From IMG/VR virus record IMGVR_UViG_3300008108_000133, positions 1 to 59,086 of that record: a stretch of DNA of 59,086 nt. One strand, 5' to 3'. This document shows, piece by piece, positions 1 through 59,086 of this stretch. Positions within the stretch are counted from its first letter, which is position 1, and each line of letters begins with the position of its first letter. The stretch comes from a virus. The notes beneath the pieces are model-generated. The model saw only the letters and a list, made by a program, of their open reading frames with translations. It ran no database searches and was not told the DNA's origin. The translations under genes were made by a program, and so were the position numbers.

Positions 1-224
1 CTTCACATTCTGGTGAGGTAGGTCTAAATATTTCACACCGTTTTGGTGGAAAGAAAAAGGATTTATTTGGAGTAACTGTTGGTGGTTCTTATGAGACTAG
101 TGGATTGATTGAAGCATCTGCTTCTGTTGATTATAAAGAGATGGTCATTATTGAAGGAATTCATCAAATCAATGATGGTGTTTCCAATACAGCAGTTTCT
201 GCAAAACTTAAATTTAAGTTCTAA
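1..224 (+). CDS. C-terminal end of an unidentified protein (partial)
   Basis: The reading frame enters from the left edge (first full codon at 3) and ends at TAA 222-224, giving about 73 residues. The tail alternates polar and hydrophobic residues and ends in Leu-Lys-Phe-Lys-Phe, as the last strand of an outer-membrane-type beta barrel or YadA-like anchor does. That is only a resemblance. The product cannot be identified from the fragment. Confidence 0.55.
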   Translation, partial: SHSGEVGLNISHRFGGKKKDLFGVTVGGSYETSGLIEASASVDYKEMVIIEGIHQINDGVSNTAVSAKLKFKF

Positions 225-290
225 AATCCTAAATATAAAAGACACTTCATCAAGAGACTGATGGATAATCCAAATAAAAGAGAAAAGTGT

Positions 291-605
291 ATGAGTACTG
301 TTATTCGTATTGCGATTTTGGGTTGGTCCGCTGCTCTTCTTACTGCTAGTTATGCTGGGGCTCTATCTAAAATGGACCCCACTTTCATTGCAACTGTTTT
401 CACCGCATCCGCTGCAACTTTCGGTATTAATACAATGAAGAAGGGTGGTGATGAAGATGAGAAGAAAGAAGAACCACGCAGAGAAGTAGTTGCAGAACCT
501 ACTCCAGAACCTGAAGCACCAGAAGTTGCTGTTGCAGAACCAACTCTTGAAGAAAGAGTTGAAGTATTAGAAGGTCAAGTACAGCCCCGTACAGGAGGAG
601 TATAA
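291..605 (+). CDS. Small membrane protein with acidic Pro/Glu-rich tail
   Basis: A 104-residue protein with two hydrophobic stretches in the first 50 residues, then a highly charged Glu/Pro-rich tail (EPTPEPEAPE) that ends in a short heptad-like segment. An in-frame ATG at 261 would add ten polar residues; the ATG at 291 is preferred because AGAGA lies 7 nt upstream and it places the hydrophobic segment at the N-terminus. The stop overlaps the next start (TAATG). I do not recognise the family; a holin-like or virion membrane role is only a guess. Confidence 0.65.
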   Translation: MSTVIRIAILGWSAALLTASYAGALSKMDPTFIATVFTASAATFGINTMKKGGDEDEKKEEPRREVVAEPTPEPEAPEVAVAEPTLEERVEVLEGQVQPRTGGV

Positions 606-718
606 TGTCTAAGTCTGCAAATAAAGGTAAGAAAGGTTCTGCTGGGGATAAACAATCCAAGCAAAATCAAGGTAACGCCACTGCTAAAAAGGCAAAGAAT
701 GGTGGTAAGAAAAAATGA
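605..718 (+). CDS. 37-residue lysine-rich basic peptide
   Basis: ATG at 605 overlaps the TAA of the preceding gene by one base. The peptide is almost entirely Lys, Gly, Ser, Asn, Gln and Ala, with no hydrophobic core, and so is probably disordered and nucleic-acid- or membrane-surface-binding. The AGGAGG-like sequence 7-13 nt before the ATG (in the end of the upstream gene) is a good ribosome binding site. No family is recognised. Confidence 0.6.
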   Translation: MSKSANKGKKGSAGDKQSKQNQGNATAKKAKNGGKKK

Positions 719-894
719 TTGAGTTTATGACTTTGACTATTGTTGGACATATGATAGTGGGACCTGATTTGTGTCAGACAGATTATTTGAATAATAATAA
801 AATATATACATTCACATACCCATGCCAAGAGAATGGAACACTCCTAAACGAGAGTGTTGGAATGCTCCCATCCATCAAATACTCAAAGCTATAG
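715..894 (+). CDS. 59-residue hypothetical protein
   Basis: The ATG overlaps the preceding TGA (ATGA), the usual translational-coupling arrangement here. The N-terminus is hydrophobic and two cysteines follow (C20, C37), consistent with a short exported or membrane protein. Its last 73 nt overlap the next gene in another frame, which is unusual; one of the two may be shorter than drawn or not expressed. Confidence 0.45.
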   Translation: MIEFMTLTIVGHMIVGPDLCQTDYLNNNKIYTFTYPCQENGTLLNESVGMLPSIKYSKL

Positions 895-1022
895 ATAATC
901 ACACCCGTCTTCATATGGAGACGGGTGATTTTTGGCATGAAGAACAGGCCCAGATCTTGAGAAAGTATGTAAAAGATTTGAAAGTCTGGATACATAAACA
1001 AGAAGGTTGGTGGAACGAATGA
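822..1022 (+). CDS. Conserved-looking soluble hypothetical protein
   Basis: 66 residues, charged and helical, rich in Trp, His and Lys, with no signal or membrane segment. The end overlaps the metallopeptidase start (ATGA at 1019-1022). No clear ribosome binding site precedes 822. The protein is of a type I associate with small cyanophage proteins, but I cannot give a function. Confidence 0.6.
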   Translation: MPREWNTPKRECWNAPIHQILKAIDNHTRLHMETGDFWHEEQAQILRKYVKDLKVWIHKQEGWWNE

Positions 1023-1765
1023 AAAAGTTATTCACCTCAATTGGTTTAGTTTTATCTTTAGCATTTCCTGCTATAGGGGCATCATTAGAACCAAAACAAC
1101 CAACAGTACAACCTTATAGTGCAGAAGCAATGGGATGTATGATCCTCCTAGAATGCACTGAGGGTGTGGAAAGACTTACGGTAGATTCTGAACTACTAAA
1201 GAATCCGGACTTTGATCCGTTTAGAGAAGAACTAAAAAGAATTATTACTGCTCTTGATGGTGTAAATGTTCCGGTATATGTCGCTCAGGAAAGATATTTC
1301 ACTAGGAGAACAGTGGGATTATATAAACCAAACTATAACCGTTTCTTTGTAAATGAAACTCTTCTGAAAGATCCCAGAGAGTTTCTAGGAACAATGAGAC
1401 ACGAAGGATGGCACGTTGTTCAGGATTGTATGGGTGGTGGGTTACAAACATCCTTTATGGCACAAGTACATCAGGATTCTGAAATACCTGCTTGGGTAAT
1501 GAAGCAGACTAGATTGACTTATGAATCAATGATGCAAAGTCGTGCTGTTCCCTGGGAAGCAGATGCTAACTGGGCAGAAGAGCAGTCAAATGTAACTGCT
1601 GAGAAGTTAGAAATGTGTGCTAAAGGTCCACTATGGGAACAGATTAGACCAACTCCAATGACTATGGATTGGTTGATTGGGTGTGGGTGGATGAAACCAC
1701 AAGAGGGTAAGTATCCTTATTATCCAAATAAAAAAGCAGAGTATTGTACAGAAGGTAAATATTGA
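1019..1765 (+). CDS. Secreted zinc metallopeptidase-like protein (HExxH)
   Basis: 248 residues from ATG 1019; TTG/GTG starts at 1007/1010 are less likely because the ATG is coupled to the upstream stop. Residues 1-21 form a typical Sec signal peptide (MKK, hydrophobic core, Ala-x-Ala type end). H128-E129-G-W-H132 is the HExxH zinc-binding and catalytic motif; E180 in WEADAN could be the third, gluzincin-type ligand. Cysteines (C40, C46, C137 and others) suggest disulphides outside the cytoplasm. Inferred role: periplasmic or envelope proteolysis, or a host-derived peptidase. Substrate unknown. Confidence 0.7.
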   Translation: MKKLFTSIGLVLSLAFPAIGASLEPKQPTVQPYSAEAMGCMILLECTEGVERLTVDSELLKNPDFDPFREELKRIITALDGVNVPVYVAQERYFTRRTVGLYKPNYNRFFVNETLLKDPREFLGTMRHEGWHVVQDCMGGGLQTSFMAQVHQDSEIPAWVMKQTRLTYESMMQSRAVPWEADANWAEEQSNVTAEKLEMCAKGPLWEQIRPTPMTMDWLIGCGWMKPQEGKYPYYPNKKAEYCTEGKY

Positions 1766-1914
1766 TGGATTTTCCCTGGGGAGTTGTTACAATATTAGGA
1801 TGCGGTCTTATCTTTACTGCATATGTGATTTACTACATATTACGATTAGCACACGAGGAAATGAAAGATGAAAAATTTAGCAATCATTCTATCAACGACA
1901 AGCCTTCTCATTAG
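1765..1914 (+). CDS. 49-residue single-span membrane protein
   Basis: ATG overlaps the metallopeptidase stop (TGATG). A hydrophobic helix covers about residues 6-28, followed by a charged tail. The last 47 nt overlap the start of the next gene in another frame, including its start codon. The coupled start and clear transmembrane helix favour a real gene; no function can be assigned. Confidence 0.55.
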   Translation: MDFPWGVVTILGCGLIFTAYVIYYILRLAHEEMKDEKFSNHSINDKPSH

Positions 1915-2080
1915 TGGAGCACTTTGTTATGGTGCTTATGTGACTTATAAAAAAGCAGAAGCAATACTCAACAATCCAGAAGAGTTTGTTGGTAAGGTTG
2001 TGGAGAATCAAGTCAACAAAGCATTTGAAAAATTACCCATTCCAAAACTAAATACTGAGAAGTTTAAATTACCATTCTAA
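1868..2080 (+). CDS. Small membrane-anchored protein
   Basis: 70 residues: an N-terminal hydrophobic segment (about 4-26) that could be a signal anchor, then an amphipathic Lys/Glu-rich region ending in KFKLPF. A GAGGAAATGAAAG context gives a ribosome binding site just before the ATG. The TAA overlaps the ATG of the nuclease gene (TAATGG). Function unknown. Confidence 0.65.
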   Translation: MKNLAIILSTTSLLISGALCYGAYVTYKKAEAILNNPEEFVGKVVENQVNKAFEKLPIPKLNTEKFKLPF

Positions 2081-2511
2081 TGGATAAGGATCCTTATATT
2101 TACAGAATTAAGTCTGTTCTTAAAGTTGTAGATGGAGATACAATAGATGCTGCTATTGATCTAGGTTTTGATATTTCTCTCACTAAGCGAATTCGCCTTG
2201 CTGGGGTTGATACTCCTGAGTCACGCACTACAGATGCGAATGAAAAGAAACTCGGACTTGAAGTTAAAGAATGGCTCAAGAAAAAGTTAGAAGGACAAAC
2301 TGACGTTATCGTTAAAACAGAACTCCCAGATTCCACCGAAAAGTACGGTAGAATTCTGGGACATTTGTTTATTGGTGATAAGGAAGTATCCGCAGTCAAT
2401 AAAAAGAAATCAGTTAATCAAATGATGATTGATGAAGGATATGCTTGGGAATATGATGGCGGCACAAAGAAAAAAGATTTTGCTTTATTGGAGTCTAGGA
2501 GACAAAAATGA
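2080..2511 (+). CDS. Staphylococcal nuclease-like thermonuclease
   Basis: 143 residues matching the SNase fold: D18-G-D20-T21 (calcium-binding aspartates), R39 in RIRLAGVDTPES with D44, T45 and E47 (general base), and R91 in KYGRILG (second catalytic Arg). These correspond to D21, R35, D40, T41, E43 and R87 of the S. aureus enzyme. It would be a calcium-dependent sugar-nonspecific nuclease, possibly acting on host nucleic acid. No signal peptide is seen. It overlaps the next gene by four bases. Confidence 0.88.
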   Translation: MDKDPYIYRIKSVLKVVDGDTIDAAIDLGFDISLTKRIRLAGVDTPESRTTDANEKKLGLEVKEWLKKKLEGQTDVIVKTELPDSTEKYGRILGHLFIGDKEVSAVNKKKSVNQMMIDEGYAWEYDGGTKKKDFALLESRRQK

Positions 2512-2741
2512 TATACTTTAATATTGTTAGATTGTTCGTTATTATCTGGGCAGCACTTATGATTTCTGCTGTAGAATCTGTTGCTATTAAAACAGAAGGT
2601 CAAGTAGAACTTGAAAGTACAAGTAGAGATGCATATGCAAAAGTTCTTGTACTTGCTGTAGGTTCATTTTTAGGAGATGCTGCTTTTAAATTAAAGAAAA
2701 AAGAGGTGTTAAAAAATGACACAGACAATAGTAAAAAGTGA
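2508..2741 (+). CDS. Small membrane protein, two hydrophobic segments
   Basis: 77 residues with hydrophobic segments at about 4-24 and 43-58 and a Lys-rich C-terminus. The start is coupled to the nuclease stop (ATGA). The last 26 nt overlap the next small gene in another frame. Not recognised; size and topology would fit a holin-like or accessory membrane protein, which is speculation. Confidence 0.6.
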   Translation: MIYFNIVRLFVIIWAALMISAVESVAIKTEGQVELESTSRDAYAKVLVLAVGSFLGDAAFKLKKKEVLKNDTDNSKK

Positions 2742-2871
2742 AGAAGAAAACGAAATTAAACAAAAAAAGGTCGAGAGAGATAATATCTTCCTCGACATAC
2801 TTTATAATCTTGTAGTTCAACTTCCTGCGATTGCAGTTACTTGGGTAATATCTAAAATTAATTGGGATTAG
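2716..2871 (+). CDS. 51-residue protein with C-terminal membrane helix
   Basis: A charged Lys/Glu-rich N-terminus (about 22 residues) is followed by a hydrophobic stretch (about 24-47) ending in INWD. It begins inside the end of the preceding membrane gene and its stop lies against the convergent minus-strand gene (4-nt overlap). Function unknown. Confidence 0.5.
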   Translation: MTQTIVKSEEENEIKQKKVERDNIFLDILYNLVVQLPAIAVTWVISKINWD

Positions 2872-3752
2872 ATTGATAAACGAGCAGATAGTTTCTTAGC
2901 AATTTTTTTAGCAGGGGCAAAGAGAGGTTTAAATCTTTCTTTGCCTTCTTTTGTGAATTTATCTTTTATTATATCATCAATAATAATCTTGTTATCAATT
3001 TCATAGAGAGAATTGATTTCAACTTGATCACGAATGTATTGCTCTACACTATCAGTTTGACCAACTAACTTTGTACCATCTGCAGAGTATTCAAAAATAT
3101 CAACGTGACCACCTTCAGACATTACATAATGAAGGACTGGTTTGACCTGTTTAATTTTAATTTTAAACTTATTTTTTGTTGCCTCTTTAATTAAGGGTTC
3201 GGCAGCATTCTTTAATGCATTTAGAACTGTAGTTGATGCAATAGTTGCAGCAGTTGTGACTACTGCGACAGCACCAGCCGTAGCAACAAGAGAAGGGTCA
3301 GGTAAATTAATATCGATTCCACCGACTGTAAAGGTTGGTTGAGGTTTATCTGCTGGAATTTCTGCAACTGGAGTAGGTACAGGAGTTTGAATAGGGAAGG
3401 TTTGAACAACCTGAGGCAGTTGAGGAGGGGGGGTAGTATCTGGTAACCCCCTTGTCTTCTCTTGTTTTTCTGCTTCTTGTTTTTGACGTTCTGCATTTAC
3501 TGCAGCATCAAACTCTGCTTGAGTTGGTACATTAATAACTGGATACTTAATTGTAGTATTTGGAACATCAACAACAGGAATTTCTAATCCACGAACAACA
3601 GGTTGTTCAACACTACGAACATTTGGCCTATCTATAGTCGATATTATAGATGGACCGGATATTCGATTGATGTTTGCGTTTGGTACGCTAATCGGATTAT
3701 TTCCGATTATAGGTCTTAGATTTGGATTATCAATTAGTTGTATTGGTTCCAT
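2868..3752 (-). CDS. Pro-rich hypothetical virion or envelope protein
   Basis: 294 residues from the ATG at 3752, which has GAGG nine bases upstream; TTG at 3767 and ATG at 3761 are alternatives. The first 60 residues are Asn/Pro/Ile-rich (IIGNNPISVPNANI), then a charged coiled region (about 75-100), a Pro/Val/Thr linker, an Ala/Val-rich hydrophobic helix (about 155-180), and a basic C-terminal domain. It is the last gene of a four-gene minus-strand cassette. No enzyme motif is visible; a membrane-associated or structural role is likely. Confidence 0.7.
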   Translation of the reverse strand: MEPIQLIDNPNLRPIIGNNPISVPNANINRISGPSIISTIDRPNVRSVEQPVVRGLEIPVVDVPNTTIKYPVINVPTQAEFDAAVNAERQKQEAEKQEKTRGLPDTTPPPQLPQVVQTFPIQTPVPTPVAEIPADKPQPTFTVGGIDINLPDPSLVATAGAVAVVTTAATIASTTVLNALKNAAEPLIKEATKNKFKIKIKQVKPVLHYVMSEGGHVDIFEYSADGTKLVGQTDSVEQYIRDQVEINSLYEIDNKIIIDDIIKDKFTKEGKERFKPLFAPAKKIAKKLSARLSI

Positions 3753-4314
3753 TAACCACATCCTCAACTCTTGGGTATTTCACAACAACATCTGCACAAA
3801 CTTTGAAGTAAGGACTATCGGGATGGAACATAACTCCATTTTTATATGCTTCCCCACATTTCAATAATCTTACCAGTTCAAAATCTAAACGTGCTTTATC
3901 AGTCTCTGCTTGCTGCCTAGCAATTTCAGTTGCTGCTCTTTTCTTACATAAGTCCATTAGATGACCATCTAATGGAATATTGAATCCAGCAGAAAGTCCC
4001 CAATTTCCATTACGCGATGCAAAAGATTCTGGATCGTCACTGGCATTGTTGCTACTCATAGCAAATGGAGAAAACGAGAATGTTGCTCCTTGGCAACTTA
4101 CTCCACTACCATAAGTATTAAGTGCATATGGTCCTTGAAGAACTTGAACGGCTTGGTTAGTTACATTTCCTGTAGCACTTGCACTTGGTCCAGCAATGTT
4201 TGTATTACTAGGTGCAGGAGTGCTTTGAGCAAACGCAGTTCCTGTTGAAATTATTGCGTAAAGACAGATATTGATGTAGTAGTTGATTGGGTTTCTGTGG
4301 TGCGATCTATCCAT
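3730..4314 (-). CDS. Secreted protein with signal peptide, unknown function
   Basis: Up to 194 residues. After a polar start, residues about 14-29 form a signal-peptide core ending AFAQ, followed by a low-complexity Thr/Asn/Ser/Ala stretch, a domain with paired cysteines, and a Lys/Arg/Glu/Gln helix. The start is uncertain because the first 64 nt overlap the upstream gene and no closer ATG precedes the signal sequence. It overlaps the next gene slightly. Cassette context suggests an exported cell-surface or virion-associated protein. Confidence 0.65.
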   Translation of the reverse strand: MDRSHHRNPINYYINICLYAIISTGTAFAQSTPAPSNTNIAGPSASATGNVTNQAVQVLQGPYALNTYGSGVSCQGATFSFSPFAMSSNNASDDPESFASRNGNWGLSAGFNIPLDGHLMDLCKKRAATEIARQQAETDKARLDFELVRLLKCGEAYKNGVMFHPDSPYFKVCADVVVKYPRVEDVVNGTNTTN

Positions 4315-4616
4315 GTTTCTTTTGCCACTCCAGGTCCGAGATAGGTTTCACTGAACTGGAATGGAGCACCTTGCGTCATGATCGAATAAGCAGCACCTCT
4401 TTGAGGAACGCCAGGAATGTTGATGTTCGTACCAGTTACAGTATAAGATTCACCAGTTGTATATTCAACTTGGCGGATTGTTTCTATAATCTTTGTAGTA
4501 GATTCTGTGGTTGCATTAATTGTGCCCCTTGTAAAATTAGGCACAACACTTTCAGCATAAACGGGAGTACAAATGACTCCCGTTGCTAAAAGCAAAACGG
4601 GAGTTAAAAGTCTCAT
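4251..4616 (-). CDS. Secreted protein, paralogue of the upstream gene
   Basis: 121 residues with a signal peptide (MRLL then a hydrophobic core, cleavage near VYAES). The mature part parallels the gene at 4613-5074: both have a SY(S/T)(A/V)(S/T)GTNI segment, then Y.I.T.G.PF.FSE(T/S), and both end in SVF plus two or fewer residues. This points to duplication. The ATG overlaps the preceding TGA (ATGA). Function unknown. Confidence 0.72.
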   Translation of the reverse strand: MRLLTPVLLLATGVICTPVYAESVVPNFTRGTINATTESTTKIIETIRQVEYTTGESYTVTGTNINIPGVPQRGAAYSIMTQGAPFQFSETYLGPGVAKETWIDRTTETQSTTTSISVFTQ

Positions 4617-5074
4617 TTGAATACGCTTAACTCAATAGATCTTTGAGCAGTTGCACTTGTCCCTGCACCACCAGCAGTAACAGTTGGGACACCAGTTGGG
4701 GAAAGAGTACCTGCAAGAGTTCCTTTCTCACCACCAACTTGAGTCACACTATCTCCGTAGAGATTTGGTGTTCCAATAACACCATTAGTAACTGTTTGAG
4801 TAGTAACGGGAGTATCAGCAGCATTAAAACTTTCGGAGAAAGTAAATGCTTGTCCTGGAGTATTGATATCATAGGTTCCAGCACCACCAACACCCCCAAA
4901 GGATGTTGCTTGGATATTGGTTCCTGAGGCTGAATAGGAAGCACCAATTCGGGTTGATTGAACCGCAGCACCATCAACTTTCAATTGAACGGAATCAGTG
5001 ATTTTTGATGTGATTTCAGCAGCATTAACTGGGATTGCGAAGAATAACGAAAAGGCTAATAGAAGTCTTTTCAT
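4613..5074 (-). CDS. Secreted beta-rich protein, first of a minus cassette
   Basis: 153 residues from the ATG at 5074; a GTG at 5095 would add seven residues before the signal peptide and is less likely. The signal peptide spans residues 1-18 (MKRLLLAF, ending VNAAE). The mature region is Gly/Thr/Ser/Val-rich like fimbrial or curli-like beta proteins, without recognisable repeats. It is paralogous to the next gene downstream and transcribed divergently from the large fibre gene. Confidence 0.72.
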   Translation of the reverse strand: MKRLLLAFSLFFAIPVNAAEITSKITDSVQLKVDGAAVQSTRIGASYSASGTNIQATSFGGVGGAGTYDINTPGQAFTFSESFNAADTPVTTQTVTNGVIGTPNLYGDSVTQVGGEKGTLAGTLSPTGVPTVTAGGAGTSATAQRSIELSVFK

Positions 5075-5122
5075 TTTCTTTTTTGTGATAAACACTATTG
5101 TTATTTAGGAGATTGTGGTAAA

Positions 5123-5129
5123 ATAAATA
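5123..5129 (+). promoter_or_regulatory. T4-type late promoter motif
   Basis: ATAAATA, matching the late-promoter -10 element read by gp55-type sigma in T4-like phages, lies 24 nt before the fibre gene start. The same spacing recurs at several late genes in this window. Confidence 0.6.
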
Positions 5130-5153
5130 ATCTAAAGAACAATTAGTAATATA

Positions 5154-8100
5154 GTGGCACTTAAGAAACCATCAGATTTATTTAATTCGCAAGATATCTC
5201 TGGAGTATTTGAAACGCCAGAAGTTTCTTCAGACATTGTAGAAAGTTACGATAAATTTCGTATTAACTTTGATAGAGTTAACGAACTTTCTGAAAAAGTA
5301 GAAACATTATCTCAACAACTTTCTGAAAAACTGAGCAGAACTGAACTTGAGAATGCAATGCTTTCTCAGTTAATGATTCTTGATGAAAATTTTAAGTCCT
5401 TTCAAAATCAGATTAATGGAATTAATAAAGAAGATTTAAGAGAATTTAAAAGCACTGTTTTTAATCTTGCGGAACTTGTTGGGAATATTGTAGAAAATGA
5501 GATCCCAAAATATAAAAAGCAAGTTACTAAGAGTGAACTCTATGTTAGCGAGAAAGTTAATCAAATTCAAGAAGTAATAGAAGAAAATATAATCAATATT
5601 CGTGAAGAGATTGATACTAAATTTGGTAATATTGCCGAAGTTGTTGACCATAACATTGAATGTCTTAATCAACAAATTCAAGAAAACTCGTCTAAAATTA
5701 AAGAGACTACAAAAGTTTATAATAATCTTTCTCAAGTTTTAGAAAATAAAATTTTAAAGGAAAATCAAAAATTTGAAGAATATTCGAATTTAATTAAAAA
5801 TCTTTCTTATGCATTTGATGAACTTTCTGAAATTTTTAAAGAAGAACTTTCTGTATCATCGCATCTGAATGAAGAGAAGTTCAAAGAGTATCAAAAAGAA
5901 ATTGAAAGTAGACATATTGAAATCCAAACTTCTATTGATACTCGTTTAGAAGACTATCGGAAAGATCTTGTTGATATAAAAACAGATGTTGCTATCAATG
6001 AACAGCATATCAAGAATGTAGATAACTATCTGCAAGAAAATCATAAAGAAATTGTTCAACTTAAAGAAGAAGTTTTTTCTCAGATTGAAAAATTACCTGT
6101 TGGAAATTTACAAGAGAATCTTGAAAGATTAGAAAAGAAAATTGATTACATCAAAGAAACATATTCTAAGATTGAATCTGAAGACTTAGTAAAAGAAGTT
6201 ATTTCTGAAGGTCTTTTAAACGAACCCCCAGAAACAAAGAATTCAGATTCTCTTACACCACTCAATCAAAACTTTGTAACTCTAGAACAACTTCAAGAGC
6301 ATTATCGTCTATTCATCAATCGTATTCAGCAACAGCTTGCTACCATTGGTGGTGGTGGTGAAACACAACTTAAGTATCTTGATGATGTTGTTGGTATTGC
6401 TACCGATCCAAGTTCTTATGATGGGAAGTTTCTTAAGTATGACCATTCTCTAGGTAAGTTTGTATTTGAAACTGTTTCTGGTGGTGGGGGTGGTATTCAA
6501 GGAATTCAAGGAATTCAAGGTACTGATGGTTCTAATGGCACTCAAGGTACTCAAGGTACTCAAGGTACTGATGGTGCTACTGGTACTCAAGGTATTGCTG
6601 GATCTCAAGGTACTCAAGGTATTCAAGGTTCTCAAGGAATTACGGGTTCTGGTACTCAAGGAACCACAGGATCTCAAGGCATTCAAGGTACTCAAGGTAC
6701 TGAAGGTACTCAAGGAACCACAGGATCTCAAGGCATTCAAGGTACTCAAGGTACTGAAGGTACTCAAGGAACTGTAGGTACTCAAGGCACTGAAGGTACT
6801 CAAGGAACCACAGGATCTCAAGGTATTCAAGGCACTGAAGGTACTCAAGGAACCACAGGATCTCAAGGTATTCAAGGTACTGATGGAACTTCAGGTACTC
6901 AAGGAACCACAGGATCTCAAGGTATTCAAGGTATTCAAGGTACTGAAGGTGCTCAAGGAACCCAAGGAACTCAAGGAACCACAGGTACTCAAGGTACTCA
7001 AGGTACTGAAGGTGCTCAAGGAACCCAAGGAACCACAGGTACTCAAGGTACTCAAGGTACTCAAGGTACTGAAGGTGCTCAAGGAACCCAAGGAACCACG
7101 GGTACTCAAGGTACTGAAGGTACTCAAGGAACCACAGGTACTCAAGGCACTCAAGGCACTCAAGGTACTGAAGGTGCTCAAGGAACCCAAGGAACCACAG
7201 GTATTCAAGGTACTACTGGAACACAAGGTATTCAGGGTATTCAGGGTGCTACATCGAGTGCCTTGGGATATTATGGAAGTTTTTATGACACTACCAATCA
7301 AGTTAGTGCCGGAACAACTGCAAGAAATCTAGTTGCGATTGGTCAAACTGCAGAATCATATGCGGTCAATATTGTAGACGGGACAAAAATTAAAGTAGAT
7401 AACTCTGGTGTTTATAATGTCCAATTTAGTTTTCAATTAGAGAAAACAAATGCATCTACTGATACAGTTGATATTTGGATTGCTAAAAATGGAAGTGATG
7501 TTCCATATACTGATAGTCAAATTACAATTCAAGGTGCTGGAGAAACAGAGATTCCTGCTTGGAACTTTGTATTGTCATTAAATGCGGGAGATTATATTGA
7601 ATTTTATTGGTCTTCCAGTGATGCGGATATGCAGTTGTCTACACTTCCAGCAGGAAGTAATCCAACTCGACCTGTTAGCCCTTCAGTTATTGTAACTATT
7701 GCGGAAGTAGCAAGTGCATTATCTGGAGCTTCTGGAGGAGGAACACAAGGAATTCAAGGAATCCAAGGTACTGGAGGAACTCAAGGAATTCAAGGAGCAT
7801 CGGGTATTCAAGGTACTCAAGGAATATCGGGTACTGAAGGTGCAGCAGGTACTCAAGGTACTCAAGGTACTCAAGGTACTCAAGGTACTGAAGGTGCTCA
7901 AGGAACCCAAGGAACGACAGGTATTCAAGGTACTCAAGGTACTGAAGGTGCTCAAGGAATCCAAGGAACTCAAGGAACCACAGGTACTCAAGGCACTCAA
8001 GGTACTGAAGGTGCTCAAGGAACCCAAGGAACCACAGGTACTCAAGGAATATCAGGTACTGAAGGTGCAGCAGGTACTCAAGGAACCACAGGTGCTCAAG

Positions 8101-8765
8101 GTACTGAAGGTACTCAAGGAATATCAGGTACACAAGGAATTCAAGGTACTCAAGGAACCACAGGTACTCAAGGAATATCAGGTACTCAAGGAACCACAGG
8201 TGCTCAAGGTATAACAGGTGCTCAAGGAACCACAGGTGCTCAAGGTACTCAAGGTACTCAAGGAATTCAGGGAAGTGATGGTGTAGGCACTCAAGGAATT
8301 CAAGGAATTAGTGGAGTAACTGTTTTAGGTTCAAATAATAACTATAGCGGAATCACAACTTTTAGTGGAAATGTATTTACAACTGCAGGATTGCAGGTAC
8401 AACAAGTAGAAGAAACATATAATACCTATAGTACTTCAATAGCATCTGCAGCAGTTGTTTCTCTTGATTGTTCAACTGGAAATACTTTCTACGTTACTTC
8501 AACAGTTAGTGGAAACTGGACTGCAAATCTTACCAACTTGAATTTAAGTGCAAATTGTTTGACTAATGTGACTTTGATGATTACACAAGGTACAACTGCT
8601 TATGTTCCAAATGCACTTCAAATTGGTGGTGTTTCACAAACAATCAATTGGCAAGGGGGATCAATCCCAACTGGAAATAATTCCAAGAAAGATGCAATTG
8701 CATTCACAATCTTCTATACAGGAAGTGTATATAATATCTTCGGACAACTTGTAACATTCGGATAA
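5154..8765 (+). CDS. Large collagen-like tail fibre protein
   Basis: 1,203 residues, GTG start. Residues 1-345 are a long alpha-helical coiled coil with heptad-like Leu/Ile/Val spacing. After a Gly hinge (about 395-445) come collagen-like Gly-X-Y triplets dominated by GTQ, GIQ, GTE and GTT (about 446-698). A C1q-like beta-sandwich-type domain follows (about 700-855), then a second triplet block (about 857-1052), then a C-terminal beta domain ending QLVTFG that I recognise as common in cyanophage fibres. A trimeric distal fibre is likely. The triplets lack proline, so the helix would rely on Thr/Gln packing or on modification of the side chains. Confidence 0.85.
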   Translation: MALKKPSDLFNSQDISGVFETPEVSSDIVESYDKFRINFDRVNELSEKVETLSQQLSEKLSRTELENAMLSQLMILDENFKSFQNQINGINKEDLREFKSTVFNLAELVGNIVENEIPKYKKQVTKSELYVSEKVNQIQEVIEENIINIREEIDTKFGNIAEVVDHNIECLNQQIQENSSKIKETTKVYNNLSQVLENKILKENQKFEEYSNLIKNLSYAFDELSEIFKEELSVSSHLNEEKFKEYQKEIESRHIEIQTSIDTRLEDYRKDLVDIKTDVAINEQHIKNVDNYLQENHKEIVQLKEEVFSQIEKLPVGNLQENLERLEKKIDYIKETYSKIESEDLVKEVISEGLLNEPPETKNSDSLTPLNQNFVTLEQLQEHYRLFINRIQQQLATIGGGGETQLKYLDDVVGIATDPSSYDGKFLKYDHSLGKFVFETVSGGGGGIQGIQGIQGTDGSNGTQGTQGTQGTDGATGTQGIAGSQGTQGIQGSQGITGSGTQGTTGSQGIQGTQGTEGTQGTTGSQGIQGTQGTEGTQGTVGTQGTEGTQGTTGSQGIQGTEGTQGTTGSQGIQGTDGTSGTQGTTGSQGIQGIQGTEGAQGTQGTQGTTGTQGTQGTEGAQGTQGTTGTQGTQGTQGTEGAQGTQGTTGTQGTEGTQGTTGTQGTQGTQGTEGAQGTQGTTGIQGTTGTQGIQGIQGATSSALGYYGSFYDTTNQVSAGTTARNLVAIGQTAESYAVNIVDGTKIKVDNSGVYNVQFSFQLEKTNASTDTVDIWIAKNGSDVPYTDSQITIQGAGETEIPAWNFVLSLNAGDYIEFYWSSSDADMQLSTLPAGSNPTRPVSPSVIVTIAEVASALSGASGGGTQGIQGIQGTGGTQGIQGASGIQGTQGISGTEGAAGTQGTQGTQGTQGTEGAQGTQGTTGIQGTQGTEGAQGIQGTQGTTGTQGTQGTEGAQGTQGTTGTQGISGTEGAAGTQGTTGAQGTEGTQGISGTQGIQGTQGTTGTQGISGTQGTTGAQGITGAQGTTGAQGTQGTQGIQGSDGVGTQGIQGISGVTVLGSNNNYSGITTFSGNVFTTAGLQVQQVEETYNTYSTSIASAAVVSLDCSTGNTFYVTSTVSGNWTANLTNLNLSANCLTNVTLMITQGTTAYVPNALQIGGVSQTINWQGGSIPTGNNSKKDAIAFTIFYTGSVYNIFGQLVTFG
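6492..7247 (+). repeat. Collagen-triplet coding repeat, block 1
   Basis: A near-perfect 9-nt tandem pattern (GGTACTCAA and variants GGAACCACA, GGTGCTCAA) encodes Gly-X-Y triplets. Higher-order copies of several tens of nucleotides recur almost exactly, which makes length change by slippage or recombination likely. Confidence 0.9.
7739..8310 (+). repeat. Collagen-triplet coding repeat, block 2
   Basis: The same 9-nt unit family as block 1, resuming after the beta-sandwich domain. Many segments are identical to block 1 and similar to the repeat at 47734-48171, so intragenic and intergenic recombination is possible. Confidence 0.9.
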
Positions 8766-8769
8766 TCTT

Positions 8770-9564
8770 ATGTTTGGTCTAGCATCGCAAAGTTATAGAG
8801 TAGGTCAAAGACCTGGTGTTATAGTTGTAGATCCCAATACTCTACCAAACCTTCAAGTTTGGTATAATGCAGATTTGGGAACTTCTGCTTCTGGAAACTT
8901 TAATGTAAACTTGACAAGTGGTGACGATGTTTCTCAGTGGAAAGACCGTTCTGCATTTGGAAACAACCTTAATAAATCAGGTAATAACTCAGTCAAACCA
9001 AATTGGATAGCAAACCAAGCAGGTGTTGGAAATACTTTTGGTGTTATCCGTTTCAATGGAACTTCTGAAAGTTTAGATATTAATCCTATTCCTTGGTTAC
9101 AAAGTTTGGGTGGATTTTCATTATTTGTTGTAGCAAGAGCATCAACCGTTGGAGTATCGGCTAGAACTATTTGTACAACAAATACAGGAGGTTTTCAGAT
9201 TACACACAATGGAACTAATTGGAGAGTTGAGGCAGGAAATTGTAGTGGAGTTTCCACAGTTACTGGTGTTGGAGATACTTCTAGGTTTAACATTTATAGT
9301 TTGATTTTTGATGGGATTGGTGTGGGAAATACTGCAAGACTTAAATTTAGATATAACAAAATTCCTCAAACATTAACATATACTGGTATTGCAAATAGTA
9401 TTACTAGTGCATCTGCATCTACTTTTTATGTTGGGGTAGGTACTCTGGGTAATTCTGGATTTTTTAGTGGTGATATTGCGGAAATTATTATGTTTACAAG
9501 AGCTATCAACTCTTCTGAAATTGGGGGTGTGGAATCTTATATGACTGCACACTGGAACCTCTGA
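8770..9564 (+). CDS. LamG/concanavalin-like lectin-fold virion protein
   Basis: 264 residues, starting four bases after the fibre gene. Visible features match the laminin-G/ConA-like fold found in phage fibre and host proteins: LQVWYNADLG, WKDRSAFGNN, IRFNGTSESL, FSLFVVARA, a GDIAEIIMF strand near the end and HWNL at the terminus. Such proteins bind glycans. Position suggests a fibre accessory or receptor-binding subunit co-transcribed with the collagen-like fibre. Confidence 0.78.
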   Translation: MFGLASQSYRVGQRPGVIVVDPNTLPNLQVWYNADLGTSASGNFNVNLTSGDDVSQWKDRSAFGNNLNKSGNNSVKPNWIANQAGVGNTFGVIRFNGTSESLDINPIPWLQSLGGFSLFVVARASTVGVSARTICTTNTGGFQITHNGTNWRVEAGNCSGVSTVTGVGDTSRFNIYSLIFDGIGVGNTARLKFRYNKIPQTLTYTGIANSITSASASTFYVGVGTLGNSGFFSGDIAEIIMFTRAINSSEIGGVESYMTAHWNL

Positions 9565-9569
9565 ACCAC

Positions 9570-9598
9570 TTGACAGGTAAGTGATTTTAGGTTAAAAT
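9570..9598 (+). promoter_or_regulatory. Sigma70-type promoter of the subtilase gene
   Basis: TTGACA (9570-9575), a 17-bp spacer, then TAAAAT (9593-9598). This is a near-consensus host-type promoter 39 nt before the protease ATG, in contrast to the late motifs of neighbouring fibre genes. Confidence 0.7.
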
Positions 9599-9636
9599 CT
9601 TGGGGGTTACTCCCGAAATTAACTTCGTTTTATATT

Positions 9637-11445
9637 ATGCTATTTTCCAAATCTTATAGGAAATTTGATAGTAAAAAGTTTTTTGGAAAATTTAATTTTA
9701 AATCAACCAAACAACGATCAAAAACTAGTACGTCTTCTTTTAGTTATGCTGATGCCCCTAGTGTATCGGGTGAAGTAATACCTTGGGGTGTCCGCGCAGT
9801 CTGGCAAGGAGAAGACATTGCTAAACGAGGAAACTTTGCAAGCGATACTTATGCGTTTGTGATTGACTCTGGCGTATCAGATCAAACGGGAGATCTTAAC
9901 TTTGCTCCAGCAGAGTGGAGTAAGAGTTGGATTTCTGGGCAATCACCATTTACGGATGCTAATGGTCACGGAACTCATATTGCTGGAACCATTGGTGCTC
10001 TTGTTAATGGAAGGGGAATTGTCGGCGTTGCACCTGGAGCGCAGATTATTTCTCTAAAAGTCAACAATGATGCTGGTTTTGGTGATGGTTCAACAACTGC
10101 AAAGGCAGTTGACTATGCGATTGATGTTATTAATAAAAACAATCTGGATAAAAGCAAGGTCGTTATTAATCTTAGTATCAATGCGACCTTTGACCCATTG
10201 CTAAATTCGTCTGTTATTAATGGCGCTAATCAAGGTATTAAATTCGCAATTTCTGCTGGAAATAATGGAAAAGATGTAGATGGATTTTCTCCTGTGTCAA
10301 CTGGATATCATCCAAATGTCTTTACTGTTTCTGCAGTAGATAGCAGCAACAGAATGCCTTTTTGGTCTAATTGGGATCGTATTGATTCTAATGATAGTGT
10401 TGATGATGTTGATTTTTCTGCTCCTGGAGTTGGAATCCTTTCATATTATAAGAATAATCAACTCTCTGAGTTGAGCGGAACATCAATGGCAACTGCACAT
10501 ATTTCAGGTTTATTGATTACTGGTGGAGTTCAAGCGGGTAATTATGTAACTCCAAATTATTCGGATACATCAGATCCCTTTGCAATCACGAGTACACAGG
10601 TATTTAACCCTTCGGCAATAATTACATCTGGACCTTATCCGACACCTGCCCCTCCAGTATCCACATTTAAATTATCAGCACCCTCTAGCGTCAAAGAAGG
10701 TGAGACCCTGAAGGTCGATATTGCAACTACTAATCTTCGGGTTGGTTCTGACATGTATTGGCAAATTTCTGGAAATGGGATTGAGATGAATGATTTTTAT
10801 TCTATCAATAATCTCTGGGGTAATGCAATTGTTGCTGATAATGGAACATCTTCAATCAACTTTAATATTAAAAAAGATGGCATTACAGAAGGAAATGAAG
10901 TGATTAAATTTGAATTATTTGATAGTTCTCATCCAAGTACTAGAAAAAAAGTCACAGAATCACTTATTACTATTGAAGACACATCTAAGACTCCACCACC
11001 GATTCAATATCAATGGGGAACCACTGGTAATGATGTGATTAATGGTGGCGAATTTCGGGACACGATCACGGGTTCTTTGTCTTCTGGAACATCGCTGTCC
11101 GCAATGGGTTCTGGTCAAATTGATGTATTGATAGGAGGTTCTGATACTGATGTATTTGTTCTTGGTGACAGTCGTGGTATATTTTATAATGATGGAGTAA
11201 GTAATTCCTTAGGAAGATTTGATTATGCTCTCATCAAAGACTTTAAAGTTGGAGAGGACAAAATCCAAGTAAAATCTGGATTAGGCGGATATCTTTCTGA
11301 GGTTGTTAATGGAAATCTTTCGTTGTATTGGGATGTCAACAGGACGGGAAGGATAGAGACTAGTGGTTTCAGATCTGATGAATTGATTGCTGTATTTGAA
11401 GGAGTTACTGCTTTAAGTAATAGTGAGTACATTGCAGTGAGGTGA
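9637..11445 (+). CDS. Subtilisin-like serine protease (S8) with Calx-beta/RTX-like C-terminus
   Basis: 602 residues. The catalytic triad is visible: D77 in FVIDSGV, H111 in NGHGTHIAG, S283 in SGTSMATAHISG, with the oxyanion Asn in AISAGNN (209/210). Residues about 345-450 resemble a Calx-beta domain (SVKEGETLKVDI, then DGITEGNEVIKFEL). Residues about 465-600 resemble the calcium-binding secretion tail of cyanobacterial exoproteins (TGNDVINGG, DVLIGGSDTDVFVLGD). No classical signal peptide is seen; the basic N-terminus and RTX-like tail would fit type I export. Likely host-derived; it may act on host surface proteins or virion maturation. It has its own sigma70 promoter. Confidence 0.88.
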   Translation: MLFSKSYRKFDSKKFFGKFNFKSTKQRSKTSTSSFSYADAPSVSGEVIPWGVRAVWQGEDIAKRGNFASDTYAFVIDSGVSDQTGDLNFAPAEWSKSWISGQSPFTDANGHGTHIAGTIGALVNGRGIVGVAPGAQIISLKVNNDAGFGDGSTTAKAVDYAIDVINKNNLDKSKVVINLSINATFDPLLNSSVINGANQGIKFAISAGNNGKDVDGFSPVSTGYHPNVFTVSAVDSSNRMPFWSNWDRIDSNDSVDDVDFSAPGVGILSYYKNNQLSELSGTSMATAHISGLLITGGVQAGNYVTPNYSDTSDPFAITSTQVFNPSAIITSGPYPTPAPPVSTFKLSAPSSVKEGETLKVDIATTNLRVGSDMYWQISGNGIEMNDFYSINNLWGNAIVADNGTSSINFNIKKDGITEGNEVIKFELFDSSHPSTRKKVTESLITIEDTSKTPPPIQYQWGTTGNDVINGGEFRDTITGSLSSGTSLSAMGSGQIDVLIGGSDTDVFVLGDSRGIFYNDGVSNSLGRFDYALIKDFKVGEDKIQVKSGLGGYLSEVVNGNLSLYWDVNRTGRIETSGFRSDELIAVFEGVTALSNSEYIAVR

Positions 11446-11465
11446 ATCTGGAAGGGTGTAAGGGC

Positions 11466-11494
11466 TTGACAGGATATCCCGACACTGATATGAT
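11466..11494 (+). promoter_or_regulatory. Strong sigma70-type promoter of psbA
   Basis: TTGACA (11466-11471), an exact 17-bp spacer and TATGAT (11489-11494). The -10 runs into ATAAATA (11493-11499), so the same site also carries a late-promoter-like heptamer, which would allow expression in both early and late phases. Confidence 0.75.
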
Positions 11495-11508
11495 AAATAC
11501 AACAACAG

Positions 11509-11640
11509 GTTAAGGATTACAACAATCTCTTAACACTTGTGCTCCCGTTAACCGAGACCTATGGGAGGGTAAATACGTCTCTCATATCCGCACTGGAGGG
11601 TGGTGCGGAGCATAACGATACCAGTTCGTCCCCCCGAACT
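11509..11640 (+). ncRNA. Structured psbA 5' leader (candidate regulatory RNA)
   Basis: Between promoter and ATG are several perfect helices: GTTAAG 11509-11514 with CTTAAC 11529-11534; CTCCC 11542-11546 with GGGAG 11563-11567; GAGAC 11554-11558 with GTCTC 11577-11581, interleaved with the previous pair as an H-type pseudoknot; CCGCAC 11588-11593 with GTGCGG 11603-11608 around a GGAGG-containing loop; and AGTTCG 11623-11628 with CGAACT 11635-11640. PhotoRC RNA motifs are known in this position before psbA in marine cyanobacteria and phages; membership is not proven here. Confidence 0.5.
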
Positions 11641-11662
11641 CTTATCTAACACTCTTAACAAA

Positions 11663-12742
11663 ATGACTGCTACAATTTCACGTCAACAAAAATCGAATAC
11701 TTGGGAACAATTCTGCAGCTGGATCACCAGCACCGACAACCGCCTCTATGTGGGTTGGTTCGGCGTTCTGATGATCCCCTGCTTGCTTGCTGCAACTACT
11801 TGCTTCATTATCGCATTCATCGGTGCTCCCCCAGTGGACATTGATGGCATCCGTGAACCTGTTGCTGGTTCTCTGATGTACGGAAACAACATCATCTCTG
11901 GTGCTGTTATTCCTTCGTCCAATGCTATTGGACTGCACTTTTACCCCATCTGGGAAGCTGCTTCCCTGGATGAGTGGCTCTACAACGGTGGTCCTTTCCA
12001 ACTTGTTGTATTCCACTTCCTCATCGGCATCTATGCCTATATGGGACGTGAGTGGGAACTCTCCTACCGCCTGGGTATGCGTCCTTGGATCTGCGTTGCT
12101 TACAGCGCACCTGTTGCTGCTGCAAGCGCAGTGTTCCTCGTCTATCCTTTCGGTCAAGGTTCTTTCTCTGATGCGATGCCTCTGGGTATCTCTGGTACAT
12201 TCAACTACATGCTTGTGTTCCAGGCAGAGCACAACATCCTGATGCACCCCTTCCATATGCTTGGAGTTGCTGGTGTCTTCGGTGGTTCTCTGTTCAGTGC
12301 TATGCACGGTTCTCTGGTTACTTCCTCGCTGGTTCGTGAAACCACCGAGAACGAGTCGCAGAACTATGGTTACAAGTTCGGTCAAGAAGAAGAGACTTAT
12401 AACATCGTTGCTGCTCACGGTTATTTCGGTCGCCTTATTTTCCAATACGCTTCCTTTAATAACTCCCGTTCGCTGCACTTCTTCCTCGCTGCTTGGCCCG
12501 TTGTAGGCATCTGGTTCACTGCTCTTGGTGTTTCTACGATGGCCTTCAATTTGAATGGCTTCAACTTTAATCAGTCTATCGTTGATGGACAAGGTAAAGT
12601 TATTAACACCTGGGCTGACGTTCTAAACCGCGCTGGACTGGGAATGGAGGTAATGCACGAGAGAAATGCTCATAATTTCCCTCTTGACCTCGCTGCTTCT
12701 GAAGCAACTCCTGTTGCTCTTACTGCTCCCGCAATCGGTTGA
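11663..12742 (+). CDS. psbA: Photosystem II reaction centre protein D1
   Basis: D1 binds P680 chlorophyll, pheophytin, QB and the Mn4CaO5 cluster in the thylakoid membrane; phage copies replace damaged host D1. From ATG 11663 it is 359 residues, the usual length; a GTG at 11600 would add a non-D1 leader. Key residues are in register: Y161, D170, H190, H198, and the processing site after LDLA near 344 followed by a 15-residue extension. Residue 130 is Glu, as in high-light-type D1:2. No intron interrupts it, unlike some cyanophage psbA genes. It has its own promoter and terminator. Confidence 0.98.
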
Positions 12743-12762
12743 TAAAAACTCAATAGTTTTTG

Positions 12763-12789
12763 AGACCTCCTTCGGGAGGTCTTTTTTTT
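12763..12789 (+). terminator. Intrinsic terminator after psbA
   Basis: A perfect 8-bp stem AGACCTCC/GGAGGTCT with a TTCG tetraloop, followed by eight T residues. It lies 20 nt after the psbA stop and isolates psbA as its own unit. Confidence 0.92.
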
Positions 12790-12834
12790 GTGCTCACTTG
12801 ACTAAATAGTTAAACTTATGGTATAATAAGTTTA

Positions 12835-13305
12835 ATGTTAAATAATCAAACTATGAAAACCTGCAACGTATGCGGTGAAACCAAACCGCTTTCAGAGTAT
12901 TATCCAACTCAATTCAAGAGTAAAGAGTTTCCTGATAAAATCTATTATCACGGGAAATGTAAGTCTTGTTTCATTAAAGCAAAACAAAAAGATTATACTC
13001 CAGAAAAAGGTAGAGATAAAAATCTACGATATAATTATGGTATTACACTTGAAGAATATAATATTCTTTTAAGTAATCAGGAAGGTAAATGTGCTACTTG
13101 CGGAACTACTGAGCCAGGAGGTAGAAAATCTGGAAGGGGTGGTGGAACTAATGTATTTGTTGTAGATCATTGCCACGATACTGGTAAAGTTAGAGGTCTT
13201 CTTTGCCATAGTTGTAACAGGGCTATGGGACTATTAGGAGATAATGTAAACATTATTGAAAGTATGATTAAATACCTTGAGCAGTACGAAACCAATGTCT
13301 CATAA
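12835..13305 (+). CDS. Endonuclease VII-like HNH endonuclease (free-standing homing type)
   Basis: 156 residues (ATG 12853 is an alternative start). There is an N-terminal zinc-binding CNVCG...CKSC pair, a second CATCG pair, and the beta-beta-alpha metal motif VVDHCHDTGKVRGLLCHSCNRAMG, the recombination endonuclease VII signature. T4 gp49 resolves branched DNA, but this size and position recall F-CphI of phage S-PM2, a free-standing endonuclease next to psbA that cuts at a psbA intron insertion site. Inference: a homing endonuclease spreading the psbA region. No recognisable promoter of its own after the psbA terminator. Confidence 0.85.
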   Translation: MLNNQTMKTCNVCGETKPLSEYYPTQFKSKEFPDKIYYHGKCKSCFIKAKQKDYTPEKGRDKNLRYNYGITLEEYNILLSNQEGKCATCGTTEPGGRKSGRGGGTNVFVVDHCHDTGKVRGLLCHSCNRAMGLLGDNVNIIESMIKYLEQYETNVS

Positions 13306-13417
13306 TAATCAACATCATCCTATGGAATCCTGGATTATCTGGGCGGGTGTAGGTATGATGGTTTTTACAGTTCTTGTGTTTGTCTTATTCACTTTCGGTC
13401 AGATGTATTGGGGATAA
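13295..13417 (+). CDS. 40-residue single-span membrane protein
   Basis: ATG lies inside the end of the endonuclease gene (11-nt overlap). A polar His/Asn start is followed by one hydrophobic helix (about 12-35) rich in Met, Val and Phe. It lacks the ExxNGRxAM motif of high-light-inducible proteins. Being close to psbA, a photosystem-associated small subunit is conceivable but unsupported. Confidence 0.5.
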   Translation: MSHNNQHHPMESWIIWAGVGMMVFTVLVFVLFTFGQMYWG

Positions 13418-13461
13418 AATAATTACTTGAGTTTTGTGTGAGGTTCAAGACATCTAATAAT

Positions 13462-13505
13462 ATCTGCATTACATCTACATTACATCTACATAACATCTGC
13501 ATCAT
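13462..13505 (+). repeat. Four 11-bp tandem repeats upstream of a promoter
   Basis: Units ATCTGCATTAC, ATCTACATTAC, ATCTACATAAC and ATCTGCATCAT follow without gaps, one per DNA helical turn. They lie 25 nt before a promoter-like sequence, so they look like an operator or protein-binding array. Confidence 0.7.
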
Positions 13506-13530
13506 ATTTGATATACCCTATAATGGGTAC

Positions 13531-13558
13531 TTGATCTTATAAAGTATAATGCTATAAT
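13531..13558 (+). promoter_or_regulatory. Sigma70-type promoter
   Basis: TTGATC (13531-13536), a 16-bp spacer and TATAAT (13553-13558), about 60 nt before the gene at 13620. A TACCC/GGGTA inverted repeat (13514-13529) lies just upstream of the -35 and overlaps another TATAAT. Confidence 0.55.
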
Positions 13559-13563
13559 TACCC

Positions 13564-13594
13564 AGAAGAACAGGGGAAGATCCCCCAGTCTTCT
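13564..13594 (+). promoter_or_regulatory. Leader hairpin
   Basis: An outer AGAAGA/TCTTCT stem and inner GGGG/CCCC stem form a hairpin just after the promoter and before the gene at 13620. No T run follows, so it is more likely a 5' leader structure than a terminator. Confidence 0.45.
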
Positions 13595-13619
13595 CTTGTA
13601 CTTTAAATCTTAAAAATTT

Positions 13620-14021
13620 ATGAAACCTCTTTCATATTATCAAAAGACTTCAGTTTCAGTTCCGACGAAAGACAAGTATATGACCACCTACTATTACCGA
13701 AGGGGAGTAATGGTAGGAATGAAAGTCGGTCCTCATGATGAAAACTTTGAACCACCAAAGAATTGTGTGGAAGAAAAAGTATTAGACGAAGTTTCATATC
13801 AAGCACACTTGAAGCATTATCATGAAGAGATAAAAAAACTACAGGATGAATTTAAATATGATTTAATGAAAAAATATAATGTTCTGGGACATCCCAAAGC
13901 AGATGAGTGTTTCTATAAGGCATGGGATTTTGGAGAAAGTTCTGGACTATATGATGTTGAAGATTATTTTAGGAACCTCATAGAATTAGTAAAAGACCAA
14001 TCAGTAAATTGTGTACATTGA
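13620..14021 (+). CDS. Hypothetical soluble protein
   Basis: 133 residues, rich in Tyr, Lys, His and Glu, with a predicted helical centre (about 60-90) and an acidic C-terminus. No signal, membrane segment or catalytic motif is seen. It is the first gene after a distinct promoter with a tandem-repeat array, so it is probably expressed early or middle. Function unknown. Confidence 0.7.
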   Translation: MKPLSYYQKTSVSVPTKDKYMTTYYYRRGVMVGMKVGPHDENFEPPKNCVEEKVLDEVSYQAHLKHYHEEIKKLQDEFKYDLMKKYNVLGHPKADECFYKAWDFGESSGLYDVEDYFRNLIELVKDQSVNCVH

Positions 14022-14025
14022 TATT

Positions 14026-14313
14026 ATGTCATTAACTATTGAACAAATTGAAGAACAAATTTCCAATCTTCAAAAGACTTTAGATGAATTGAAAAATCCC
14101 AAATTGCAAGTCATTCGACAATTCACTGGACAATACTTTGCTCCTTATCAGGGAAGGCAGTATCGTCGTATGGAGTCCGAAGGTATTCCAATCTGGGAAT
14201 GTTATTTGGATATTAAAAAGGAATGGGTTCTTGTTGAGACAAGAGAAAACAAACAACTCGAAAAAATTTATCTCAATGATTGCGTTCCTGAAATAGAGGA
14301 AACTGAAGATTAA
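14026..14313 (+). CDS. Small coiled-coil hypothetical protein
   Basis: 95 residues from the ATG at 14026; a GTG at 14011 overlaps the upstream gene and is less likely. The first 30 residues form a short coiled coil (EQIEEQISNLQKTLDEL), followed by a compact Tyr/Trp-containing domain and an acidic end. It is co-transcribed with the preceding gene and ends at a clear terminator. Function unknown. Confidence 0.68.
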   Translation: MSLTIEQIEEQISNLQKTLDELKNPKLQVIRQFTGQYFAPYQGRQYRRMESEGIPIWECYLDIKKEWVLVETRENKQLEKIYLNDCVPEIEETED

Positions 14314-14319
14314 AAAAGA

Positions 14320-14342
14320 AAGAGTGGTAAAACCACTCTTTT
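14320..14342. terminator. Terminator between convergent genes
   Basis: AAGAGTGG/CCACTCTT with a TAAAA loop; A-rich on the left and T-rich on the right, so it can serve both the plus-strand gene ending at 14313 and the minus-strand gene ending at 14347. Confidence 0.75.
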
Positions 14343-14346
14343 GACA

Positions 14347-14583
14347 TTAAGTTGCTGGTGGTTCAGGAACTGGTTCGGGAACTGGAACTGGTTCAGGTAC
14401 TGGAACTGGTTCAGGTACTGGAACTGGTTCAGGTACTGGAACTGGTTCAGGTACTGGGGGCTCTACAAATTCTTGATAGCACAAACATATGTCCCCATTT
14501 TTATCAATAAAATATGGTCGATATACTCTGTACATAACATTTGGCATGTACATGATTCTTGGTCTTGGTCTTAAATACTTCAT
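14347..14583 (-). CDS. Small protein with (PVPEPV)n repeat tail
   Basis: 78 residues: an Arg/Tyr-rich N-terminal half with a CLC pair, then a C-terminal Pro-Val-Pro-Glu repeat. A GGGGGG run lies about 8 nt before the ATG. Such Pro/Glu rods span periplasmic distance in TonB-like proteins, but there is no membrane segment here. It may be a virion spacer or linker; function unknown. Confidence 0.62.
   Translation of the reverse strand: MKYLRPRPRIMYMPNVMYRVYRPYFIDKNGDICLCYQEFVEPPVPEPVPVPEPVPVPEPVPVPEPVPVPEPVPEPPAT
14384..14455 (-). repeat. Four perfect 18-bp tandem repeats in coding sequence
   Basis: The unit GGAACTGGTTCAGGTACT (plus strand) occurs four times without mismatch and encodes PVPEPV on the minus strand. 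Imperfect copies continue on the left. Perfect identity implies recent expansion. Confidence 0.92.
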
Positions 14584-14687
14584 TGAAACCCCCCTGATGA
14601 TTTACATCCGATTGTAATTGAATTTTTAACTCAAAAACCTATAGAATAAATCTACGGTGTTAATATATGAATTTGTGTCCTCCTTTC

Positions 14688-15110
14688 TTATTTGGGTTCC
14701 TCCACAGGAACATATTTGTGTTGAATTTTATAACCTAATTCACTTGGAGTCCACCATCCAGATGCAAGAGTAGATATTGAAGTTGCTAAAATTGCCGATG
14801 CTATACCAACACCAACAATCATCCATTTAATTCTAGAAACATCTTCAATTTTTTTTTCTACTAAACTCACTTTTTTATTGACAGAATTACGTACTTCATC
14901 AATCATTTTAATGATTAATTCATTAGCTTGTGAATTTTGATCTAATCTGTTTTCATGTCTTTCAAGGATAATGGCAACAGTATGATTACTTTCAGAAATC
15001 TTATCTACGGCTTTTTCCAATTTATTCAACATCTGTTTAGATAGATCTTCATAAATTTGAAATCTAGATTCAAGGACCGCAAGTTCTTTGTTGCTTATGC
15101 CAAATCCCAT
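14688..15110 (-). CDS. Coiled-coil protein with C-terminal membrane anchor
   Basis: 140 residues. A long coiled coil (about 5-90, ending KKVSLVEKKIEDVSR) is followed by one hydrophobic segment (about 94-115) and a short periplasmic-like tail. The layout resembles XhlA-type haemolysin or holin-associated proteins, or a spanin-like adaptor. GGAG lies 11 nt before the ATG. A role in lysis or in membrane anchoring during infection is an inference from topology only. Confidence 0.65.
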   Translation of the reverse strand: MGFGISNKELAVLESRFQIYEDLSKQMLNKLEKAVDKISESNHTVAIILERHENRLDQNSQANELIIKMIDEVRNSVNKKVSLVEKKIEDVSRIKWMIVGVGIASAILATSISTLASGWWTPSELGYKIQHKYVPVEEPK

Positions 15111-15127
15111 AGTGGATAAACTCCGTA

Positions 15128-15397
15128 TTAAATTGGAATATCGGTAGGGGGTTCAGCAGGTGCTGTGCAGATTCCTACTGATTCTGGTTCTGGTGTCATT
15201 GACTGATAAATGTCAGAATTCTGAATCACATCAGTCATAGTTCCATAGTTATCAATTCTTTGATCGACATTTGCAATCTGACTATCAATGATATTTTGTT
15301 GATAGTTATAAAATGGATTATAATATCTTCCATAATAATATGGATCAATGTTGTAATATCTTTTATAATATGGATATGGTTGATATCTGTAGTACAT
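15128..15397 (-). CDS. Tyrosine-rich small protein 1
   Basis: 89 residues from ATG 15397, chosen because GGAGA lies 7 nt upstream; a longer start at 15451 would run through that site. The first 40 residues are about one-third Tyr (YRYQPYPYYKRYYN), followed by a Gln/Asp-rich helix and a Pro/Glu end. The neighbouring gene at 15412-15552 encodes an even more Tyr-rich peptide. Function unknown; see findings. Confidence 0.65.
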   Translation of the reverse strand: MYYRYQPYPYYKRYYNIDPYYYGRYYNPFYNYQQNIIDSQIANVDQRIDNYGTMTDVIQNSDIYQSMTPEPESVGICTAPAEPPTDIPI

Positions 15398-15411
15398 TTT
15401 AAATCTCCTAC

Positions 15412-15552
15412 TTAGTAAGGATAGTATGGATAATGTGAATAATAAGGGCAATATCTATCATAGTAAGGATAGCACCCATAACGATAGTAGTCATAATAGT
15501 CATAGTATCTTCTATGGTAGTAGGAATAATTGTAAGGTCTCGGATAATACAT
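15412..15552 (-). CDS. Tyrosine-rich small protein 2 (46 residues, 50% Tyr)
   Basis: ATG at 15552 follows AGGAG with ideal spacing and the frame runs to TAA at 15412. Twenty-three of 46 residues are Tyr; the others are mainly Pro, His, Arg, Asp and two Cys. It overlaps the end of the papain-like gene by 41 nt. The perfect ribosome binding site and shared bias with the adjacent gene argue that it is translated. Confidence 0.65.
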   Translation of the reverse strand: MYYPRPYNYSYYHRRYYDYYDYYRYGCYPYYDRYCPYYSHYPYYPY

Positions 15553-16297
15553 TTGAGTCTCCTGTTTGGTTGGTTATCTCAAAAGTCCAAATGTCGTATC
15601 CCTCCTGTCTGATGTAATCAAAAGGAATCCAACAGTATCCGTTGTCTCCCCAACTCGTTCCAAAACTATTCTTTGCTAAGAATAATCTTTTTCCTAAATC
15701 ATAACCAACCATACACATTGCGTGCCCACCAAGACTTTTTTCCTTTCTGGAAGGAAGATATACAGTAGAAATACTTTCATTTAGATCCATAAAACTATCA
15801 TAAATTTCCATTCCAAATACAACAGGTTTGTTGTTATTCAGCACTTCAGTAATGTAATAAGTGCTAATAAGTTTTTGATACTTAAGAACCTTTCTTTTCT
15901 TGGCATCTTCATAGCATTCATCTGTTGGTTTATCATCAAACTTTTCTACGTCATAAGGCCATAGATCTTCAGAACAAACTCCAAACTTGGATAATGATTT
16001 CAGACCATCTCTTAAATAAATTCCATTATCTTCTGAAATACTTTCATACTCAGCGCGAGTGTTATAATAAATGAATAATCTACTGAGATGTATGAAGTAT
16101 TCTGGATAATTTTGCCTTACCTTCATTTCATATGCATTTGTTAACGCATTAGAACTGCAACTACCCAATGTTCCTTGTGATTCCACAATCGTATCCCACT
16201 CACGAAGATCTACAAATTCTCGTAGAACTGCGCTATTATCTGATTGATAGATGTAATCTCTTACATCGGGTAGAGATGGTTTGATATTAAAGTTCAT
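15512..16297 (-). CDS. Papain-like cysteine peptidase (C1 family)
   Basis: 261 residues. The papain active-site set is present: Q41 (oxyanion) and C47 in SQGTLGSCSSNA, H192 in GGHAMCMVGYD, and N210 in AKNSFGTSWGDNGYCWIP. There is no signal peptide or propeptide; the N-terminal LPDVRDY/FVDLREWD segments are like those of other short microbial C1 peptidases. It lies beside virion proteins, so a role in virion maturation or delivery to the host is plausible. No obvious ribosome binding site precedes the ATG. Confidence 0.88.
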   Translation of the reverse strand: MNFNIKPSLPDVRDYIYQSDNSAVLREFVDLREWDTIVESQGTLGSCSSNALTNAYEMKVRQNYPEYFIHLSRLFIYYNTRAEYESISEDNGIYLRDGLKSLSKFGVCSEDLWPYDVEKFDDKPTDECYEDAKKRKVLKYQKLISTYYITEVLNNNKPVVFGMEIYDSFMDLNESISTVYLPSRKEKSLGGHAMCMVGYDLGKRLFLAKNSFGTSWGDNGYCWIPFDYIRQEGYDIWTFEITNQTGDSNVLSETLQLFLLP

Positions 16298-16306
16298 TGT
16301 TCTAAA

Positions 16307-16918
16307 TTAGATAATTCTCCATTGTCCGCCACGAAATACTATAGATACTGACTGATTAGGTACTGATATAATATAATTGTTTGCATTATCAATTTTTTCA
16401 AGTCCTGATGGTTGAATAGTGATCTTTCCAGAACCTTGTCCATATTCATCTTTGATTGTATAAACTCTTCCAGTCACACCAGTAGGTAATGTAATCGTGA
16501 CTGCAGAAGCACTAAAAACTCCAATATATTCATCGTTAGCAGTTGCTGTATAAGAACCAGTAACTCCTATAGTTGCAATTAAATCTGCACCAGAAGCAGA
16601 AATAGTAATATAACCAGTAGAGTTACTAACACTAATACCAGCTCCAGCAACAATTGAAAGAACTCCTGTGTTTGAAACTGCAAATCCAACTGTATTACCA
16701 GTTGAAACTAAGTTTGTAATCGAAACACCAAGTCCAGCAACTGGATTAACAGAAGTGACAACCGCACTTTCTCCGACGCTAACTTGATTAAATGATACCG
16801 AAGCATTTGGTGAAACATCTTGTGCTATAGAAATAAATCCATCGAGCACATTAATGAAACTACCAATTCCAACCACTCCATAATCTGTTTTTGATGTAGG
16901 TTGGGCTAAGTATGCCAT
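16307..16918 (-). CDS. Fibre-like virion protein
   Basis: 203 residues, Gly/Ser/Thr/Val-rich and beta-structured with no charged core, typical of a phage fibre shaft. The last 85 residues match the C-terminal domain of the next upstream gene: SYTATANDEYIGV...ITLP, a D(K/N)ADKY-like loop, then QSV.I..RGG.W.II. This shared tip suggests a common assembly or binding domain. GGAG precedes the ATG at good spacing. Confidence 0.72.
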   Translation of the reverse strand: MAYLAQPTSKTDYGVVGIGSFINVLDGFISIAQDVSPNASVSFNQVSVGESAVVTSVNPVAGLGVSITNLVSTGNTVGFAVSNTGVLSIVAGAGISVSNSTGYITISASGADLIATIGVTGSYTATANDEYIGVFSASAVTITLPTGVTGRVYTIKDEYGQGSGKITIQPSGLEKIDNANNYIISVPNQSVSIVFRGGQWRII

Positions 16919-16929
16919 TGTTTACTCCG

Positions 16930-17499
16930 TTAGATGATGTGCCAATCTCCACCGCGACAGAATATGTTTACCGATTGGTAAGGTACTTCCATAACGTATT
17001 TGTCGGCACCATCAATATAACTACCGTCAGTGGTAGTAACGGTGACCTTACGATTTCCTAATGGTGGACCCATCTCTGCTTTCACGATGATTTCACAGCA
17101 GTCGATGCAGTTCTCAGGTAATGAAATAGTAACAGGTTCGTCACTGTTGACACCGATATAGTAATCATCGCAAGTAGCAGTATAATCAGATGAAACCAGG
17201 ACGCTTTTGCACTTACAGGTACACACTCCCGGTTCCCCTTGAGGTCCTGGTGGTCCTTGCGGTCCTGGTGGTCCTTGCGGTCCTGGTGGTCCCGGAGGAC
17301 CCGGAGGGCATTCATCGGGACAATCATCGCCGTCTATAACTACATTGATATTGTTAGTGCCACCGTCACGAGTATTCAGTATCTCTGTTATTTCGGCACG
17401 AATCGACTGAATGTTTCCAAGAACATTTGGATCGTTATTTCTTTGATATTGTGCAAGAAGATTATAAAGATCAATAAGTCTTCTTTCTGCTGAGTCCAT
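16930..17499 (-). CDS. Short collagen-like protein with Cys clusters
   Basis: 189 residues: a helical N-terminus (1-45), then C60/C64, eight Gly-X-Y triplets at 67-91 made of GPP, GPQ and GEP, then C93/C95/C97, and an 85-residue beta tip shared with the next gene. Unlike the GTQ-type fibres here, these triplets are classical proline-rich collagen and could form a stable triple helix; the cysteines could knot the trimer. AAGGAG precedes the ATG. A possible substrate for the prolyl-hydroxylase-like enzymes in this genome. Confidence 0.78.
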
Positions 17500-17512
17500 A
17501 GTTAGTCTCCTT

Positions 17513-17539
17513 AAAAAAAGAGGGGGAGTTATATCCCCC
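17513..17539 (-). terminator. Intrinsic terminator (minus strand)
   Basis: On the minus strand GGGGGA/TCCCCC with a six-base loop is followed by TC and seven T residues. It lies after the gene ending at 17562 and just before the ribosome binding site of the collagen-like gene. Confidence 0.8.
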
Positions 17540-17561
17540 TTTAGATAACTACTGAACTAAA

Positions 17562-18389
17562 TCAGCGAACAGCGTTGCTGGTGGAGGACTGACCTACACC
17601 TGCCATGGTTCCAAAGTTAACCATACCCTGACGGGTCTCAGCAATCTGACTATTCAGAGCGTTGAGTTGTGAATTAACTTGTGAGGACAGGGCAGCAAAC
17701 TGGTTGTTGAACAGACCATCTCTGACGCCCCAGTAATCTGAACGGCAACCTTGAAGGTCTGTGTTACGCTCAATCAGAAGACGATTGAGTTCATCATTCT
17801 TGAGAGAATTGATGAGGTCTCTAGTCTTCTCATTTTCGTAAGCAATTTGCTTGCTGGTGTCATACTTGCTCTCAGCAATTTCTCTGCTGAGTTGATGCTG
17901 ACCAAGTGCTACAGCAGTAGCAACTTTTTCTGTTGCAAGGGCATTAGCAGCAGCGGTCTTCTCAGTGGCAAGAAGAATTTCAGAAGATAACTTCTGAGAT
18001 GACATATCTGTGAAAGCTTTCAGAGCAGCAAGGTCACGGGAATTATCAAAGTCTCTTGCTTGAGAAGCAATATAGAAGTCAGCAGCACGTTGCTGAATCT
18101 TGTCAGCAGCTTCATCAATTTTAACTTGGTTGTTATGACCAGTGACTAAAACATCACGGTTGGTGTCTTCTGAAGAAGCAGCAATAGCATACTTGACATC
18201 ACCGAAACCTAATGCTTGCTCTCTACGAATGTCAGAATCGCCAGTGAGAACTGCTTGACGAACATCTGATGCACGAGTAGCAACATCGTAACGGATTTCT
18301 CCACGCTCTACAGAACCTTCTCTACGAATGTCTGAGTGCTGTGCTGCAAGTGCTGCCCAAGGATCGGGCATATATACTTGATCTGCCAT
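17562..18389 (-). CDS. Coiled-coil virion-type protein
   Basis: 275 residues, Ala/Gln/Asp/Arg-rich and almost wholly helical, with repeated DIRRE/SDIR-like segments (about 20-90) and heptad-like spacing to residue 240, then a Gly/Ser tail. AAGGAG precedes the ATG. The base composition is richer in GC than its neighbours, as for highly expressed structural genes here. Probably a structural or scaffold protein; no enzyme motif. Confidence 0.72.
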   Translation of the reverse strand: MADQVYMPDPWAALAAQHSDIRREGSVERGEIRYDVATRASDVRQAVLTGDSDIRREQALGFGDVKYAIAASSEDTNRDVLVTGHNNQVKIDEAADKIQQRAADFYIASQARDFDNSRDLAALKAFTDMSSQKLSSEILLATEKTAAANALATEKVATAVALGQHQLSREIAESKYDTSKQIAYENEKTRDLINSLKNDELNRLLIERNTDLQGCRSDYWGVRDGLFNNQFAALSSQVNSQLNALNSQIAETRQGMVNFGTMAGVGQSSTSNAVR

Positions 18390-18433
18390 TTTTTTGTTTC
18401 TCCTTAAAGGAAAGAAAGGTTAGTTTGTAGAGC

Positions 18434-18537
18434 AATACAATCCAGATCTTCCCTGACATAATGCCAGAAGAGTCGAGTCCACAGAAGACTGTAGAAGAGT
18501 CCTCTGGGATTATTACACTTCAGAATTGGATTGTATT
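18434..18537. other. Intergenic region closed by an 11-bp inverted repeat
   Basis: AATACAATCCA (18434-18444) pairs perfectly with TGGATTGTATT (18527-18537), enclosing an 82-nt interior with shorter repeats (GAGTC motifs and the ACAG-AAGA-CTGT hairpin). No gene is visible in 18390-18645. On the minus strand it would lie in the leader of the 17562-18389 gene. Candidate structured RNA. Confidence 0.45.
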
Positions 18538-18610
18538 ACCCAATTAGAGGTGAGGCATTAATAAAGGAACCATTGCTGGAATCTTTTAGTAATACATCGG
18601 GTCTCTAATG

Positions 18611-18628
18611 AAGAGGATTGCTCCTCTT
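18611..18628 (-). terminator. Possible terminator hairpin
   Basis: AAGAGGA/TCCTCTT with a four-base loop, 18 nt past the minus-strand stop at 18646. It lacks a good T run, so it may only protect the 3' end. Confidence 0.4.
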
Positions 18629-18645
18629 ATCAATATTTAGTAAAT

Positions 18646-18945
18646 TTATTTTGTCTTAAGATGAACACTTTTTCGTTCTTCTTGCCACTTCAAGAAACCT
18701 GCCATAGTATTTGGATACTTTGGTTTTCTTCTACCTCTTGGTTTCTTTTGATGTTTCATAGCGATTTCATAATTACTCCAAGTTAATTCAAGTTCTTCTG
18801 GTCCGTTATCGAAGTGATAGAATCCATCTGTCCAAAAGTCAAACGAAGATTTATTTTGTATATGATCGCACCACAATTTAAATGATGCAAATACAAATAA
18901 CCATCCAAGTCTGAGTTTTGAAAAGAAGTCTTTGAGTGTGATCAT
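18646..18945 (-). CDS. Hypothetical protein
   Basis: 99 residues from ATG 18945, preceded by AAAGGAG at ideal spacing; a start at 18999 would include that site. The N-terminal part is hydrophobic and aromatic (about 9-25), followed by a Trp/Phe/Asp-rich middle and a basic RGRRKPK segment. No family is recognised. Divergent from psbD. Confidence 0.65.
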   Translation of the reverse strand: MITLKDFFSKLRLGWLFVFASFKLWCDHIQNKSSFDFWTDGFYHFDNGPEELELTWSNYEIAMKHQKKPRGRRKPKYPNTMAGFLKWQEERKSVHLKTK

Positions 18946-18998
18946 TTTTACTCCTTTAAACTCATCATTATATAGTCTGGGGTAAGTAAAAATTTTCA

Positions 18999-19027
18999 TT
19001 GACTTCTTTTATAAAGTATTGTAAACT
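18999..19027 (+). promoter_or_regulatory. Sigma70-type promoter of psbD
   Basis: TTGACT (18999-19004), a 17-bp spacer, TAAACT (19022-19027). The gene start follows 26 nt later, with an excellent AAGGAGG ribosome binding site at 19044-19050. Confidence 0.6.
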
Positions 19028-19053
19028 AAATATGAGAAATAACTAAGGAGGTT

Positions 19054-19914
19054 ATGACTTCTTCAACACTTTCACAACCTATTCAACAACGAGGATGGTT
19101 TGATGTCCTGGATGACTGGCTTAAACGAGATCGCTTTGTATTTGTGGGTTGGTCTGGATTACTACTTTTTCCCACTGCTTATCTTGCCCTTGGTGGCTGG
19201 CTTACTGGCACAACGTTTGTTATAGGGTTTATGCTTCGTCAGTTTGAGATTGCAAGACTTGTAGGCATCCGTCCTTATAACGCTATTGCTTTCTCTGGTC
19301 CTATTGCTGTATTCGTTTCTGTGTTCCTGATGTATCCACTGGGTCAGTCCAGTTGGTTCTTCGCACCTTCCTTTGGTGTTGCAGCGATTTTTAGGTTCCT
19401 CTTATTCCTTCAAGGTTTTCATAACTGGACGCTCAACCCCTTTCATATGATGGGAGTTGCTGGTATACTAGGTGGAGCATTACTCTGTGCAATTCACGGA
19501 GCAACAGTTGAAAATACATTATTTGAAGACAGTGACCAAGCAAACACTTTCAAAGCATTTGAACCGACTCAAGAGGAAGAGACGTATTCTATGGTCACGG
19601 CGAATCGTTTCTGGTCTCAGATTTTTGGTATCGCTTTTAGCAACAAGAGGTGGCTTCATTTCTTTATGCTCTTTGTTCCCGTCATGGGACTCTGGACAAG
19701 TTCCATTGGAATCATTGGTTTGGGTTTGAACTTGAGAGCTTATGATTTTGTAAGTCAGGAGATTCGTGCTGCTGAAGACCCGGAATTTGAAACCTTTGTA
19801 ACAAAGAACATATTATTGAATGAGGGAATTCGTGCTTGGATGGCTCCAGTAGACCAACCACATATGAATCTGGTGCTACCCGAAGAGGTATTACCACGCG
19901 GGAACGCCTTGTGA
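19054..19914 (+). CDS. psbD: Photosystem II protein D2 with a 67-codon internal in-frame deletion
   Basis: D2 pairs with D1 in the photosystem II core. The ends are intact ([16 protein letters not shown] near the start, [12 protein letters not shown] at the end), but the protein is 286 residues instead of about 352. After [10 protein letters not shown] (helix A) the sequence jumps at 19221/19222 to [13 protein letters not shown] in the second half of helix B. The missing part is the lumenal A-B loop and first half of helix B, including the usual H117 chlorophyll ligand. The frame is kept; the Yd region (LMYPLGQSS) and [12 protein letters not shown] are present. Probably cannot form normal photosystem II; promoter, ribosome site and terminator are intact. 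Could also be an assembly artefact. Confidence 0.93.
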
Positions 19915-19941
19915 TAAAAATATAATACCATGTGGAAACGC

Positions 19942-19963
19942 AAAGACCCTTCGGGGTCTTTTT
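19942..19963 (+). terminator. Intrinsic terminator after psbD
   Basis: AAAGACCC/GGGTCTTT with a TTCG loop and a short T run, 27 nt after the psbD stop. Same architecture as the psbA terminator. Confidence 0.88.
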
Positions 19964-19992
19964 ATTGACTAATGACCACAAATATGATATTA

Positions 19993-20000
19993 TATAAATA
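19993..20000 (+). promoter_or_regulatory. T4-type late promoter motif
   Basis: A full TATAAATA octamer 21 nt before the endonuclease-like gene, so that gene would be read late and independently of psbD. Confidence 0.6.
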
Positions 20001-20021
20001 ATAATAGAGTTCTTAAAGAAG

Positions 20022-20576
20022 ATGGGATTAAATAATAAATCTATACCTTGCGGTGAATTAGTTGGAAGAACATTTGGTAGGTTGACTGTGATAAAAGAAT
20101 ATAGTAATAAAAAATATATTCTATGTGAATGCTCTTGTTCTTGTGGAAAGAAAACAACTTCAACAAGAAGAGAAGGACTTTTGAATGGTAGAACACAATC
20201 TTGTGGTTGTCTTCGTATAGAACGAGCAGTTGAAACTAATAAAAAAAGATTTGACCCAAACGCAGTATCAAAGTCTGTTGAATATAGAATGTTAACAAGG
20301 GCAAAAAGTAGAGCAAAACAAAGTGATATTCCATTTAATCTTGAACTTACTGATATAGTCATTCCAGAAACTTGCCCTTTGCTTGGTATTCCTATTGAGA
20401 TACAACCAAAGAAAGGATATCATCCAAATAGTCCTTCATTGGATAAAATCATTCCAGAAAAAGGATACATAAAAGGTAATGTATGGGTTATAAGTAATAG
20501 AGCAAACACTCTTAAAAATGACGCATCCCTACAAGAACTTGAACTACTCGTAGAAAACCTCAAAGCACTTAAATGA
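20022..20576 (+). CDS. HNH/zinc-finger endonuclease-like protein next to psbD
   Basis: 184 residues. The N-terminal GE.VGRTFGRLTVI segment and C34-C38-C40 / CGC cluster (SCGC near residue 62) form the zinc-binding front common in phage endonuclease-like proteins. The C-terminal SPSLDKIIPEKGYIKGNVWVISNRAN.LKND segment is the recognisable tail of a phage HNH-like family. By analogy with psbA-linked endonucleases it may be a free-standing homing enzyme that exploits the psbD locus. Catalytic histidines of a textbook HNH are not obvious, so activity is uncertain. Confidence 0.72.
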   Translation: MGLNNKSIPCGELVGRTFGRLTVIKEYSNKKYILCECSCSCGKKTTSTRREGLLNGRTQSCGCLRIERAVETNKKRFDPNAVSKSVEYRMLTRAKSRAKQSDIPFNLELTDIVIPETCPLLGIPIEIQPKKGYHPNSPSLDKIIPEKGYIKGNVWVISNRANTLKNDASLQELELLVENLKALK

Positions 20577-21127
20577 AACGCAGCATACTTGCTATTCTTT
20601 TTCTTCTATCCTTTGTCCCCATCAGTAGTCAGAATAAGACTCTGAGCAACTATGGGGTCAAGGATAGAACCGTCACGCCCACAGTCATCAGTAATGTTGT
20701 ATCCAATGTTCCGATGACCCGTGCGATGAGTTATGAGAAGCTACAAACTCTGGTTCCTTATATCAAGAGAGCAAGTAAGCAGTTTCACATTCCAGAGAAT
20801 GTGATCGCAGCAGTTCTGTATGAGGAAATACTTCACCGCAAACCAGTGGACGTAAAGACCTTTGGTGTCGCACAACTGGGTCTAAAAGAACTTATTACAC
20901 AAGGACTTCCTCCCAAGAGAGAACTGCTGGATGATGATGAAGTAGCAGTCTGGTTACTCGCAAGCAAACTTCGCAGACTTCAAAACGAAACTGGATCTTT
21001 GAGAGACGCGATTATTCTTCATAATGGTTACTATGATTATTATGACTCTGTAAGAAAGACCGCAAAAGACCCAAAGATATTAACACTATTATCTCAACAA
21101 CAACACCGTATAACAATAATAACGTGA
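20573..21127 (+). CDS. Secreted lysozyme/transglycosylase-like protein
   Basis: 184 residues, start coupled to the upstream stop (ATGA). Residues 1-19 form a signal peptide (MKRSILAILFLL...). The core IPENVIAAVLYEEILHRKP...FGVAQLGLKEL resembles the goose-lysozyme or SLT fold, where the Glu after the first helix is catalytic and a GxxQ(L/I) segment follows. If correct, it cleaves peptidoglycan in the periplasm, as an accessory lysis or cell-wall enzyme. Fold assignment is from motif spacing only. Confidence 0.6.
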   Translation: MKRSILAILFLLSFVPISSQNKTLSNYGVKDRTVTPTVISNVVSNVPMTRAMSYEKLQTLVPYIKRASKQFHIPENVIAAVLYEEILHRKPVDVKTFGVAQLGLKELITQGLPPKRELLDDDEVAVWLLASKLRRLQNETGSLRDAIILHNGYYDYYDSVRKTAKDPKILTLLSQQQHRITIIT

Positions 21128-21264
21128 TCAGTTCAGAAACTCCAAATAAATTAGCAGAAATAATTCGTGATACTTGGCCAAATCTTTACCGACCTTCTAA
21201 AGTATCTTATAAGACTTCAAAAAATGAAAAACATTTTTTAGTAAGAGAAAATGAACTAAAATAA
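21124..21264 (+). CDS. 46-residue hypothetical protein
   Basis: GTG start overlapping the preceding stop by four bases (GTGA). The peptide is polar and basic (ETPNKLAEIIRDTWPNLYRP). The coupling suggests translation, but the non-ATG start and small size leave this uncertain. Followed by an AT-rich stretch without another start until the S74 remnant. Confidence 0.4.
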   Translation: MISSETPNKLAEIIRDTWPNLYRPSKVSYKTSKNEKHFLVRENELK

Positions 21265-21331
21265 ATATTTTTTATTGTAGTAATTTTGAATATATAAGAA
21301 TTTTATTGAATATAGATTCATAAACTTGTAA

Positions 21332-21538
21332 GACTTATATTATGATTGGATAAATAATAAAAAGTCATCTATTGGTGTGATTGTACAAGACGTTGAAAAA
21401 GTTCTTCCAGAACTGGTATCTGATACTGATCCAAAGACTGTTAATTATGATGGATTGATTGCAGTATTAATTGAAGCAATTAAAGAACAACAAGTTCGTA
21501 TCGAAGAGTTGGAGAATAATAAAATATTAAATGAATAA
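21332..21538 (+). pseudogene. Stranded C-terminal fragment of an S74 chaperone domain
   Basis: An open frame without a usable start (in-frame TAA at 21329-21331) encodes YYDWINNKKSSIGVIVQDVEK, then [25 protein letters not shown] and a Leu-zipper-like end. This closely parallels the C-terminus of the fibre at 47491 ([31 protein letters not shown]) and of 44422. It is the last part of an intramolecular chaperone (peptidase S74) that normally folds and then releases a fibre trimer. The rest of that fibre gene is missing; its TAA overlaps the next gene's ATG region. Confidence 0.82.
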
Positions 21539-22076
21539 ATTGGAGGATTTAATATTTGTTGGAAATAATATCGATGTAATTGATTCTCTGAAAAGTTACA
21601 TCAAAAATTCCAATCTAAAATTTAAATCTGATGATGTGACTACAAAACAAAAATTTACAAAAAATCAGAGAGCATGTGATATTGCTTGGATACCTTGTAA
21701 AAAAAGCAATATTGTAAATGAAGTTCTGACTGATCTTTTAAATTCTGCTAATAATCTTAAATGGAAGTTAAATCTTTCTGAATGGCAATGTAATATACAG
21801 TATACATATTATTATCATTACAATCACCATTATGATTGGCACACTGATGTTTTAGATAATTCTAATCCAGATTTAAAAAGACTGATTACCATAGTTTATT
21901 GTTTAACTCCCAAAATTAATTACAAAGGTTGTAAGTTAGAAATCAAATATAATGATGAAATTTTTTCAAAAAAATTAGATATTGGTGATTATGTTGTTTT
22001 TCCTTCAGATTTAACTCATAGAGCAACTAAACTCATAACTGGAGAAAGAGAAGTATTAGTAGGTTGGTATAAATAA
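21531..22076 (+). CDS. 2-oxoglutarate/Fe(II)-dependent oxygenase
   Basis: 181 residues. The iron-binding triad is visible as HYDWHTDV (H-x-D) and THRATKL (distal His), with the Arg for 2-oxoglutarate in TGEREVLVGW. This is the prolyl-4-hydroxylase-like Fe/2OG fold. Substrate unknown. It starts inside the stop of the S74 remnant and carries a late-promoter motif for the next gene within its last codons. First of five such oxygenase genes in the window. Confidence 0.82.
   Translation: MNKLEDLIFVGNNIDVIDSLKSYIKNSNLKFKSDDVTTKQKFTKNQRACDIAWIPCKKSNIVNEVLTDLLNSANNLKWKLNLSEWQCNIQYTYYYHYNHHYDWHTDVLDNSNPDLKRLITIVYCLTPKINYKGCKLEIKYNDEIFSKKLDIGDYVVFPSDLTHRATKLITGEREVLVGWYK
22068..22075 (+). promoter_or_regulatory. 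T4-type late promoter motif
   Basis: TATAAATA 21 nt before the gene at 22097, overlapping the end of the upstream gene. Confidence 0.6.
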
Positions 22077-22096
22077 TTTTTAATTGGTTTCCTTCA

Positions 22097-22795
22097 ATGG
22101 ATAAAAAAATCACAATATTGGGTGATCCATTTCCACATCTAATTGCTGAAAACTTTTATGATGAGGAAGAGTTAAAACTAATTTGGGAAGTACTTGATTC
22201 AATAACAGAAGAGCAAAAGTTTTTACCTCCCGGAAATGTTCATGGAGCATCTGCATATAAAGATGATAGATTAGTTTTTCTCACAAATCATAAAGCAATA
22301 CGATTAAACGACTTTTATGATGAGAAACCTTATTCAAATATTTTCAAATTATTTAAAAAAAAGTTTGATCCTCAGTTTTTCAATTCTTTTGTGAACAGAT
22401 TTCCTCAATTTTTAAGTTTATCAGATTTAGAAAATGCTCACTGCCTAGTAAAAGCAAGATACTATGCAGATGGAGAATATTACAAACCACATACTGATTA
22501 TAGAAGTAGTTACGCAATATTTACTTATTTCAATAAACAACCGAAAAAATATACAGGAGGAGAATTATATTTCCCTCAATATGGAAACTATCATTTTAAA
22601 TGCGAACACAATACTCTGATTCTTACTCCAGCATATGTGAAGCATTCAGTTAAAAAAGTGAATATTGGGAAAGAAGATTATAGTAATAATTTTGGTAGGT
22701 ATGCCATTACATATTTTATTGGTATGACTCCTTCACCAATGTATCCAGAACTTTCGAATAAATGGAAAATAAAAGAATGGGATTCTGAAGAATGA
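22097..22795 (+). CDS. 2-oxoglutarate/Fe(II)-dependent oxygenase
   Basis: 232 residues. The core is GEYYKPHTDY (H-x-D), a TGGELYFPQY strand typical of prolyl-hydroxylase-like enzymes, ILTPAYVKHSV (distal His), and GRYAITYFIG with the 2OG-binding Arg. It precedes a sulfotransferase-like gene with a 4-nt overlap. Possible substrates are virion proteins or host surface polymers; this is inference. Confidence 0.82.
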   Translation: MDKKITILGDPFPHLIAENFYDEEELKLIWEVLDSITEEQKFLPPGNVHGASAYKDDRLVFLTNHKAIRLNDFYDEKPYSNIFKLFKKKFDPQFFNSFVNRFPQFLSLSDLENAHCLVKARYYADGEYYKPHTDYRSSYAIFTYFNKQPKKYTGGELYFPQYGNYHFKCEHNTLILTPAYVKHSVKKVNIGKEDYSNNFGRYAITYFIGMTPSPMYPELSNKWKIKEWDSEE

Positions 22796-23520
22796 GTAAT
22801 ATCTGTCAAATTTATCACACTTCGCATTGTGGTTCAACATTGATGTCTACTCTGTTGAGATTTTCTTCAGAAGTTTATTCTGAACCTCCTTGGTTGCCTA
22901 CATTATCTAAAAAAGAATTGTCTAAAATCTTGGACGAAAGATCTGATTGTATAATTAAATTTCCAAGCATATATTGCTTCTTTTCTAATTATTATCCTGG
23001 AAAAAAAGTATTTTTGTACCGCAATTTAAAACAACATCTAGTTAAAATTTTGTCATTAGAGAAGAAAAGAATTGACAAAATAGTTTCTCAAGTTGATTGG
23101 TATGGTAATGAATGTTTGCACCCTTTGGTTAAAAAACATTCATTAGAGACTGGTATCAAAAAAATTACAGCAATGTGGGTGAGCAGAATATTATATCTGA
23201 TGGAAGTTGAAGATGTTATGTGGATTAAGTCGAATGATTTTTTTGCAAACAAAAAAGAGATAATGAATAATGTTTGTGAGCACTTCAATGCTCCTAAAGT
23301 TGAAGATTTTTCTATTGCAGAATTTTATGTAAAAGAAGTCGGGTTTAAACCTGGAATAGAAGTTCCTTTGAGTGATATTATTCCAGACACAAAGGATAAA
23401 AAACCTATAGATTCTTCCTTTGGTATTATTGGTAATGATTGTGATGTTAATATTGAAATTGAAACTATAATCTCTTGGGTTCGTGTGAATTTTCCATCAA
23501 TTCCTTATAGTTTACTTTAA
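22792..23520 (+). CDS. Sulfotransferase-like protein
   Basis: 242 residues. The N-terminal SHCGSTLMSTLLR is the phosphate loop (5'-PSB) that binds PAPS in sulfotransferases; the usual Arg or Lys is replaced by Cys-Gly. FLYRNLKQHLVKIL resembles the 3'-phosphate-binding segment. A later Trp-rich helical region matches family size. It would transfer sulfate from PAPS to a sugar or protein. Co-transcribed with the upstream oxygenase. Confidence 0.6.
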   Translation: MSNICQIYHTSHCGSTLMSTLLRFSSEVYSEPPWLPTLSKKELSKILDERSDCIIKFPSIYCFFSNYYPGKKVFLYRNLKQHLVKILSLEKKRIDKIVSQVDWYGNECLHPLVKKHSLETGIKKITAMWVSRILYLMEVEDVMWIKSNDFFANKKEIMNNVCEHFNAPKVEDFSIAEFYVKEVGFKPGIEVPLSDIIPDTKDKKPIDSSFGIIGNDCDVNIEIETIISWVRVNFPSIPYSLL

Positions 23521-23527
23521 GGATTTG

Positions 23528-23535
23528 TATAAATA
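23528..23535 (+). promoter_or_regulatory. T4-type late promoter motif
   Basis: TATAAATA 46 nt before the RCC1-repeat gene; the spacing is longer than at other late genes here. Confidence 0.55.
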
Positions 23536-23581
23536 ATCAAAGAAATAAAACAGTTTATTATAATCAATCGTATACGGTAGT

Positions 23582-24892
23582 ATGCCTAATCAGTTTATGT
23601 CTCCAGAAGGAGACTTAGAAACCACTAATTATTTTGTTACTGAACATTGGTTGATTGACCAGTATGTTGGTGATAAGTTATTTGGTTGGGGTTATAATTC
23701 TAGTGGACCACTAGGAGATAATACTACAACTACTAGATATGTTCCGGTCACAACATTTGCAGGAGGAACCAACTGGAAGTCTATTGCGGTGGGACAAGGA
23801 TATGGCGGTTCTATAGCAATTAAAACTGATGGAACTTTATGGGGTTGGGGTTCTCAGAGTTTTGGAAATTTGGGTACATTCAATTTTCCATCTGCTAGTA
23901 GAATCACTCCAGTAACAACCTTTTTAGGAGGAACCGACTGGAAACAAGCTTCTGCGGAAAATGAGTGTACGGCAGCAGTTAAAACTGATGGAACTTTGTG
24001 GGTTTGGGGTACATCTACCCAACTAGGAATAAACAGAACTGGTACTAATGTATGTACTCCAGTTACAACATTTTCAGGTGGAACCAACTGGAAACAAGTT
24101 GATATTGCAAGAAGACCATATTCTTTAGGTACTAATGCTAGTTCTATGGCAGCAATCAAAACTGATGGAACCCTATGGGTTTGGGGAGATAATTTTAATG
24201 CAATGTTGGGAGTTAATGATGCAGCTACTAGATGCACTCCAGTCACAATATTTGGAGGAGGGACTAACTGGAGACAAGTTTCGTGCGGAAGCGGTTTTAC
24301 GGCTGCAATAAAAACCGATGGAACTTTATGGACTTGGGGAGTTAATACTTTTGGACAATTAGGTATCAATACAACAACCGATAGATCCACTCCAGTCACA
24401 ACATTCGCAGGAGGAACCAACTGGAAGCAAGTTTCTTGCGGATATTTACATACTACAGCAATCAAAACTGATGGAACCCTATGGATTTGGGGCGCTGGGG
24501 GTAATGGACGATTAGGGGATAATGTATCAATATCAACTAGATCCACTCCAATCACAACATTTGCTGGAGGAAACAATTGGAAACAAGTAAGTGCTGGATG
24601 GTCACATACGGCAGCAATCAAAACTGATGGAACCTTATGGACTTGGGGTTATGATGTTTATGGTTATGGATTATTAGCTCAAGGTTCTACGACTCCATCT
24701 GATAGATCCACTCCAGTTACAACATTTGCTGGAGGAACCAACTGGAAACAAGTTTCTTGTGGAAGATTTCATACTATTGCAGTAACTTCTGGTGAACAAA
24801 TAGATATCTTCGATCCTGCTGCACCTATTGTTACACCACCTGCTCCTCCACCACCTCCACCACCGCCACCAGGTGGTCGCGATGATAACTAA
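23582..24892 (+). CDS. RCC1-repeat beta-propeller protein 1
   Basis: 436 residues. After a 40-residue polar leader there are seven RCC1/BLIP-II-like units of about 48-55 residues; six carry the core A(I/V)KTDGTLW.WG, separated by TPVTTF.GGTNWKQ(V/A)S. Seven units fit one seven-bladed propeller. The C-terminus is a poly-Pro stretch and GGRDDN. The near-identical repeats at DNA level suggest recent expansion. Such propellers bind proteins or glycans; late promoter and fibre-rich context suggest a virion surface protein. Confidence 0.85.
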   Translation: MPNQFMSPEGDLETTNYFVTEHWLIDQYVGDKLFGWGYNSSGPLGDNTTTTRYVPVTTFAGGTNWKSIAVGQGYGGSIAIKTDGTLWGWGSQSFGNLGTFNFPSASRITPVTTFLGGTDWKQASAENECTAAVKTDGTLWVWGTSTQLGINRTGTNVCTPVTTFSGGTNWKQVDIARRPYSLGTNASSMAAIKTDGTLWVWGDNFNAMLGVNDAATRCTPVTIFGGGTNWRQVSCGSGFTAAIKTDGTLWTWGVNTFGQLGINTTTDRSTPVTTFAGGTNWKQVSCGYLHTTAIKTDGTLWIWGAGGNGRLGDNVSISTRSTPITTFAGGNNWKQVSAGWSHTAAIKTDGTLWTWGYDVYGYGLLAQGSTTPSDRSTPVTTFAGGTNWKQVSCGRFHTIAVTSGEQIDIFDPAAPIVTPPAPPPPPPPPPGGRDDN

Positions 24893-24900
24893 ATTAATAC

Positions 24901-24908
24901 TATAAATA
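24901..24908 (+). promoter_or_regulatory. T4-type late promoter motif
   Basis: TATAAATA 20 nt before the gene at 24929, with an A-rich stretch between. Confidence 0.6.
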
Positions 24909-24928
24909 TTTAAAAAAAAAAAAGAATT

Positions 24929-25612
24929 ATGGAATTTGCACTTATACACGACAATCAATTATTGCTTGGTCCCATCGGATTCAATGTCCGTATGATTAAT
25001 TCTGATTTGGAAGAACTAGAATTAGATGATAGGGTAACATCTCAAAGTTATAGTCAAGTTCCCATTCATTTTTCTGATGGACTTACTCATCTAGTTCTAG
25101 CTAGAAAAGTTGTACCTGAACATGATCCAAAGTATCATAATGTTGGAAATTTTAATTGGGAAATCGTTGAAGATATTGAGGATGATCTTGCAGTAGAAGT
25201 GGTATTTACTTATCCAATTTCAGATAAAACATTAGAGGAAGTAAAAAATATTCGTAAGCAGGAAATCGTACCAACTAGAAAACAAAAAGAAAATACTATT
25301 ATTAAAGTTACAATTAATGATACTGAAGTTGAAGTGCCTACAACAAGAGAAGAGAGATTAATATTAGCAAGTAAAGTAGCTTCAGAACCACAATCTCATA
25401 ATTATAAATTTGGAAATACTTGGTTAGAAGTCACTAAAGAAAATCTTCAGTATATTATTGGAGAAATTGATAAGGTTGTTCAGGAAGCATATGATTGGGA
25501 ACTAGCAAAACTTCAAGAAATTGATTCATGTGAAACAATTGATGATGTTTATAATGTAGAGATTGCTCCATCTTTAAAAAATGCTCTAGATTTAGAGATT
25601 CCTACAATTTAG
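24929..25612 (+). CDS. Putative fibre-assembly/DUF4376-like protein
   Basis: 227 residues, acidic, with a beta-rich N-terminal half (MEFALIHDNQLLLGPIGFNVR) and a helical C-terminal half beginning near EEVKNIRKQEI and ending ENLQYIIGEIDKVVQEAYDWE. The latter resembles the C-terminal helix pair of DUF4376/tail-fibre assembly proteins. Its place between two RCC1 genes suggests it helps fold or attach those proteins. Medium confidence for the family, low for role. Confidence 0.5.
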   Translation: MEFALIHDNQLLLGPIGFNVRMINSDLEELELDDRVTSQSYSQVPIHFSDGLTHLVLARKVVPEHDPKYHNVGNFNWEIVEDIEDDLAVEVVFTYPISDKTLEEVKNIRKQEIVPTRKQKENTIIKVTINDTEVEVPTTREERLILASKVASEPQSHNYKFGNTWLEVTKENLQYIIGEIDKVVQEAYDWELAKLQEIDSCETIDDVYNVEIAPSLKNALDLEIPTI

Positions 25613-25616
25613 TAAC

Positions 25617-26849
25617 ATGCCAACTTTCAATTTTAAACTTTCTGACGGTAGAGATTTAGGAGATGTTGTTTCCTGGATTCCTAAAGATTACTTGCTATCT
25701 GTTTATCCGCAGATTGGAAACCAGTTAATTACTCCAGAGTTGTGGACTTGGGGTTATACTAATAATGGAGATCTGGGAACAAATGATAATATCTCAAGAT
25801 CAACACCAGTTACAACATTTGCAGGTGGTGCTAACTGGAAACAATGTTCCGGTAGGTATGCGATAAAAAATGATGGGACCTTATGGACTTGGGGTTGGGG
25901 ATTATTAGGAAATCTTGGGAATAATGCAACAACCGATAGGTCTACTCCAGTCACAACATTTGCTGGAGGAACCAACTGGAAACAAGTTGCTAATGGATAT
26001 CTGTATGCTGTTGCTGTTAAAACTGATGGAACTTTATGGGGTTGGGGATTTAATGGAAGAAATTCATTAGGATCTAATGATACCACAAATAGAAATAGTC
26101 CAATCCCAACATTTGCGGGAGGAACCAATTGGAAACAAGTTGATTCTGGATATGCTCATGTTGCAGCAGTTAAAACCGATGGAACTTTATGGACTTGGGG
26201 ATATAGTCTTGGAACTTTTTCAGAAGAGGCTGGACAATTAGGTACTAATGCGACAGGAAATAGACCTACTCCAGTCACAACATTTGCTGGTGGAACCAAT
26301 TGGAAACAAGTTTCTTGCGGGCAGTATCATACTGCAGCAATTAAAACTGATGGAACTTTATGGACTTGGGGGTATAATAATTGGGCCCAAATAGGTGACA
26401 ATACAACTAGATCTAGATCAACTCCAGTCACAACATTTGCAGGAGGGACAAATTGGAAACAAGTTTCTTGTGGGCAGTATCATACTGCAGCAATCAAAAC
26501 TGATGGAACATTATGGACCTGGGGACGAGGATCTAGTGGTAGACTTGGGACTAATAATGGTTCAGATAGGTCCACTCCAGTCACAACATTTGCTGGTGGA
26601 ACCAATTGGAAACAAATTGCTAGTGGAAATAATAATACTGCAGCAACCAAAACTGATGGAACTTTGTGGGTTTGGGGAGATGGTTCATTTGGAGTGTTAG
26701 GTAATAATGTAAACGGGACGAGTGCATTAACTCCAGTCACAACATTTGCAGGAGGAACTAATTGGAAAACTTTAGGATTTTTGAGATTTTATAGTGGACC
26801 TGGAATTTTTACAGCAATCAAAACTTCGGATGATTTACAAGGTATTTAA
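25617..26849 (+). CDS. RCC1-repeat beta-propeller protein 2
   Basis: 410 residues. A short N-terminal domain (MPTFNFKLSDGRDLGDVVSW) leads into seven RCC1-like units; six carry K(T/N)DGTLW.WG. Spacer TPVTTFAGGTNWKQ(V/I) is shared almost letter for letter with RCC1 proteins 1 and 3. It starts four bases after the preceding stop. Probably a secreted-phase or virion propeller; the partner is unknown. Confidence 0.85.
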   Translation: MPTFNFKLSDGRDLGDVVSWIPKDYLLSVYPQIGNQLITPELWTWGYTNNGDLGTNDNISRSTPVTTFAGGANWKQCSGRYAIKNDGTLWTWGWGLLGNLGNNATTDRSTPVTTFAGGTNWKQVANGYLYAVAVKTDGTLWGWGFNGRNSLGSNDTTNRNSPIPTFAGGTNWKQVDSGYAHVAAVKTDGTLWTWGYSLGTFSEEAGQLGTNATGNRPTPVTTFAGGTNWKQVSCGQYHTAAIKTDGTLWTWGYNNWAQIGDNTTRSRSTPVTTFAGGTNWKQVSCGQYHTAAIKTDGTLWTWGRGSSGRLGTNNGSDRSTPVTTFAGGTNWKQIASGNNNTAATKTDGTLWVWGDGSFGVLGNNVNGTSALTPVTTFAGGTNWKTLGFLRFYSGPGIFTAIKTSDDLQGI

Positions 26850-26851
26850 TA

Positions 26852-26876
26852 TATGATATAATACTCCTATATCATA
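26852..26876. promoter_or_regulatory. Inverted repeat with TATAAT before a glycosyltransferase gene
   Basis: TATGATATA (26852-26860) and TATATCATA (26868-26876) form a perfect 9-bp inverted repeat around a 7-nt loop; TATAAT falls in its left arm and loop. It lies 9 nt before the next ATG and could be a promoter/operator or weak terminator. Confidence 0.4.
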
Positions 26877-26885
26877 CCCAAAAAT

Positions 26886-28235
26886 ATGAACCCACTTGAA
26901 CTAGTTGCAAAGACACTGTATTCCTTTAAAGAACAACAACTTACTTTTGAACTTTTGGATGCTTTTGGAAAAAGAGCAGAAATATTTCAACAATATGATG
27001 AAGTTGCAAAAATTTTCTTTGAACTCAAGAACTTTTCTAAAGCAATTGAGTATGGTGAAAAGGCACTTAGATTATCTCAAACAAAGGAAGAAAAATATAC
27101 AACTTCCAAGAACTTGATTAATGCTTATAATCAGTCAAATCATCCAGAGAAATCTATTACTCAAATTGAAAAACTGAAAAAACAAAATCCTCAAGATGCT
27201 GAACTTCTTTTGGAAGAAACCTTTGCATATTCTGCACTGAACCAGAAAGAGAAATCCGAAAAACTTCTCTTCAATCTTCTTCAAAAGAAACTACCAGAAG
27301 AGATTGAAAGAAAGGCATATCATAATTTATCGGGACATTATTTCCGTAAAGATGATATTCATACTGGACTTCAACACTTTCTCAAAGCAGGAGAAGTAGA
27401 AGCATATAAGAATCAAAAACTCCCAGAGTTTGAAAAGTGGGATGGTACTATTACACCAGGAAGAACGATTATTATTGATAATCAATGTGGTGCTGGTGAT
27501 GAGGTAGTTCATATTCGGTTTATGAAACATCTTAAAGACTTGGGAATGAAACCGATTTGGAGTTCCACTCGCAGAGAACTTGTAGAACTTTTCAACTATA
27601 ATGGTTATGATGCTGTTTGCATTTATGATAAACCAGAGTTTCCAAAAGATGCCTGCTGGGTTTATGGTCTGGCACTTCCTTATTATCTCAATTTGGAAAT
27701 CAAAGATATGGGAAGAGATCCTTATCTCCAAACACTCCCAAAGTATGATAAAAAATGGGAATGGATGAAAGAAGATAATGGATATAAGATTGGAATGTTC
27801 TGGGCATCCAGTTCTGGATTTGAACAGAATTCTTTTCGTTCAGTAGAACTCAAAGATTATATGAGTGTTCTGGGAAATAAAGGATATTCATTATATTCAC
27901 TTCAAACTTATACTGATAATAAAGATGCTGATGAATATCCAGAAATCAAACAGTCTCTATCAGTTCCTAATAGAGAGTATGCTGATACATTTTCTATTAT
28001 TCAGAACCTTGATTTGGTTGTAACTTCCTGCAGTTTTGTGGCTCATGTTGCAGCATCATTAGGTAAAGAAGTCTGTGTCTTTATTCCTATTATGGAATAT
28101 TATGTTTGGACTTCATCTACAGGAAAGTGTATGTGGTATGGAGATAATGTTCATCTGTTCCGTCAAAAGAAACCAAGAACTTGGGATGCACCCATCAAAG
28201 AGTTTTGGGAGTTTATGAATGATAGAAGAGTATAA
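26886..28235 (+). CDS. TPR protein fused to a GT9/GT41-like glycosyltransferase
   Basis: 449 residues. Residues about 20-180 are helical TPR-like repeats (AKIFFELKNFSKAIEYGEKAL, typical TPR spacing). Residues about 190-445 resemble heptosyltransferase (GT9) or O-GlcNAc-transferase-like folds: IDNQCGAGDEVVHIRF near the start and a C-terminal nucleotide-sugar site ILDLVVTSCSFVAHVAA-like segment with GKEVCVFIP. It is GT-B in type. It would transfer a sugar from a nucleotide donor; acceptor unknown. Overlaps the next gene by 17 nt. Confidence 0.75.
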   Translation: MNPLELVAKTLYSFKEQQLTFELLDAFGKRAEIFQQYDEVAKIFFELKNFSKAIEYGEKALRLSQTKEEKYTTSKNLINAYNQSNHPEKSITQIEKLKKQNPQDAELLLEETFAYSALNQKEKSEKLLFNLLQKKLPEEIERKAYHNLSGHYFRKDDIHTGLQHFLKAGEVEAYKNQKLPEFEKWDGTITPGRTIIIDNQCGAGDEVVHIRFMKHLKDLGMKPIWSSTRRELVELFNYNGYDAVCIYDKPEFPKDACWVYGLALPYYLNLEIKDMGRDPYLQTLPKYDKKWEWMKEDNGYKIGMFWASSSGFEQNSFRSVELKDYMSVLGNKGYSLYSLQTYTDNKDADEYPEIKQSLSVPNREYADTFSIIQNLDLVVTSCSFVAHVAASLGKEVCVFIPIMEYYVWTSSTGKCMWYGDNVHLFRQKKPRTWDAPIKEFWEFMNDRRV

Positions 28236-28677
28236 TCTTTCATTTCTTAATTTAAATACTATCAAGAGTAAACTTCTTGAAATAGAAACTTCTTCTCACG
28301 GACTTGTAACAAAAGGTGTTTCCACTTATAATCATGGAATGCCTGTTTTGATGTATCCAGAACTGTCTGGATTAAGAAATGTTCTTAAACAATATGTTAG
28401 ACTATATTGCAATAAGTATGAGATTCCACCATTAAAGTTTATCAATAGTTGGTTCAATATTTCACAACCAGGAAATAAACTCAAAGCACATAAACACGAA
28501 GAGAGTGTTGTAAGTGGAGCATTTTATATTTCTGGTGCAACTCCACTCATTTTTCCAGATACATCAATCAAACCTTATCCTGGGTTGTTAGTAATCTTCT
28601 CAAGTGATTTAGTTCATTATACCGAAGAAGAAACGGAAGAAAGAATTATTATTAGTTTTAACACAGATTACTTATGA
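28219..28677 (+). CDS. Small 2-oxoglutarate/Fe(II) oxygenase-like protein
   Basis: 152 residues. INSWFNISQPGNKLKAHKHEESVVSG contains the first His ligand region, SSDLVHYTEEETEERIIISFN holds the distal His and the Arg. The layout is that of the CHP02466-like putative 2OG-oxygenases common in cyanophages. The second ligand would be Glu (HEE) rather than Asp. Overlaps both neighbours. Confidence 0.68.
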   Translation: MIEEYNLSFLNLNTIKSKLLEIETSSHGLVTKGVSTYNHGMPVLMYPELSGLRNVLKQYVRLYCNKYEIPPLKFINSWFNISQPGNKLKAHKHEESVVSGAFYISGATPLIFPDTSIKPYPGLLVIFSSDLVHYTEEETEERIIISFNTDYL

Positions 28678-29357
28678 GATTTCATACTTTTTACACAAAA
28701 AATCTTTCAGAGCAGTTGATTGCAGATCATAAAAAAGTATGCGATCATATTGGTATTGATGTGACTTATCACATTCATGACTCAATTACTGATTATGATT
28801 CTCTTTATACTGCCCATGGAAATTTTATGACTTCTATAATGGAGCAGGAAGAAGTTGCTTGCTTTTTAGACATTGATTGTCTTCCACATAATAAAGAGTT
28901 AATTCAAAAGGCATACGATTGGGCAGTAAAAAATAAATCTTTTGTTGGAAATGCTCAAAACATTTCTCACACCTCTATGAGAAATCATATCTATGCTGCT
29001 GCTTCTTGTTTAATTGTAACCAAAGATGCTTGGAATAATTTGGGAAATCCAGACTTTTCTTGGTTTATACAGAATCAAATTCAAATAGATACTGCACAAC
29101 TTCTCACATTAAGAGCAGATCAAATTGGAATGCCCTATCAGTTAATGTATCCAGTTGGGTATGATGGACCTGAAGAATATAAACTTTCTGGATATGGGAT
29201 GTATGGAACTGGAACTTTATATCCTGCAACTTGGCATTATTTCAGAATTAGTAAGTTTAAAGACTCCATTCCAGACCTTTGGGTAACTCGTGTAAATAAT
29301 ATACTAGATAATCAAAAGATTATTCCGCATCATTCATCGTGTTTTTATGGATTATAA
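28674..29357 (+). CDS. Putative GT-A-type glycosyltransferase
   Basis: 227 residues. CFLDIDCLPHNKELI has the D-x-D metal and nucleotide-sugar motif of GT-A enzymes; a long Asn/Gln-rich middle and a His-rich C-terminus follow. Coupled start (ATGA) and 11-nt overlap downstream. Donor and acceptor unknown. Confidence 0.62.
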   Translation: MRFHTFYTKNLSEQLIADHKKVCDHIGIDVTYHIHDSITDYDSLYTAHGNFMTSIMEQEEVACFLDIDCLPHNKELIQKAYDWAVKNKSFVGNAQNISHTSMRNHIYAAASCLIVTKDAWNNLGNPDFSWFIQNQIQIDTAQLLTLRADQIGMPYQLMYPVGYDGPEEYKLSGYGMYGTGTLYPATWHYFRISKFKDSIPDLWVTRVNNILDNQKIIPHHSSCFYGL

Positions 29358-30114
29358 GTTTTTGTTTTTAGTTGGATCTGCAATCAATCATTTTAAAGAA
29401 GATGATTTAAGTGCTTTTAATGCAGAAGAAAGATTTCAACAGACATTAGATACACTTCAATCTATCAAAGATAAAGTCCCTGATGCTTATATTTTAATCT
29501 ACGAGGCATCAGAAACTCCAATCAAACAGGAATATAAAGATAAGTTCACAGAACAATCTGATTTGTTTATTGAATGTGGTGATGACCCATATATGAAATC
29601 TCTCTATGAAAATCTTCATAGAGATCCAAACAAATTTACATTTGTAAAGTCTATGCTGGAGTGTAGATGTTTAGAGATTGTTTTGAATCATATGAGAGAA
29701 CATAATGTCTTTAATGATGTAACAAGAGTATTTAAGTTGAGTGGTAGATATCAACTAAATGAATATTTTGATATTAATGATTACAAGACAAGATTCTTGA
29801 CAAATAAGTATGTAATGAAATATTTTGATTATAACGAACGGTTTGAGGATATTGAAAACATTTACTCTCTTCTTTATGGATGTAAGGGAAGTATTGTGAC
29901 TGGTCTGTGGTCTTTTGATAGATTTTTGTTTAATGATATTTTCAATGTTCTCCAAAAAAGTTTTATGTATATGGAGAGAGCAATTCAATTAACTGCTGGA
30001 ATTGACATTGAACATTCTTTCTATCATTTTATTGATAGAGATAAAATTGTAAATATTCCTGTACTTGGTCTAGATCTAATTAAAGGTATGGATGGAGATA
30101 GGTTCTCATTATGA
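29347..30114 (+). CDS. Putative glycosyltransferase-like protein
   Basis: 255 residues. The FKLSGRYQLN segment and the order of beta strands (FLFLVGSAINH; YILIYEASETP; then the RVFKLSGRY core) resemble phage and bacterial surface-sugar transferases without a clear D-x-D. Part of a run of coupled sugar-transfer genes. Function inferred mainly from context. Confidence 0.5.
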   Translation: MDYKFLFLVGSAINHFKEDDLSAFNAEERFQQTLDTLQSIKDKVPDAYILIYEASETPIKQEYKDKFTEQSDLFIECGDDPYMKSLYENLHRDPNKFTFVKSMLECRCLEIVLNHMREHNVFNDVTRVFKLSGRYQLNEYFDINDYKTRFLTNKYVMKYFDYNERFEDIENIYSLLYGCKGSIVTGLWSFDRFLFNDIFNVLQKSFMYMERAIQLTAGIDIEHSFYHFIDRDKIVNIPVLGLDLIKGMDGDRFSL

Positions 30115-30815
30115 AAATCGCAATCTTTTATCATACTTTTCAGTCTGGAATGAGTGCCTTTGTTTATCAACAACAAATGCATAGACTGTATTGCTCAGGG
30201 TTGATTGATGCTGCTGATTATATTCATATTGGTGTGAATGGAGATCAGGAGTTGTTTAATGTCCCAGAAAAATCAAAGGTGTTTTATAATACTAACTGGA
30301 AAGAAGAAACAGAAACTCTGATTGCTCTCAAGAACTTTGCTTATGAAAATCCAGACTATAAGATTTTATATTTTCATATGAAGGGAGCAAGCAAAGAAAC
30401 TCTTGTTGCAAATTCTTGGAGATTGATGATGGAATATTTTGTGATTGATAAATGGAAAGAATGTGTGGAGTATTTGAATGATTATGACTGCGTAGGACAG
30501 ACCTACAAACCTCTTGGACCAACTTTATGGGGTGATGGGACTATGACTACTAATGATGGTCTTGGATGCTATTGTGGGAACTTCTGGTGGGCAAATGCAG
30601 CATATATACAAACATTAGATCATAGTTATTTAAATACTAATTATCGTTTTGATAGAGAGTTCTGGATTGGAACGAATAAAAATGTAAAGGCAAAGTCATT
30701 CATGGAATATACTGATGGTGATTATATTGCAGACAATCATCCTATCCCATTAAAGAAAGGAATGAGTGATTATGAACCTTATACACATTACTTTAGAGAG
30801 GTAGAATACTTATGA
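30111..30815 (+). CDS. Putative glycosyltransferase
   Basis: 234 residues. KILYFHMKGAS and GNFWWANAAYIQTL are marks of a family of polysaccharide-type transferases seen in phage and bacterial clusters. Coupled start (ATGA) and coupled end. Likely adds a sugar in the same pathway as its neighbours; donor unknown. Confidence 0.58.
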   Translation: MKIAIFYHTFQSGMSAFVYQQQMHRLYCSGLIDAADYIHIGVNGDQELFNVPEKSKVFYNTNWKEETETLIALKNFAYENPDYKILYFHMKGASKETLVANSWRLMMEYFVIDKWKECVEYLNDYDCVGQTYKPLGPTLWGDGTMTTNDGLGCYCGNFWWANAAYIQTLDHSYLNTNYRFDREFWIGTNKNVKAKSFMEYTDGDYIADNHPIPLKKGMSDYEPYTHYFREVEYL

Positions 30816-31180
30816 GAGAGTGTGGAGAATGCACTGCTTGTTGCACTTGGTTACAAGGTTATGCTTATGGTTATGAGTTTGGTAGTGGAAAGTCTTGTAA
30901 GTTCTTATGTGAATCCGGATGTAGTGTACATAAGGTAAGACCAAAAGTATGTGAAGGATATTTCTGTGCTTGGGCTCAAGAACTTATATCTGAAGAAATG
31001 AGACCTGATAAGTGTGGAGTTCTTGTTTCTGTGGAAAATAATGAAAACGGTCAGTATCTTAGAATTGTTCCAATCAAAAAAGAAATAAATAAAGATATAC
31101 TAGAATATTTTAAAAATTGGAGTGTTATAATGAACACTCCTGTGATTTATCCAAAAAATAATTCCTGGGAAGTCCTCTAA
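30812..31180 (+). CDS. YkgJ-type CxxCxxCC metal-binding protein
   Basis: 122 residues. The N-terminal CGECTACCTW is the CxxCxxCC signature of the YkgJ family (putative Fe or Zn chelation); CKFLCESGCSVHKVRPKVCEGYFC supplies the second Cys set and the RPxxC element. Biochemical role of the family is not well defined; in this setting it may support the iron-dependent oxygenases. Overlaps both neighbours by 1-4 nt. Confidence 0.82.
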   Translation: MRECGECTACCTWLQGYAYGYEFGSGKSCKFLCESGCSVHKVRPKVCEGYFCAWAQELISEEMRPDKCGVLVSVENNENGQYLRIVPIKKEINKDILEYFKNWSVIMNTPVIYPKNNSWEVL

Positions 31181-33459
31181 TGCCTACTTTTTACAACTAC
31201 ACTGAGAATGGAGTAGTATACTCTCTTGATGATGTTTTTGTACCTGCTGATGCTTTTAGGCAGGGAAACCTATGGGTATGGGGATCTAGATCTATAGGAA
31301 ATTTTAGAGGAACTAATTCTGGTGTTTGTACTCCTGTCACCACATTTGCGGGATCTTCAAACTGGCTCACTGTTGCTAATGGAAATTATAATAGTGCAGC
31401 AATCAAAACTGATGGAACCTTATGGACTTGGGGTGAAGGATTTGGTGCAGGAATCGGAGATGGATTTAAAATCGATAGATGCACCCCAGTTACAACATTC
31501 GCAGGAGGAAACAATTGGAAGCAAGTTTCTTGTGCATACAATACTGGAGCAGCAATAAAGACTGATGGAACCTTATGGGTTTGGGGTGGTAATTATTATG
31601 CACTACTTGCTGATAATACGCAAACTGATAGATGTACTCCTGTCACCACATTTGCTGGAGGAACCAACTGGAAACAGGTAAGCCTTGGATATCACGCAGC
31701 AGCAATCAAAACTGATGGAACTCTATGGACTTGGGGGCAAATTGAATATGGTGCATTGGGTAATAATACATCTGGTACAGTTACTTGGGGTAGAAAAGTA
31801 TCAACACCAATCACAACATTTGCAGGAGGAACCAACTGGAAACAAGTTTCGACTTCCATAAATGGGAACACCGCAGCAATCAAAACTGATGGAACCTTAT
31901 GGGTTTGGGGTACAAATTCTTACGGAACTCTAGGGACTAATTCGGAGAGAGCTTCTCTTACTCCAGTCACAACATTTGCAGGAGGGACCAACTGGAAACA
32001 AGTTTCTGCTGGTGGATATAATGTATCAGCAATCAAAACTGATGGAACCTTATGGACTTGGGGACAAAGATCACACTCGGCAATTAACTATACAAGACCT
32101 CGTGGTATATCTACTCCATCTATGATAATCGGTGGTGGAAATAATTGGAAATCTGTTAGTACTGGGGGTTTCATAATAGCAACTAAAACCGATGGAACTC
32201 TTTGGTCTTGGGGAGAAAGACAGTCATCTATAGAAGGATTTTTAGTAAATAGAACTCCTATTTCTCCAAGAAATATTTTCCCAGGCACAAATTGGTCTAT
32301 TGCTTATGGAAATGATGATATGTATGTAATAGGCACCGATGGGAATTTATGGGGATGGGGAACTAATAGTAATGGAGAACTTGGAATTAATGCTACTGGA
32401 ACAAGAAGCACTCCTGTTACAACAATTACTGGTGGAACAAACTGGAAATCAGTTAGTGCGGGATTTAACACTGTAGCAGCAGTTAAAACTGATGGAACCT
32501 TATGGACTTGGGGTAGTAACTATAGAGGTTCAATAGGAGACGATACATCAACTAATAGAAGAACTCCAGTCACAACATTTGCGGGAGGAACTAATTGGTC
32601 AAATGTGAGTATTACTGATAATCAATGTGCAGCAGTTAAAACTGATGGAACTCTGTGGGTTTGGGGGAGGAATTTTAATTTTGCACTTGGAACTAATGAA
32701 GGAACATCTGTTACAAAACGAACACCAGTTACAACATTTTCGGGAGGAACTAATTGGAGTTCTGTAACTGTTGGATCTAATCTTATGCAGGCAATCAAAA
32801 CTGATGGAACATTATGGGTTTGGGGTGCGAATAATGCTGGTCAACTTGGAGTCAATGATACAATTGATAAAGCTACTCCCGTTACAACATTTGCGGGAGG
32901 AACAAATTGGTCGCAATTAGGAAGGGGGGGATCCTCAGCTATTAAAACTGATGGAACCTTATGGGTTTGGGGATATAATTCATACGCTCGTCTGGGTATC
33001 GGTGATGATCCAAATAACAAATCAACTCCAGTCACAACATTTGCAGGAGGAACTAATTGGAGTTCTATTTCAGATTTTTCTAATAAAATAGCAGCAATAA
33101 AAACTGACGGAACCCTCTGGATGTGGGGAGATAATGGTGGTTCTGGTAAATTTGGAGTTTTGGGTATTGGTGGGGAAACAAATGGAGCTGTCTTAACTCC
33201 TATCACAACATTTGCGGGAGGAACTAACTGGAAACTAGTCAATTGCTCTTCTTATTCTACTATTAATGCGGCAATCAAGACTGATGGAACCTTATGGATG
33301 TGGGGTGAACAGGGAAATGCTCAGTTTGGAATTGGTTCTAATGCTACCGTTTATGCTGCAACACCTATTACAACATTCGCAGGAGGAACCAATTGGAAAC
33401 AAGTTGAGGTAAAATATAGAAGAGTTTCTGCAATTCAATATCAAGACGATTACGTATAA
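31180..33459 (+). CDS. RCC1-repeat beta-propeller protein 3 (13+ units)
   Basis: 759 residues. An N-terminal MPTF segment like that of protein 2, then about 14 RCC1/BLIP-II-like units, thirteen with the KTDGTLW.WG core or a variant (GTDGNLW). Two seven-bladed propellers in tandem would fit. The size is roughly double that of proteins 1 and 2, as expected from duplication of a whole propeller. Two units in the middle lack the usual TPVTTFAGG spacer, possibly the hinge. Context suggests a virion or released surface protein. Confidence 0.85.
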   Translation: MPTFYNYTENGVVYSLDDVFVPADAFRQGNLWVWGSRSIGNFRGTNSGVCTPVTTFAGSSNWLTVANGNYNSAAIKTDGTLWTWGEGFGAGIGDGFKIDRCTPVTTFAGGNNWKQVSCAYNTGAAIKTDGTLWVWGGNYYALLADNTQTDRCTPVTTFAGGTNWKQVSLGYHAAAIKTDGTLWTWGQIEYGALGNNTSGTVTWGRKVSTPITTFAGGTNWKQVSTSINGNTAAIKTDGTLWVWGTNSYGTLGTNSERASLTPVTTFAGGTNWKQVSAGGYNVSAIKTDGTLWTWGQRSHSAINYTRPRGISTPSMIIGGGNNWKSVSTGGFIIATKTDGTLWSWGERQSSIEGFLVNRTPISPRNIFPGTNWSIAYGNDDMYVIGTDGNLWGWGTNSNGELGINATGTRSTPVTTITGGTNWKSVSAGFNTVAAVKTDGTLWTWGSNYRGSIGDDTSTNRRTPVTTFAGGTNWSNVSITDNQCAAVKTDGTLWVWGRNFNFALGTNEGTSVTKRTPVTTFSGGTNWSSVTVGSNLMQAIKTDGTLWVWGANNAGQLGVNDTIDKATPVTTFAGGTNWSQLGRGGSSAIKTDGTLWVWGYNSYARLGIGDDPNNKSTPVTTFAGGTNWSSISDFSNKIAAIKTDGTLWMWGDNGGSGKFGVLGIGGETNGAVLTPITTFAGGTNWKLVNCSSYSTINAAIKTDGTLWMWGEQGNAQFGIGSNATVYAATPITTFAGGTNWKQVEVKYRRVSAIQYQDDYV

Positions 33460-33476
33460 AACTTTAATTTTTAATT

Positions 33477-34259
33477 ATGAAAACATTATTTTTTCTTTCT
33501 GGTCTTCCTAGATCAGGTTCTACTTTACTTGGATCAATTCTTTCACAACATCCAAAGTTACAAGCAACACCTACATCACCACTTGCCGATTTGCTTTGTT
33601 GGATTGATGAAGGTTTTTCAAAGATAGACTTACAATATACTTACGATAAACCACAAGTAGTATATAATACTTACAATTCAATCCTTGAGAACTTCTATAA
33701 TCATATAGATAAACCTTGTATTCTTGACAAACATCGTGGTTGGTGTAAGAATGTTCCTTCTATTGAAAAGTTTCTCAAACAGAAACCAAAAATCATAGCA
33801 ACTAACAGAAGAATCAGTGAAGTTCTTGCCTCTTATATTCTACTCATTCAAAGAAATAATGAGGCAGATAATTTTGTAGACGCACATTTGAGAAGAGAAG
33901 GGAAACAAATTACCACAGACAATCGTATTGAGTGCCTTTGGAAGAATTATGTTTCTGACCCTTATGAAAGTTTAGTCTATGGATTAACTCATAATAGAGA
34001 CAATATTCATTTAGTGGACTATAATGATCTTACACAAGACCCAGAACAAGAACTTAAAAAGATTTACGAGTTTCTGGAAATAGAAAATCATATTCACGAT
34101 CTTTTTAATATTTTTAATACTTGTGCTGAAGAAAAAGACCACGAATGGGGAATTAATAATCTTCATCAAATTCGTACAAAACTTCAAAGAACTTCACCAC
34201 CACCAGAAGAAGTGATTGGTGAAGAGAATGTAGAACTTTATGATAAGTTTAATATATGA
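33477..34259 (+). CDS. Sulfotransferase
   Basis: 260 residues. FLSGLPRSGSTLLGSIL is a textbook 5'-phosphosulfate-binding loop for PAPS; IIATNRRISEVLASYILL is the 3'-phosphate-binding segment, and the conserved downstream VDYNDLTQDPEQELKKIYEFL matches the family. It sulfates a hydroxyl or amino group; targets could be glycans or tyrosines. Located between an RCC1 gene and an oxygenase, in the same coupled operon. Confidence 0.87.
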   Translation: MKTLFFLSGLPRSGSTLLGSILSQHPKLQATPTSPLADLLCWIDEGFSKIDLQYTYDKPQVVYNTYNSILENFYNHIDKPCILDKHRGWCKNVPSIEKFLKQKPKIIATNRRISEVLASYILLIQRNNEADNFVDAHLRREGKQITTDNRIECLWKNYVSDPYESLVYGLTHNRDNIHLVDYNDLTQDPEQELKKIYEFLEIENHIHDLFNIFNTCAEEKDHEWGINNLHQIRTKLQRTSPPPEEVIGEENVELYDKFNI

Positions 34260-34861
34260 ATAATTTTACACATATATCATTACCAAATCCAGGAGTGACT
34301 ACTGGTAATCTTCCAGAAGAACTTTATAAACAAGTAATAGAAGAGGTAAATGAAATCTCTTTTGATTTTCATTCTCATTCCAATTACAATAATGGTCTTG
34401 CAGGAAATATAGAAAATCAATATGAGTTGCAAAAGTCTATGCCAGTTTTGCAACCATATCTCAATCAAATGTGTAAGTCATATACAGACTATTGGAACTT
34501 TTATAAAAAACCAGATAACTTTAAACTCACTCATCTGTGGGTCAATTTCCAAAAGAAGAATGAGTTCAATCCAATTCATCATCACAGCAGCACTTTTAGT
34601 TTTGTTTGCTGGTTAAAGATTCCATACAAAGTAGAAGAAGAATTGAATGCGGCTCATGTAAAAGATACAAAAGCAAAAGCGGCATCAACATTTCAATTCA
34701 TTTATCCAAATATTTTAGGGCAACTTACTTTGGAAACTTTGTATGTAAATCAGGATTGGTGTGGTAGAATAGTATTATTCCCAGCACATCTATCACATTG
34801 CGTCTATCCATTTTCTACAAGTGATGATTATAGAATTTCAATATCTGGCAATTTAGAATGA
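34256..34861 (+). CDS. 2-oxoglutarate/Fe(II)-dependent oxygenase
   Basis: 201 residues. FNPIHHHSSTFSFVCWL carries the first metal ligands and VLFPAHLSHCVYPFSTSDDYRISISGN the distal His and 2OG-binding Arg. This is the type of putative hydroxylase often found in T4-like cyanophages. Overlaps sulfotransferase and glycosyltransferase genes by 4 nt each. Confidence 0.82.
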   Translation: MNNFTHISLPNPGVTTGNLPEELYKQVIEEVNEISFDFHSHSNYNNGLAGNIENQYELQKSMPVLQPYLNQMCKSYTDYWNFYKKPDNFKLTHLWVNFQKKNEFNPIHHHSSTFSFVCWLKIPYKVEEELNAAHVKDTKAKAASTFQFIYPNILGQLTLETLYVNQDWCGRIVLFPAHLSHCVYPFSTSDDYRISISGNLE

Positions 34862-35547
34862 AACGAACATTACAATCTTTTTATCCAACAGAAAATTCTT
34901 TTATAGAAAACTCTTATATTATTACTCTACCAAACAATGAAACTTCAAAGACCTTAACTGAAAGATGTATAGAGAGTTGTGAATCTGTAGGTCAACCTTA
35001 TACTCTCTGGGAAGGTTTTGATGGTTCTTCTGGTGAGATTGTAATCCCAGAGCATCTTCAAGATAAAGAATACCTAAAGTGGTTAAAAGTCAATCATAAG
35101 TTTATGACACCATCTCAAATTGGGTGTTGTTTATCTCACTTCAGTTTATGGTTTCATTGTATTACAATAGATAGACCTATTGTAATATTAGAGCACGATG
35201 CTATAATGGTAGAGAAATTCTTTGGTCCCTATCCTTTTTATAATGCAGTCACATATCTTGGTTGTAGGGAACAGAAGTATGATGGTATGCCCGTTCAACC
35301 AACTCCAATTCATATGCAATCACCTGATAATTTCGTTCGTAAAATAGGTAGAGCACACGCATATGCAATTGACCCTGCTGTTGCGAAGTTAATGGTCTCT
35401 CGTCTGTTGGTAGATGGGATTACAACAATGAACGATGAATTTATGCAAGCGAATTGGTTTACAATTATCCAATATGGTTTTTATGCATATGATGAACCTG
35501 GAGAAACAACAATACAAACACCCCTATATCCTTTTAATAACCAATGA
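34858..35547 (+). CDS. Glycosyltransferase family 25-like (LPS type)
   Basis: 229 residues. SYIITLPNNETSKTLTERCIESC, TPSQIGCCLSHFSLW, PIVILEHDAIM and GRAHAYAIDPAVAKLM follow in the order of GT25 galactosyl/collagen-type transferases, which act on LPS or on hydroxylysine in collagen. A GT25 homologue beside hydroxylases and collagen-like fibres is notable. Coupled at both ends. Confidence 0.75.
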   Translation: MKRTLQSFYPTENSFIENSYIITLPNNETSKTLTERCIESCESVGQPYTLWEGFDGSSGEIVIPEHLQDKEYLKWLKVNHKFMTPSQIGCCLSHFSLWFHCITIDRPIVILEHDAIMVEKFFGPYPFYNAVTYLGCREQKYDGMPVQPTPIHMQSPDNFVRKIGRAHAYAIDPAVAKLMVSRLLVDGITTMNDEFMQANWFTIIQYGFYAYDEPGETTIQTPLYPFNNQ

Positions 35548-36233
35548 AAATTGAAGTATTTTTAAGACACTGCTACACATCCAAAGTTAATCTTTCGGGG
35601 GCAAATCGTCCAGAGTGGTGGGACAAAGAAAAGGTATTTCAAAACTTCAAGAATACCCTGAATCCAGAAACTACCAATTACACAATCATCTTTGATGAGT
35701 GTTATGGAAAACAAGAAGACACTTTTCTCAAAGATGAAAATGTAGTAACCATTAATTGTGGCAAAGAAAGTGAAAGTTTTTGTAAGACACTAGACCATAT
35801 TCTTTCACAAGACTTTGATGATGATACAATCATTTATTTTCTTGAAGATGATTATTTACATCGTCCAGAATGGGATAGGACTCTCATAGATGGATTTACC
35901 CTACCAGTTCATTATGTGACCTTGTACGACCACGGAGACAAGTATCAGGAGATGTATAAGGACTTTATGACTAAAGTTCTTGCAACAAAATATTCTCATT
36001 GGATGCCAACACCATCAACCACAAATACTTTTGCAGTGAAATTCAGAACACTCAAAGAAGACCAAGAAATTCACAAACACTTCTCAACTGGTTTTGAACC
36101 TTCCGCAGACCACGGTAAATTTTTGGAACTACATAAGAGAGGAAGAAATTTAATATCAAGTATTCCTGGTTATTCTACACACTGTCATAAAGAATTTTTA
36201 TCACCCTGTATTGATTGGAGCACATATCTATGA
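35544..36233 (+). CDS. Putative GT-A-type glycosyltransferase
   Basis: 229 residues. IIYFLEDDYLHRPEWDRTLI resembles the D-x-D strand of GT-A enzymes, and the later TSTNTFAVKF segment matches cyanophage sugar-transfer proteins. Donor and acceptor unknown. ATGA coupling at both ends. Confidence 0.6.
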   Translation: MKIEVFLRHCYTSKVNLSGANRPEWWDKEKVFQNFKNTLNPETTNYTIIFDECYGKQEDTFLKDENVVTINCGKESESFCKTLDHILSQDFDDDTIIYFLEDDYLHRPEWDRTLIDGFTLPVHYVTLYDHGDKYQEMYKDFMTKVLATKYSHWMPTPSTTNTFAVKFRTLKEDQEIHKHFSTGFEPSADHGKFLELHKRGRNLISSIPGYSTHCHKEFLSPCIDWSTYL

Positions 36234-37765
36234 AAGTTACACTATATGCAATCGCAAAGAACGAAGAAAAGAACATTGAAAAGTTCCTTAAGAATGCAGA
36301 GAAATTTGATGATGTAGTTGTAGTTGATACTGGAAGCACAGATAATACAGTTCAACTACTTAAAGATGCTGGTATTAAAGTCTACGAGCATCCACAGACT
36401 CGTGCAGAGTTTGATTTTTCAGTAGCAAGAAATCAAGCACTATCTTATGTGGAAACTGATTGGGCATTTTCACTTGATTTTAATGAGGATGTAGATGAGT
36501 TTCATCCAGAAGGATTTGGTGTAATTGCAGATGAGTTCACTACTTTCAATCATTTGAGATTTGATGATAATGGAACTGATGAACCAGTACAATCAAATGA
36601 AGTTCATATAAGATTTCATAGAACAAAGAATTATACTTGGGTCAATGCAGTTCACGAAGTTCCAAACTTTGTTCCCACAGAAGAATATCCAAATGCATCT
36701 GCTGTAGATACAACGATTAAGATTACAAAGAAAATTCATAAGTCTGTAGACAAAGAACTCTTTTACTTCTCAATCTGCGAACGAGAGCATAAGAAAGACC
36801 CATCTAATTGGTATTGGATTTGGTTTATCTTTAATCATTACTTTAATGTCCAGAACACAGAAAAAGCACTTGAGTACGGACAAGAGTTTTTGAATGTTTC
36901 TAAACCATACTTCGATAGTTTTAGAATTATTGCTTTTATCCGTTGCAGTCAAATTCTACTTTCTATCGGAGATATGCAAAGAGGAATGAATTATGCCTTC
37001 CATGCAGTAAGTGAAGCAATGAATATGGGAGGAGTTCATCTATCACAAGCATTTGGATATTTGTTTGAACTTTCTAAAAGATTGAATAATCCAAATCTTA
37101 CAATCTTTGCGACAGCATTTAATCCAGATATGCTATCTGCACCAGAAAGAATTGGTGCCATTGATAAATTGTTCTTGACGAATCTTGAAGATATCCCATC
37201 TTGCTGGAGAGGACATCGTAGATTTGCGGAATGGTTAGTTACTCAAGTTAAACCAGAAGTAACCGTTGACCTTGGAGTTGATTGGGGATTTTCTACTTTC
37301 TGTTTTGCTATGCCTCGTATCGGTCAGGTTTATGGTATCGATACTTTTGAAGGAGATCAATTTACAGGAGAAAATCACGGTTTTTATGAGTATGTCTTGG
37401 ATAAACAAGAAAAACTCTTTATGAAAAATAATGTAACTTTTATCAAAGGTTTATTTGATGATGTTGCAAAAACTTGGGATAAAAAGATTGATATCCTTCA
37501 CATTGATGGAGACCATGCTTACGAATCTGTGAAGCACGATTATGAAACTTGGAGTCCTTTCTTAAAGGAAAATGGTGTGATTCTTTTCCACGATACTTGT
37601 ATTGAAGAACTGAATGGTAATCAATACGGAGTGAAGAAATTCTTTGAAGAACTTGATCTCCCTAAGATAACATTTACTCATACTTTTGGTCTTGGTGTTG
37701 CTTCTAAAAATAAAGAACTAATTGAATATATCAAGTCTAATTTTGATTTGAATAATCCCCTATGA
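36230..37765 (+). CDS. GT2 glycosyltransferase fused to a class I methyltransferase
   Basis: 511 residues from ATG 36230 (TTG at 36215 is an alternative). The first 110 residues are a family 2 glycosyltransferase core (MKVTLYAIAKNEEKNIEKFL, VVVDTGSTDNT, FSLDFNED as the D-x-D equivalent). A helical TPR-like middle follows, and residues about 345-500 are a class I AdoMet methyltransferase of the Methyltransf_24 type (VTVDLGVDWGFSTFCFA, DILHIDGDHAYESVKHDY, ILFHDT). It could add a sugar and methylate it. Confidence 0.8.
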   Translation: MKVTLYAIAKNEEKNIEKFLKNAEKFDDVVVVDTGSTDNTVQLLKDAGIKVYEHPQTRAEFDFSVARNQALSYVETDWAFSLDFNEDVDEFHPEGFGVIADEFTTFNHLRFDDNGTDEPVQSNEVHIRFHRTKNYTWVNAVHEVPNFVPTEEYPNASAVDTTIKITKKIHKSVDKELFYFSICEREHKKDPSNWYWIWFIFNHYFNVQNTEKALEYGQEFLNVSKPYFDSFRIIAFIRCSQILLSIGDMQRGMNYAFHAVSEAMNMGGVHLSQAFGYLFELSKRLNNPNLTIFATAFNPDMLSAPERIGAIDKLFLTNLEDIPSCWRGHRRFAEWLVTQVKPEVTVDLGVDWGFSTFCFAMPRIGQVYGIDTFEGDQFTGENHGFYEYVLDKQEKLFMKNNVTFIKGLFDDVAKTWDKKIDILHIDGDHAYESVKHDYETWSPFLKENGVILFHDTCIEELNGNQYGVKKFFEELDLPKITFTHTFGLGVASKNKELIEYIKSNFDLNNPL

Positions 37766-38118
37766 AAATAACGATTCCGATATCAGTTGGTGAATTATTG
37801 GATAAAATTTCTATCTTAGAAATTAAATCAATGTTCACCAATAATGAGTATGTCCTCAAAGAACTTGAGGACTTAAATAAAATTAAAGATACAATTACTC
37901 AATTTACTCTTGAGTATATGAATGAGTTGAGAGAAGTTAATCGAAAACTTTGGAAAATTGAAGACGAACTGAGAGAACTAGAAAAGAAGAAAGATTTTGG
38001 GGAAAAGTTCATTGAACTTGCACGAAGTGTTTATATTACTAATGATGAGAGAGCAGAAATAAAAAGAAAGATCAATGAACTTTGTAACTCCGAGTATAAA
38101 GAAATTAAATTGTATTGA
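37762..38118 (+). CDS. DUF6165-like helical protein
   Basis: 118 residues. MKITIPISVGELLDKISILEIK, LWKIEDELRELE, LARSVYITNDERAEIKRKIN are features I associate with the DUF6165 family, often linked to surface-sugar clusters. Strongly helical; no catalytic motif. Last gene of the coupled accessory operon. Confidence 0.7.
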   Translation: MKITIPISVGELLDKISILEIKSMFTNNEYVLKELEDLNKIKDTITQFTLEYMNELREVNRKLWKIEDELRELEKKKDFGEKFIELARSVYITNDERAEIKRKINELCNSEYKEIKLY

Positions 38119-38121
38119 AGG

Positions 38122-38128
38122 ATAAATA
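38122..38128 (+). promoter_or_regulatory. T4-type late promoter motif
   Basis: ATAAATA 20 nt before the first gene of the virion block. Confidence 0.6.
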
Positions 38129-38148
38129 TTTAAAAATCTATAAGAACG

Positions 38149-38709
38149 ATGGCAGTATACGCCGCTAATTTTACCTTGGATAAAGGAACAGATTTTGAAG
38201 AAGAGTTTGTTATCCAAGAGGATGACGGAACTCCGTTAAATTTAGTTGGATATGTTGGGGCTGCAAAAATAAGAAAGCACCCAACTTCACCAAAGTATGT
38301 TCCCTTTGTTATCACATTTGTTGATAGATCTGCAGGTAGAATAAAAATATCTTTAAATAATAATCAGACATTATTATTGTCAAGTGGAAGAAATTATTAT
38401 GATTTACTTCTTATCGATGGTGGAAATAAAATAAGAAAAGTAGTTGAAGGAAATATTATCGTTAATGATACTGCAGCTGTAGGAATTGTTGATAGCGAAA
38501 ACTTAGATGGTTTGGGAAATATTAATATTAGAAATATCGAAGATGGTTATGTATTAATGTACGATTTAAATACTAATACTTATATCTTCGTAGATCCAGA
38601 TGAAGTTCTATCAAAATCGGTACAGGATAATTTCTTACCACAAGACTTTATCGATAAACTTGATATAGATCTAGATGATAGAATTAATTTAGATTCAGGA
38701 GAATTCTAA
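38149..38709 (+). CDS. Virion protein with baseplate-upper-like N-terminus
   Basis: 186 residues. The N-terminal domain (ANFTLDKGTDFEEEFVI, DDGTPLNLVGYVGAAKIRK) resembles the beta domain of phage baseplate-upper or tail-tip proteins. The last 60 residues (EDGYVLMYD...FVDPDEVLSKSVQDNFLPQDFIDKLDIDLDD) are shared with the next two genes. It ends LDSGEF. Confidence 0.72.
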   Translation: MAVYAANFTLDKGTDFEEEFVIQEDDGTPLNLVGYVGAAKIRKHPTSPKYVPFVITFVDRSAGRIKISLNNNQTLLLSSGRNYYDLLLIDGGNKIRKVVEGNIIVNDTAAVGIVDSENLDGLGNINIRNIEDGYVLMYDLNTNTYIFVDPDEVLSKSVQDNFLPQDFIDKLDIDLDDRINLDSGEF

Positions 38710-38987
38710 TGACATTTAATGTAAGACTTACCCCAAAAAGAAAATTAAAAGTTGAAACAAGAATTGCTGTACCTGAAAGTTTAAGTGGAGTTGACAACGT
38801 TGATATTAATAATATCAAAGATGGTTATATACTGATGTATAATGATTCTTTAAAAAGATATGGATTTGTGGATCCTGATGTTCTTTTAAGTAAATCTGTA
38901 GCAGATAATATATTACCTCAAAATTTTGTTAATAAATTAGATGCGGATTTGGACAATAAAGTTGATTTTGATGGTGGTTCATTCTAA
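38709..38987 (+). CDS. Small virion protein, paralogue 2
   Basis: 92 residues. Basic N-terminus, then the shared domain KDGYILMYNDSLKRYGFVDPDVLLSKSV...LPQNFVNKLDADLD, ending FDGGSF. Coupled to the upstream gene (TAATG). Same family as 38149 and 39012. Confidence 0.7.
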   Translation: MTFNVRLTPKRKLKVETRIAVPESLSGVDNVDINNIKDGYILMYNDSLKRYGFVDPDVLLSKSVADNILPQNFVNKLDADLDNKVDFDGGSF

Positions 38988-38993
38988 TAAATA
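38987..38993 (+). promoter_or_regulatory. T4-type late promoter motif
   Basis: ATAAATA overlapping the stop of the preceding gene, 18 nt before the next ATG. Confidence 0.55.
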
Positions 38994-39011
38994 GTTATAA
39001 AATTTCTACTT

Positions 39012-39221
39012 ATGGAACCCGAATCCATTAAGATCGATTTCACAGTACTTGAAGATGGTTACATACTGAGATATGATCAACAAAGAAATAAATTAATTTT
39101 TGTTGATGCAGATGAAGTTCTATTGAAATCTGTACAAGATGGGGTTTTACCTCAAGCCTTTATCGATAAACTTGATATAGATCTAGATGATAAAATTAAT
39201 CTAGATTCTGGTCTATTTTAA
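39012..39221 (+). CDS. Small virion protein, paralogue 3
   Basis: 69 residues consisting almost only of the shared domain (EDGYILRYD, FVDADEVLLKSVQDGVLPQAFIDKLDIDLDDKINLDSGLF in pieces). The DNA of its last 60 nt is nearly identical to that of the 38149 gene, showing recent duplication. Ends LDSGLF. Confidence 0.68.
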   Translation: MEPESIKIDFTVLEDGYILRYDQQRNKLIFVDADEVLLKSVQDGVLPQAFIDKLDIDLDDKINLDSGLF

Positions 39222-39252
39222 AAATCAAATAAATAATAATGATTTGATTTTT
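39220..39252 (+). terminator. AT-rich intrinsic terminator
   Basis: AAAAATCAAAT (39220-39230) and ATTTGATTTTT (39242-39252) form a perfect 11-bp stem ending in five T residues, starting in the stop codon. The loop contains ATAAATA. Confidence 0.65.
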
Positions 39253-39288
39253 ACTTTTCCTTATAAATTTCTTTTGAGTTGAATTTGT

Positions 39289-39298
39289 ACTACGTAGT
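39289..39298. repeat. 10-bp palindrome ACTACGTAGT
   Basis: Perfect palindrome 29 bp before the start of the next gene; the TTG/CAA flanks extend it with one bulged base. Could be an operator. Confidence 0.4.
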
Positions 39299-39326
39299 CA
39301 AAATTTTCAATTAATTAGAAAAGAAT

Positions 39327-41018
39327 ATGGCAAATCCAACGCTTCAGTTTAAGAGAGGTCTGTTTGTAAATCTACCTGCACTTCGCGCAGGTGAACCAGG
39401 ATTTACAACAGACAAAAATGATCTTTATGTAGGTGGTGAAGGCGGAAACAAGTTTTTCGGTTCACACCGCTATTGGGAAAAAGAAGACGGAACCAACGCT
39501 CTCAAGTTCAAGCTTGTAGATAAAGGTGGTTCAAACTCTATCGGTTTAAGAGCTCCTGCAACTCTTGCAGATAGCAACACTGTTTACACCCTACCTGCTG
39601 CACCTTCTGATGGATATTTCCTGAAGACTAATGCTTCGGGTGTACTTGAGTGGGCAAGTGTAACTTCTGGTGCTGCATTTAATGGAGCAACTCTAAGCAA
39701 TGCTACCTTTAGTGGAATTTCTACATTCTCTGGTCTTATCGAGGCTGATGGTGGTCTTGATGTTACCGGTCACGCAGAACTTGATAACCTCAATGTTTCT
39801 GGTGTAGGTACTGTTGCAACTGCTGACATCAATGGTGGCAACATTGACGGTACTGTAATTGGTTCTTCTTCGGCCGCTGCTGGTACTTTCACACAACTAA
39901 ACTACAGCAATTCCTCAACCTCAGGAATTTCAACCGTAGGTTCACTTTATGCAGGTGCAGACAAAGTTCTATCTGTAGAAGGTGGTAATCTAACACTTTC
40001 CAACATTGAAGCAATTGATTCAGTAACCAAGGCAACTCTTGAAGCAACTCTTGCTTTAGATCCTAACGACTTTGATACTCTTAATGTACTAGGTATTGGA
40101 ACCATTGGTGGTCTTCTCGATGCTAATGGTGGTCTTGATGTAACAGGACACACTGTTCTAAACGACACTCTTGCTGTAACTGGCGTTTCAACCTTTACCG
40201 GTGCTATCAACGCTAATGGTGGTGTAACCGGCAACGTAACTGGTGATTTAACTGGTAACGCTGATACTGCTACTGCACTTCAAACTGCAAGAGATTTTGA
40301 TATCACTGGTTCATTCATAACTGCTTCTGCAGTTTCATTTGATGGTTCAGGCAATGTTTCACTTGCCGCCACCATCACTGCAAATTCAATTGAACTCGGC
40401 ACTTATACTTCAGGTGATTATGTTGCTACCGTTTCTGGTACTGCAAATGAAATCACTGCCACTGGCACTGGAGAAGGCGCTGCTGTTGTTCTCAGCCTTC
40501 CTAACGATGTTGTAGTCGGAACTTCACTTTCCGTTCCAACTGTTAAGACTGCTACTGTTCAGCACAGCAATGGTACTGAAGCAATCACCATTGATGGTAG
40601 TGGTAATGTTGGTGTTTCAACTAACTTAACCGTTAGTGGCAACCTCTATGTCAATGGAACCACAACTCAAGTCAACACAACTTCCTTAACTGTTGAGGAT
40701 ACTCTTGTTGAACTTGGATTAGTTGATGGTGCTGCACCTGGAGCTGATGTAAATAAGGACCTTGGACTAGTCTTCAACTACTATGATACTTCTGCCAAGA
40801 AGGCAGCAGTTTACTGGGATGACAGCACTGGCAGAATTGCTTTTGCTTCTGAGGCATCCGAGTCAGCAAGCGTTCTAACTGCTACCACTTATGCAACCAT
40901 TCTTGCTGGTGGATTAGAGATCAACAATGCTTGCACGGGCGGAACTGACGAAGTTATCTCCTGTGTTGGTGGCGAACTCGCTCTCAGCAACATCGTTGTT
41001 GATGGTGGTTCATTCTGA
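39327..41018 (+). CDS. Virion structural protein (fibre-like)
   Basis: 563 residues, Ala/Thr/Gly/Val-rich and beta-structured. The N-terminus TLQFKRGLFVNLPALRAGEPGF and DLYVGGEGGN is the head-binding-like motif found in many phage fibres. The middle carries repeated DVTGH.ELDNLNVSGVGT-like and LTGNADTAT segments. It ends VDGGSF, the C-terminal motif shared with its neighbours. Codon use is richer in C than the surrounding genes, as for strongly expressed structural proteins. Confidence 0.78.
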   Translation: MANPTLQFKRGLFVNLPALRAGEPGFTTDKNDLYVGGEGGNKFFGSHRYWEKEDGTNALKFKLVDKGGSNSIGLRAPATLADSNTVYTLPAAPSDGYFLKTNASGVLEWASVTSGAAFNGATLSNATFSGISTFSGLIEADGGLDVTGHAELDNLNVSGVGTVATADINGGNIDGTVIGSSSAAAGTFTQLNYSNSSTSGISTVGSLYAGADKVLSVEGGNLTLSNIEAIDSVTKATLEATLALDPNDFDTLNVLGIGTIGGLLDANGGLDVTGHTVLNDTLAVTGVSTFTGAINANGGVTGNVTGDLTGNADTATALQTARDFDITGSFITASAVSFDGSGNVSLAATITANSIELGTYTSGDYVATVSGTANEITATGTGEGAAVVLSLPNDVVVGTSLSVPTVKTATVQHSNGTEAITIDGSGNVGVSTNLTVSGNLYVNGTTTQVNTTSLTVEDTLVELGLVDGAAPGADVNKDLGLVFNYYDTSAKKAAVYWDDSTGRIAFASEASESASVLTATTYATILAGGLEINNACTGGTDEVISCVGGELALSNIVVDGGSF

Positions 41019-41034
41019 GTCTAACTAAAACTTG

Positions 41035-41041
41035 ATAAATA
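41035..41041 (+). promoter_or_regulatory. T4-type late promoter motif
   Basis: ATAAATA placed immediately before the terminator stem; a transcript from it would start within the hairpin. Confidence 0.5.
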
Positions 41042-41068
41042 GGGGAAGAGAAATCTTCCCCTTTTTTT
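41042..41068 (+). terminator. Intrinsic terminator ending at a start codon
   Basis: GGGGAAGA/TCTTCCCC with a GAAA loop and seven T residues; the T run ends exactly at the ATG of the next gene. It ends the long upstream structural transcript. Confidence 0.9.
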
Positions 41069-41287
41069 ATGTCTGAACAAGAACTTAAGAATTTTATTTT
41101 AGTTTATCAACAAAAATTGAATGAAATGATGGCACAAAATATTGCATTAGAAGCAAAGATGATGAGTGTAAATCAAATCATAGAAGCACTTACAAAAAAA
41201 GTGAATGAAATAACTGCAGAAAATGAAAAATTAAAAACATCAAAGTCAAGAAAACCTCTAACAAAAGAAGATGGTGGGGAATTCTGA
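41069..41287 (+). CDS. Small coiled-coil protein
   Basis: 72 residues, one long coiled coil (about 5-55) and a basic tail ending EDGGEF, the C-terminal motif shared with four upstream virion proteins. No ribosome binding site is possible in the preceding T run; an internal ATG near residue 20 is an alternative start. Likely a small virion or assembly factor. Confidence 0.62.
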   Translation: MSEQELKNFILVYQQKLNEMMAQNIALEAKMMSVNQIIEALTKKVNEITAENEKLKTSKSRKPLTKEDGGEF

Positions 41288-41308
41288 AATTTCCTAAATA
41301 ATAAAAAT

Positions 41309-41326
41309 AACTGATATATATCAGTT
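41309..41326. terminator. 18-bp perfect palindrome with T-rich flank
   Basis: AACTGATATATATCAGTT reads the same on both strands. AAAAAT before and ATTTTT after extend the symmetry with mismatches, so it may terminate transcription in both directions or be a protein site. It lies between the coiled-coil gene and the next structural gene. Confidence 0.5.
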
Positions 41327-41362
41327 TGATTTTTACGGTAAATACCAAAATGCGAGGGATGA

Positions 41363-43228
41363 ATGTCAAATCCTAATATAAGAATTAAACGATCGTCCGT
41401 TCCCGGAAAGAAACCAACGGTAAATGATTTGCCTTTGGGGGAACTAGGACTTAATACATATGATGCAGAATTGTATGCTCGTAGAGAACGAGCAGGAATT
41501 GGAACTGATATTGTCCGTATCGGTTCAGGAACTACAGTTACTAATATTTTATATGTCACAAAAGACGGAAACGACACAAACACAGGAAAAAAACTTGGTG
41601 ATGCAAAGGGAACTATTGCAGGAGCCCTTGCAGAGGCAACAACAGGAACAGTTATTAAAGTTAGTGCTGGATCTTATGTAGAAAACAATCCACTAGTCAT
41701 CCCAGAACAAGTTTCAATCGTTGGAGATAGTTTGAGAGAAGTATCAATATCTCCACAAAATTCAGATCAAGATTTATTTTATGTTTCTAATGGAAATTAT
41801 GTAACAGAAGTTTCTTATACGGGAAATTTAAATCCCGGTAAGGCAATTTTTGCATTTAATCCCAACACAATTGGGTATTTTGATCAATCACCATATATTC
41901 GTAACTGTACTAATTTCATTCCAAATTCTATTGGTTTAAAGATTGATGGTTCCAAAGCAATTGGTCCAACCAAAAGCATGGTCACCGATTCATTTACTCA
42001 ATATAATCAAGGTGGAATTGGCGTTTCAATTACCAATGAAGGATATGCTCAGTTAGTATCTTTATTTACAATATGTGATGATATTGCAGTTTTTACAGGT
42101 TCTGGTGGTGCTTGCGATTTAACAAACTCAAACTCTTCTTTTGGAAATTACGCACTTGTATCTGATGGCGTAGGTCCAAAAAAATATGTAGGTATTGTTA
42201 CATCTGAAGCTGCAGCGAATTCTGACACTTTTGTTTTGGATTTGAATGTTCCGACTTTAAATGTAACTGATGCAATTTATAATAATATAACTGGATTGAC
42301 GACAATTACAGTAAATTCTAACCATAATTTTAATGTTGGAGCGGGAGTTTCAATTGTTGGGTTAGCATTTACATGTCCATCGGGTCCAGGAATTGTAACA
42401 TACCCATCGGGAAATAAAGGAAATATTTTTGAAGTTGTTGGAACTCCATCTGCAACTTCTTTTGAAGTGTATGTTGGTGTTTCCACTCTCCAACATACTT
42501 ATCAATCGGGTGGAAATGTAAAATTAAATGTTTCTAGACCTTTTGACGGTCAAGTAGTTTATTTCCAAGATCTTTATTACAATATTGGTGAAATAACAAT
42601 AACCTCTGGAGGAAGTGGATACACGGGAAACGCTGATGTTACTATTGGTTCACCTTCAACACCTTGGGGTATTCCTGCTACAGCAGTTGCAGAAGTTCGC
42701 AATGGTTCTGTGATTAATGTTGAAATGGTTTCAAGTGGAAGAGGATATGGTTCTACTCCACCTTCAGTATCATTCAGTATGCCAAATGTTGGTGTGAATT
42801 CTGCAACTGGAACTGCAAATCTTGTTCCTACATATTATGTAATTCAAAGTTCAACTCCAGTTTCTGCTGGAATTTGTACGATTACACTTACCGATAATGT
42901 TCCTTATCTCGTTGGTGTTGGTGTTAGTGTTCCATTCTTCAAACAAAGTCGGATATTGGCATCGGGACATTCACTTGAATATATTGGATCTGGAACTAAT
43001 ATTGCTACCGCACTTCCACAAAAAGGAGGAGTTCCAATTCAAGCAAATGAAGTGGTTGCAAAAAATGGTGGTCTTGTTGTTTATACTTCTACTGATCATT
43101 CGGGTAACTTCCGCATTGGTGATGGTGTAGTAATTAATCAGCAAACAGGAACGATCAGTGGAACTTTTTATTCTAAGAGTTTGTTTTCATCAATGACTCC
43201 ATTCATACTCGCATTAGGAGGAGATTAA
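41363..43228 (+). CDS. Beta-helix-type virion structural protein
   Basis: 621 residues. The N-terminus (IRIKRSSVPGKKPTVNDLPLGELGLNTY) is a phage fibre attachment motif. Residues about 65-300 resemble a right-handed pectate-lyase-like beta helix (GTIAGALAEATTGTVIKVSAGSY, VIPEQVSIVGDSL). Gly/Ser/Thr-rich beta domains follow. No catalytic set is obvious, so a structural or polysaccharide-binding role is likelier than an enzyme. Confidence 0.78.
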   Translation: MSNPNIRIKRSSVPGKKPTVNDLPLGELGLNTYDAELYARRERAGIGTDIVRIGSGTTVTNILYVTKDGNDTNTGKKLGDAKGTIAGALAEATTGTVIKVSAGSYVENNPLVIPEQVSIVGDSLREVSISPQNSDQDLFYVSNGNYVTEVSYTGNLNPGKAIFAFNPNTIGYFDQSPYIRNCTNFIPNSIGLKIDGSKAIGPTKSMVTDSFTQYNQGGIGVSITNEGYAQLVSLFTICDDIAVFTGSGGACDLTNSNSSFGNYALVSDGVGPKKYVGIVTSEAAANSDTFVLDLNVPTLNVTDAIYNNITGLTTITVNSNHNFNVGAGVSIVGLAFTCPSGPGIVTYPSGNKGNIFEVVGTPSATSFEVYVGVSTLQHTYQSGGNVKLNVSRPFDGQVVYFQDLYYNIGEITITSGGSGYTGNADVTIGSPSTPWGIPATAVAEVRNGSVINVEMVSSGRGYGSTPPSVSFSMPNVGVNSATGTANLVPTYYVIQSSTPVSAGICTITLTDNVPYLVGVGVSVPFFKQSRILASGHSLEYIGSGTNIATALPQKGGVPIQANEVVAKNGGLVVYTSTDHSGNFRIGDGVVINQQTGTISGTFYSKSLFSSMTPFILALGGD

Positions 43229-43231
43229 TAA

Positions 43232-43561
43232 ATGGCTTTACAACTTAATGTATTTCAAACTGTAACTGCAGTTGTATCTACAACCCCAACAGAAGTATAT
43301 ACAGCTCCTATTGGTTATACCGGCGTTGTTCTCCTTGCACAAGTTGCAAATATTGGAGCATCTTCACATGATGTGACTTTAGTTCATAGAAGAAGTTCTA
43401 CTGACACCGAAATGTTGAAAAATTATCCAATTGCAGCGAATGATACTGCAAATCTTCTTTCGGGAAAATTAGTTCTTGAAAGTGGAGATAAATTAGTATT
43501 ATCAGGTAGTAATGCAACTAATTTGAAATTCATTGCTAGCATTCTAGAAACTCTCAATTAA
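43232..43561 (+). CDS. Small virion structural protein
   Basis: 109 residues, mostly beta (FQTVTAVVSTTPTEVYTAPIGYTGVVLLAQVANIG in pieces), of the type seen in phage tail-tip or fibre-joining proteins. AGGAG precedes the ATG. Overlaps no neighbour; same transcript as the gene before it. Confidence 0.72.
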   Translation: MALQLNVFQTVTAVVSTTPTEVYTAPIGYTGVVLLAQVANIGASSHDVTLVHRRSSTDTEMLKNYPIAANDTANLLSGKLVLESGDKLVLSGSNATNLKFIASILETLN

Positions 43562-43570
43562 TATAAAACA

Positions 43571-44371
43571 ATGGCAAAAGGATATGTCAGTAATCGTCAA
43601 AAAAGTCTAAAAGTCGGTATTTCTTCATATACCGAAAACAGTACAGTAGTTGAGGTTACTGGAAAAGTTGGCATTAACACGAATAATGCAACACAAAATT
43701 TAGATGTAAATGGTAATGTAAGGATTCGTGGTGGTATTTATGATGGATTAAATAATTCTTCTGGATTGAATAACCAAGTTCCAGTTGCTGATGGTAATGG
43801 TGGGTGGTCATGGCAACCAGTAACTTCTGCTGGAGCTGGAACTCTTGAAGGTCTTACAGTTAGAGATGAAGGATCTGTTGTTGGTACTGCTGGTAGTATT
43901 ACCACTTTTGATTTTAAGGGTAGCAGCATAGTTGTTTCCGCTAGTGTTGGTGGGAATATTGCTACTATTACATCTAGTGCGCTTAGTACTCCAGATTTTA
44001 ATTATCTTAGTGTAGCAGGAATTTCTACATTAGGATTTTTTGAAGATGATCAAAAAGTTATTGATAGAAATATAACTCTATCGCCTAACAAGACTTATTA
44101 TTCTTTACATAAAAATTTGATTTTAGAAGGAAGCACTGTTTTAACAGTTGGTTCCGGTTCAACTATTATACTTGATAGACTCAATAATCTTGATGATCTC
44201 AAAACAGAATCTTTAGAAGTTAAAACAGATTCCTTTTTTGGTCTTTCTACAACAACAACTCCTTTAAAAAATTCTCAAATGACCTTTGAGCTTACTAGTA
44301 ATACTAATTTGAGAATTAATGTAAGGGGTACTGATGGCATTTTAAGATCTGTCAATCTTACTTTATCATAA
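43571..44371 (+). CDS. Virion structural protein (fibre-like)
   Basis: 266 residues. VGISSYTENSTVVEVTGKVGINT and ATQNLDVNGNVRIRGG are common fibre motifs. Beta-rich, Ser/Thr/Gly-rich, no enzyme motif. Nine bases after the preceding gene. Confidence 0.72.
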   Translation: MAKGYVSNRQKSLKVGISSYTENSTVVEVTGKVGINTNNATQNLDVNGNVRIRGGIYDGLNNSSGLNNQVPVADGNGGWSWQPVTSAGAGTLEGLTVRDEGSVVGTAGSITTFDFKGSSIVVSASVGGNIATITSSALSTPDFNYLSVAGISTLGFFEDDQKVIDRNITLSPNKTYYSLHKNLILEGSTVLTVGSGSTIILDRLNNLDDLKTESLEVKTDSFFGLSTTTTPLKNSQMTFELTSNTNLRINVRGTDGILRSVNLTLS

Positions 44372-44391
44372 ATTTCCATTTAATCCAAATT

Positions 44392-44399
44392 TATAAATA
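44392..44399 (+). promoter_or_regulatory. T4-type late promoter motif
   Basis: Full TATAAATA 22 nt before the long S74 fibre gene. Confidence 0.65.
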
Positions 44400-44421
44400 A
44401 CTAAAAAGTTATTAGATACCA

Positions 44422-47400
44422 ATGTCAGAGATAAGAGTAGATACAATTGTATCAGCAACAGAAGGTGGAACCGTTGCAGTTGCAGGTATTGCAAGTGAAG
44501 CGATTAAACTTCAAACCGCAAGAACAATATCTTTAATTGGGGATGTGGTAGGTGAAGTTCTTTTTGATGGAACTTCGAATGTATCAATAGCAGCAACCAT
44601 TCAAAATAATAGTCTCGAATTGGGAACTGATACAACCGGTAATTATGTTGCCTCTATTTCTAATGGAAATTATATTACTGGTGGTGATGGTGGATCCGAA
44701 TCTGCTGCATTGACAATTGGTGTTGCTGCTACATCAGCAAATGTTGTAGACCAAGTAGTTGCAAGAGATTCCTCTGGAAATTTTAGTGCTAATGTTATAA
44801 CAGCATCAGAATTTTCTACTGGTTCAGGAACTCTTGGAATTAATACTAATACAATTTCTGGTCCTGCAACAATTACTATTGATCCTGCTACAGTAGGAAA
44901 CAATAGTGGGACCGTTTTAATTAAGGGCGATCTTCAAGTTGATGGTACTACTACAACAGTAAATTCGACAGAATTGGTTATTGATGACAAAAATATCACT
45001 CTTGCTTCTGGTGCGTTAAATGATGCTGCCGCAAATGGTGGCGGTATTACGATTGAATCTGGTGATGGAAATAAGACTTTCCAATTTAATGATGCATCCG
45101 ATGCTTTCAAGTCCAACATCTCTATGGATGTTGATTCGGGACAATCATATAAAGTAAATGGTACTGAAGTTCTTTCATCAACGACTCTTGGATCTGGAGT
45201 TGTTAATTCTTCATTAACTTCAGTCGGTACTCTCAATAAGTTGGATGTTGGTAATGTAAATTCTACCGGAATTGTTACAGCATCTAATGGTTTTTCTGGC
45301 AATCTTACTGGTAATGTAACAGGCAATCTTACCGGTGTTGCATCAACTGCAACTAAACTTCAAACCGCAAGAACATTTGAAATTACGGGTGATGTAATTG
45401 GTTCTGCTGTATCTTTTGATGGAACTGGTAATGTTTCAATTGCTGCAACTATTCAACCTAATTCAGTAGCACTTGGTAGTGATACAACTGGTAATTATGT
45501 TTCTACAATTGCAGATTCTGGATCTTCTGATATTGCAGTAAGTGGATCTGGATCAGAGACTGCCGAAGTTACAGTAGGACTTACTACTACAGGGGTTTCT
45601 GCTGGTTCTTATGGTTCTACAACTCAAATTCCAACATTCACAGTTGATTCTAGAGGTCGTTTAACTTCTGCTGGAAGCACTGCACTTGCAACCACTTTAA
45701 ATGTTGCTGGTACTTCTGGAACTGATTCAGTTTCACTTTTATCCGATACACTCACTGTTAGTGGCGGAACTCACGTTACAACTCAAGTAACTGATAATAC
45801 AATTACAGTAAATACTGATGCTACTTCAGCAAATACTGGAGGAACTATTGTTTCTCGTGATGCTTCAGGCAATTTTAGTGCCGGAATCATTACAGCAACT
45901 ACATTCAGTGGTGCTCTTCAAGGCAATACCGATACTGCAACTAAACTTCAAACCGCAAGAACTATTTCTCTTACAGGAGATGTAGTTGGTGAGGTATCTT
46001 TTGATGGTACTTCTAATGTCTCCATTGCGGCAACAATTCAATCCAATAGTGTTGCTCTTGGCGACGACACCACTGGTAACTATGTTGCTACTATCGCTGA
46101 CTCTGGTTCAAGTGATATTGTAGTTAATAACTCTGGTACAGAAACTGCTGGAGTAACATTAGGTCTTACTACAACTGGTGTTGCTGCAGGTTCTTATGGT
46201 TCTTCAAGCGCAATTCCAACATTCACTGTCGATTCTAGAGGTCGTTTAACTTCTGTAGGCACTTCTAGCATTGTAACCTCATTAACAGTGTCTGGAGATA
46301 CTGGAACAGAAGTAATTGATTTATCATCAGAGTCTTTATCTGTTTCTGGTGGAACTAATTTAAATTCTTCTGCTGCTGGTAATGCAGTTACTTTAAATCT
46401 TGATCCTAACATTTCTTTATCAAATATTAGTGCTTCTGGTATTATTACCGCTACGAATGGATTTGTTGGTGATATAACTGGTACTGCTACAAGTACTACC
46501 AATATCCCTAACTTGACTGGAGATATTACATCGGTTAACACGACAACTACTCTTGCAACAGTTAACAGCAATGTAGGTACTTTTGGTTCCTCTACAGCAA
46601 TTCCAAGCATTACTGTTAATGCCAAGGGTCTTGTCACTGGAGTTTCTACTAATGCCATTACTGTTGGTGATGGAACCCTAACTCTTGCAACATCTGGAAC
46701 TGGATTAAGCGGTTCACAAACCTTTAGTGCCAACCAGAGTGGTAATGCTACCTTCACGGTAACATCAAATGCTACATCAAATAATACTAATAGTACTATA
46801 GTTTCCCGTGATGGCGCTGGTGGATTTAGTGCTGGTATTGTAACTGCTACACAATTCTCCACTGGTTCTGGGACTATCGGAATCTCAACAAATACAATCT
46901 CTGGACCAGCAACAATCACCATTGATCCTGCTGCCGTTGGAGATAACACCGGTACTGTTGTTATTAAGGGTGACTTACAAATTGATGGAACAACGACAAC
47001 AATTAATTCAACCGTTGTAACTGTTGATGATTTAAATATTACACTTGCTGATGGTGCCGCCAATGCTGCTGCTGCGAATGGTGCTGGAATTACAATTGCG
47101 GGTGCAAATGCAACATTAACTTATGCTTCTACGGGTGATAAGTGGGTCTCCAACAAAGACGTGGATGCACCAAACTTTAATTCAACTTCTGACGCTAATC
47201 TAAAAGAAAACGTTGAAGTCTATACCAATGCTCTTGAAACTATTGAAAATCTTGAAGGCGTTAGCTTCACTTGGAAGGAAACTCAAAAATCTTCTATTGG
47301 TGTGATTGCTCAACAGATAGAAAACTTTGTCCCAGAGTTAGTTCAAACTGGCGAAACCCATAAGACTGTTAATTACAATGGTTTGATTGGTATTCTTATT

Positions 47401-47454
47401 GAAGCAGTCAAAGAACTTTCTGCTGAAGTTAAGCAGCTTAAAGAAAAGATCTGA
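44422..47454 (+). CDS. Long tail fibre with C-terminal peptidase S74 chaperone
   Basis: 1,010 residues. Repeated modules ([27 protein letters not shown], then [15 protein letters not shown]) form a long beta-rich shaft. The C-terminal about 88 residues are the intramolecular chaperone: the cleavage Ser S923 followed by D924 ([10 protein letters not shown]), [18 protein letters not shown] and a final coiled coil. S74 domains trimerise the fibre and then cut themselves off. Probably a receptor-binding fibre. Late promoter upstream. Confidence 0.86.
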
Positions 47455-47458
47455 AAAC

Positions 47459-47465
47459 ATAAATA
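47459..47465 (+). promoter_or_regulatory. T4-type late promoter motif
   Basis: ATAAATA 25 nt before the collagen-like S74 fibre gene. Confidence 0.6.
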
Positions 47466-47490
47466 GTAAAAAAGCCGAGTGTAAACGAAG

Positions 47491-48630
47491 ATGGCAATTA
47501 AAATTAATAATTCTACTATAATTGATGATAGTAGAAATATAGTTAATGCTGGAGTAGTTACAGCATCAATATTAAATGTTCAAGGTGATGTAAGAGTATC
47601 CGGCGTATCTACTTTTGTTGGATTGGTAGAACTTGATAATTCTTTAAGAGATTTTTATGGAAATGTGGGTGTCGCTGGTTCCATTCTTGTATCCACTGGT
47701 GCTGGAGTTAGTTGGACTCCTCCATTTGCGGCTGGTATCCAAGGCATCCAAGGAACTCAAGGTGTCCAGGGCACTCAAGGTATCCAAGGTATCCAAGGTA
47801 TCCAAGGTATCCAAGGTATCCAAGGTATCCAGGGAACTCAAGGTATCCAGGGAACTCAAGGTGTTCAAGGAACTCAAGGTGTTCAAGGAACTACTGGAAC
47901 CCAGGGAACCACAGGTACTCAAGGTACTCAAGGTACTCAAGGTACAACAGGTACTCAAGGTACAACAGGTACTCAAGGTACAACAGGTACTCAAGGTGCT
48001 ACAGGTGCTCAAGGTACTAATGGTTCTAATGGAACCCAAGGAACCACTGGCACTCAAGGTGCCACAGGTGCTCAAGGTACTAATGGATCTAATGGTGCCC
48101 AAGGAACCACAGGTGCTCAAGGTGCTACGGGTGCTCAGGGTACTACAGGCACTGGTACTCAAGGAGTTCAAGGTGCATCAGGAAGTGGAGGATCAATTAC
48201 AGATGATACAACCACAAATGCTGTAAGATATCCAGTATTTGAAGATGTGACTTCTGGAACAATTTCTGGAATTTTTGTATCATCATCCAAACTACAATTC
48301 AATCCATCAACAGGAACTTTATCCGCTACAGTCTTTACATCACTATCTGACCAAACACAAAAAACGAATATAAGACCAGTTGAAAATGCCGTAGAACTTG
48401 TATCAAAAATGAACGGTGTTTATTATGATTGGATTGATGGAAACAATAAACCTTCAGTTGGTGTTATTGCGCAAGAGATTGAAAAAGTATTACCTGAAGT
48501 TGTTAATGATAATGCTAATGGACTTAAATCAGTGTCTTATGGTAATATTGTAGGTGTACTGATTGAAGCAATCAAGGAACAACAAACCGAAATAAATAGT
48601 CTCAAAGCAGAAATTAAAAGTCTGAAATAA
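47491..48630 (+). CDS. Collagen-like fibre with C-terminal peptidase S74 chaperone
   Basis: 379 residues: an N-terminal beta domain (1-80), a Gly-X-Y block of GIQ, GTQ, GTT and GAT triplets (about 82-227), a short beta tip, and the S74 chaperone with predicted self-cleavage at S286-D287 ([10 protein letters not shown]), [18 protein letters not shown] and [14 protein letters not shown] short collagen-like side or tail fibre; the triplet code is like that of the gene at 5154. Confidence 0.87.
47734..48171 (+). repeat. Collagen-triplet coding repeat, block 3
   Basis: 9-nt units such as GGTATCCAA and GGTACTCAA in tandem, some runs perfect. Sequence similarity to blocks 1 and 2 makes recombination between fibre genes 40 kb apart possible. 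Confidence 0.9.
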
Positions 48631-48649
48631 ATTTATTTAAAATTTTGAT

Positions 48650-49621
48650 ATGAATTTTGCGCAACATTGTTTTAATTATGGGGGTTCAATTCATCCAATA
48701 ATTATTCCATCCATTTTAAATTCTGGATTGGGATTGATGAACCCCTCAATTTATATTCACAACAACAAAATATTAGTCAATCTACGAGCAGTTAATTATA
48801 CTTTTTATCATTCAGAAAAAAAGTTATTTCAACATCCATATGGTCCTCTAACCTATATTCATCCAGAGGATGACTTACATCTTCGTACTAGAAATTTTTA
48901 TCTAGAACTTGATGATAAGTATGAAATTACAAGAATCGATGAAATTGATACCTCAAAGTTTCCAGATAAACAACTCTGGGAATTTGTAGGTCTTGAGGAT
49001 GTAAGAATTTTTTGTTGGGAAGGAAAACTTTATACCACTGGTGTCAGAAGAGATTTGGATACTATTGGTACTGGTAGAATGGAACTATGTGAAATTGAAG
49101 TTCACAATAATAGAGTTGTTGAGGTTTCAAGAGTTAGAATTGAACCTCCAAATAATCAAAATAGTTATTGTGAAAAGAATTGGATGCCAATTCTAGATTT
49201 ACCTTATCACTATATTAAGTGGGGCAATCCCACAGAAGTGGTAAAAGTAAACCCAGAAACTGGAACATCAGAAATTGTATTTTTAAAAGAAAAGAAAGAT
49301 ATTCCAAGAGATTTGCGTGGAGGTTCCCAAGTCATACCTTGGAGAGATTATTATGTTGCAATCACTCACGAAGTAGATTTATTCAAAAGTGAAACTGATA
49401 GGAAAGATGCCATTTATAAGCATAGAGTATGTTTTTGGGATAAAAATTTCAATTTGGTAAAATGGACTGATGACTTTTCTATTATGGGAGGTCATGTGGA
49501 ATTTTGTGTTGGTTTGGCACAACAAGGTTCTAATCTTCTTATGACCTTTGGTTTTCAAGATAATGCTGCCTACCTTCTAAAATTTCCAGAAAAACTATTT
49601 GAGGACTTGATCAATGAATGA
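48650..49621 (+). CDS. GH130/GH43-like five-bladed beta-propeller (glycoside enzyme type)
   Basis: 323 residues. LGLMNPSIYIHNNKILVNLR, FVGLEDVRIFCWEGKLY, SYCEKNWMPI, and RGGSQVIPWRDYYVAITHEV follow in the order of GH130/GH43-type five-bladed propellers that bind and cleave or phosphorolyse mannosides. Catalytic Asp/Glu assignment is not certain. In this place it may trim or recognise a glycan made by the sugar-transfer island. Overlaps the next gene by 8 nt. Confidence 0.66.
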   Translation: MNFAQHCFNYGGSIHPIIIPSILNSGLGLMNPSIYIHNNKILVNLRAVNYTFYHSEKKLFQHPYGPLTYIHPEDDLHLRTRNFYLELDDKYEITRIDEIDTSKFPDKQLWEFVGLEDVRIFCWEGKLYTTGVRRDLDTIGTGRMELCEIEVHNNRVVEVSRVRIEPPNNQNSYCEKNWMPILDLPYHYIKWGNPTEVVKVNPETGTSEIVFLKEKKDIPRDLRGGSQVIPWRDYYVAITHEVDLFKSETDRKDAIYKHRVCFWDKNFNLVKWTDDFSIMGGHVEFCVGLAQQGSNLLMTFGFQDNAAYLLKFPEKLFEDLINE

Positions 49622-51716
49622 ACTAAAAAATCTTTTAGATAAATTTGTCATAGATCCTGAAGATCCTATCAATAATCTGAATCTAGCAAAGTTTTATCAT
49701 TCTATTGATCAAACATCTTCTGCTGTTTCTTATTACACAAGAACTGCAGAAAGGACAGAAGATAAAACTTTAATGTATGCTTGTCTTCTTGCAGCATCTG
49801 ATTGCTTCAATTCTCAGGGATGTAGAAACAATTCGGTCAAAGGTCTAATTCAAAGTGCAATTGCAGTACAACCAAAACGACCAGAAGGATACTTTCTTCT
49901 TTCAAGATTTTATGAAAAAGAAAAGAATTATCATGATTCATATTTAATTGCTTCGATTGGCGAAGGTGTTGCAGATTTCGATTTAGAACCTCTTCCATTA
50001 AAGGTTGATTATCCTGGATATTATGGTATTCTGTTTGAGAAAGCCGTATCATCTTGGTGGTGTGGATTATGTGATGATAGTAGGGATTACTTCCTAGAAT
50101 TAAAAACTAAACATTGGGATGAAATGGACGAAATTCATAAAAATGCTGTAATGAATAATTTAAAAATACTCAAAGTTGGTTTTGATTGGGGACACGCAGC
50201 AGAAAATAGATGGTTTAAAGACACGGTAGAGAAAGAAATCTTTGTGGATAATGTCTACCAAAAGTTCTTTGAAGTTGAAAATGATGATGTAGTGTTTGAT
50301 GTTGGCGCAAGTTCAGGTCCATTCACATTTTCAATCAAAGATAAAAATCCATCAAAAGTTTATTGTTTTGAGCCTCATTCTGAGTTATTCAAAAATCTCA
50401 CAAAGAATGTAGAGTCCGATAATGTAGTTTGCGTTAATAAAGCAATCGGTCCCGTCGATGGGAGTTTTGAAACATCAGGTCTTTTCAATAAAGATTTGAG
50501 AGAGACTTCCTCAGAGAAAAATACTCAAACAGTTCCTTCAGTAAAGTTCTCGACTTTTATTAAAGAAAACAATATTGAAAAGATTGATTTTCTAAAGTCT
50601 GATTGTGAAGGTGGAGAGTATGACATCTTCAATGATGAAAACTTACCCTGGATTAAAAAGAATGTAAAGAAGATTGCAGGTGAATGGCATCTAACTACAC
50701 CAGAACAAAAAGAAAAGTTTAGACACTTTAGAGACACTTACTTGAGAGATTTCCCTAATCATGAAGTCTATTCTATCGATTATGTGGATATCAAGTGGAG
50801 TGTTTGGGATGATTGGTTTATCGACCGTTATTATCTAATCAATATTTATATCGACAATAGGGTACAAGTAGAAGAAAAAAAGTGGAAGAACTCCATCCTA
50901 CCTACGATGGAGTTTACAACCTCTATTGATACCAAAAATGGTTGCGTAGTTGATTGCGTCTTCTGCCCTCAAAGAACTCTTCAAAAATCATATAAAGGAG
51001 AAAGGTTCTTAAGTCTTGATAATTTCAAGAAAGCAGTGGATAAAATGCCACAGGAAATTCGTGTAACCTTTGCAGGATTTACTGAACCTTGGTTGAATCC
51101 AAAGACTACAGATATGCTTCTTTATGCACATCAAGAAAGTCATCCAATTTCAGTGTTTACAACTGGTATTGGTATGGATATCAATGATGTAGAAAGAATC
51201 AAGAATATTCCTTATGCAGGAAATCCTAATGGTGGATTTGTTCTACATCTTCCCGACCAAGAAAGAAAAGCAAAGCATCCAATCACAGATAGGTATATTA
51301 AAGTCATTGAGAAGTTTGGTGAAGTTCATAGAGAAATTCAAAACTTTACTCTAATGTGTATGGGTACAGTTCATGAATCTGTACGTCACGTATTTCCAGA
51401 AGCTCCTACCTATCAAATGTGGTCTAGAGCAGGCAATCTTCTAGGTGAAAGTATCATGAAACCTGAACTTCTCAACAGAAAGGATGAATATAAGTCTGTA
51501 TATCACGGAGAGCAACCAATGACCTGCGGTTGTTTAGAAAAACTTTATCACAATATTATGCTTCCAAATGGTGATGTTTCTCTTTGCTGTATGGATTATG
51601 GACTCGAACATATCCTTGGCAACCTTCTAGAACAAGATTATGAGGATGTAATTCCTTATGATAATACTTGTTTCAATCTCTGTAGATTCTGTGAAAATGC
51701 AAAGAAACCATTATGA
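49614..51716 (+). CDS. TPR - FkbM methyltransferase - radical SAM (SPASM-like) fusion
   Basis: 700 residues. Residues 1-200 are helical TPR-like. Residues about 215-380 are an FkbM-type AdoMet methyltransferase (VVFDVGASSGPFTFSI, VYCFEPHSELF, IDFLKSDCEGGE). Residues about 430-640 are a radical SAM domain with C444-x3-C448-x2-C451 (CVVDCVFCPQ). A Cys-rich end (TCGCLEKLYHN, LCCMDYG, CRFCENA) resembles a SPASM auxiliary cluster site. The fusion implies two chemistries on one target, perhaps a peptide or glycan. Ends with ATGA coupling to the next gene. Confidence 0.82.
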   Translation: MNELKNLLDKFVIDPEDPINNLNLAKFYHSIDQTSSAVSYYTRTAERTEDKTLMYACLLAASDCFNSQGCRNNSVKGLIQSAIAVQPKRPEGYFLLSRFYEKEKNYHDSYLIASIGEGVADFDLEPLPLKVDYPGYYGILFEKAVSSWWCGLCDDSRDYFLELKTKHWDEMDEIHKNAVMNNLKILKVGFDWGHAAENRWFKDTVEKEIFVDNVYQKFFEVENDDVVFDVGASSGPFTFSIKDKNPSKVYCFEPHSELFKNLTKNVESDNVVCVNKAIGPVDGSFETSGLFNKDLRETSSEKNTQTVPSVKFSTFIKENNIEKIDFLKSDCEGGEYDIFNDENLPWIKKNVKKIAGEWHLTTPEQKEKFRHFRDTYLRDFPNHEVYSIDYVDIKWSVWDDWFIDRYYLINIYIDNRVQVEEKKWKNSILPTMEFTTSIDTKNGCVVDCVFCPQRTLQKSYKGERFLSLDNFKKAVDKMPQEIRVTFAGFTEPWLNPKTTDMLLYAHQESHPISVFTTGIGMDINDVERIKNIPYAGNPNGGFVLHLPDQERKAKHPITDRYIKVIEKFGEVHREIQNFTLMCMGTVHESVRHVFPEAPTYQMWSRAGNLLGESIMKPELLNRKDEYKSVYHGEQPMTCGCLEKLYHNIMLPNGDVSLCCMDYGLEHILGNLLEQDYEDVIPYDNTCFNLCRFCENAKKPL

Positions 51717-52300
51717 GATACTTGGTTAATGGACCTACTCCAAATCCACAAAAAAACCCAACTCTTTGGGTTGTGGATAATTTTTATAGTGACCCAGATG
51801 CAATTCGTGAGTTTGCACTAAAGCAAGAATTTGAATTTAGTGACTACCATAGAGGAAGAAGAACTCATCATCAGTTCGAAATTTCTGGTACTAAAGAAGC
51901 ATTTGAGTCCATTATGGGAATAAAAATAACAAATTGGATGGAAACACATGGAATGTGTGGTAGATTTCAATACTGTACCTGTGAGGATGCACTGGTTTAT
52001 CATGCAGATTCTCAAAAATGGGCTGCAGCAATTTATTTAACTCCAGATGCCCCTTATGAGTGTGGGACCTCTTTAATTGCTCATAAAAAAACAAAAATTC
52101 GTAATGTAAATACTGTTGGATCCGATGTTATTTGGGAAAAGAAGCATTTAGACCCAACACCTTGGGAGAAAGTAGATGTTGTTGGTAATGTTTATAATCG
52201 TTTAGTAATTTGGGACGCACATTGCGTTCATCAAGCATCTCAATATTTTGGATATGATAAAGATGATTCTAGATTGATACAGATTTTTTTCTTTGATTGA
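51713..52300 (+). CDS. DUF6445/2OG-oxygenase-like protein
   Basis: 195 residues. VYHADSQKWAAAIYLTPDAP holds the first ligands (H-x-D), NRLVIWDAHCVHQASQYFGYDKDDSRLIQIFFFD the distal His and Arg. This is the DUF6445-like branch of Fe(II)/2-oxoglutarate oxygenases. Coupled to the radical SAM fusion, which may act on the same substrate. Fifth oxygenase-type gene of the window. Confidence 0.72.
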   Translation: MRYLVNGPTPNPQKNPTLWVVDNFYSDPDAIREFALKQEFEFSDYHRGRRTHHQFEISGTKEAFESIMGIKITNWMETHGMCGRFQYCTCEDALVYHADSQKWAAAIYLTPDAPYECGTSLIAHKKTKIRNVNTVGSDVIWEKKHLDPTPWEKVDVVGNVYNRLVIWDAHCVHQASQYFGYDKDDSRLIQIFFFD

Positions 52301-52333
52301 TAATAAACATATAAAATTATAGATAAAAATTTA

Positions 52334-52363
52334 TTGACTCAATCATATATTATCATATATAAT
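52334..52363 (+). promoter_or_regulatory. Sigma70-type promoter at the start of the metabolic module
   Basis: TTGACT (52334-52339), an 18-bp spacer and TATAAT (52358-52363), 61 nt before the glutaredoxin gene. Confidence 0.68.
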
Positions 52364-52376
52364 TGATACACATTGG

Positions 52377-52398
52377 TCCCTCCTTTTGGGGGGATTTT
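52377..52398 (+). terminator. Hairpin with T run in the leader (possible attenuator)
   Basis: TCCCTCC/GGGGGGA with a TTTT loop (one G-U pair), then ATTTT-like T residues. It lies just after the promoter and before the ribosome site, so it could attenuate rather than end an upstream transcript. Confidence 0.55.
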
Positions 52399-52423
52399 AA
52401 TATCAACTAAAATTTTTTGAATT

Positions 52424-52663
52424 ATGAAATTTACAGTTTATTCTAAAGAAGGTTGTCCATATTGCAATAAGATCGAACAGGTGCTACAATTGTCGGGATT
52501 AGAGCACAAGGTTTATAAACTTGACGAAAATTTTAGTCGTGAAGATTTTTACTCTAAGTTTGGCCTTGGATCTACGTTCCCTCAAGTTGTTTTAAATGAT
52601 CAGACAAGACTTGGTGGATGCACAGAAACCGTAAAATATCTACAGGAAAACAAAATCATCTAA
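52424..52663 (+). CDS. grx: Glutaredoxin
   Basis: 79 residues with the thioredoxin fold of short phage and bacterial glutaredoxins. The redox motif is C11-P-Y-C14; TFPQVVLN supplies the cis-Pro before the glutathione site and GGCTETVKYL the last helix. It reduces ribonucleotide reductase or other phage thiol enzymes, drawing on glutathione. First gene of the early/middle module; the stop overlaps the next ATG (TAATGG). Confidence 0.93.
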   Translation: MKFTVYSKEGCPYCNKIEQVLQLSGLEHKVYKLDENFSREDFYSKFGLGSTFPQVVLNDQTRLGGCTETVKYLQENKII

Positions 52664-53022
52664 TGGAAAATACAATTCACGAAGTTTATGGTGATGTGGA
52701 AAAAGCAATCGATTATGCCTTTAAAGGACAATTTGTTTTAAACTTTTATGATTATTTGAAAATTCGTGGAACCAAAAGAGTAGAGGTTGAAGAGTTCATT
52801 GGAAGTGCAACTGCAAATGAAATCAGCAATCTTGTAATGGATCTAGATGATTATCTAGAAGGTGGTTCAGATGAAATGCACAAACAACTTCGTGAAGCAT
52901 ACGGTCACATTCCAAAACCGCAAGCAAGAAAAATTAGAAATTACTTGTATAAAATTTTGGAAGATGCATGGAAATATAGTCATGATAGAAGACCAGGAAG
53001 GAGAAAAAAGGAAACTAAATAA
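52663..53022 (+). CDS. Conserved hypothetical protein
   Basis: 119 residues from ATG 52663, coupled to the grx stop; a start at 52618 would overlap grx by 46 nt and is unlikely. Helical and acidic at first, then basic (RPGRRKKETK). No catalytic motif. I think it belongs to a family frequent in T4-like cyanophages next to grx or speD, but cannot name it. Confidence 0.7.
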   Translation: MENTIHEVYGDVEKAIDYAFKGQFVLNFYDYLKIRGTKRVEVEEFIGSATANEISNLVMDLDDYLEGGSDEMHKQLREAYGHIPKPQARKIRNYLYKILEDAWKYSHDRRPGRRKKETK

Positions 53023-53194
53023 AAGAGAACCGCAGATTAATCGCGGATTCGAATTGATGTTACGTCAGCATAATAGGAGGGAGAAACCATCAAAACCAAA
53101 ATCATTTTTAATTCGATTTGGTAAGATGATATCTCTCCTCAGACGAGAGATACATTTTCAATTTGAATTATTTTTAGATATAAAGAAAAAGTAA
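52982..53194 (+). CDS. Small basic hypothetical protein
   Basis: 70 residues, strongly basic, ending FQFELFLDIKKK. It overlaps the end of the preceding gene by 41 nt in another frame; an internal ATG at residue 26 is an alternative start. The open space to 53211 is otherwise empty, which favours a real gene. Confidence 0.5.
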   Translation: MIEDQEGEKRKLNKREPQINRGFELMLRQHNRREKPSKPKSFLIRFGKMISLLRREIHFQFELFLDIKKK

Positions 53195-53211
53195 CTCTCG
53201 GGGAAAGAAAA

Positions 53212-53439
53212 ATGGAAACGCCTTATATTCTCACATTCACCGTATTATTTTCTTTGATGTTTTTAATGATTGGAAGTATAATGGGGTGGATTTTAAAACA
53301 AAGTCAGTTTGAAAAAATTTATGGCATTCCAAACCTCCATCCAGAAATGTATGATGAACATGGAAATGTTGTTCCAGATGAAATTTTAGCAGTGAGATTT
53401 GAAAACGATTATGACTACGACGACGAAGACGAAGACTGA
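53212..53439 (+). CDS. Membrane-anchored acidic protein
   Basis: 75 residues: one N-terminal transmembrane helix (about 6-28) and a soluble part ending in a DYDYDDEDED tail. The Asp run overlaps the start of the next gene. GGGGAAAG precedes the ATG. Function unknown. Confidence 0.68.
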   Translation: METPYILTFTVLFSLMFLMIGSIMGWILKQSQFEKIYGIPNLHPEMYDEHGNVVPDEILAVRFENDYDYDDEDED

Positions 53440-53992
53440 AAAACCAATTCCTAAACTTCAACCTAATCCATTTCAACACGAAATTCTAGAACTTGCTTCT
53501 AAGCAGAGAACTAACGCTAAGAAAGTTGAAGTTCTTAAAGAATATAGAAATGATGGATTAGTTACTATTCTCATTATGAATTTTGATGAGAGTATTATTA
53601 GTGTTCTTCCAGAAGGTGCTGTTCCTTACGCAACAGTAGATGGACAGACTTCCCTTGGAGGAAATCTTACTGACCTTATTGAAAGTAAGGCAAAAAATGA
53701 TGGGATGAAATCTAACGGTTATTATGGAACCGAAGAATTTACTAATGAATCTTTGAGGACATCGATTAGAAATGAATTTCAAAATTTTTACATTTATGTA
53801 AAGGGTGGCAACGATAGTATTTCTAGACTACGTAAGGAAACAATGTTTATCAATATGATTCAAGGACTTCATCCTCTTGAAGCTGAACTTATGTGTCTTG
53901 TAAAAGATAAAAGACTTACAGATAAATATAAGATCACTAAAGAAATTGTATCGGAAGCATATCCCGATATTACTTGGGGTGGTCGTTCATGA
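53411..53992 (+). CDS. DUF6433-like conserved T4-type protein
   Basis: 193 residues from ATG 53411 (an upstream TTG at 53399 is unlikely). A Thr/Lys-rich start is followed by a folded domain; the last 60 residues (KETMFINMIQGLHPLEAELM, KDKRLTDKYKITKEIV) match a conserved T4-like family I know as DUF6433. Role not established. Overlaps the gene before by 29 nt and the next by 4. Confidence 0.7.
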   Translation: MTTTTKTKTEKPIPKLQPNPFQHEILELASKQRTNAKKVEVLKEYRNDGLVTILIMNFDESIISVLPEGAVPYATVDGQTSLGGNLTDLIESKAKNDGMKSNGYYGTEEFTNESLRTSIRNEFQNFYIYVKGGNDSISRLRKETMFINMIQGLHPLEAELMCLVKDKRLTDKYKITKEIVSEAYPDITWGGRS

Positions 53993-54327
53993 ATGCCGTA
54001 ATTGTGGAGGAAGATACTAAAGTGGAATGGTCACAAGAAGAAAGGAAATCTCTTCCTCCCAAATATGGTTGCGAATTATTGATTCAAAATGCAACAATGA
54101 TTCAAGCAAAGGATAGTTCGTTGCCCAGTGATGCTTACCTTATTTGGTATAAGATAAACGATAAAGTTTTTCTTGATGTATGTCGGTGCAGAAAAAGATC
54201 TGATCTTTTCGATCTGTATTACGATAAATTTGGTCCAGGATCTGTTCAAAAAATTGATTTTGGATACGGTAGAGTAAATCCCAAACTTTGGGGATATAAA
54301 GCACCAGAAGGAAAGAAAAAAAGATGA
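53989..54327 (+). CDS. Conserved hypothetical protein
   Basis: 112 residues from ATG 53989 (ATGA overlap with the upstream TGA). Compact mixed alpha/beta with Trp/Tyr/Cys residues (YLIWYKINDKVFLDVCRCRKRSD) and a basic GKKKR end. No family named. Coupled to the next gene by 4 nt. Confidence 0.68.
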   Translation: MNAVIVEEDTKVEWSQEERKSLPPKYGCELLIQNATMIQAKDSSLPSDAYLIWYKINDKVFLDVCRCRKRSDLFDLYYDKFGPGSVQKIDFGYGRVNPKLWGYKAPEGKKKR

Positions 54328-54521
54328 TTGGAGCAGGTGGATTTGATAAAGGGAAAGCGAAAGTAACTCTCTATACTGATGAAGTTAATAATTTAATTAA
54401 AAAATATAAAAAGATTAAAAAATATATGAGATCTCCATTGTATCAAGTAAAGACAATGGATGGAACAGAAGAAGTTGTGTCGGAACTTTTAAAAGAATAT
54501 GAGGAAAATCCTGAACTTTAA
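54324..54521 (+). CDS. Small hypothetical protein
   Basis: 65 residues; Lys-rich helix in the centre (NNLIKKYKKIKKYM), acidic end. Start and stop are coupled to neighbours (ATGA, TAATG). Directly precedes speD. Confidence 0.62.
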   Translation: MIGAGGFDKGKAKVTLYTDEVNNLIKKYKKIKKYMRSPLYQVKTMDGTEEVVSELLKEYEENPEL

Positions 54522-54847
54522 TGGGTAAGCATTATTTACTAAACCTTTATGGTTGTTCGTTTGTTCTCTTGGACGACGAACGTTGCCTTATTGATCTACT
54601 AGAAAATGCAGCAGTAGCAAGTGGAGCAACTGTGGTTCAGACTATATCAAAAAAGTTTGAACCACAAGGTGTTACTGTTATTTGTTTACTTTCAGAAAGT
54701 CATATTAGTATTCATACTTGGCCAGAAGAAGGAAAAGCAGCGGTAGATGTTTATACCTGTGGAGATTGTAATCCAAAGATCGGTTGCGATATTATTATTC
54801 AACAACTTTACGCCCAAGACCATACTTTAAGTTATATTGAGCGTTGA
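54521..54847 (+). CDS. speD: S-adenosylmethionine decarboxylase proenzyme
   Basis: 108 residues, the short bacterial (class 1B) type. It cleaves itself between E59 and S60 in ESHISIHTWPE to make the pyruvoyl group, then decarboxylates AdoMet for spermidine synthesis. H65 and C80 are the usual catalytic His and Cys in correct spacing from S60. Polyamines may help DNA packing and translation during infection; speD is a known auxiliary gene of T4-like cyanophages. Confidence 0.95.
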   Translation: MGKHYLLNLYGCSFVLLDDERCLIDLLENAAVASGATVVQTISKKFEPQGVTVICLLSESHISIHTWPEEGKAAVDVYTCGDCNPKIGCDIIIQQLYAQDHTLSYIER

Positions 54848-54895
54848 CAGATTAAAATATATACCTTATAATCATTTACATATATTTGTTTTGTA

Positions 54896-55096
54896 ATGAC
54901 ACACTATAAACCATACTCACCCGAATGGCATCGCAAACGTTACTTAAAGGAAGCGTTAGATAAGTATTTGGATGAGTATATTGATAATCAGATAATACTT
55001 GATGATATTTCTGATATTCTATCTGAAAGATCCGAAAAAGCATATGAGGAATTCAGTAGAATTAATGATTTGGAATCGATGATTAACACTAAATAA
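54896..55096 (+). CDS. Small helical hypothetical protein
   Basis: 66 residues, charged and helical (EWHRKRYLKEALDKYLDEYID). A TATAAT-like element lies 21 nt before the ATG. Of a type common in cyanophages, function unknown. Confidence 0.68.
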   Translation: MTHYKPYSPEWHRKRYLKEALDKYLDEYIDNQIILDDISDILSERSEKAYEEFSRINDLESMINTK

Positions 55097-55115
55097 TACA
55101 ATATGGAGATTGAAT

Positions 55116-55433
55116 ATGCTCTCTACTCAATATCGTTTGCGTCTGGAAGGAATCTGTAACAAAATTGCCAGACACGAAGAGGTTGGATTGGAGGATATGA
55201 TTTGGGCAGAAAAACTTGGTAAAGCAAATCGCTCTGCTGCAACAATGTTAAGGCAAGCAAGACGCCGCGCTGCTAATCCTGATATGAAAGAAGGAAGTCT
55301 TGATGATTTTATGAATGCACTTGATCTTGGGGATCCGGATCCATCAAATCATCGCACTGGATTTAATGGTGCCGATGACATCATTGACTTTTTCACTGGC
55401 GATAAACCAGATGATTGGAGACAAAGAGATTAA
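55116..55433 (+). CDS. Conserved hypothetical protein
   Basis: 105 residues from ATG 55116 (GGAG 8 nt upstream; TTG at 55110 is an alternative). Basic helical first half (MLRQARRRAANPDMKEG), acidic second half (DLGDPDPSNHRTGF, DDIIDFFTGDKPDDW). Possibly nucleic-acid related, but no motif proves it. Its stop is one base before an NtcA-type palindrome. Confidence 0.7.
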   Translation: MLSTQYRLRLEGICNKIARHEEVGLEDMIWAEKLGKANRSAATMLRQARRRAANPDMKEGSLDDFMNALDLGDPDPSNHRTGFNGADDIIDFFTGDKPDDWRQRD

Positions 55434-55434
55434 A

Positions 55435-55452
55435 TTGTAACAAAAGTTACAA
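55435..55452. promoter_or_regulatory. NtcA-type binding site (GTA-N8-TAC)
   Basis: TTGTAACAAAAGTTACAA is a perfect inverted repeat containing GTA-N8-TAC at 55437-55450, the consensus of the cyanobacterial nitrogen regulator NtcA. It lies directly before a sigma70 promoter. The distance from TAC to the -10 at 55482 is 31 nt, longer than the usual about 22, so the mode of action (activation or repression) is uncertain. Confidence 0.65.
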
Positions 55453-55458
55453 AACTTT

Positions 55459-55487
55459 TTGCATAACTATAGTAACAGGTCTATAAT
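55459..55487 (+). promoter_or_regulatory. Sigma70-type promoter of the riboswitch transcript
   Basis: TTGCAT (55459-55464), a 17-bp spacer and TATAAT (55482-55487). Predicted start near 55494, right at the first base of the riboswitch. Confidence 0.7.
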
Positions 55488-55494
55488 GACCTTA

Positions 55495-55582
55495 CGTTCA
55501 TCTGGAATACCAGACGGAAGTAAGCCGACGCGGAACGGATTCGTTCATCCCATATGGGACGCAAACGCCGACTGAAGGAACG
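55495..55582 (+). ncRNA. Glutamine riboswitch (glnA/Downstream-peptide type), apparently tandem
   Basis: Aptamer 1: CGTTC (55495-55499), TCTGG/CCAGA hairpin (55501-55514), the conserved CGGAAGTAAG (55515-55524), GAACG (55533-55537). Aptamer 2: CGTTC (55542-55546), TCCC/GGGA hairpin, CGCAAACGCCGACTGAAGGAACG to 55582. These match the CGUUC...CGGAAGUA...CUGAAGGAACG pattern of glutamine-binding RNAs of cyanobacteria and phages. A single longer aptamer using the outer CGTTC and final GAACG is also possible. It sits in the leader of a YRGV peptide gene; ligand inferred from the family. Confidence 0.78.
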
Positions 55583-55613
55583 CTCTTTAGCCTCAAAATT
55601 AAGGAGAACCCTA

Positions 55614-55751
55614 ATGTCTAAAGTAGTTTATCGTGGTGTCGAATATGATACACAGAAGCGTCTGGAGTATCAACAACAAATGATGCAACAACCTCAACAG
55701 TACAATGAAACCTATCGTGGTGTTAAGTTTGTAAAGGAGGGGCACAAATGA
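55614..55751 (+). CDS. Riboswitch-controlled small YRGV-motif peptide (DUF4278-like)
   Basis: 45 residues from ATG 55614, which has AAGGAG at 55601-55606; an ATG at 55554 would start inside the riboswitch and is rejected. Two copies of a YRGV(E/K)(Y/F) motif (VVYRGVEYDT and ETYRGVKF) resemble the DUF4278 repeat found in cyanobacteria. It is the 'downstream peptide' expected after this riboswitch class. Function unknown; nitrogen-related by regulation. Confidence 0.75.
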   Translation: MSKVVYRGVEYDTQKRLEYQQQMMQQPQQYNETYRGVKFVKEGHK

Positions 55752-55846
55752 AAAAATTGAACGTACTTCAACTCATTAAAGAGCAGAAGCAAAAGGAACA
55801 ACGTCGTTATCAAGCACTCCTTGCAAATGCTGGAGCGGGAAAATGA
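55748..55846 (+). CDS. 32-residue helical peptide
   Basis: ATG coupled to the preceding stop (ATGA). A Lys/Gln/Glu helix and an Ala/Gly end (LLANAGAGK). AAGGAGG lies 8-14 nt upstream. Probably translated from the riboswitch transcript. Function unknown. Confidence 0.55.
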   Translation: MKKLNVLQLIKEQKQKEQRRYQALLANAGAGK

Positions 55847-55929
55847 TTGCTACGATTGCTGCCATTACTGGAGCATCAACAGCATTTATTTTTCTAATAT
55901 ATTTGGAAATTTTGTTGTTGAGTAAATAA
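55843..55929 (+). CDS. 28-residue hydrophobic peptide
   Basis: ATG coupled to the upstream TGA. One transmembrane helix (residues 2-26) with almost no polar residues, as in very small photosystem or cytochrome subunits, but without a recognisable match. Last gene before the terminator. Confidence 0.5.
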   Translation: MIATIAAITGASTAFIFLIYLEILLLSK

Positions 55930-55937
55930 ATTTTTTA

Positions 55938-55967
55938 AGAGAGGGACTTGACTCCCTCTCTTTTTTT
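55938..55967 (+). terminator. Intrinsic terminator
   Basis: AGAGAGGGA/TCCCTCTCT, 9 bp with a six-base loop, then a run of T. Ends the riboswitch transcript unit of three small genes. Confidence 0.9.
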
Positions 55968-55996
55968 ATGTAGAATCATAGATAATACATATTTTT

Positions 55997-56155
55997 ATGG
56001 ATAGACAAAAAGTAAATTTAATTATTCAAAATATTGAACTTCTTGTTCGTTCGTTAAAAGAAGAATTGAGCAATGAAAAAAAATATAAGTATGAAGAAAT
56101 TGCTCCCTATATTATTGATGAATATGAACCAGAATACTATGAAGAGGAAGATTGA
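55997..56155 (+). CDS. 52-residue acidic protein
   Basis: Coiled first half (NIELLVRSLKEELSNEKK), then a Glu/Tyr-rich acidic end (EYEPEYYEEED). No strong ribosome binding site. Length and context fit a small cyanophage protein upstream of thyX. Function unknown. Confidence 0.6.
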   Translation: MDRQKVNLIIQNIELLVRSLKEELSNEKKYKYEEIAPYIIDEYEPEYYEEED

Positions 56156-56157
56156 AA

Positions 56158-56343
56158 ATGTATGAAACCCTAACAGAATTTGAAAGAGCACTTGCTAGAT
56201 TTGGAGATAAGGTGCAATATATTGTTGGTTTGGAGATCAGCAATAAAATGAGTCCCGAAACCGCATATAAAGAAATCAAAGATATGATGAAGGAACTTAA
56301 AAAACTCCGCAAAATTGAAAAGGATACTTGGGAGAAAGAATGA
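56158..56343 (+). CDS. Small helical hypothetical protein
   Basis: 61 residues from ATG 56158, helical and basic at the end (KKLRKIEKDTWEKE). The stop overlaps the thyX ATG (ATGA). GAGGAAG lies 8 nt upstream. Function unknown. Confidence 0.65.
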   Translation: MYETLTEFERALARFGDKVQYIVGLEISNKMSPETAYKEIKDMMKELKKLRKIEKDTWEKE

Positions 56344-57095
56344 AACCTATTAAAGCAAAAGATCTTTTGGAACTTGATAAGCACATGAAGATTGTGCTTT
56401 TGAACAGTACTCCGAATCCACAAACTCTTGTTTGGCAAGGTGGAAAGAATGATTATAGTGAAGATGCTATTCATACCAAAACTCCACCTTCAGAAACTGA
56501 TTCTGGTAAGTGGGTTATAGAGCAACTCTTAGCGAACGAGAGAGGGCACTGGGGACCTCTGGAACACCCCTCAATCTCATTTGACTGCGTAGGATTCGTT
56601 CATAACGTTATTGTTCAAGCAAGGACTCATCGTGTAGGAGTTTCCTTCGATGTTCAATCTCAACGTTATACTGGAAGGCGTGTATTGAAAGTTGCAAATG
56701 GAGAACTTTCTGCTGATGAAGTTTTTTATGTTCGTCCCCCTGGTCTGTATCTTGACCGTAAAGGTCACAAATATGAATGGACACAAGATGATTACGAACG
56801 GCAACTGAAGTTCTGTCTGGCAGCATCTGAAAGGTATGCGGAAGGTTATATGAAGAGAGGTATGGCGGAAGAGCATCTCAGAGATTATCTTCCACAAAAC
56901 ATTCGCCAAAACTTTGTTGTATCTTTCTCTCTTCGTGCTGCTTTACACTTTCTGGATCTTCGTGCAAAACTTGATGCTCAAGTTGAAATTCAAGCAATGT
57001 GTGAAGGTATGATTCCAATCATGAAAAGTTGGGTTCCAGAAATATTTTCATACTATGAGGAAAAGCGACTACATAAAGCAAGACTATCCCCCTAA
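56340..57095 (+). CDS. thyX: Flavin-dependent thymidylate synthase
   Basis: 251 residues from ATG 56340 (GTG/other starts upstream are unlikely). It makes dTMP from dUMP with FAD, NADPH and methylene-tetrahydrofolate. The ThyX motif is at 95-110: RTHRVGVSFDVQSQRY, with H97, R98 and the SQRY end; RGHWGPLEHPSISF is the first FAD/dUMP segment and FLDLRAKLDAQVEIQAM the second. Thymidylate supply for phage DNA. Coupled to the gene before it. Confidence 0.95.
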   Translation: MKPIKAKDLLELDKHMKIVLLNSTPNPQTLVWQGGKNDYSEDAIHTKTPPSETDSGKWVIEQLLANERGHWGPLEHPSISFDCVGFVHNVIVQARTHRVGVSFDVQSQRYTGRRVLKVANGELSADEVFYVRPPGLYLDRKGHKYEWTQDDYERQLKFCLAASERYAEGYMKRGMAEEHLRDYLPQNIRQNFVVSFSLRAALHFLDLRAKLDAQVEIQAMCEGMIPIMKSWVPEIFSYYEEKRLHKARLSP

Positions 57096-57103
57096 TTATA
57101 GGT

Positions 57104-57262
57104 ATGAAAAGTTACTGTATAAAAGATCATATAACTGGACACGTTTTTAAAATACTTCTTACTGAAGAAGAATTTCAGGAGTTCTTAAGATCAAATCCAA
57201 ACATAGATGAGTGCATCGATTGCGTAGAATGTGACGATGCTCCATCTCTCTGTATAGAATAA
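57104..57262 (+). CDS. 52-residue Cys-rich hypothetical protein
   Basis: Residues 1-30 mixed; the second half has CIDCVECD and a final Cys, as in a small zinc-binding finger. Start 8 nt after the thyX stop with AATTATAGGT before it, a weak ribosome site. Missed if only longer ORFs are considered. Confidence 0.6.
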   Translation: MKSYCIKDHITGHVFKILLTEEEFQEFLRSNPNIDECIDCVECDDAPSLCIE

Positions 57263-57265
57263 ATA
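57259..57265 (+). promoter_or_regulatory. T4-type late promoter motif
   Basis: ATAAATA overlapping the stop of the upstream gene, 22 nt before the gene at 57288. Confidence 0.55.
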
Positions 57266-57287
57266 CCTCTGAATTTTATAATATCTT

Positions 57288-57530
57288 ATGGCGATATATC
57301 CTATTATTCATAAAGAAACAGGAGAGAAACGAGTAATTGAAATGAGTGTTCATGAAATTACTCAGTGGTATAATGACAATCCCGAATGGAAAAGAGATTG
57401 GTCTGAAGGATGCGCCACCCCAGGAGAAGTTGGGGAGTGGAAAGATAAACTAATCCAAAAGCATCCAGGATGGAATGACGTTCTAGAAAAAGCATCTAAA
57501 GCACCTAAATCCCAAGTGAAGAAAATCTAA
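57288..57530 (+). CDS. Conserved hypothetical protein upstream of phoH
   Basis: 80 residues. MAIYPIIHKETGEKRVIEMSVHEITQWYNDNPEW resembles the FmdB-like N-terminal strand pair of small T4-like phage proteins (KETGE...M.. .E...NPEW). No cysteines for zinc. Coupled to phoH (TAATG). Confidence 0.68.
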   Translation: MAIYPIIHKETGEKRVIEMSVHEITQWYNDNPEWKRDWSEGCATPGEVGEWKDKLIQKHPGWNDVLEKASKAPKSQVKKI

Positions 57531-58279
57531 TGGCAAGAAAAAACATGAAGAACCCCGTTCCATTTGGAACTAGCAATAGACAAATGAAGAAAAAGAAGCC
57601 AATCAGTTCCGATTATATGAAGAGGATTGAACCTCTTACAGATAATCAAGAAGCACTTTTTAAATCTTATAACCTACAACAAAACTTAGTTGCTTATGGT
57701 TGTGCTGGTACGGGTAAAACTTTTATCACTTTGTATAATGCTTTGAGAGATGTTCTAGATGAAAGAACGCCATATGAAAAAATTTATATCGTTCGTTCTC
57801 TTGTAGCAACGAGAGAAATTGGTTTTCTTCCTGGAGATCATGAAGACAAATCCTCTCTTTATCAAATTCCGTACAAGAATATGGTAAAGTATATGTTTGA
57901 AATGCCAGATGATGCATCCTTCGAGATGCTCTATGGTAATTTGAAGACTCAGGGAACAATTAGTTTCTGGAGTACTTCTTTTATTCGTGGAACAACTTTG
58001 GACAATGCAATTATTATTGTTGATGAATTCCAGAACCTCAACTTTCATGAATTGGATTCAATGATCACTCGTGTTGGTGAAAACTCTAAAATTATGTTCT
58101 GTGGAGACGCAACTCAAAGTGATCTTGTCAAAACAAACGAAAAGAATGGTATTATTGATTTTATGAGAATTCTTAGAGTTATGCCATCGTTTGATATTAT
58201 TGAGTTTGAAGCAGAAGATATTGTTCGTTCTGGTCTTGTTAAAGAATATATTCTCGCAAAAATGGAATTGAATCTCTGA
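57530..58279 (+). CDS. phoH: PhoH-like P-loop ATPase
   Basis: 249 residues. Walker A is G57-C-A-G-T-G-K63-T64; Walker B is IIIVDEFQNL (D165, E166); QSDL and the Arg-rich IVRS...LPGDHEDK loops match PhoH. Widespread in marine phages; ascribed to phosphate stress in bacteria, with a probable RNA-helicase-like or RNase-linked role. Coupled to the next gene with one base overlap. Confidence 0.94.
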   Translation: MARKNMKNPVPFGTSNRQMKKKKPISSDYMKRIEPLTDNQEALFKSYNLQQNLVAYGCAGTGKTFITLYNALRDVLDERTPYEKIYIVRSLVATREIGFLPGDHEDKSSLYQIPYKNMVKYMFEMPDDASFEMLYGNLKTQGTISFWSTSFIRGTTLDNAIIIVDEFQNLNFHELDSMITRVGENSKIMFCGDATQSDLVKTNEKNGIIDFMRILRVMPSFDIIEFEAEDIVRSGLVKEYILAKMELNL

Positions 58280-58944
58280 TGTTTAATCATGTTGAATTAG
58301 ATCTCCCTAGACTTGAAAGGGAAACAATTGATGGAGTTCGCTATTATAAGGTTCCAACTAAAGATGAATTAAAAAAACTCATCTCTATCACATCAGTAAC
58401 AAGTAATTACAAAAAGGAATTCTTTAACGAATGGCGTAAGAGAGTTGGAGTAGAAAAGGCAGACGCTATTACAAGAAAAGCAACCAGTCGTGGAACTGAT
58501 ATGCATACTCTTGTAGAGCATCATCTTAAGAATGAAGAACTTCCTACAGTTCAACCTTTGTCACAACAATTATTCTATATTGCTAAACCTGCTCTGAATC
58601 GTATAAATAATATTCATGCTCTAGAAGGTTCTCTTTATAGTGAATTTTTGGGTATTGCGGGCACAGTAGATTGCATCGCAGAATTTGATGGAGAACTTTC
58701 TATCATTGATTTTAAGACTTCAGCAAAACCAAAACCAAGAGAATGGATTGAAGGTTATTTCGTACAATGTTGTGCATATGCTTGTATGCTTCACGAAATG
58801 ACTGGATTATCTGTCAAGAAATTCGTAATTATTATGGCATGTGAAAATGGTGATGTGGAAGTATATGAAGAAAGAGATAAAGAAAAATACATTAGACTTC
58901 TTGTTAAGTATATTAAAAAATTCTTAAATGATAAGTTGTCTTGA
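58279..58944 (+). CDS. PD-(D/E)XK exonuclease (MGME1/RecB-like)
   Basis: 221 residues. GIAGTVDCIAEFDGELSIIDFKTS carries the PD-(D/E)XK core (D in TVD, then IIDFKT with the catalytic Asp and Lys); EGYFVQCCAYACML is the family's following Gln-Tyr helix. Close in layout to mitochondrial MGME1 and to cyanophage single-strand exonucleases. Likely acts in phage recombination or host DNA degradation. Follows phoH directly. Confidence 0.85.
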   Translation: MFNHVELDLPRLERETIDGVRYYKVPTKDELKKLISITSVTSNYKKEFFNEWRKRVGVEKADAITRKATSRGTDMHTLVEHHLKNEELPTVQPLSQQLFYIAKPALNRINNIHALEGSLYSEFLGIAGTVDCIAEFDGELSIIDFKTSAKPKPREWIEGYFVQCCAYACMLHEMTGLSVKKFVIIMACENGDVEVYEERDKEKYIRLLVKYIKKFLNDKLS

Positions 58945-58969
58945 CAATAAGGATTGTTTATGTTATTCT
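58941..58969 (+). promoter_or_regulatory. Sigma70-type promoter
   Basis: TTGACA (58941-58946), a 17-bp spacer and TATTCT (58964-58969), overlapping the end of the exonuclease gene and reading into the last partial gene. Confidence 0.6.
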
Positions 58970-58994
58970 TTATTAAAGTTGTTATGAGGAAAAA

Positions 58995-59086
58995 TTGTCA
59001 CCATCACTAATAGAATTAATGGAGTCACAAGTAGAAAAGGAATTCGAGAAAGTACTCGAAAAAAAATTTTTCTGTCCATCTAGATT
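58995..59086 (+). CDS. N-terminal part of an unidentified protein (partial)
   Basis: Open frame from TTG 58995, with GAGG five bases upstream, to the window edge (ATG at 59019 is an alternative). The visible peptide (ELMESQVEKEFEKVLEKKFF) is helical. Not enough to identify. It has its own promoter. Confidence 0.5.
   Translation, partial: MSPSLIELMESQVEKEFEKVLEKKFFCPSR

What the first reader, a model, noticed from the sequence alone, without database searches (positions are those of the whole stretch)
21531..37765. Candidate virion-decoration operon: hydroxylases, sugar transferases and sulfotransferases interleaved with propeller proteins
Largely coupled plus-strand genes encode four Fe/2OG oxygenase-like proteins, two PAPS-type sulfotransferases, about seven glycosyltransferase-like proteins (including a GT25, the family that also glycosylates hydroxylysine in collagen) and a YkgJ metal-binding protein, mixed with three RCC1 propeller genes and flanked by collagen-like fibres. 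A hydroxylate, glycosylate, sulfate path acting on fibre triplets would be a new kind of phage surface coding. A path aimed at host polysaccharide or at DNA is possible too.
Basis: inference. Interest (0 to 1): 0.75.

Follow-up and report, generated by a model that had tools for sequence, protein, structure and literature searches.

The report
Phage adhesin operon with decorating enzymes

Summary
The operon is real. In the window, a cyanophage fragment related to Synechococcus phage S-SRM01, 13 genes from a TPR-glycosyltransferase to a DUF6165 gene are coupled (11 of 12 junctions overlap), with a propeller (RCC1) gene inside the run. The order recurs in dozens of viral contigs and, strongly diverged, in a marine single-cell virus. 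The enzymes travel with RCC1 propeller genes and tail fibres instead. RCC1 proteins have slot-specific ends but repeats homogenised within each genome, as in a recombining receptor-binding repertoire. A hydroxylase pair found here and in one other lineage sits beside an RCC1 protein with a polyproline tail in both. Best reading: a tail-adhesin locus carrying its own protein glycosylation/sulfation pathway, hydroxylation optional. Propeller versus neighbouring fibre as target is unresolved, and a host-glycan role is not excluded. No chemistry is shown. One of the two claimed sulfotransferases and the YkgJ label rest on motifs only.

The parts
21531..22076 (+). ox1: 2OG-Fe(II) oxygenase, prolyl/lysyl-hydroxylase (PKHD)-like
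   Evidence: PF13640 7.6e-11; PDB 3dkq PKHD-type hydroxylase 5e-4; HTD and distal His conserved with L131
22097..22795 (+). ox2: 2OG-Fe(II) oxygenase, PKHD-like
   Evidence: PF13640 1.5e-8; NCBIfam Fe2+-dependent dioxygenase (YbiX/PKHD group), below cut-off; HTD, H183 and R201 invariant in 3 sequences
22792..23520 (+). STa: partner of ox1/ox2; sulfotransferase-like loop (GSTL) only, assignment unconfirmed
23582..24892 (+). RCC1a: slot-a propeller protein with polyproline tail
   Evidence: RCC1 repeats PF00415 1.2e-48; tail PPAPPPPPPPPPGGRDDN
24929..25612 (+). chap: small protein between two propeller genes, weakly similar to tail-fibre proteins
   Evidence: phrog_1141 / phrog_10508 tail E 0.006-0.009; no Pfam hit at 0.01; present in nearly all relatives that reach it
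25617..26849 (+). RCC1b: slot-b propeller protein
   Evidence: PF00415 1.3e-53
26886..28235 (+). TPRGT: TPR domain + GT-B glycosyltransferase (GT9-like); core enzyme
   Evidence: model pLDDT 85; VIA Z 16.6 to GT9 3tov, 15.3 to TibC; Foldseek SPY/OGT, low TM-scores; TPR_2 in 17 of 18 members, weak GT9 in 6 of 18
28219..28677 (+). ox3: 2OG-Fe(II) oxygenase (PF13759)
   Evidence: 8e-13; alignment
28674..29357 (+). GT1: candidate GT-A enzyme with invariant DID
   Evidence: no Pfam hit
29347..30114 (+). GT2: candidate glycosyltransferase, unassigned
   Evidence: in 30 of 32 records; no family hit over a cut-off
30111..30815 (+). GT3: GT-A fold glycosyltransferase
   Evidence: model pLDDT 81; VIA Z 12.8 heparosan synthase, 12.2 LH3 residues 296-509
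30812..31180 (+). YkgJ-like Cys-rich protein (CxxCxxCC); core gene
   Evidence: invariant Cys in 11 sequences; phrog_9155 4.8e-18; no Pfam hit
31180..33459 (+). RCC1c: slot-c propeller protein inside the coupled enzyme run
   Evidence: PF00415 4.8e-50; 1-nt overlap with the Cys-rich gene
33477..34259 (+). STb: PAPS-type sulfotransferase; core enzyme
   Evidence: PF13469 2.9e-16; best PDB matches protein-tyrosine sulfotransferases 4e-9
34256..34861 (+). ox4: 2OG-Fe(II) oxygenase (PF13759), optional module
   Evidence: 1.7e-11; in 8 of 32 records
34858..35547 (+). GT25 glycosyltransferase, optional module
   Evidence: PF01755 2.1e-13; in 4 of 32 records
35544..36233 (+). GT5: candidate GT-A enzyme with invariant EDD
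36215..37765 (+). GT2-family glycosyltransferase fused to a methyltransferase domain
   Evidence: PF00535 1.4e-10 and PF13578 9.7e-23
37762..38118 (+). DUF6165 protein
   Evidence: 2.1e-11
47491..48630 (+). collagen-like tail fibre; its C-terminal region matches fibre C-termini, and its best-hit relatives lie just upstream of RCC1a in many loci

Best explanation
This is a conserved tail-adhesin locus of cyanophages with a built-in protein-modification pathway. Three RCC1 propeller proteins (slots a, b, c) are virion proteins with slot-specific ends, probably for docking, and variable propellers, probably for recognition. TPRGT (TPR arm plus GT9-like catalytic domain) puts a first sugar on a virion protein, the variable set of GT-A, GT25 and GT2 enzymes extends it, STb sulfates the product, and 2OG oxygenases hydroxylate residues or sugars in an optional, exchangeable way; ox1/ox2 would hydroxylate the polyproline tail of RCC1a. 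The likeliest targets are the RCC1 proteins or the tail fibre beside them. Shown: gene order, coupling, families, predicted folds, co-occurrence, repeat homogenisation. Inferred: virion location (by analogy to E. coli phage W70), protein as substrate, order of steps, and the link between polyproline and ox1/ox2.
For: Near-fixed gene order in S-SRM01-type contigs and, at about 23-47% identity, in marine single-cell virus AG-345-E08 and 13 loci retrieved with its TPRGT (six of those 13 look like one virus). RCC1 lies directly upstream of TPRGT (gap -19 to 105 nt) in 38 of 39 evaluable S-SRM01-type loci (45 examined: 3 without intact TPRGT, 3 with under 1 kb upstream; many near-duplicates), and 1.1-1.2 kb upstream with two genes between in 13 of 13 loci. 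Among 16 named records TPRGT is in S-SRM01, BUCT-ZZ01 and AG-345-E08 only, exactly those with RCC1; in the whole phage collection the 4 records matching TPRGT are all among the 21 matching RCC1b. RCC1c lies inside the coupled run. TPRGT's structural neighbours include TibC, which glycosylates an adhesin, and OGT/SPY, which modify proteins (functions recalled); STb's best solved relatives are protein-tyrosine sulfotransferases. RCC1 N-terminal caps are slot-specific (63.6% within a slot, 28-29% between), while repeats from different slots are 71.1% identical within a genome against 63.1% between genomes (0 of 1000 label shuffles reach this) and 63.5% for the same slot between genomes; against close relatives 70.7 vs 66.1%, and in AG-345-E08-type loci 58.3 vs 50.4%. 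Three RCC1 proteins were found by mass spectrometry in virions of E. coli phage W70 (PMC11370258, passages). ox1-ox2-STa, found in one other lineage, are again next to a polyproline-tailed RCC1a (Fisher p 0.01).
Against: No proteomic or chemical data exist for these virions here. RCC1 is not required: contig L052 (TPRGT 40%) has fibre-like genes, two sulfotransferases, the Cys-rich protein, a methyltransferase and TPRGT but no RCC1 on 60,792 bases, and L120/L121 have glycosyltransferases and one PF13640-type oxygenase straight after a fibre without the RCC1, sulfotransferase and other oxygenase slots, with RCC1 genes only elsewhere on their contigs. So the fibre may be the target. LPS heptosyltransferases share TPRGT's fold (Z 14.8-15.4, tied with TibC). 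T4-type late promoters TATAAATA stand before ox2, RCC1a and chap in the window, but their number there is not above chance, and they do not precede enzyme or RCC1 genes of relatives. PF13640 oxygenases are common in cyanophages (14 of 15 named records), and AG-345-E08 has one right after RCC1b without a polyproline RCC1. W70's authors suggest a DNA-packing role for its RCC1 proteins. The polyproline link rests on two lineages, and L040 has a P6 linker without ox1/ox2.
Confidence: 0.57

Rival explanations
1. The enzymes remodel host surface glycan (LPS or capsule) during infection, for example to block rival phages; the RCC1 genes are just neighbours in the variable fibre region.
For: TPRGT shares the GT9/heptosyltransferase fold. 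The jumbo-phage review reads cyanophage glycosyltransferase clusters (P-SSM2) and a 2OG-oxygenase cluster (S-SSM6a) as surface-polysaccharide or metabolite systems (PMC7824862, passages). A nucleotide-sugar epimerase follows the locus in S-SRM01, and a gene annotated as UDP-2,3-diacylglucosamine diphosphatase (a lipid A step) lies about 11 kb before it; an epimerase/dehydratase also follows in AG-345-E08.
Against: No flippase, polymerase or lipid-carrier transferase is among the family hits of the interval or the annotated S-SRM01 neighbours (many are hypothetical). RCC1c is translationally embedded, TPRGT carries a TPR arm and is tied to RCC1, and the sulfotransferase is closest to protein-modifying enzymes among solved structures.
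Confidence: 0.23
2. One reading: hydroxylation, glycosylation and sulfation of collagen-like fibre triplets.
For: Collagen-like fibres in the window and in 22 of 33 locus-bearing records at E<=0.001 (20 over cut-off); arrays rich in Thr (146 in 186 triplets), which could carry O-glycans without hydroxylation.
Against: Free assortment; 0 Lys and 0 Pro in the window's long arrays, 2 Lys in 1172 triplets over 31 sequences.
Confidence: 0.06
3. The enzymes are independent cargo in a recombination-prone fibre region with no common substrate.
For: Mosaic identities: ox3, ox4 and GT25 at 92-94% among other enzymes at 50-67% in L020 (TPRGT 89%); presence of ox3, GT1, ox4 and GT25 varies.
Against: TPRGT, Cys-rich protein and sulfotransferase are in 32 of 32 records (31 of them retrieved with TPRGT or STb, which favours these two) and recur as a set in the RCC1-free L052 and in AG-345-E08 and most related loci that reach far enough.
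Confidence: 0.1
4. A small-molecule, peptide or DNA modification pathway.
For: Radical-SAM/FkbM and GT2-methyltransferase proteins nearby; sub-threshold similarity of 36215-37765 to peptide S-glycosyltransferase SunS.
Against: None of the family hits in the interval is a precursor peptide, synthetase or DNA-base synthesis enzyme; the locus lies among fibre genes.
Confidence: 0.04

Closest known systems
Synechococcus phage S-SRM01 locus, 222-234 kb (PQC13_gp335-348)
   Same: Same order, enzymes 84-94% identical (DUF6165 62%), RCC1 62-65%
   Different: No ox1, ox2, STa, ox4 or GT25 there; no collagen match in the genome. In the main text of its paper (PMC8557907) 'regulator of chromosome', sulfotransferase, oxygenase and collagen occur 0 times (term search; supplements not seen)
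RCC1 virion proteins of Vequintavirinae (W70) and of GAP32
   Same: Consecutive RCC1 genes; W70_237-239 and GAP32 GAP_001 detected in virions by mass spectrometry (PMC11370258, PMC5259590, passages)
   Different: No annotated enzyme set beside RCC1 in 6 of the 7 other RCC1 phage neighbourhoods that I fetched (many genes hypothetical); the seventh, Aphanizomenon phage Yong-DA, has glycan genes around a dockerin/RCC1 gene. W70's own neighbourhood was not looked at
Mycobacteriophage virion glycosylation (Freeman et al. 2023; seen only as one sentence and a citation in PMC12619734)
   Same: Phage glycosyltransferases modifying phage virion proteins
   Different: Capsid and tail-tube C-termini there; here a putative adhesin target with sulfation and hydroxylation
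TibC / bacterial autotransporter heptosyltransferases
   Same: GT9-type fold; TibC glycosylates a repetitive adhesin (recalled)
   Different: TPR arm, phage context, donor unknown; sequence identity 9%
Collagen LH3/PLOD and mimivirus L230 (recalled)
   Same: PHROG phrog_61 joins a GT25-matching part and an oxygenase part, hit separately by window genes
   Different: No Lys substrate in the window arrays, and ox1/ox2 lie 12 kb from GT25; LH3 resemblance to GT3 is by GT-A fold only
Viral prolyl 4-hydroxylase of PBCV-1 (Eriksson 1999, cited in PMC9301287, passage)
   Same: Viral hydroxylase; polyproline as a substrate class is recalled
   Different: Substrate here is inferred from gene adjacency only

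Membership tests
Collagen lysyl-hydroxylation/glycosylation pathway | Lys in collagen triplets as substrate | tested here: not met
   0 Lys in 186 window triplets, runs of 10 or more
Collagen lysyl-hydroxylation/glycosylation pathway | Enzymes and collagen substrate always found together | tested here: not met
   S-SRM01 and 13 further records with all or part of the locus without collagen; collagen in 5 of 13 phages without TPRGT
RCC1 phage virion proteins | RCC1 propeller repeats over Pfam cut-off | tested here: met
RCC1 phage virion proteins | Presence in the virion | not testable with these tools
   Only by analogy to W70 and GAP32
Phage virion glycosylation systems | Glycosyltransferases beside virion genes | tested here: met
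Phage virion glycosylation systems | Glycan on a virion protein | not testable with these tools
   needs mass spectrometry
GT41 (OGT/SPY) | TPR repeats fused to a GT-B catalytic domain | tested here: met
GT41 (OGT/SPY) | Catalytic domain of GT41 rather than GT9 type | tested here: inconclusive
   GT9 chains align best (Z 16.6, rmsd 3.2), OGT Z 12.8 at rmsd 17
PAPS sulfotransferase (33477-34259) | 5'-PSB loop and 3'-PB Arg/Ser | tested here: met
   conserved in 12 sequences; motif names recalled
PAPS sulfotransferase (22792-23520) | Profile similarity to sulfotransferases | tested here: not met
   its profile had only 2 sequences
Prolyl hydroxylase (ox1, ox2) | 2OG-Fe(II) family with HxD...H and Arg | tested here: met
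Prolyl hydroxylase (ox1, ox2) | Hydroxylation of peptidyl proline | not testable with these tools
   only the adjacent polyproline tail
Diversity-generating retroelement | Reverse transcriptase in the genome | tested here: not met
   0 of 19 records with PF00078, most of them fragments
Cyanophage LPS/capsule clusters (P-SSM2 type) | Flippase, polymerase or lipid-carrier steps in the cluster | tested here: inconclusive
   none among the family hits of the interval or the annotated S-SRM01 neighbours, but several proteins are unassigned and genes elsewhere are not excluded

The most novel reading that the evidence does not exclude
A phage carries a recombining three-slot repertoire of propeller adhesins together with its own post-translational chemistry: TPR-guided protein glycosylation, sulfation, and prolyl hydroxylation of a polyproline tail, so that receptor recognition is diversified both by shuffling repeats and by swapping decoration enzymes.
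Probability: 0.25. Interest if true: 0.87.

Novelty: new variant of a known kind. Interest (0 to 1): 0.66.

Why it matters
If true, phage adhesins would be glycosylated and sulfated by enzymes encoded in the same coupled operon, conserved between S-SRM01-type and marine cyanophage-like viruses. It offers a concrete substrate for cyanophage 2OG oxygenases and prolyl hydroxylases, whose use one paper calls cryptic (PMC9301287, passage), and a concrete host-range locus in which repeats homogenise within a genome while docking ends stay fixed.

Tried and rejected
Collagen as the target: rejected on free assortment and residue content. Conserved late promoters at the locus: not supported; TATAAATA before RCC1a 0 of 19, RCC1b 0 of 23, RCC1c 0 of 26, TPRGT 0 of 26, chap 1 of 22, against coll2-type fibre 3 of 13 and hub 3 of 15; 17 plus-strand versus 2 minus-strand sites in 499,993 bases; in the window 7 sites, 33 of 100 shuffles have as many. 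DGR: no reverse transcriptase in 19 records. Bacterial source of TPRGT: the one genome scan gave no confirmed relative (finds close relatives only). A wider polyproline/hydroxylase survey was uninformative, because CCN runs also read as poly-Gly on the other strand. Papers: the RCC1 passages of the prasinovirus paper that were shown (12 of 18 places for all terms) are strain numbers; searches for cyanophage + RCC1 + tail fiber, RCC1 + bacteriophage + tail fiber + glycosyltransferase, cyanophage + sulfotransferase + glycosyltransferase + oxygenase, and cyanophage + prolyl 4-hydroxylase listed nothing whose title concerns this locus (most listed papers not opened). PDB sequence searches with TPRGT, GT1 and GT3 profiles gave no glycosyltransferase match that I would use.

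Sampling limits: the 13 control phages were picked by hand for variety from the 60 rows shown of 164 matching records. IMG/VR contigs are fragments, often near-duplicates, and their habitats were not looked up; 'S-SRM01-type' and 'AG-345-E08-type' mean similarity only. Counts are of records, not independent events. Searches used hand-reduced lists of loci (still holds some near-duplicates); one search used only repeats of exactly 51 residues (203), and 3 of its 71 proteins had no slot label. The STa scan found no relative although a 78%-identical copy exists in L131, so these scans miss relatives and 'one other lineage' is a lower bound. The Fisher test of collagen against TPRGT in complete phages is not significant (p 1.0): the point is the counterexamples, not an anti-correlation. 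The polyproline Fisher test ignores relatedness and includes a truncated slot-a protein (L034).

Full report
What the window is. The window is a 59,086-base IMG/VR virus record. Its operon is closest to Synechococcus phage S-SRM01 from a Singapore reservoir (Kyanoviridae), which has the same block at 222-234 kb; the best matching place covers 43% of the interval at 81% DNA identity. psbA, a D2-like photosystem gene (by eye) and fibre genes surround it.

The observation. Twenty genes were examined from 21531 to 38709. Of the 13 genes from TPRGT to DUF6165, 11 of 12 junctions overlap and one has a 17-nt gap. Domain support is uneven. Four 2OG-Fe(II) oxygenases, one sulfotransferase, GT25, a GT2-methyltransferase and three RCC1 proteins pass curated cut-offs. 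TPRGT and GT3 are glycosyltransferases by predicted fold. GT1 and GT5 have invariant DxD-type motifs. GT2 and STa stay unassigned, STa after four tests. The YkgJ label rests on invariant cysteines.

Conservation. Scans of IMG/VR with TPRGT and with STb gave 45 and 31 loci, many of them shared contigs or near-duplicates. The usual order is fibre, RCC1a, chap, RCC1b, TPRGT, ox3, GT1, GT2, GT3, Cys-rich protein, RCC1c, STb, (ox4, GT25), GT5, GT2MT, DUF6165, with optional genes in and out (its output was cut in the middle, and part of the missing rows is given). In 32 reduced records (S-SRM01 and 31 contigs retrieved with TPRGT or STb, so those two are favoured) TPRGT, the Cys-rich protein and STb are in 32, GT2 and GT3 in 30, GT5 and GT2MT in 29, DUF6165 in 26, ox3 in 23, GT1 in 18, ox4 in 8 and GT25 in 4; some absences are contig ends. 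L028 is a natural minimal form: three RCC1, chap, TPRGT, Cys-rich protein, STb, DUF6165. A marine single-cell virus record (AG-345-E08) has fibre, RCC1, small protein, RCC1, a PF13640 oxygenase, an unassigned gene, TPRGT, a PF13759 oxygenase, GT1, RCC1, sulfotransferase, GT25, a PF13759 oxygenase, an ox4 relative, an unassigned gene, an ox5 relative, Cys-rich protein, GT3 and a further PF13640 oxygenase; relatives of window genes are at about 23-47% identity. The 13 loci retrieved with its TPRGT (six look like one virus) follow this order with small differences as far as they reach. In lake phage BUCT-ZZ01 a fibre, a small protein, a 700-aa RCC1/BNR protein and a TPRGT relative are neighbours.

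Collagen fails. S-SRM01's whole genome has no Pfam Collagen match though it has the locus. Of 26 further records, the 13 with all or part of the locus (AG-345-E08, BUCT-ZZ01, 11 AG-345-E08-type contigs; most are fragments) have none, while 5 of 13 cyanophages without TPRGT have it (P-SSM2, S-CAM9, ACG-2014f, S-CAM7, and S-SSM7 below cut-off). In S-SRM01-type records as a group collagen is nevertheless common (22 of 33 at E<=0.001, 20 over cut-off), because fibres there often are collagen-like. The window arrays hold 186 triplets (runs of 10 or more) with 0 Lys, 0 Pro and 146 Thr; over 31 sequences there are 2 Lys and 74 Pro in 1172 triplets. The locus with most Pro (L025, 41) has none of the four interval oxygenases in place, but a distant ox4-like ORF (24%) lies downstream on the same contig (L072). 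One exception must be told: a minus-strand gene at 16930-17499 has a short Pro-rich collagen stretch ([12 protein letters not shown]...), just under the Pfam cut-off. It is a possible hydroxylase substrate, but lies outside the operon, on the other strand.

RCC1 and fibres are what the enzymes travel with. Among 15 named phages RCC1 is in 2 and TPRGT in the same 2; AG-345-E08 has both. In the phage collection the 4 records that match TPRGT (S-SRM01 twice, AG-345-E08, BUCT-ZZ01) are all among the 21 that match RCC1b. On IMG/VR contigs RCC1 is present in 41 of 43; the misses are L052's contig and L122's, where no TPRGT was seen. RCC1 lies directly upstream of TPRGT in 38 of 39 evaluable S-SRM01-type loci. 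The exceptions matter: L052, and L120/L121, keep enzymes after fibre genes without RCC1 in between. So the neighbouring fibre is a live alternative target. The sulfotransferase family is looser: relatives of STb occur in phages such as S-SKS1, which has no RCC1.

RCC1 proteins behave like a repertoire. Each slot has its own N-terminal cap (63.6% identity within a slot, 28-29% between slots) and usually its own C-terminal ending. The repeats of different slots within one genome are 71.1% identical, against 63.1% for different slots between genomes (0 of 1000 label shuffles reach the difference) and 63.5% for the same slot between genomes. Measured per protein pair the values are 70.7% across slots of one genome, 66.1% for the same slot in close relatives (TPRGT at least 85% identical) and 61.2% in distant ones; a small AG-345-E08-type sample gives 58.3% against 50.4%. 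Lengths run from 294 to 2291 residues (some may be truncated). Six of 51 repeat columns exceed 3 bits of entropy (11, 13, 14, 24, 45, 46) while much of the rest is nearly invariant (only 51-residue repeats with a fixed anchor were used, so columns 1, 3-7, 9 and 10 are invariant by construction). This is what gene conversion among three adhesin genes would leave. No reverse transcriptase was found in 19 records. That RCC1 proteins can be virion parts is published for E. coli phage W70 (three consecutive ones) and GAP32 (passages); W70's authors suggest DNA packing, which I consider unlikely here given the fibre context, without proof.

Mechanism. The gene set shared by the minimal locus L028 and by L052 is TPRGT, a Cys-rich protein and sulfotransferase, which I read as the core: a first sugar on a protein, then sulfation. 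TPRGT's best structural neighbours are GT9 enzymes, including TibC, which modifies an adhesin, and LPS heptosyltransferases, tied in score (functions recalled). STb's best solved relatives are protein-tyrosine sulfotransferases. Extra glycosyltransferases, the methyltransferase fusion and oxygenases vary and are exchanged singly: ox3, ox4 and GT25 of L020 are 92-94% identical to the window while most other enzymes there are 50-67% (TPRGT 89%).

The polyproline clue. ox1, ox2 and STa were found together in one other lineage (L131-L133, three contigs with the same gene content), placed between a fibre and RCC1a; the scans miss relatives, so this is a lower bound. In both lineages RCC1a ends in a polyproline tail (PPAPPPPPPPPPGGRDDN; PPPPPAPPPPPPGGGGDDN). 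Of 25 distinct slot-a proteins only these two and L040 (an internal P6 linker, no ox1/ox2 in its locus) have four or more prolines in a row (Fisher p 0.01). ox1's only significant solved relative is a PKHD-type hydroxylase. So ox1/ox2 are candidate prolyl hydroxylases for that tail. Against this, the sample is two lineages, PF13640 oxygenases are common in cyanophages, and AG-345-E08 has one next to an RCC1 gene without a polyproline tail.

Verdict. The alternative of host glycan remodelling keeps about one chance in four to five; I moved its odds up by 0.01 and the main reading down by 0.01 on re-checking the S-SRM01 annotation, which has a lipid A-type gene upstream.

Noticed in passing
16930-17499 (-): Small protein with a Cys-flanked, Pro-rich collagen stretch ([12 protein letters not shown]..., 9 triplets); no match in 50,697 phage records.
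   Followed up: partly
L043 3095-9970 and L044 14308-18963: Giant RCC1 genes (2291 and 1551 aa) in the same slots where relatives have about 400 aa, i.e. extreme repeat expansion.
   Followed up: no
L120 and L121: Contigs in which the RCC1, sulfotransferase, Cys-rich and most oxygenase slots are absent together while the glycosyltransferases remain after a fibre.
   Followed up: partly
49614-51716 (+): FkbM methyltransferase and radical SAM domains (with weak TPR and SPASM hits) in one 700-aa protein beside the fibre block; related ORFs lie near the locus in several relatives.
   Followed up: no
9637-11445 (+): Subtilisin-family protease with a weak RTX-like calcium repeat between a fibre-like gene and psbA.
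   Followed up: no
window 47491-48630 compared with L131 5463-7454: In relatives a fibre best matching this protein often lies just upstream of RCC1a (in L131 upstream of ox1); in the window ox1 is preceded by non-fibre genes, which suggests a rearrangement.
   Followed up: partly
window 6483-8288 and fibres of relatives: Collagen-like arrays of these phages are almost free of Lys, and Pro-rich only in some lineages.
   Followed up: partly
S-SRM01 record 210536-211240 (L001 1372-2076): Gene annotated as UDP-2,3-diacylglucosamine diphosphatase (lipid A pathway) about 11 kb upstream of the RCC1 locus.
   Followed up: no

Follow-up and report, generated by a model that had tools for sequence, protein, structure and literature searches.

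The leader of a small-protein operon in T4-like cyanophages is built from two predicted glutamine aptamers placed back to back, and at 95/116 loci among the matches listed, one or both of these aptamers carry a complete small gene in place of the P2 hairpin loop. Riboswitches are usually treated as non-coding leaders; here, complete genes under selection appear to lie inside predicted ligand-binding aptamers, and the start codon, C-terminus, and stop codon of the nested gene are written into the aptamer helix and core. The DNA analyzed in this work, referred to as the window, is a 59-kb virus fragment (59,086 nucleotides) that encodes S-adenosylmethionine decarboxylase, thyX, and phoH, all T4-like cyanophage genes, near the site of interest. 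Its leader represents the compact/compact state and carries no nested gene. Taken whole, our explanation, in which the window holds the compact form of a T4-like cyanophage leader whose nested-gene alleles make aptamer folding and nested translation mutually exclusive, is in our judgment probable. The features of the window are collected in Table 1.

Table 1 Features of the leader and micro-gene unit in the window.
Feature	Position	Strand	Basis or remark
NtcA-type box GTAACAAAAGTTAC (GTA-N8-TAC)	55437-55450	+	Sequence; conserved in relatives
Sigma70-like promoter TTGCAT-17-TATAAT	55459-55487	+	Sequence; scanner gives overlapping TTTGCA-18-TATAAT
Inverted repeat AGGTC-TATAAT-GACCT directly 5' of aptamer 1	55477-55492	+	Same place in most relatives
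Predicted aptamer copy 1 (P1 55495-99/55533-37, P2 55501-05/55510-14)	55493-55539	+	RF01739, 26.5 bits, E 8e-4
Predicted aptamer copy 2 (P1 55542-46/55578-82, P2 55548-53/55554-59), compact	55540-55586	+	RF01739, 36.5 bits
Predicted hairpin CTCTTTA/TTAAGGAG over the Shine-Dalgarno of the 45-aa ORF	55583-55606	+	RNAfold with and without aptamer constraint
45-aa YRG(V) microprotein, DUF4278-like	55614-55751	+	PF14105, 19.1 bits; phrog_5049, E 1e-10
32-aa micro-ORF (MKKLNVLQLIKEQ...)	55748-55846	+	Start overlapped as ATGA; similar ORFs after the leader in about 20 relatives
28-aa hydrophobic micro-ORF	55843-55929	+	ORF only
Intrinsic terminator	55937-55962	+	10-bp stem and U-run

Both aptamers of the window are closed by CGTTC/GAACG, as a preliminary description of this DNA had proposed. 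The CGGAAGTA core that it assigned to both copies is found in copy 1 only; copy 2 reads CGCAAACG and lacks the CGGAAGUA core, and the core of the second aptamer (A2) deviates from the consensus in compact alleles of relatives too. The preliminary description had pointed to the Rfam models glnA (type 1, RF01739, gathering score 35 bits) and Downstream-peptide (type 2, RF01704, gathering score 33 bits). The first of these matches the window, with copy 2 above the gathering score and copy 1 below it. Type 2 was rejected, as copy 2 scores 23.4 bits against RF01704, below both that cut-off and its own RF01739 score. Cyanophage isolates span 26.6-35.6 bits for RF01739 and 24.6-28.8 bits for RF01704. 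Covariation, which had been proposed as a check on both helices, is borne out for P2 in compact as well as nested leaders: in the first aptamer (A1), all 46/46 distinct compact P2 arms from relatives among the matches listed show covariation, with up to four pair types at one position. P1 is invariant among relatives and thus silent on covariation.

Phage scores that straddle the Rfam cut-off (26-36 bits) would suit a structured RNA that serves translation or stability and resembles the glnA motif but does not sense glutamine. We regard this explanation as quite improbable: the best copy lies above the curated cut-off, cyanobacterial glutamine riboswitches are associated chiefly with DUF4278 (PMC6316151), and a conserved NtcA-type box ties the locus to nitrogen. 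Covariance models and position-specific conservation support a predicted tandem glutamine riboswitch that stands between an NtcA-type box and an operon of small proteins. In a SAR86 genome (L157), seven glutamine aptamers are found in clusters of two or three.

The perfect GTA-N8-TAC palindrome noted in the preliminary description is present upstream of the aptamers and well kept in relatives. Its extended form, GTAAC-N4-GTTAC, occurs once in the window versus 0.02 copies expected from dinucleotide shuffling. Among the matches listed, 85/111 loci have GTA-N8-TAC no more than 75 nt 5' of aptamer 1, against 6.2 expected, with a position peak at -62 to -58 from aptamer 1; control windows farther 5' contain it in 24/934 cases. 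The box is thus conserved in these relatives at a fixed promoter distance, as in NtcA-regulated promoters. The sigma70-like promoter is also present as described. A transcription start on the first base of the aptamer, which had been claimed with it, is one possibility, because relatives conserve TTGMNTAWATA and a covarying inverted repeat in this region and not a strict sigma70 -10 element. TTGMNTAWATA is late-promoter-like, occupies the -35 position, and lies at about -37; TAWATA itself is found within 75 nt 5' of aptamer 1 in 103 relatives among the matches listed, mostly at -35 to -31, and the match in the window is inexact. The inverted repeat around the -10 varies in sequence between phages (GTGTTA/TAACAC, AGGGG/CCCCT, and others) and ends 0-4 nt before aptamer 1. 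The published cyanophage late promoter reads NATAAATA, and the middle mode of expression has been attributed to an overlap of early with late promoters (PMC2984593). A late-type start would put a hairpin at the 5' end of the RNA, and the inverted repeat is perhaps such a hairpin. Elsewhere in the window, at positions 11531-11623, lies a PhotoRC-II RNA (RF01717, 76.2 bits), an element known upstream of cyanophage psbA.

The output of the leader, given in the preliminary description as a 45-residue YRGV peptide, two further micro-genes, and a terminator, is confirmed in all its parts (Table 1). The 45-aa protein scores below the PF14105 gathering threshold of 25.3 bits and proteins at the same locus in relatives exceed it (25.7 and 27.1 bits), which is why we call it DUF4278-like. 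A protein with the YRG motif follows the leader in 111/116 loci among the matches listed, and this downstream family has a dN/dS of 0.14 (ungapped pairs at 2-25% divergence, among the matches listed). Homology to PirA was considered and dropped: the profile matches DUF4278, the N-terminal domain of IF17, and marine picocyanobacteria are reported to lack PirA. The idea that the helix of the second micro-ORF is an IF7-like GS-binding helix finds no profile support and was likewise rejected. This helix (LQLIKEQ...) forms a separate gene in the window; some relatives carry it fused behind the YRG module and others place it ahead of that module, a modular micro-gene fusion (L027:2553-2681; L005:1626-1769; L085). 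In relatives L022, L038, L096, L109, and L119, aptamer 2 is separated from the DUF4278 gene by ~30 extra nt (GGAACACGGATCACTCGAAAGAGTTAAAGGTG...), which possibly form an extra hairpin. In the window, the predicted hairpin over the Shine-Dalgarno of the 45-aa ORF is suggestive only of a hidden ribosome-binding site. The same hairpin is predicted in the free and the aptamer-folded RNA, so it does not explain the expression platform of the window.

A search of phage records for the leader returned 155 records, mostly cyanophages. More than 100 viral contigs carry the same leader, as do at least 13 genomes of cyanophage isolates; therefore, the leader of the window is not a chance find. Scanning IMG/VR for the 25 bases that form the 3' half of aptamer 2 yielded at least 120 stretches. 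The matches listed, combined with previously located loci, comprise 116 distinct leaders in which the second aptamer is readable; they stem from an exact-pattern search and are not a random sample. Among these matches, the A1/A2 states are compact/nested in 64 loci, nested/nested in 24, compact/compact in 16, and nested/compact in seven, with A1 unreadable in five. Nested genes occupy 92/116 second aptamers and 31 first aptamers, making 123 nested ORFs among the matches listed.

The split arrangement is seen in isolates as well. Aptamer 2 is split in four of the six isolates read first (DSL-LC03, S-SRM01, S-CREM1, DSL-LC02, S-PM2, and P-SSM2), with halves CGTTCATCTATGG... and ...ATAGACGCAAAAGCCGACTGAAGGAACG standing ~140 nt apart and a complete ORF between them. 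Seven more isolates comprise four with a split leader (P-HM1, S-SSM7, P-SSM7, and S-T4), of which P-HM1 has both copies split, and three compact ones (Bellamy, P-TIM68, and S-CAM7). In P-SSM2 (AY939844; L008:1537-1683), the ORF nested in aptamer 2 is unannotated, and its equivalents are annotated in related records. Rfam finds the compact copy in isolates and never the split copy, so the identity of split copies rests on identical half-sites, on P2 covariation, and on the compact alleles found at this position. A tree built from the downstream gene places the window in a supported clade (98/93) of nine near-identical DUF4278 genes whose leaders include all four states, compact/compact, compact/nested, nested/compact, and nested/nested. 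Nested genes are therefore gained and lost while the aptamers and the DUF4278 gene persist.

The nested genes are placed in a precise register with the predicted aptamer. The coding insert in the P2 loop measures 130-230 nt, and in all 123 nested ORFs among the matches listed, the A of the ATG falls at P2 position 4-7, so that the AUG sits in, or at the inner end of, the P2 5' strand. At the other end, 89/92 nested A2 ORFs among the matches listed terminate at a TGA or TAA within the aptamer core, giving the C-terminus DAKAD or DAKVD, and the other three stop inside the P2 3' strand. For A1, 14/31 nested ORFs among the matches listed end in the core (GRK-stop), and the rest reach their stop codon within the P2 3' strand or immediately 5' of it. 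Such placement bears on the explanation that the P2 loop is a tolerated docking site, with genes uncoupled from the ligand and the repeated aptamer arms serving as recombination sites for micro-gene exchange. The presence of all four leader states in the clade of the window, and of related proteins in A1 of one phage and A2 of another (L015 and L091), is what exchange of this kind would produce. A passive docking site, however, needs neither a start fixed at P2 position 4-7 despite the length of the loop nor ORFs that run through the core to its stop codon, as nearly all A2 ORFs do. We hold a docking site to be possible but do not favor it.

P2 is predicted to pair across the nested gene. Among the 38 distinct nested A2 arm pairs in the matches listed, P2 pairs 1-5 are standard in 38, 38, 38, 37, and 36 cases, and shuffling partners reduces the variable pairs 3-5 to 31, 20, and 18 of 38; the support for pairing and covariation across the insert is strong, although these counts are not formal probabilities, as the shuffles ignore shared ancestry. 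The codon before DAKAD (ATA, TGG, AAG, AGG, GAG, GTA, and even TAG or TAA) tracks the non-coding partner strand of P2, and the residue at this position is set by RNA pairing. When P1 is held in RNA folding, P2 forms in 84/92 nested A2 aptamers and at least two bases of the AUG are paired in 75/92 (both among the matches listed). Formation of P1 and P2 in nested alleles is predicted to cost ~0.5 kcal/mol, and codon-shuffled inserts cost more. Pairing of the ORF end beyond P2 exceeds that of swapped controls (0/200 permutations), a difference confounded by shared ancestry and protein constraint.

These data also weigh on a second alternative, in which split copies no longer bind ligand, their halves are kept because they code for protein or act as translation signals, and glutamine is sensed by the compact copy alone. 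Rfam recovers the compact copy alone in nested loci, and the off-consensus A2 core, even in compact alleles, fits such a loss. Nevertheless, P2 covaries across the insert although one of its strand positions is non-coding and lies 5' of the start codon, compact alleles retain the identical core despite its having no coding role there, and the 24 loci among the matches listed with both copies split would have no sensor left. We consider loss of binding unlikely.

Pooled dN/dS is 0.18 for A1 genes and 0.18 for A2 genes among the matches listed (ungapped pairs, 2-25% divergence, with aptamer-core codons excluded), and the ratio is below 1 in 216/217 pairs of these nested sets. Third codon positions take 57-61% of changes in nested and downstream genes among the matches listed. 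These substitution patterns in the aligned ORFs show purifying selection on the nested genes. Their products match phrog_504, phrog_6471, and phrog_13397 (E down to 1e-30), three PHROGs of unassigned function, and have a hydrophobic N-terminus and two conserved cysteines ~33-36 residues apart. AlphaFold predicts a helical hairpin (pLDDT ~94 in the hairpin) whose N-terminal helix is hydrophobic, and the A2 family is similar; a search with the predicted fold found no significant PDB match.

Gene nesting looks specific to this phage leader. Ordinary type-1 aptamers, sampled in other viral contigs by a scan for their 3' half, are compact in 121/121 cases, and no gene-sized P2 insert was found in the cyanobacterial and proteobacterial genomes sampled, whose readable cases are compact or have 46-87-nt loops; in this sample, ordinary phage and host glutamine riboswitches therefore do not host genes. 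The possibility that the nested genes are host genes was rejected as well, with phrog_504 found in 0/386 cyanobacterial genomes and 5/5 positive controls recovered in phages. The phage-type aptamer core pattern was also found in 0/386 cyanobacterial genomes. Type-2 glutamine riboswitches occur in 32/292 genomes of a similar draw from the same phylum, indicating that picocyanobacteria were included. Some cyanobacterial type-1 aptamers, at host loci such as L132, L148, and L169, have an extended P2 loop, with 46-87 nt up to the P1 arm, which offers a possible route to gene insertion.

If the leader of the window works like the riboswitches of host gifB and PMM1846, binding of glutamine would switch the microprotein on, and NtcA would couple transcription to 2-oxoglutarate, either positively or negatively. 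In nested alleles, the folded aptamer would mask the nested start codon, as the folding predictions suggest. A translating ribosome would have to open P2 and cover the core, and at the nested stop codon, which lies within a few bases of the P1 3' arm, it would cover that arm too. On the simplest reading, ligand and ribosome would then be mutually exclusive occupants of the same RNA, and the nested gene would not be translated while the aptamer is folded around glutamine, so that low glutamine would favor the nested gene or genes and high glutamine the DUF4278 protein. A gene-in-aptamer toggle of this kind, in which P2 encloses a cistron and masks its start and one RNA turns one metabolite into opposite outputs, is a credible but tentative proposal. 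Host nitrogen signals, 2-oxoglutarate via NtcA and glutamine via RNA, would in this arrangement be placed before phage microproteins related to a domain of a glutamine synthetase inactivating factor. The nested layout accounts for the surroundings of several PHROG families of unassigned function and shows that split aptamers escape standard covariance searches. It also means that translation and metabolite sensing can be tested directly for competition within one RNA.

The preliminary description held the pairing of tandem aptamers with NtcA to be undescribed, which is partly right, as each ingredient is known. Glutamine riboswitches of the glnA type were described in tandem in 2010 (PMC2864571), NtcA sites were present in all 16 cyanophages then examined (PMC3037559), and glutamine riboswitches have been reported in cyanophages (PMC9964418, PMC9602691). 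In hosts, gifB and PMM1846 each join a DUF4278 gene to a glutamine riboswitch and to regulation by NtcA, with glutamine activating the downstream gene (PMC6316151). The sensor class is thus known, and the nested-gene form appears new; our literature search of freely accessible papers found no report of a gene inside a riboswitch aptamer.

Among known systems, RF01739, which includes the Synechocystis gifB leader, shares with the window the P1/P2 architecture, the core, tandem copies, and the link to DUF4278 and an NtcA promoter. The phage leader differs in being phage-borne, in the core of copy 2, and in that P2 of its relatives holds whole genes. RF01704, as in Prochlorococcus PMM1846, likewise has a small DUF4278 gene downstream and an NtcA motif in its promoter (PMC6316151), and is set apart by the low score of copy 2 given above. 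Glutamine synthetase inactivating factor IF17 (gifB) of cyanobacteria, of which DUF4278 is the N-terminal part, is also under glutamine riboswitch and NtcA control; unlike IF17, the phage DUF4278-like product is merely 45 aa long. The annotated glnA riboswitch of S-CREM1, which has the same leader and gene as the window, and the Melnitz-type methylophage riboswitch are likewise glutamine riboswitches in T4-like phages. Both are reported as single elements, and the accessible parts of those reports mention neither nested genes nor an NtcA box, nor any link to DUF4278. Structured RNAs that house a gene in a peripheral loop are familiar in the form of group I and group II introns with loop ORFs and of HEARO RNA, which are self-splicing or nuclease-guide RNAs, unlike a ligand-binding aptamer. 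In the cyanophage leader, by contrast, the start and stop codons sit in the predicted riboswitch aptamer's own helix and core.
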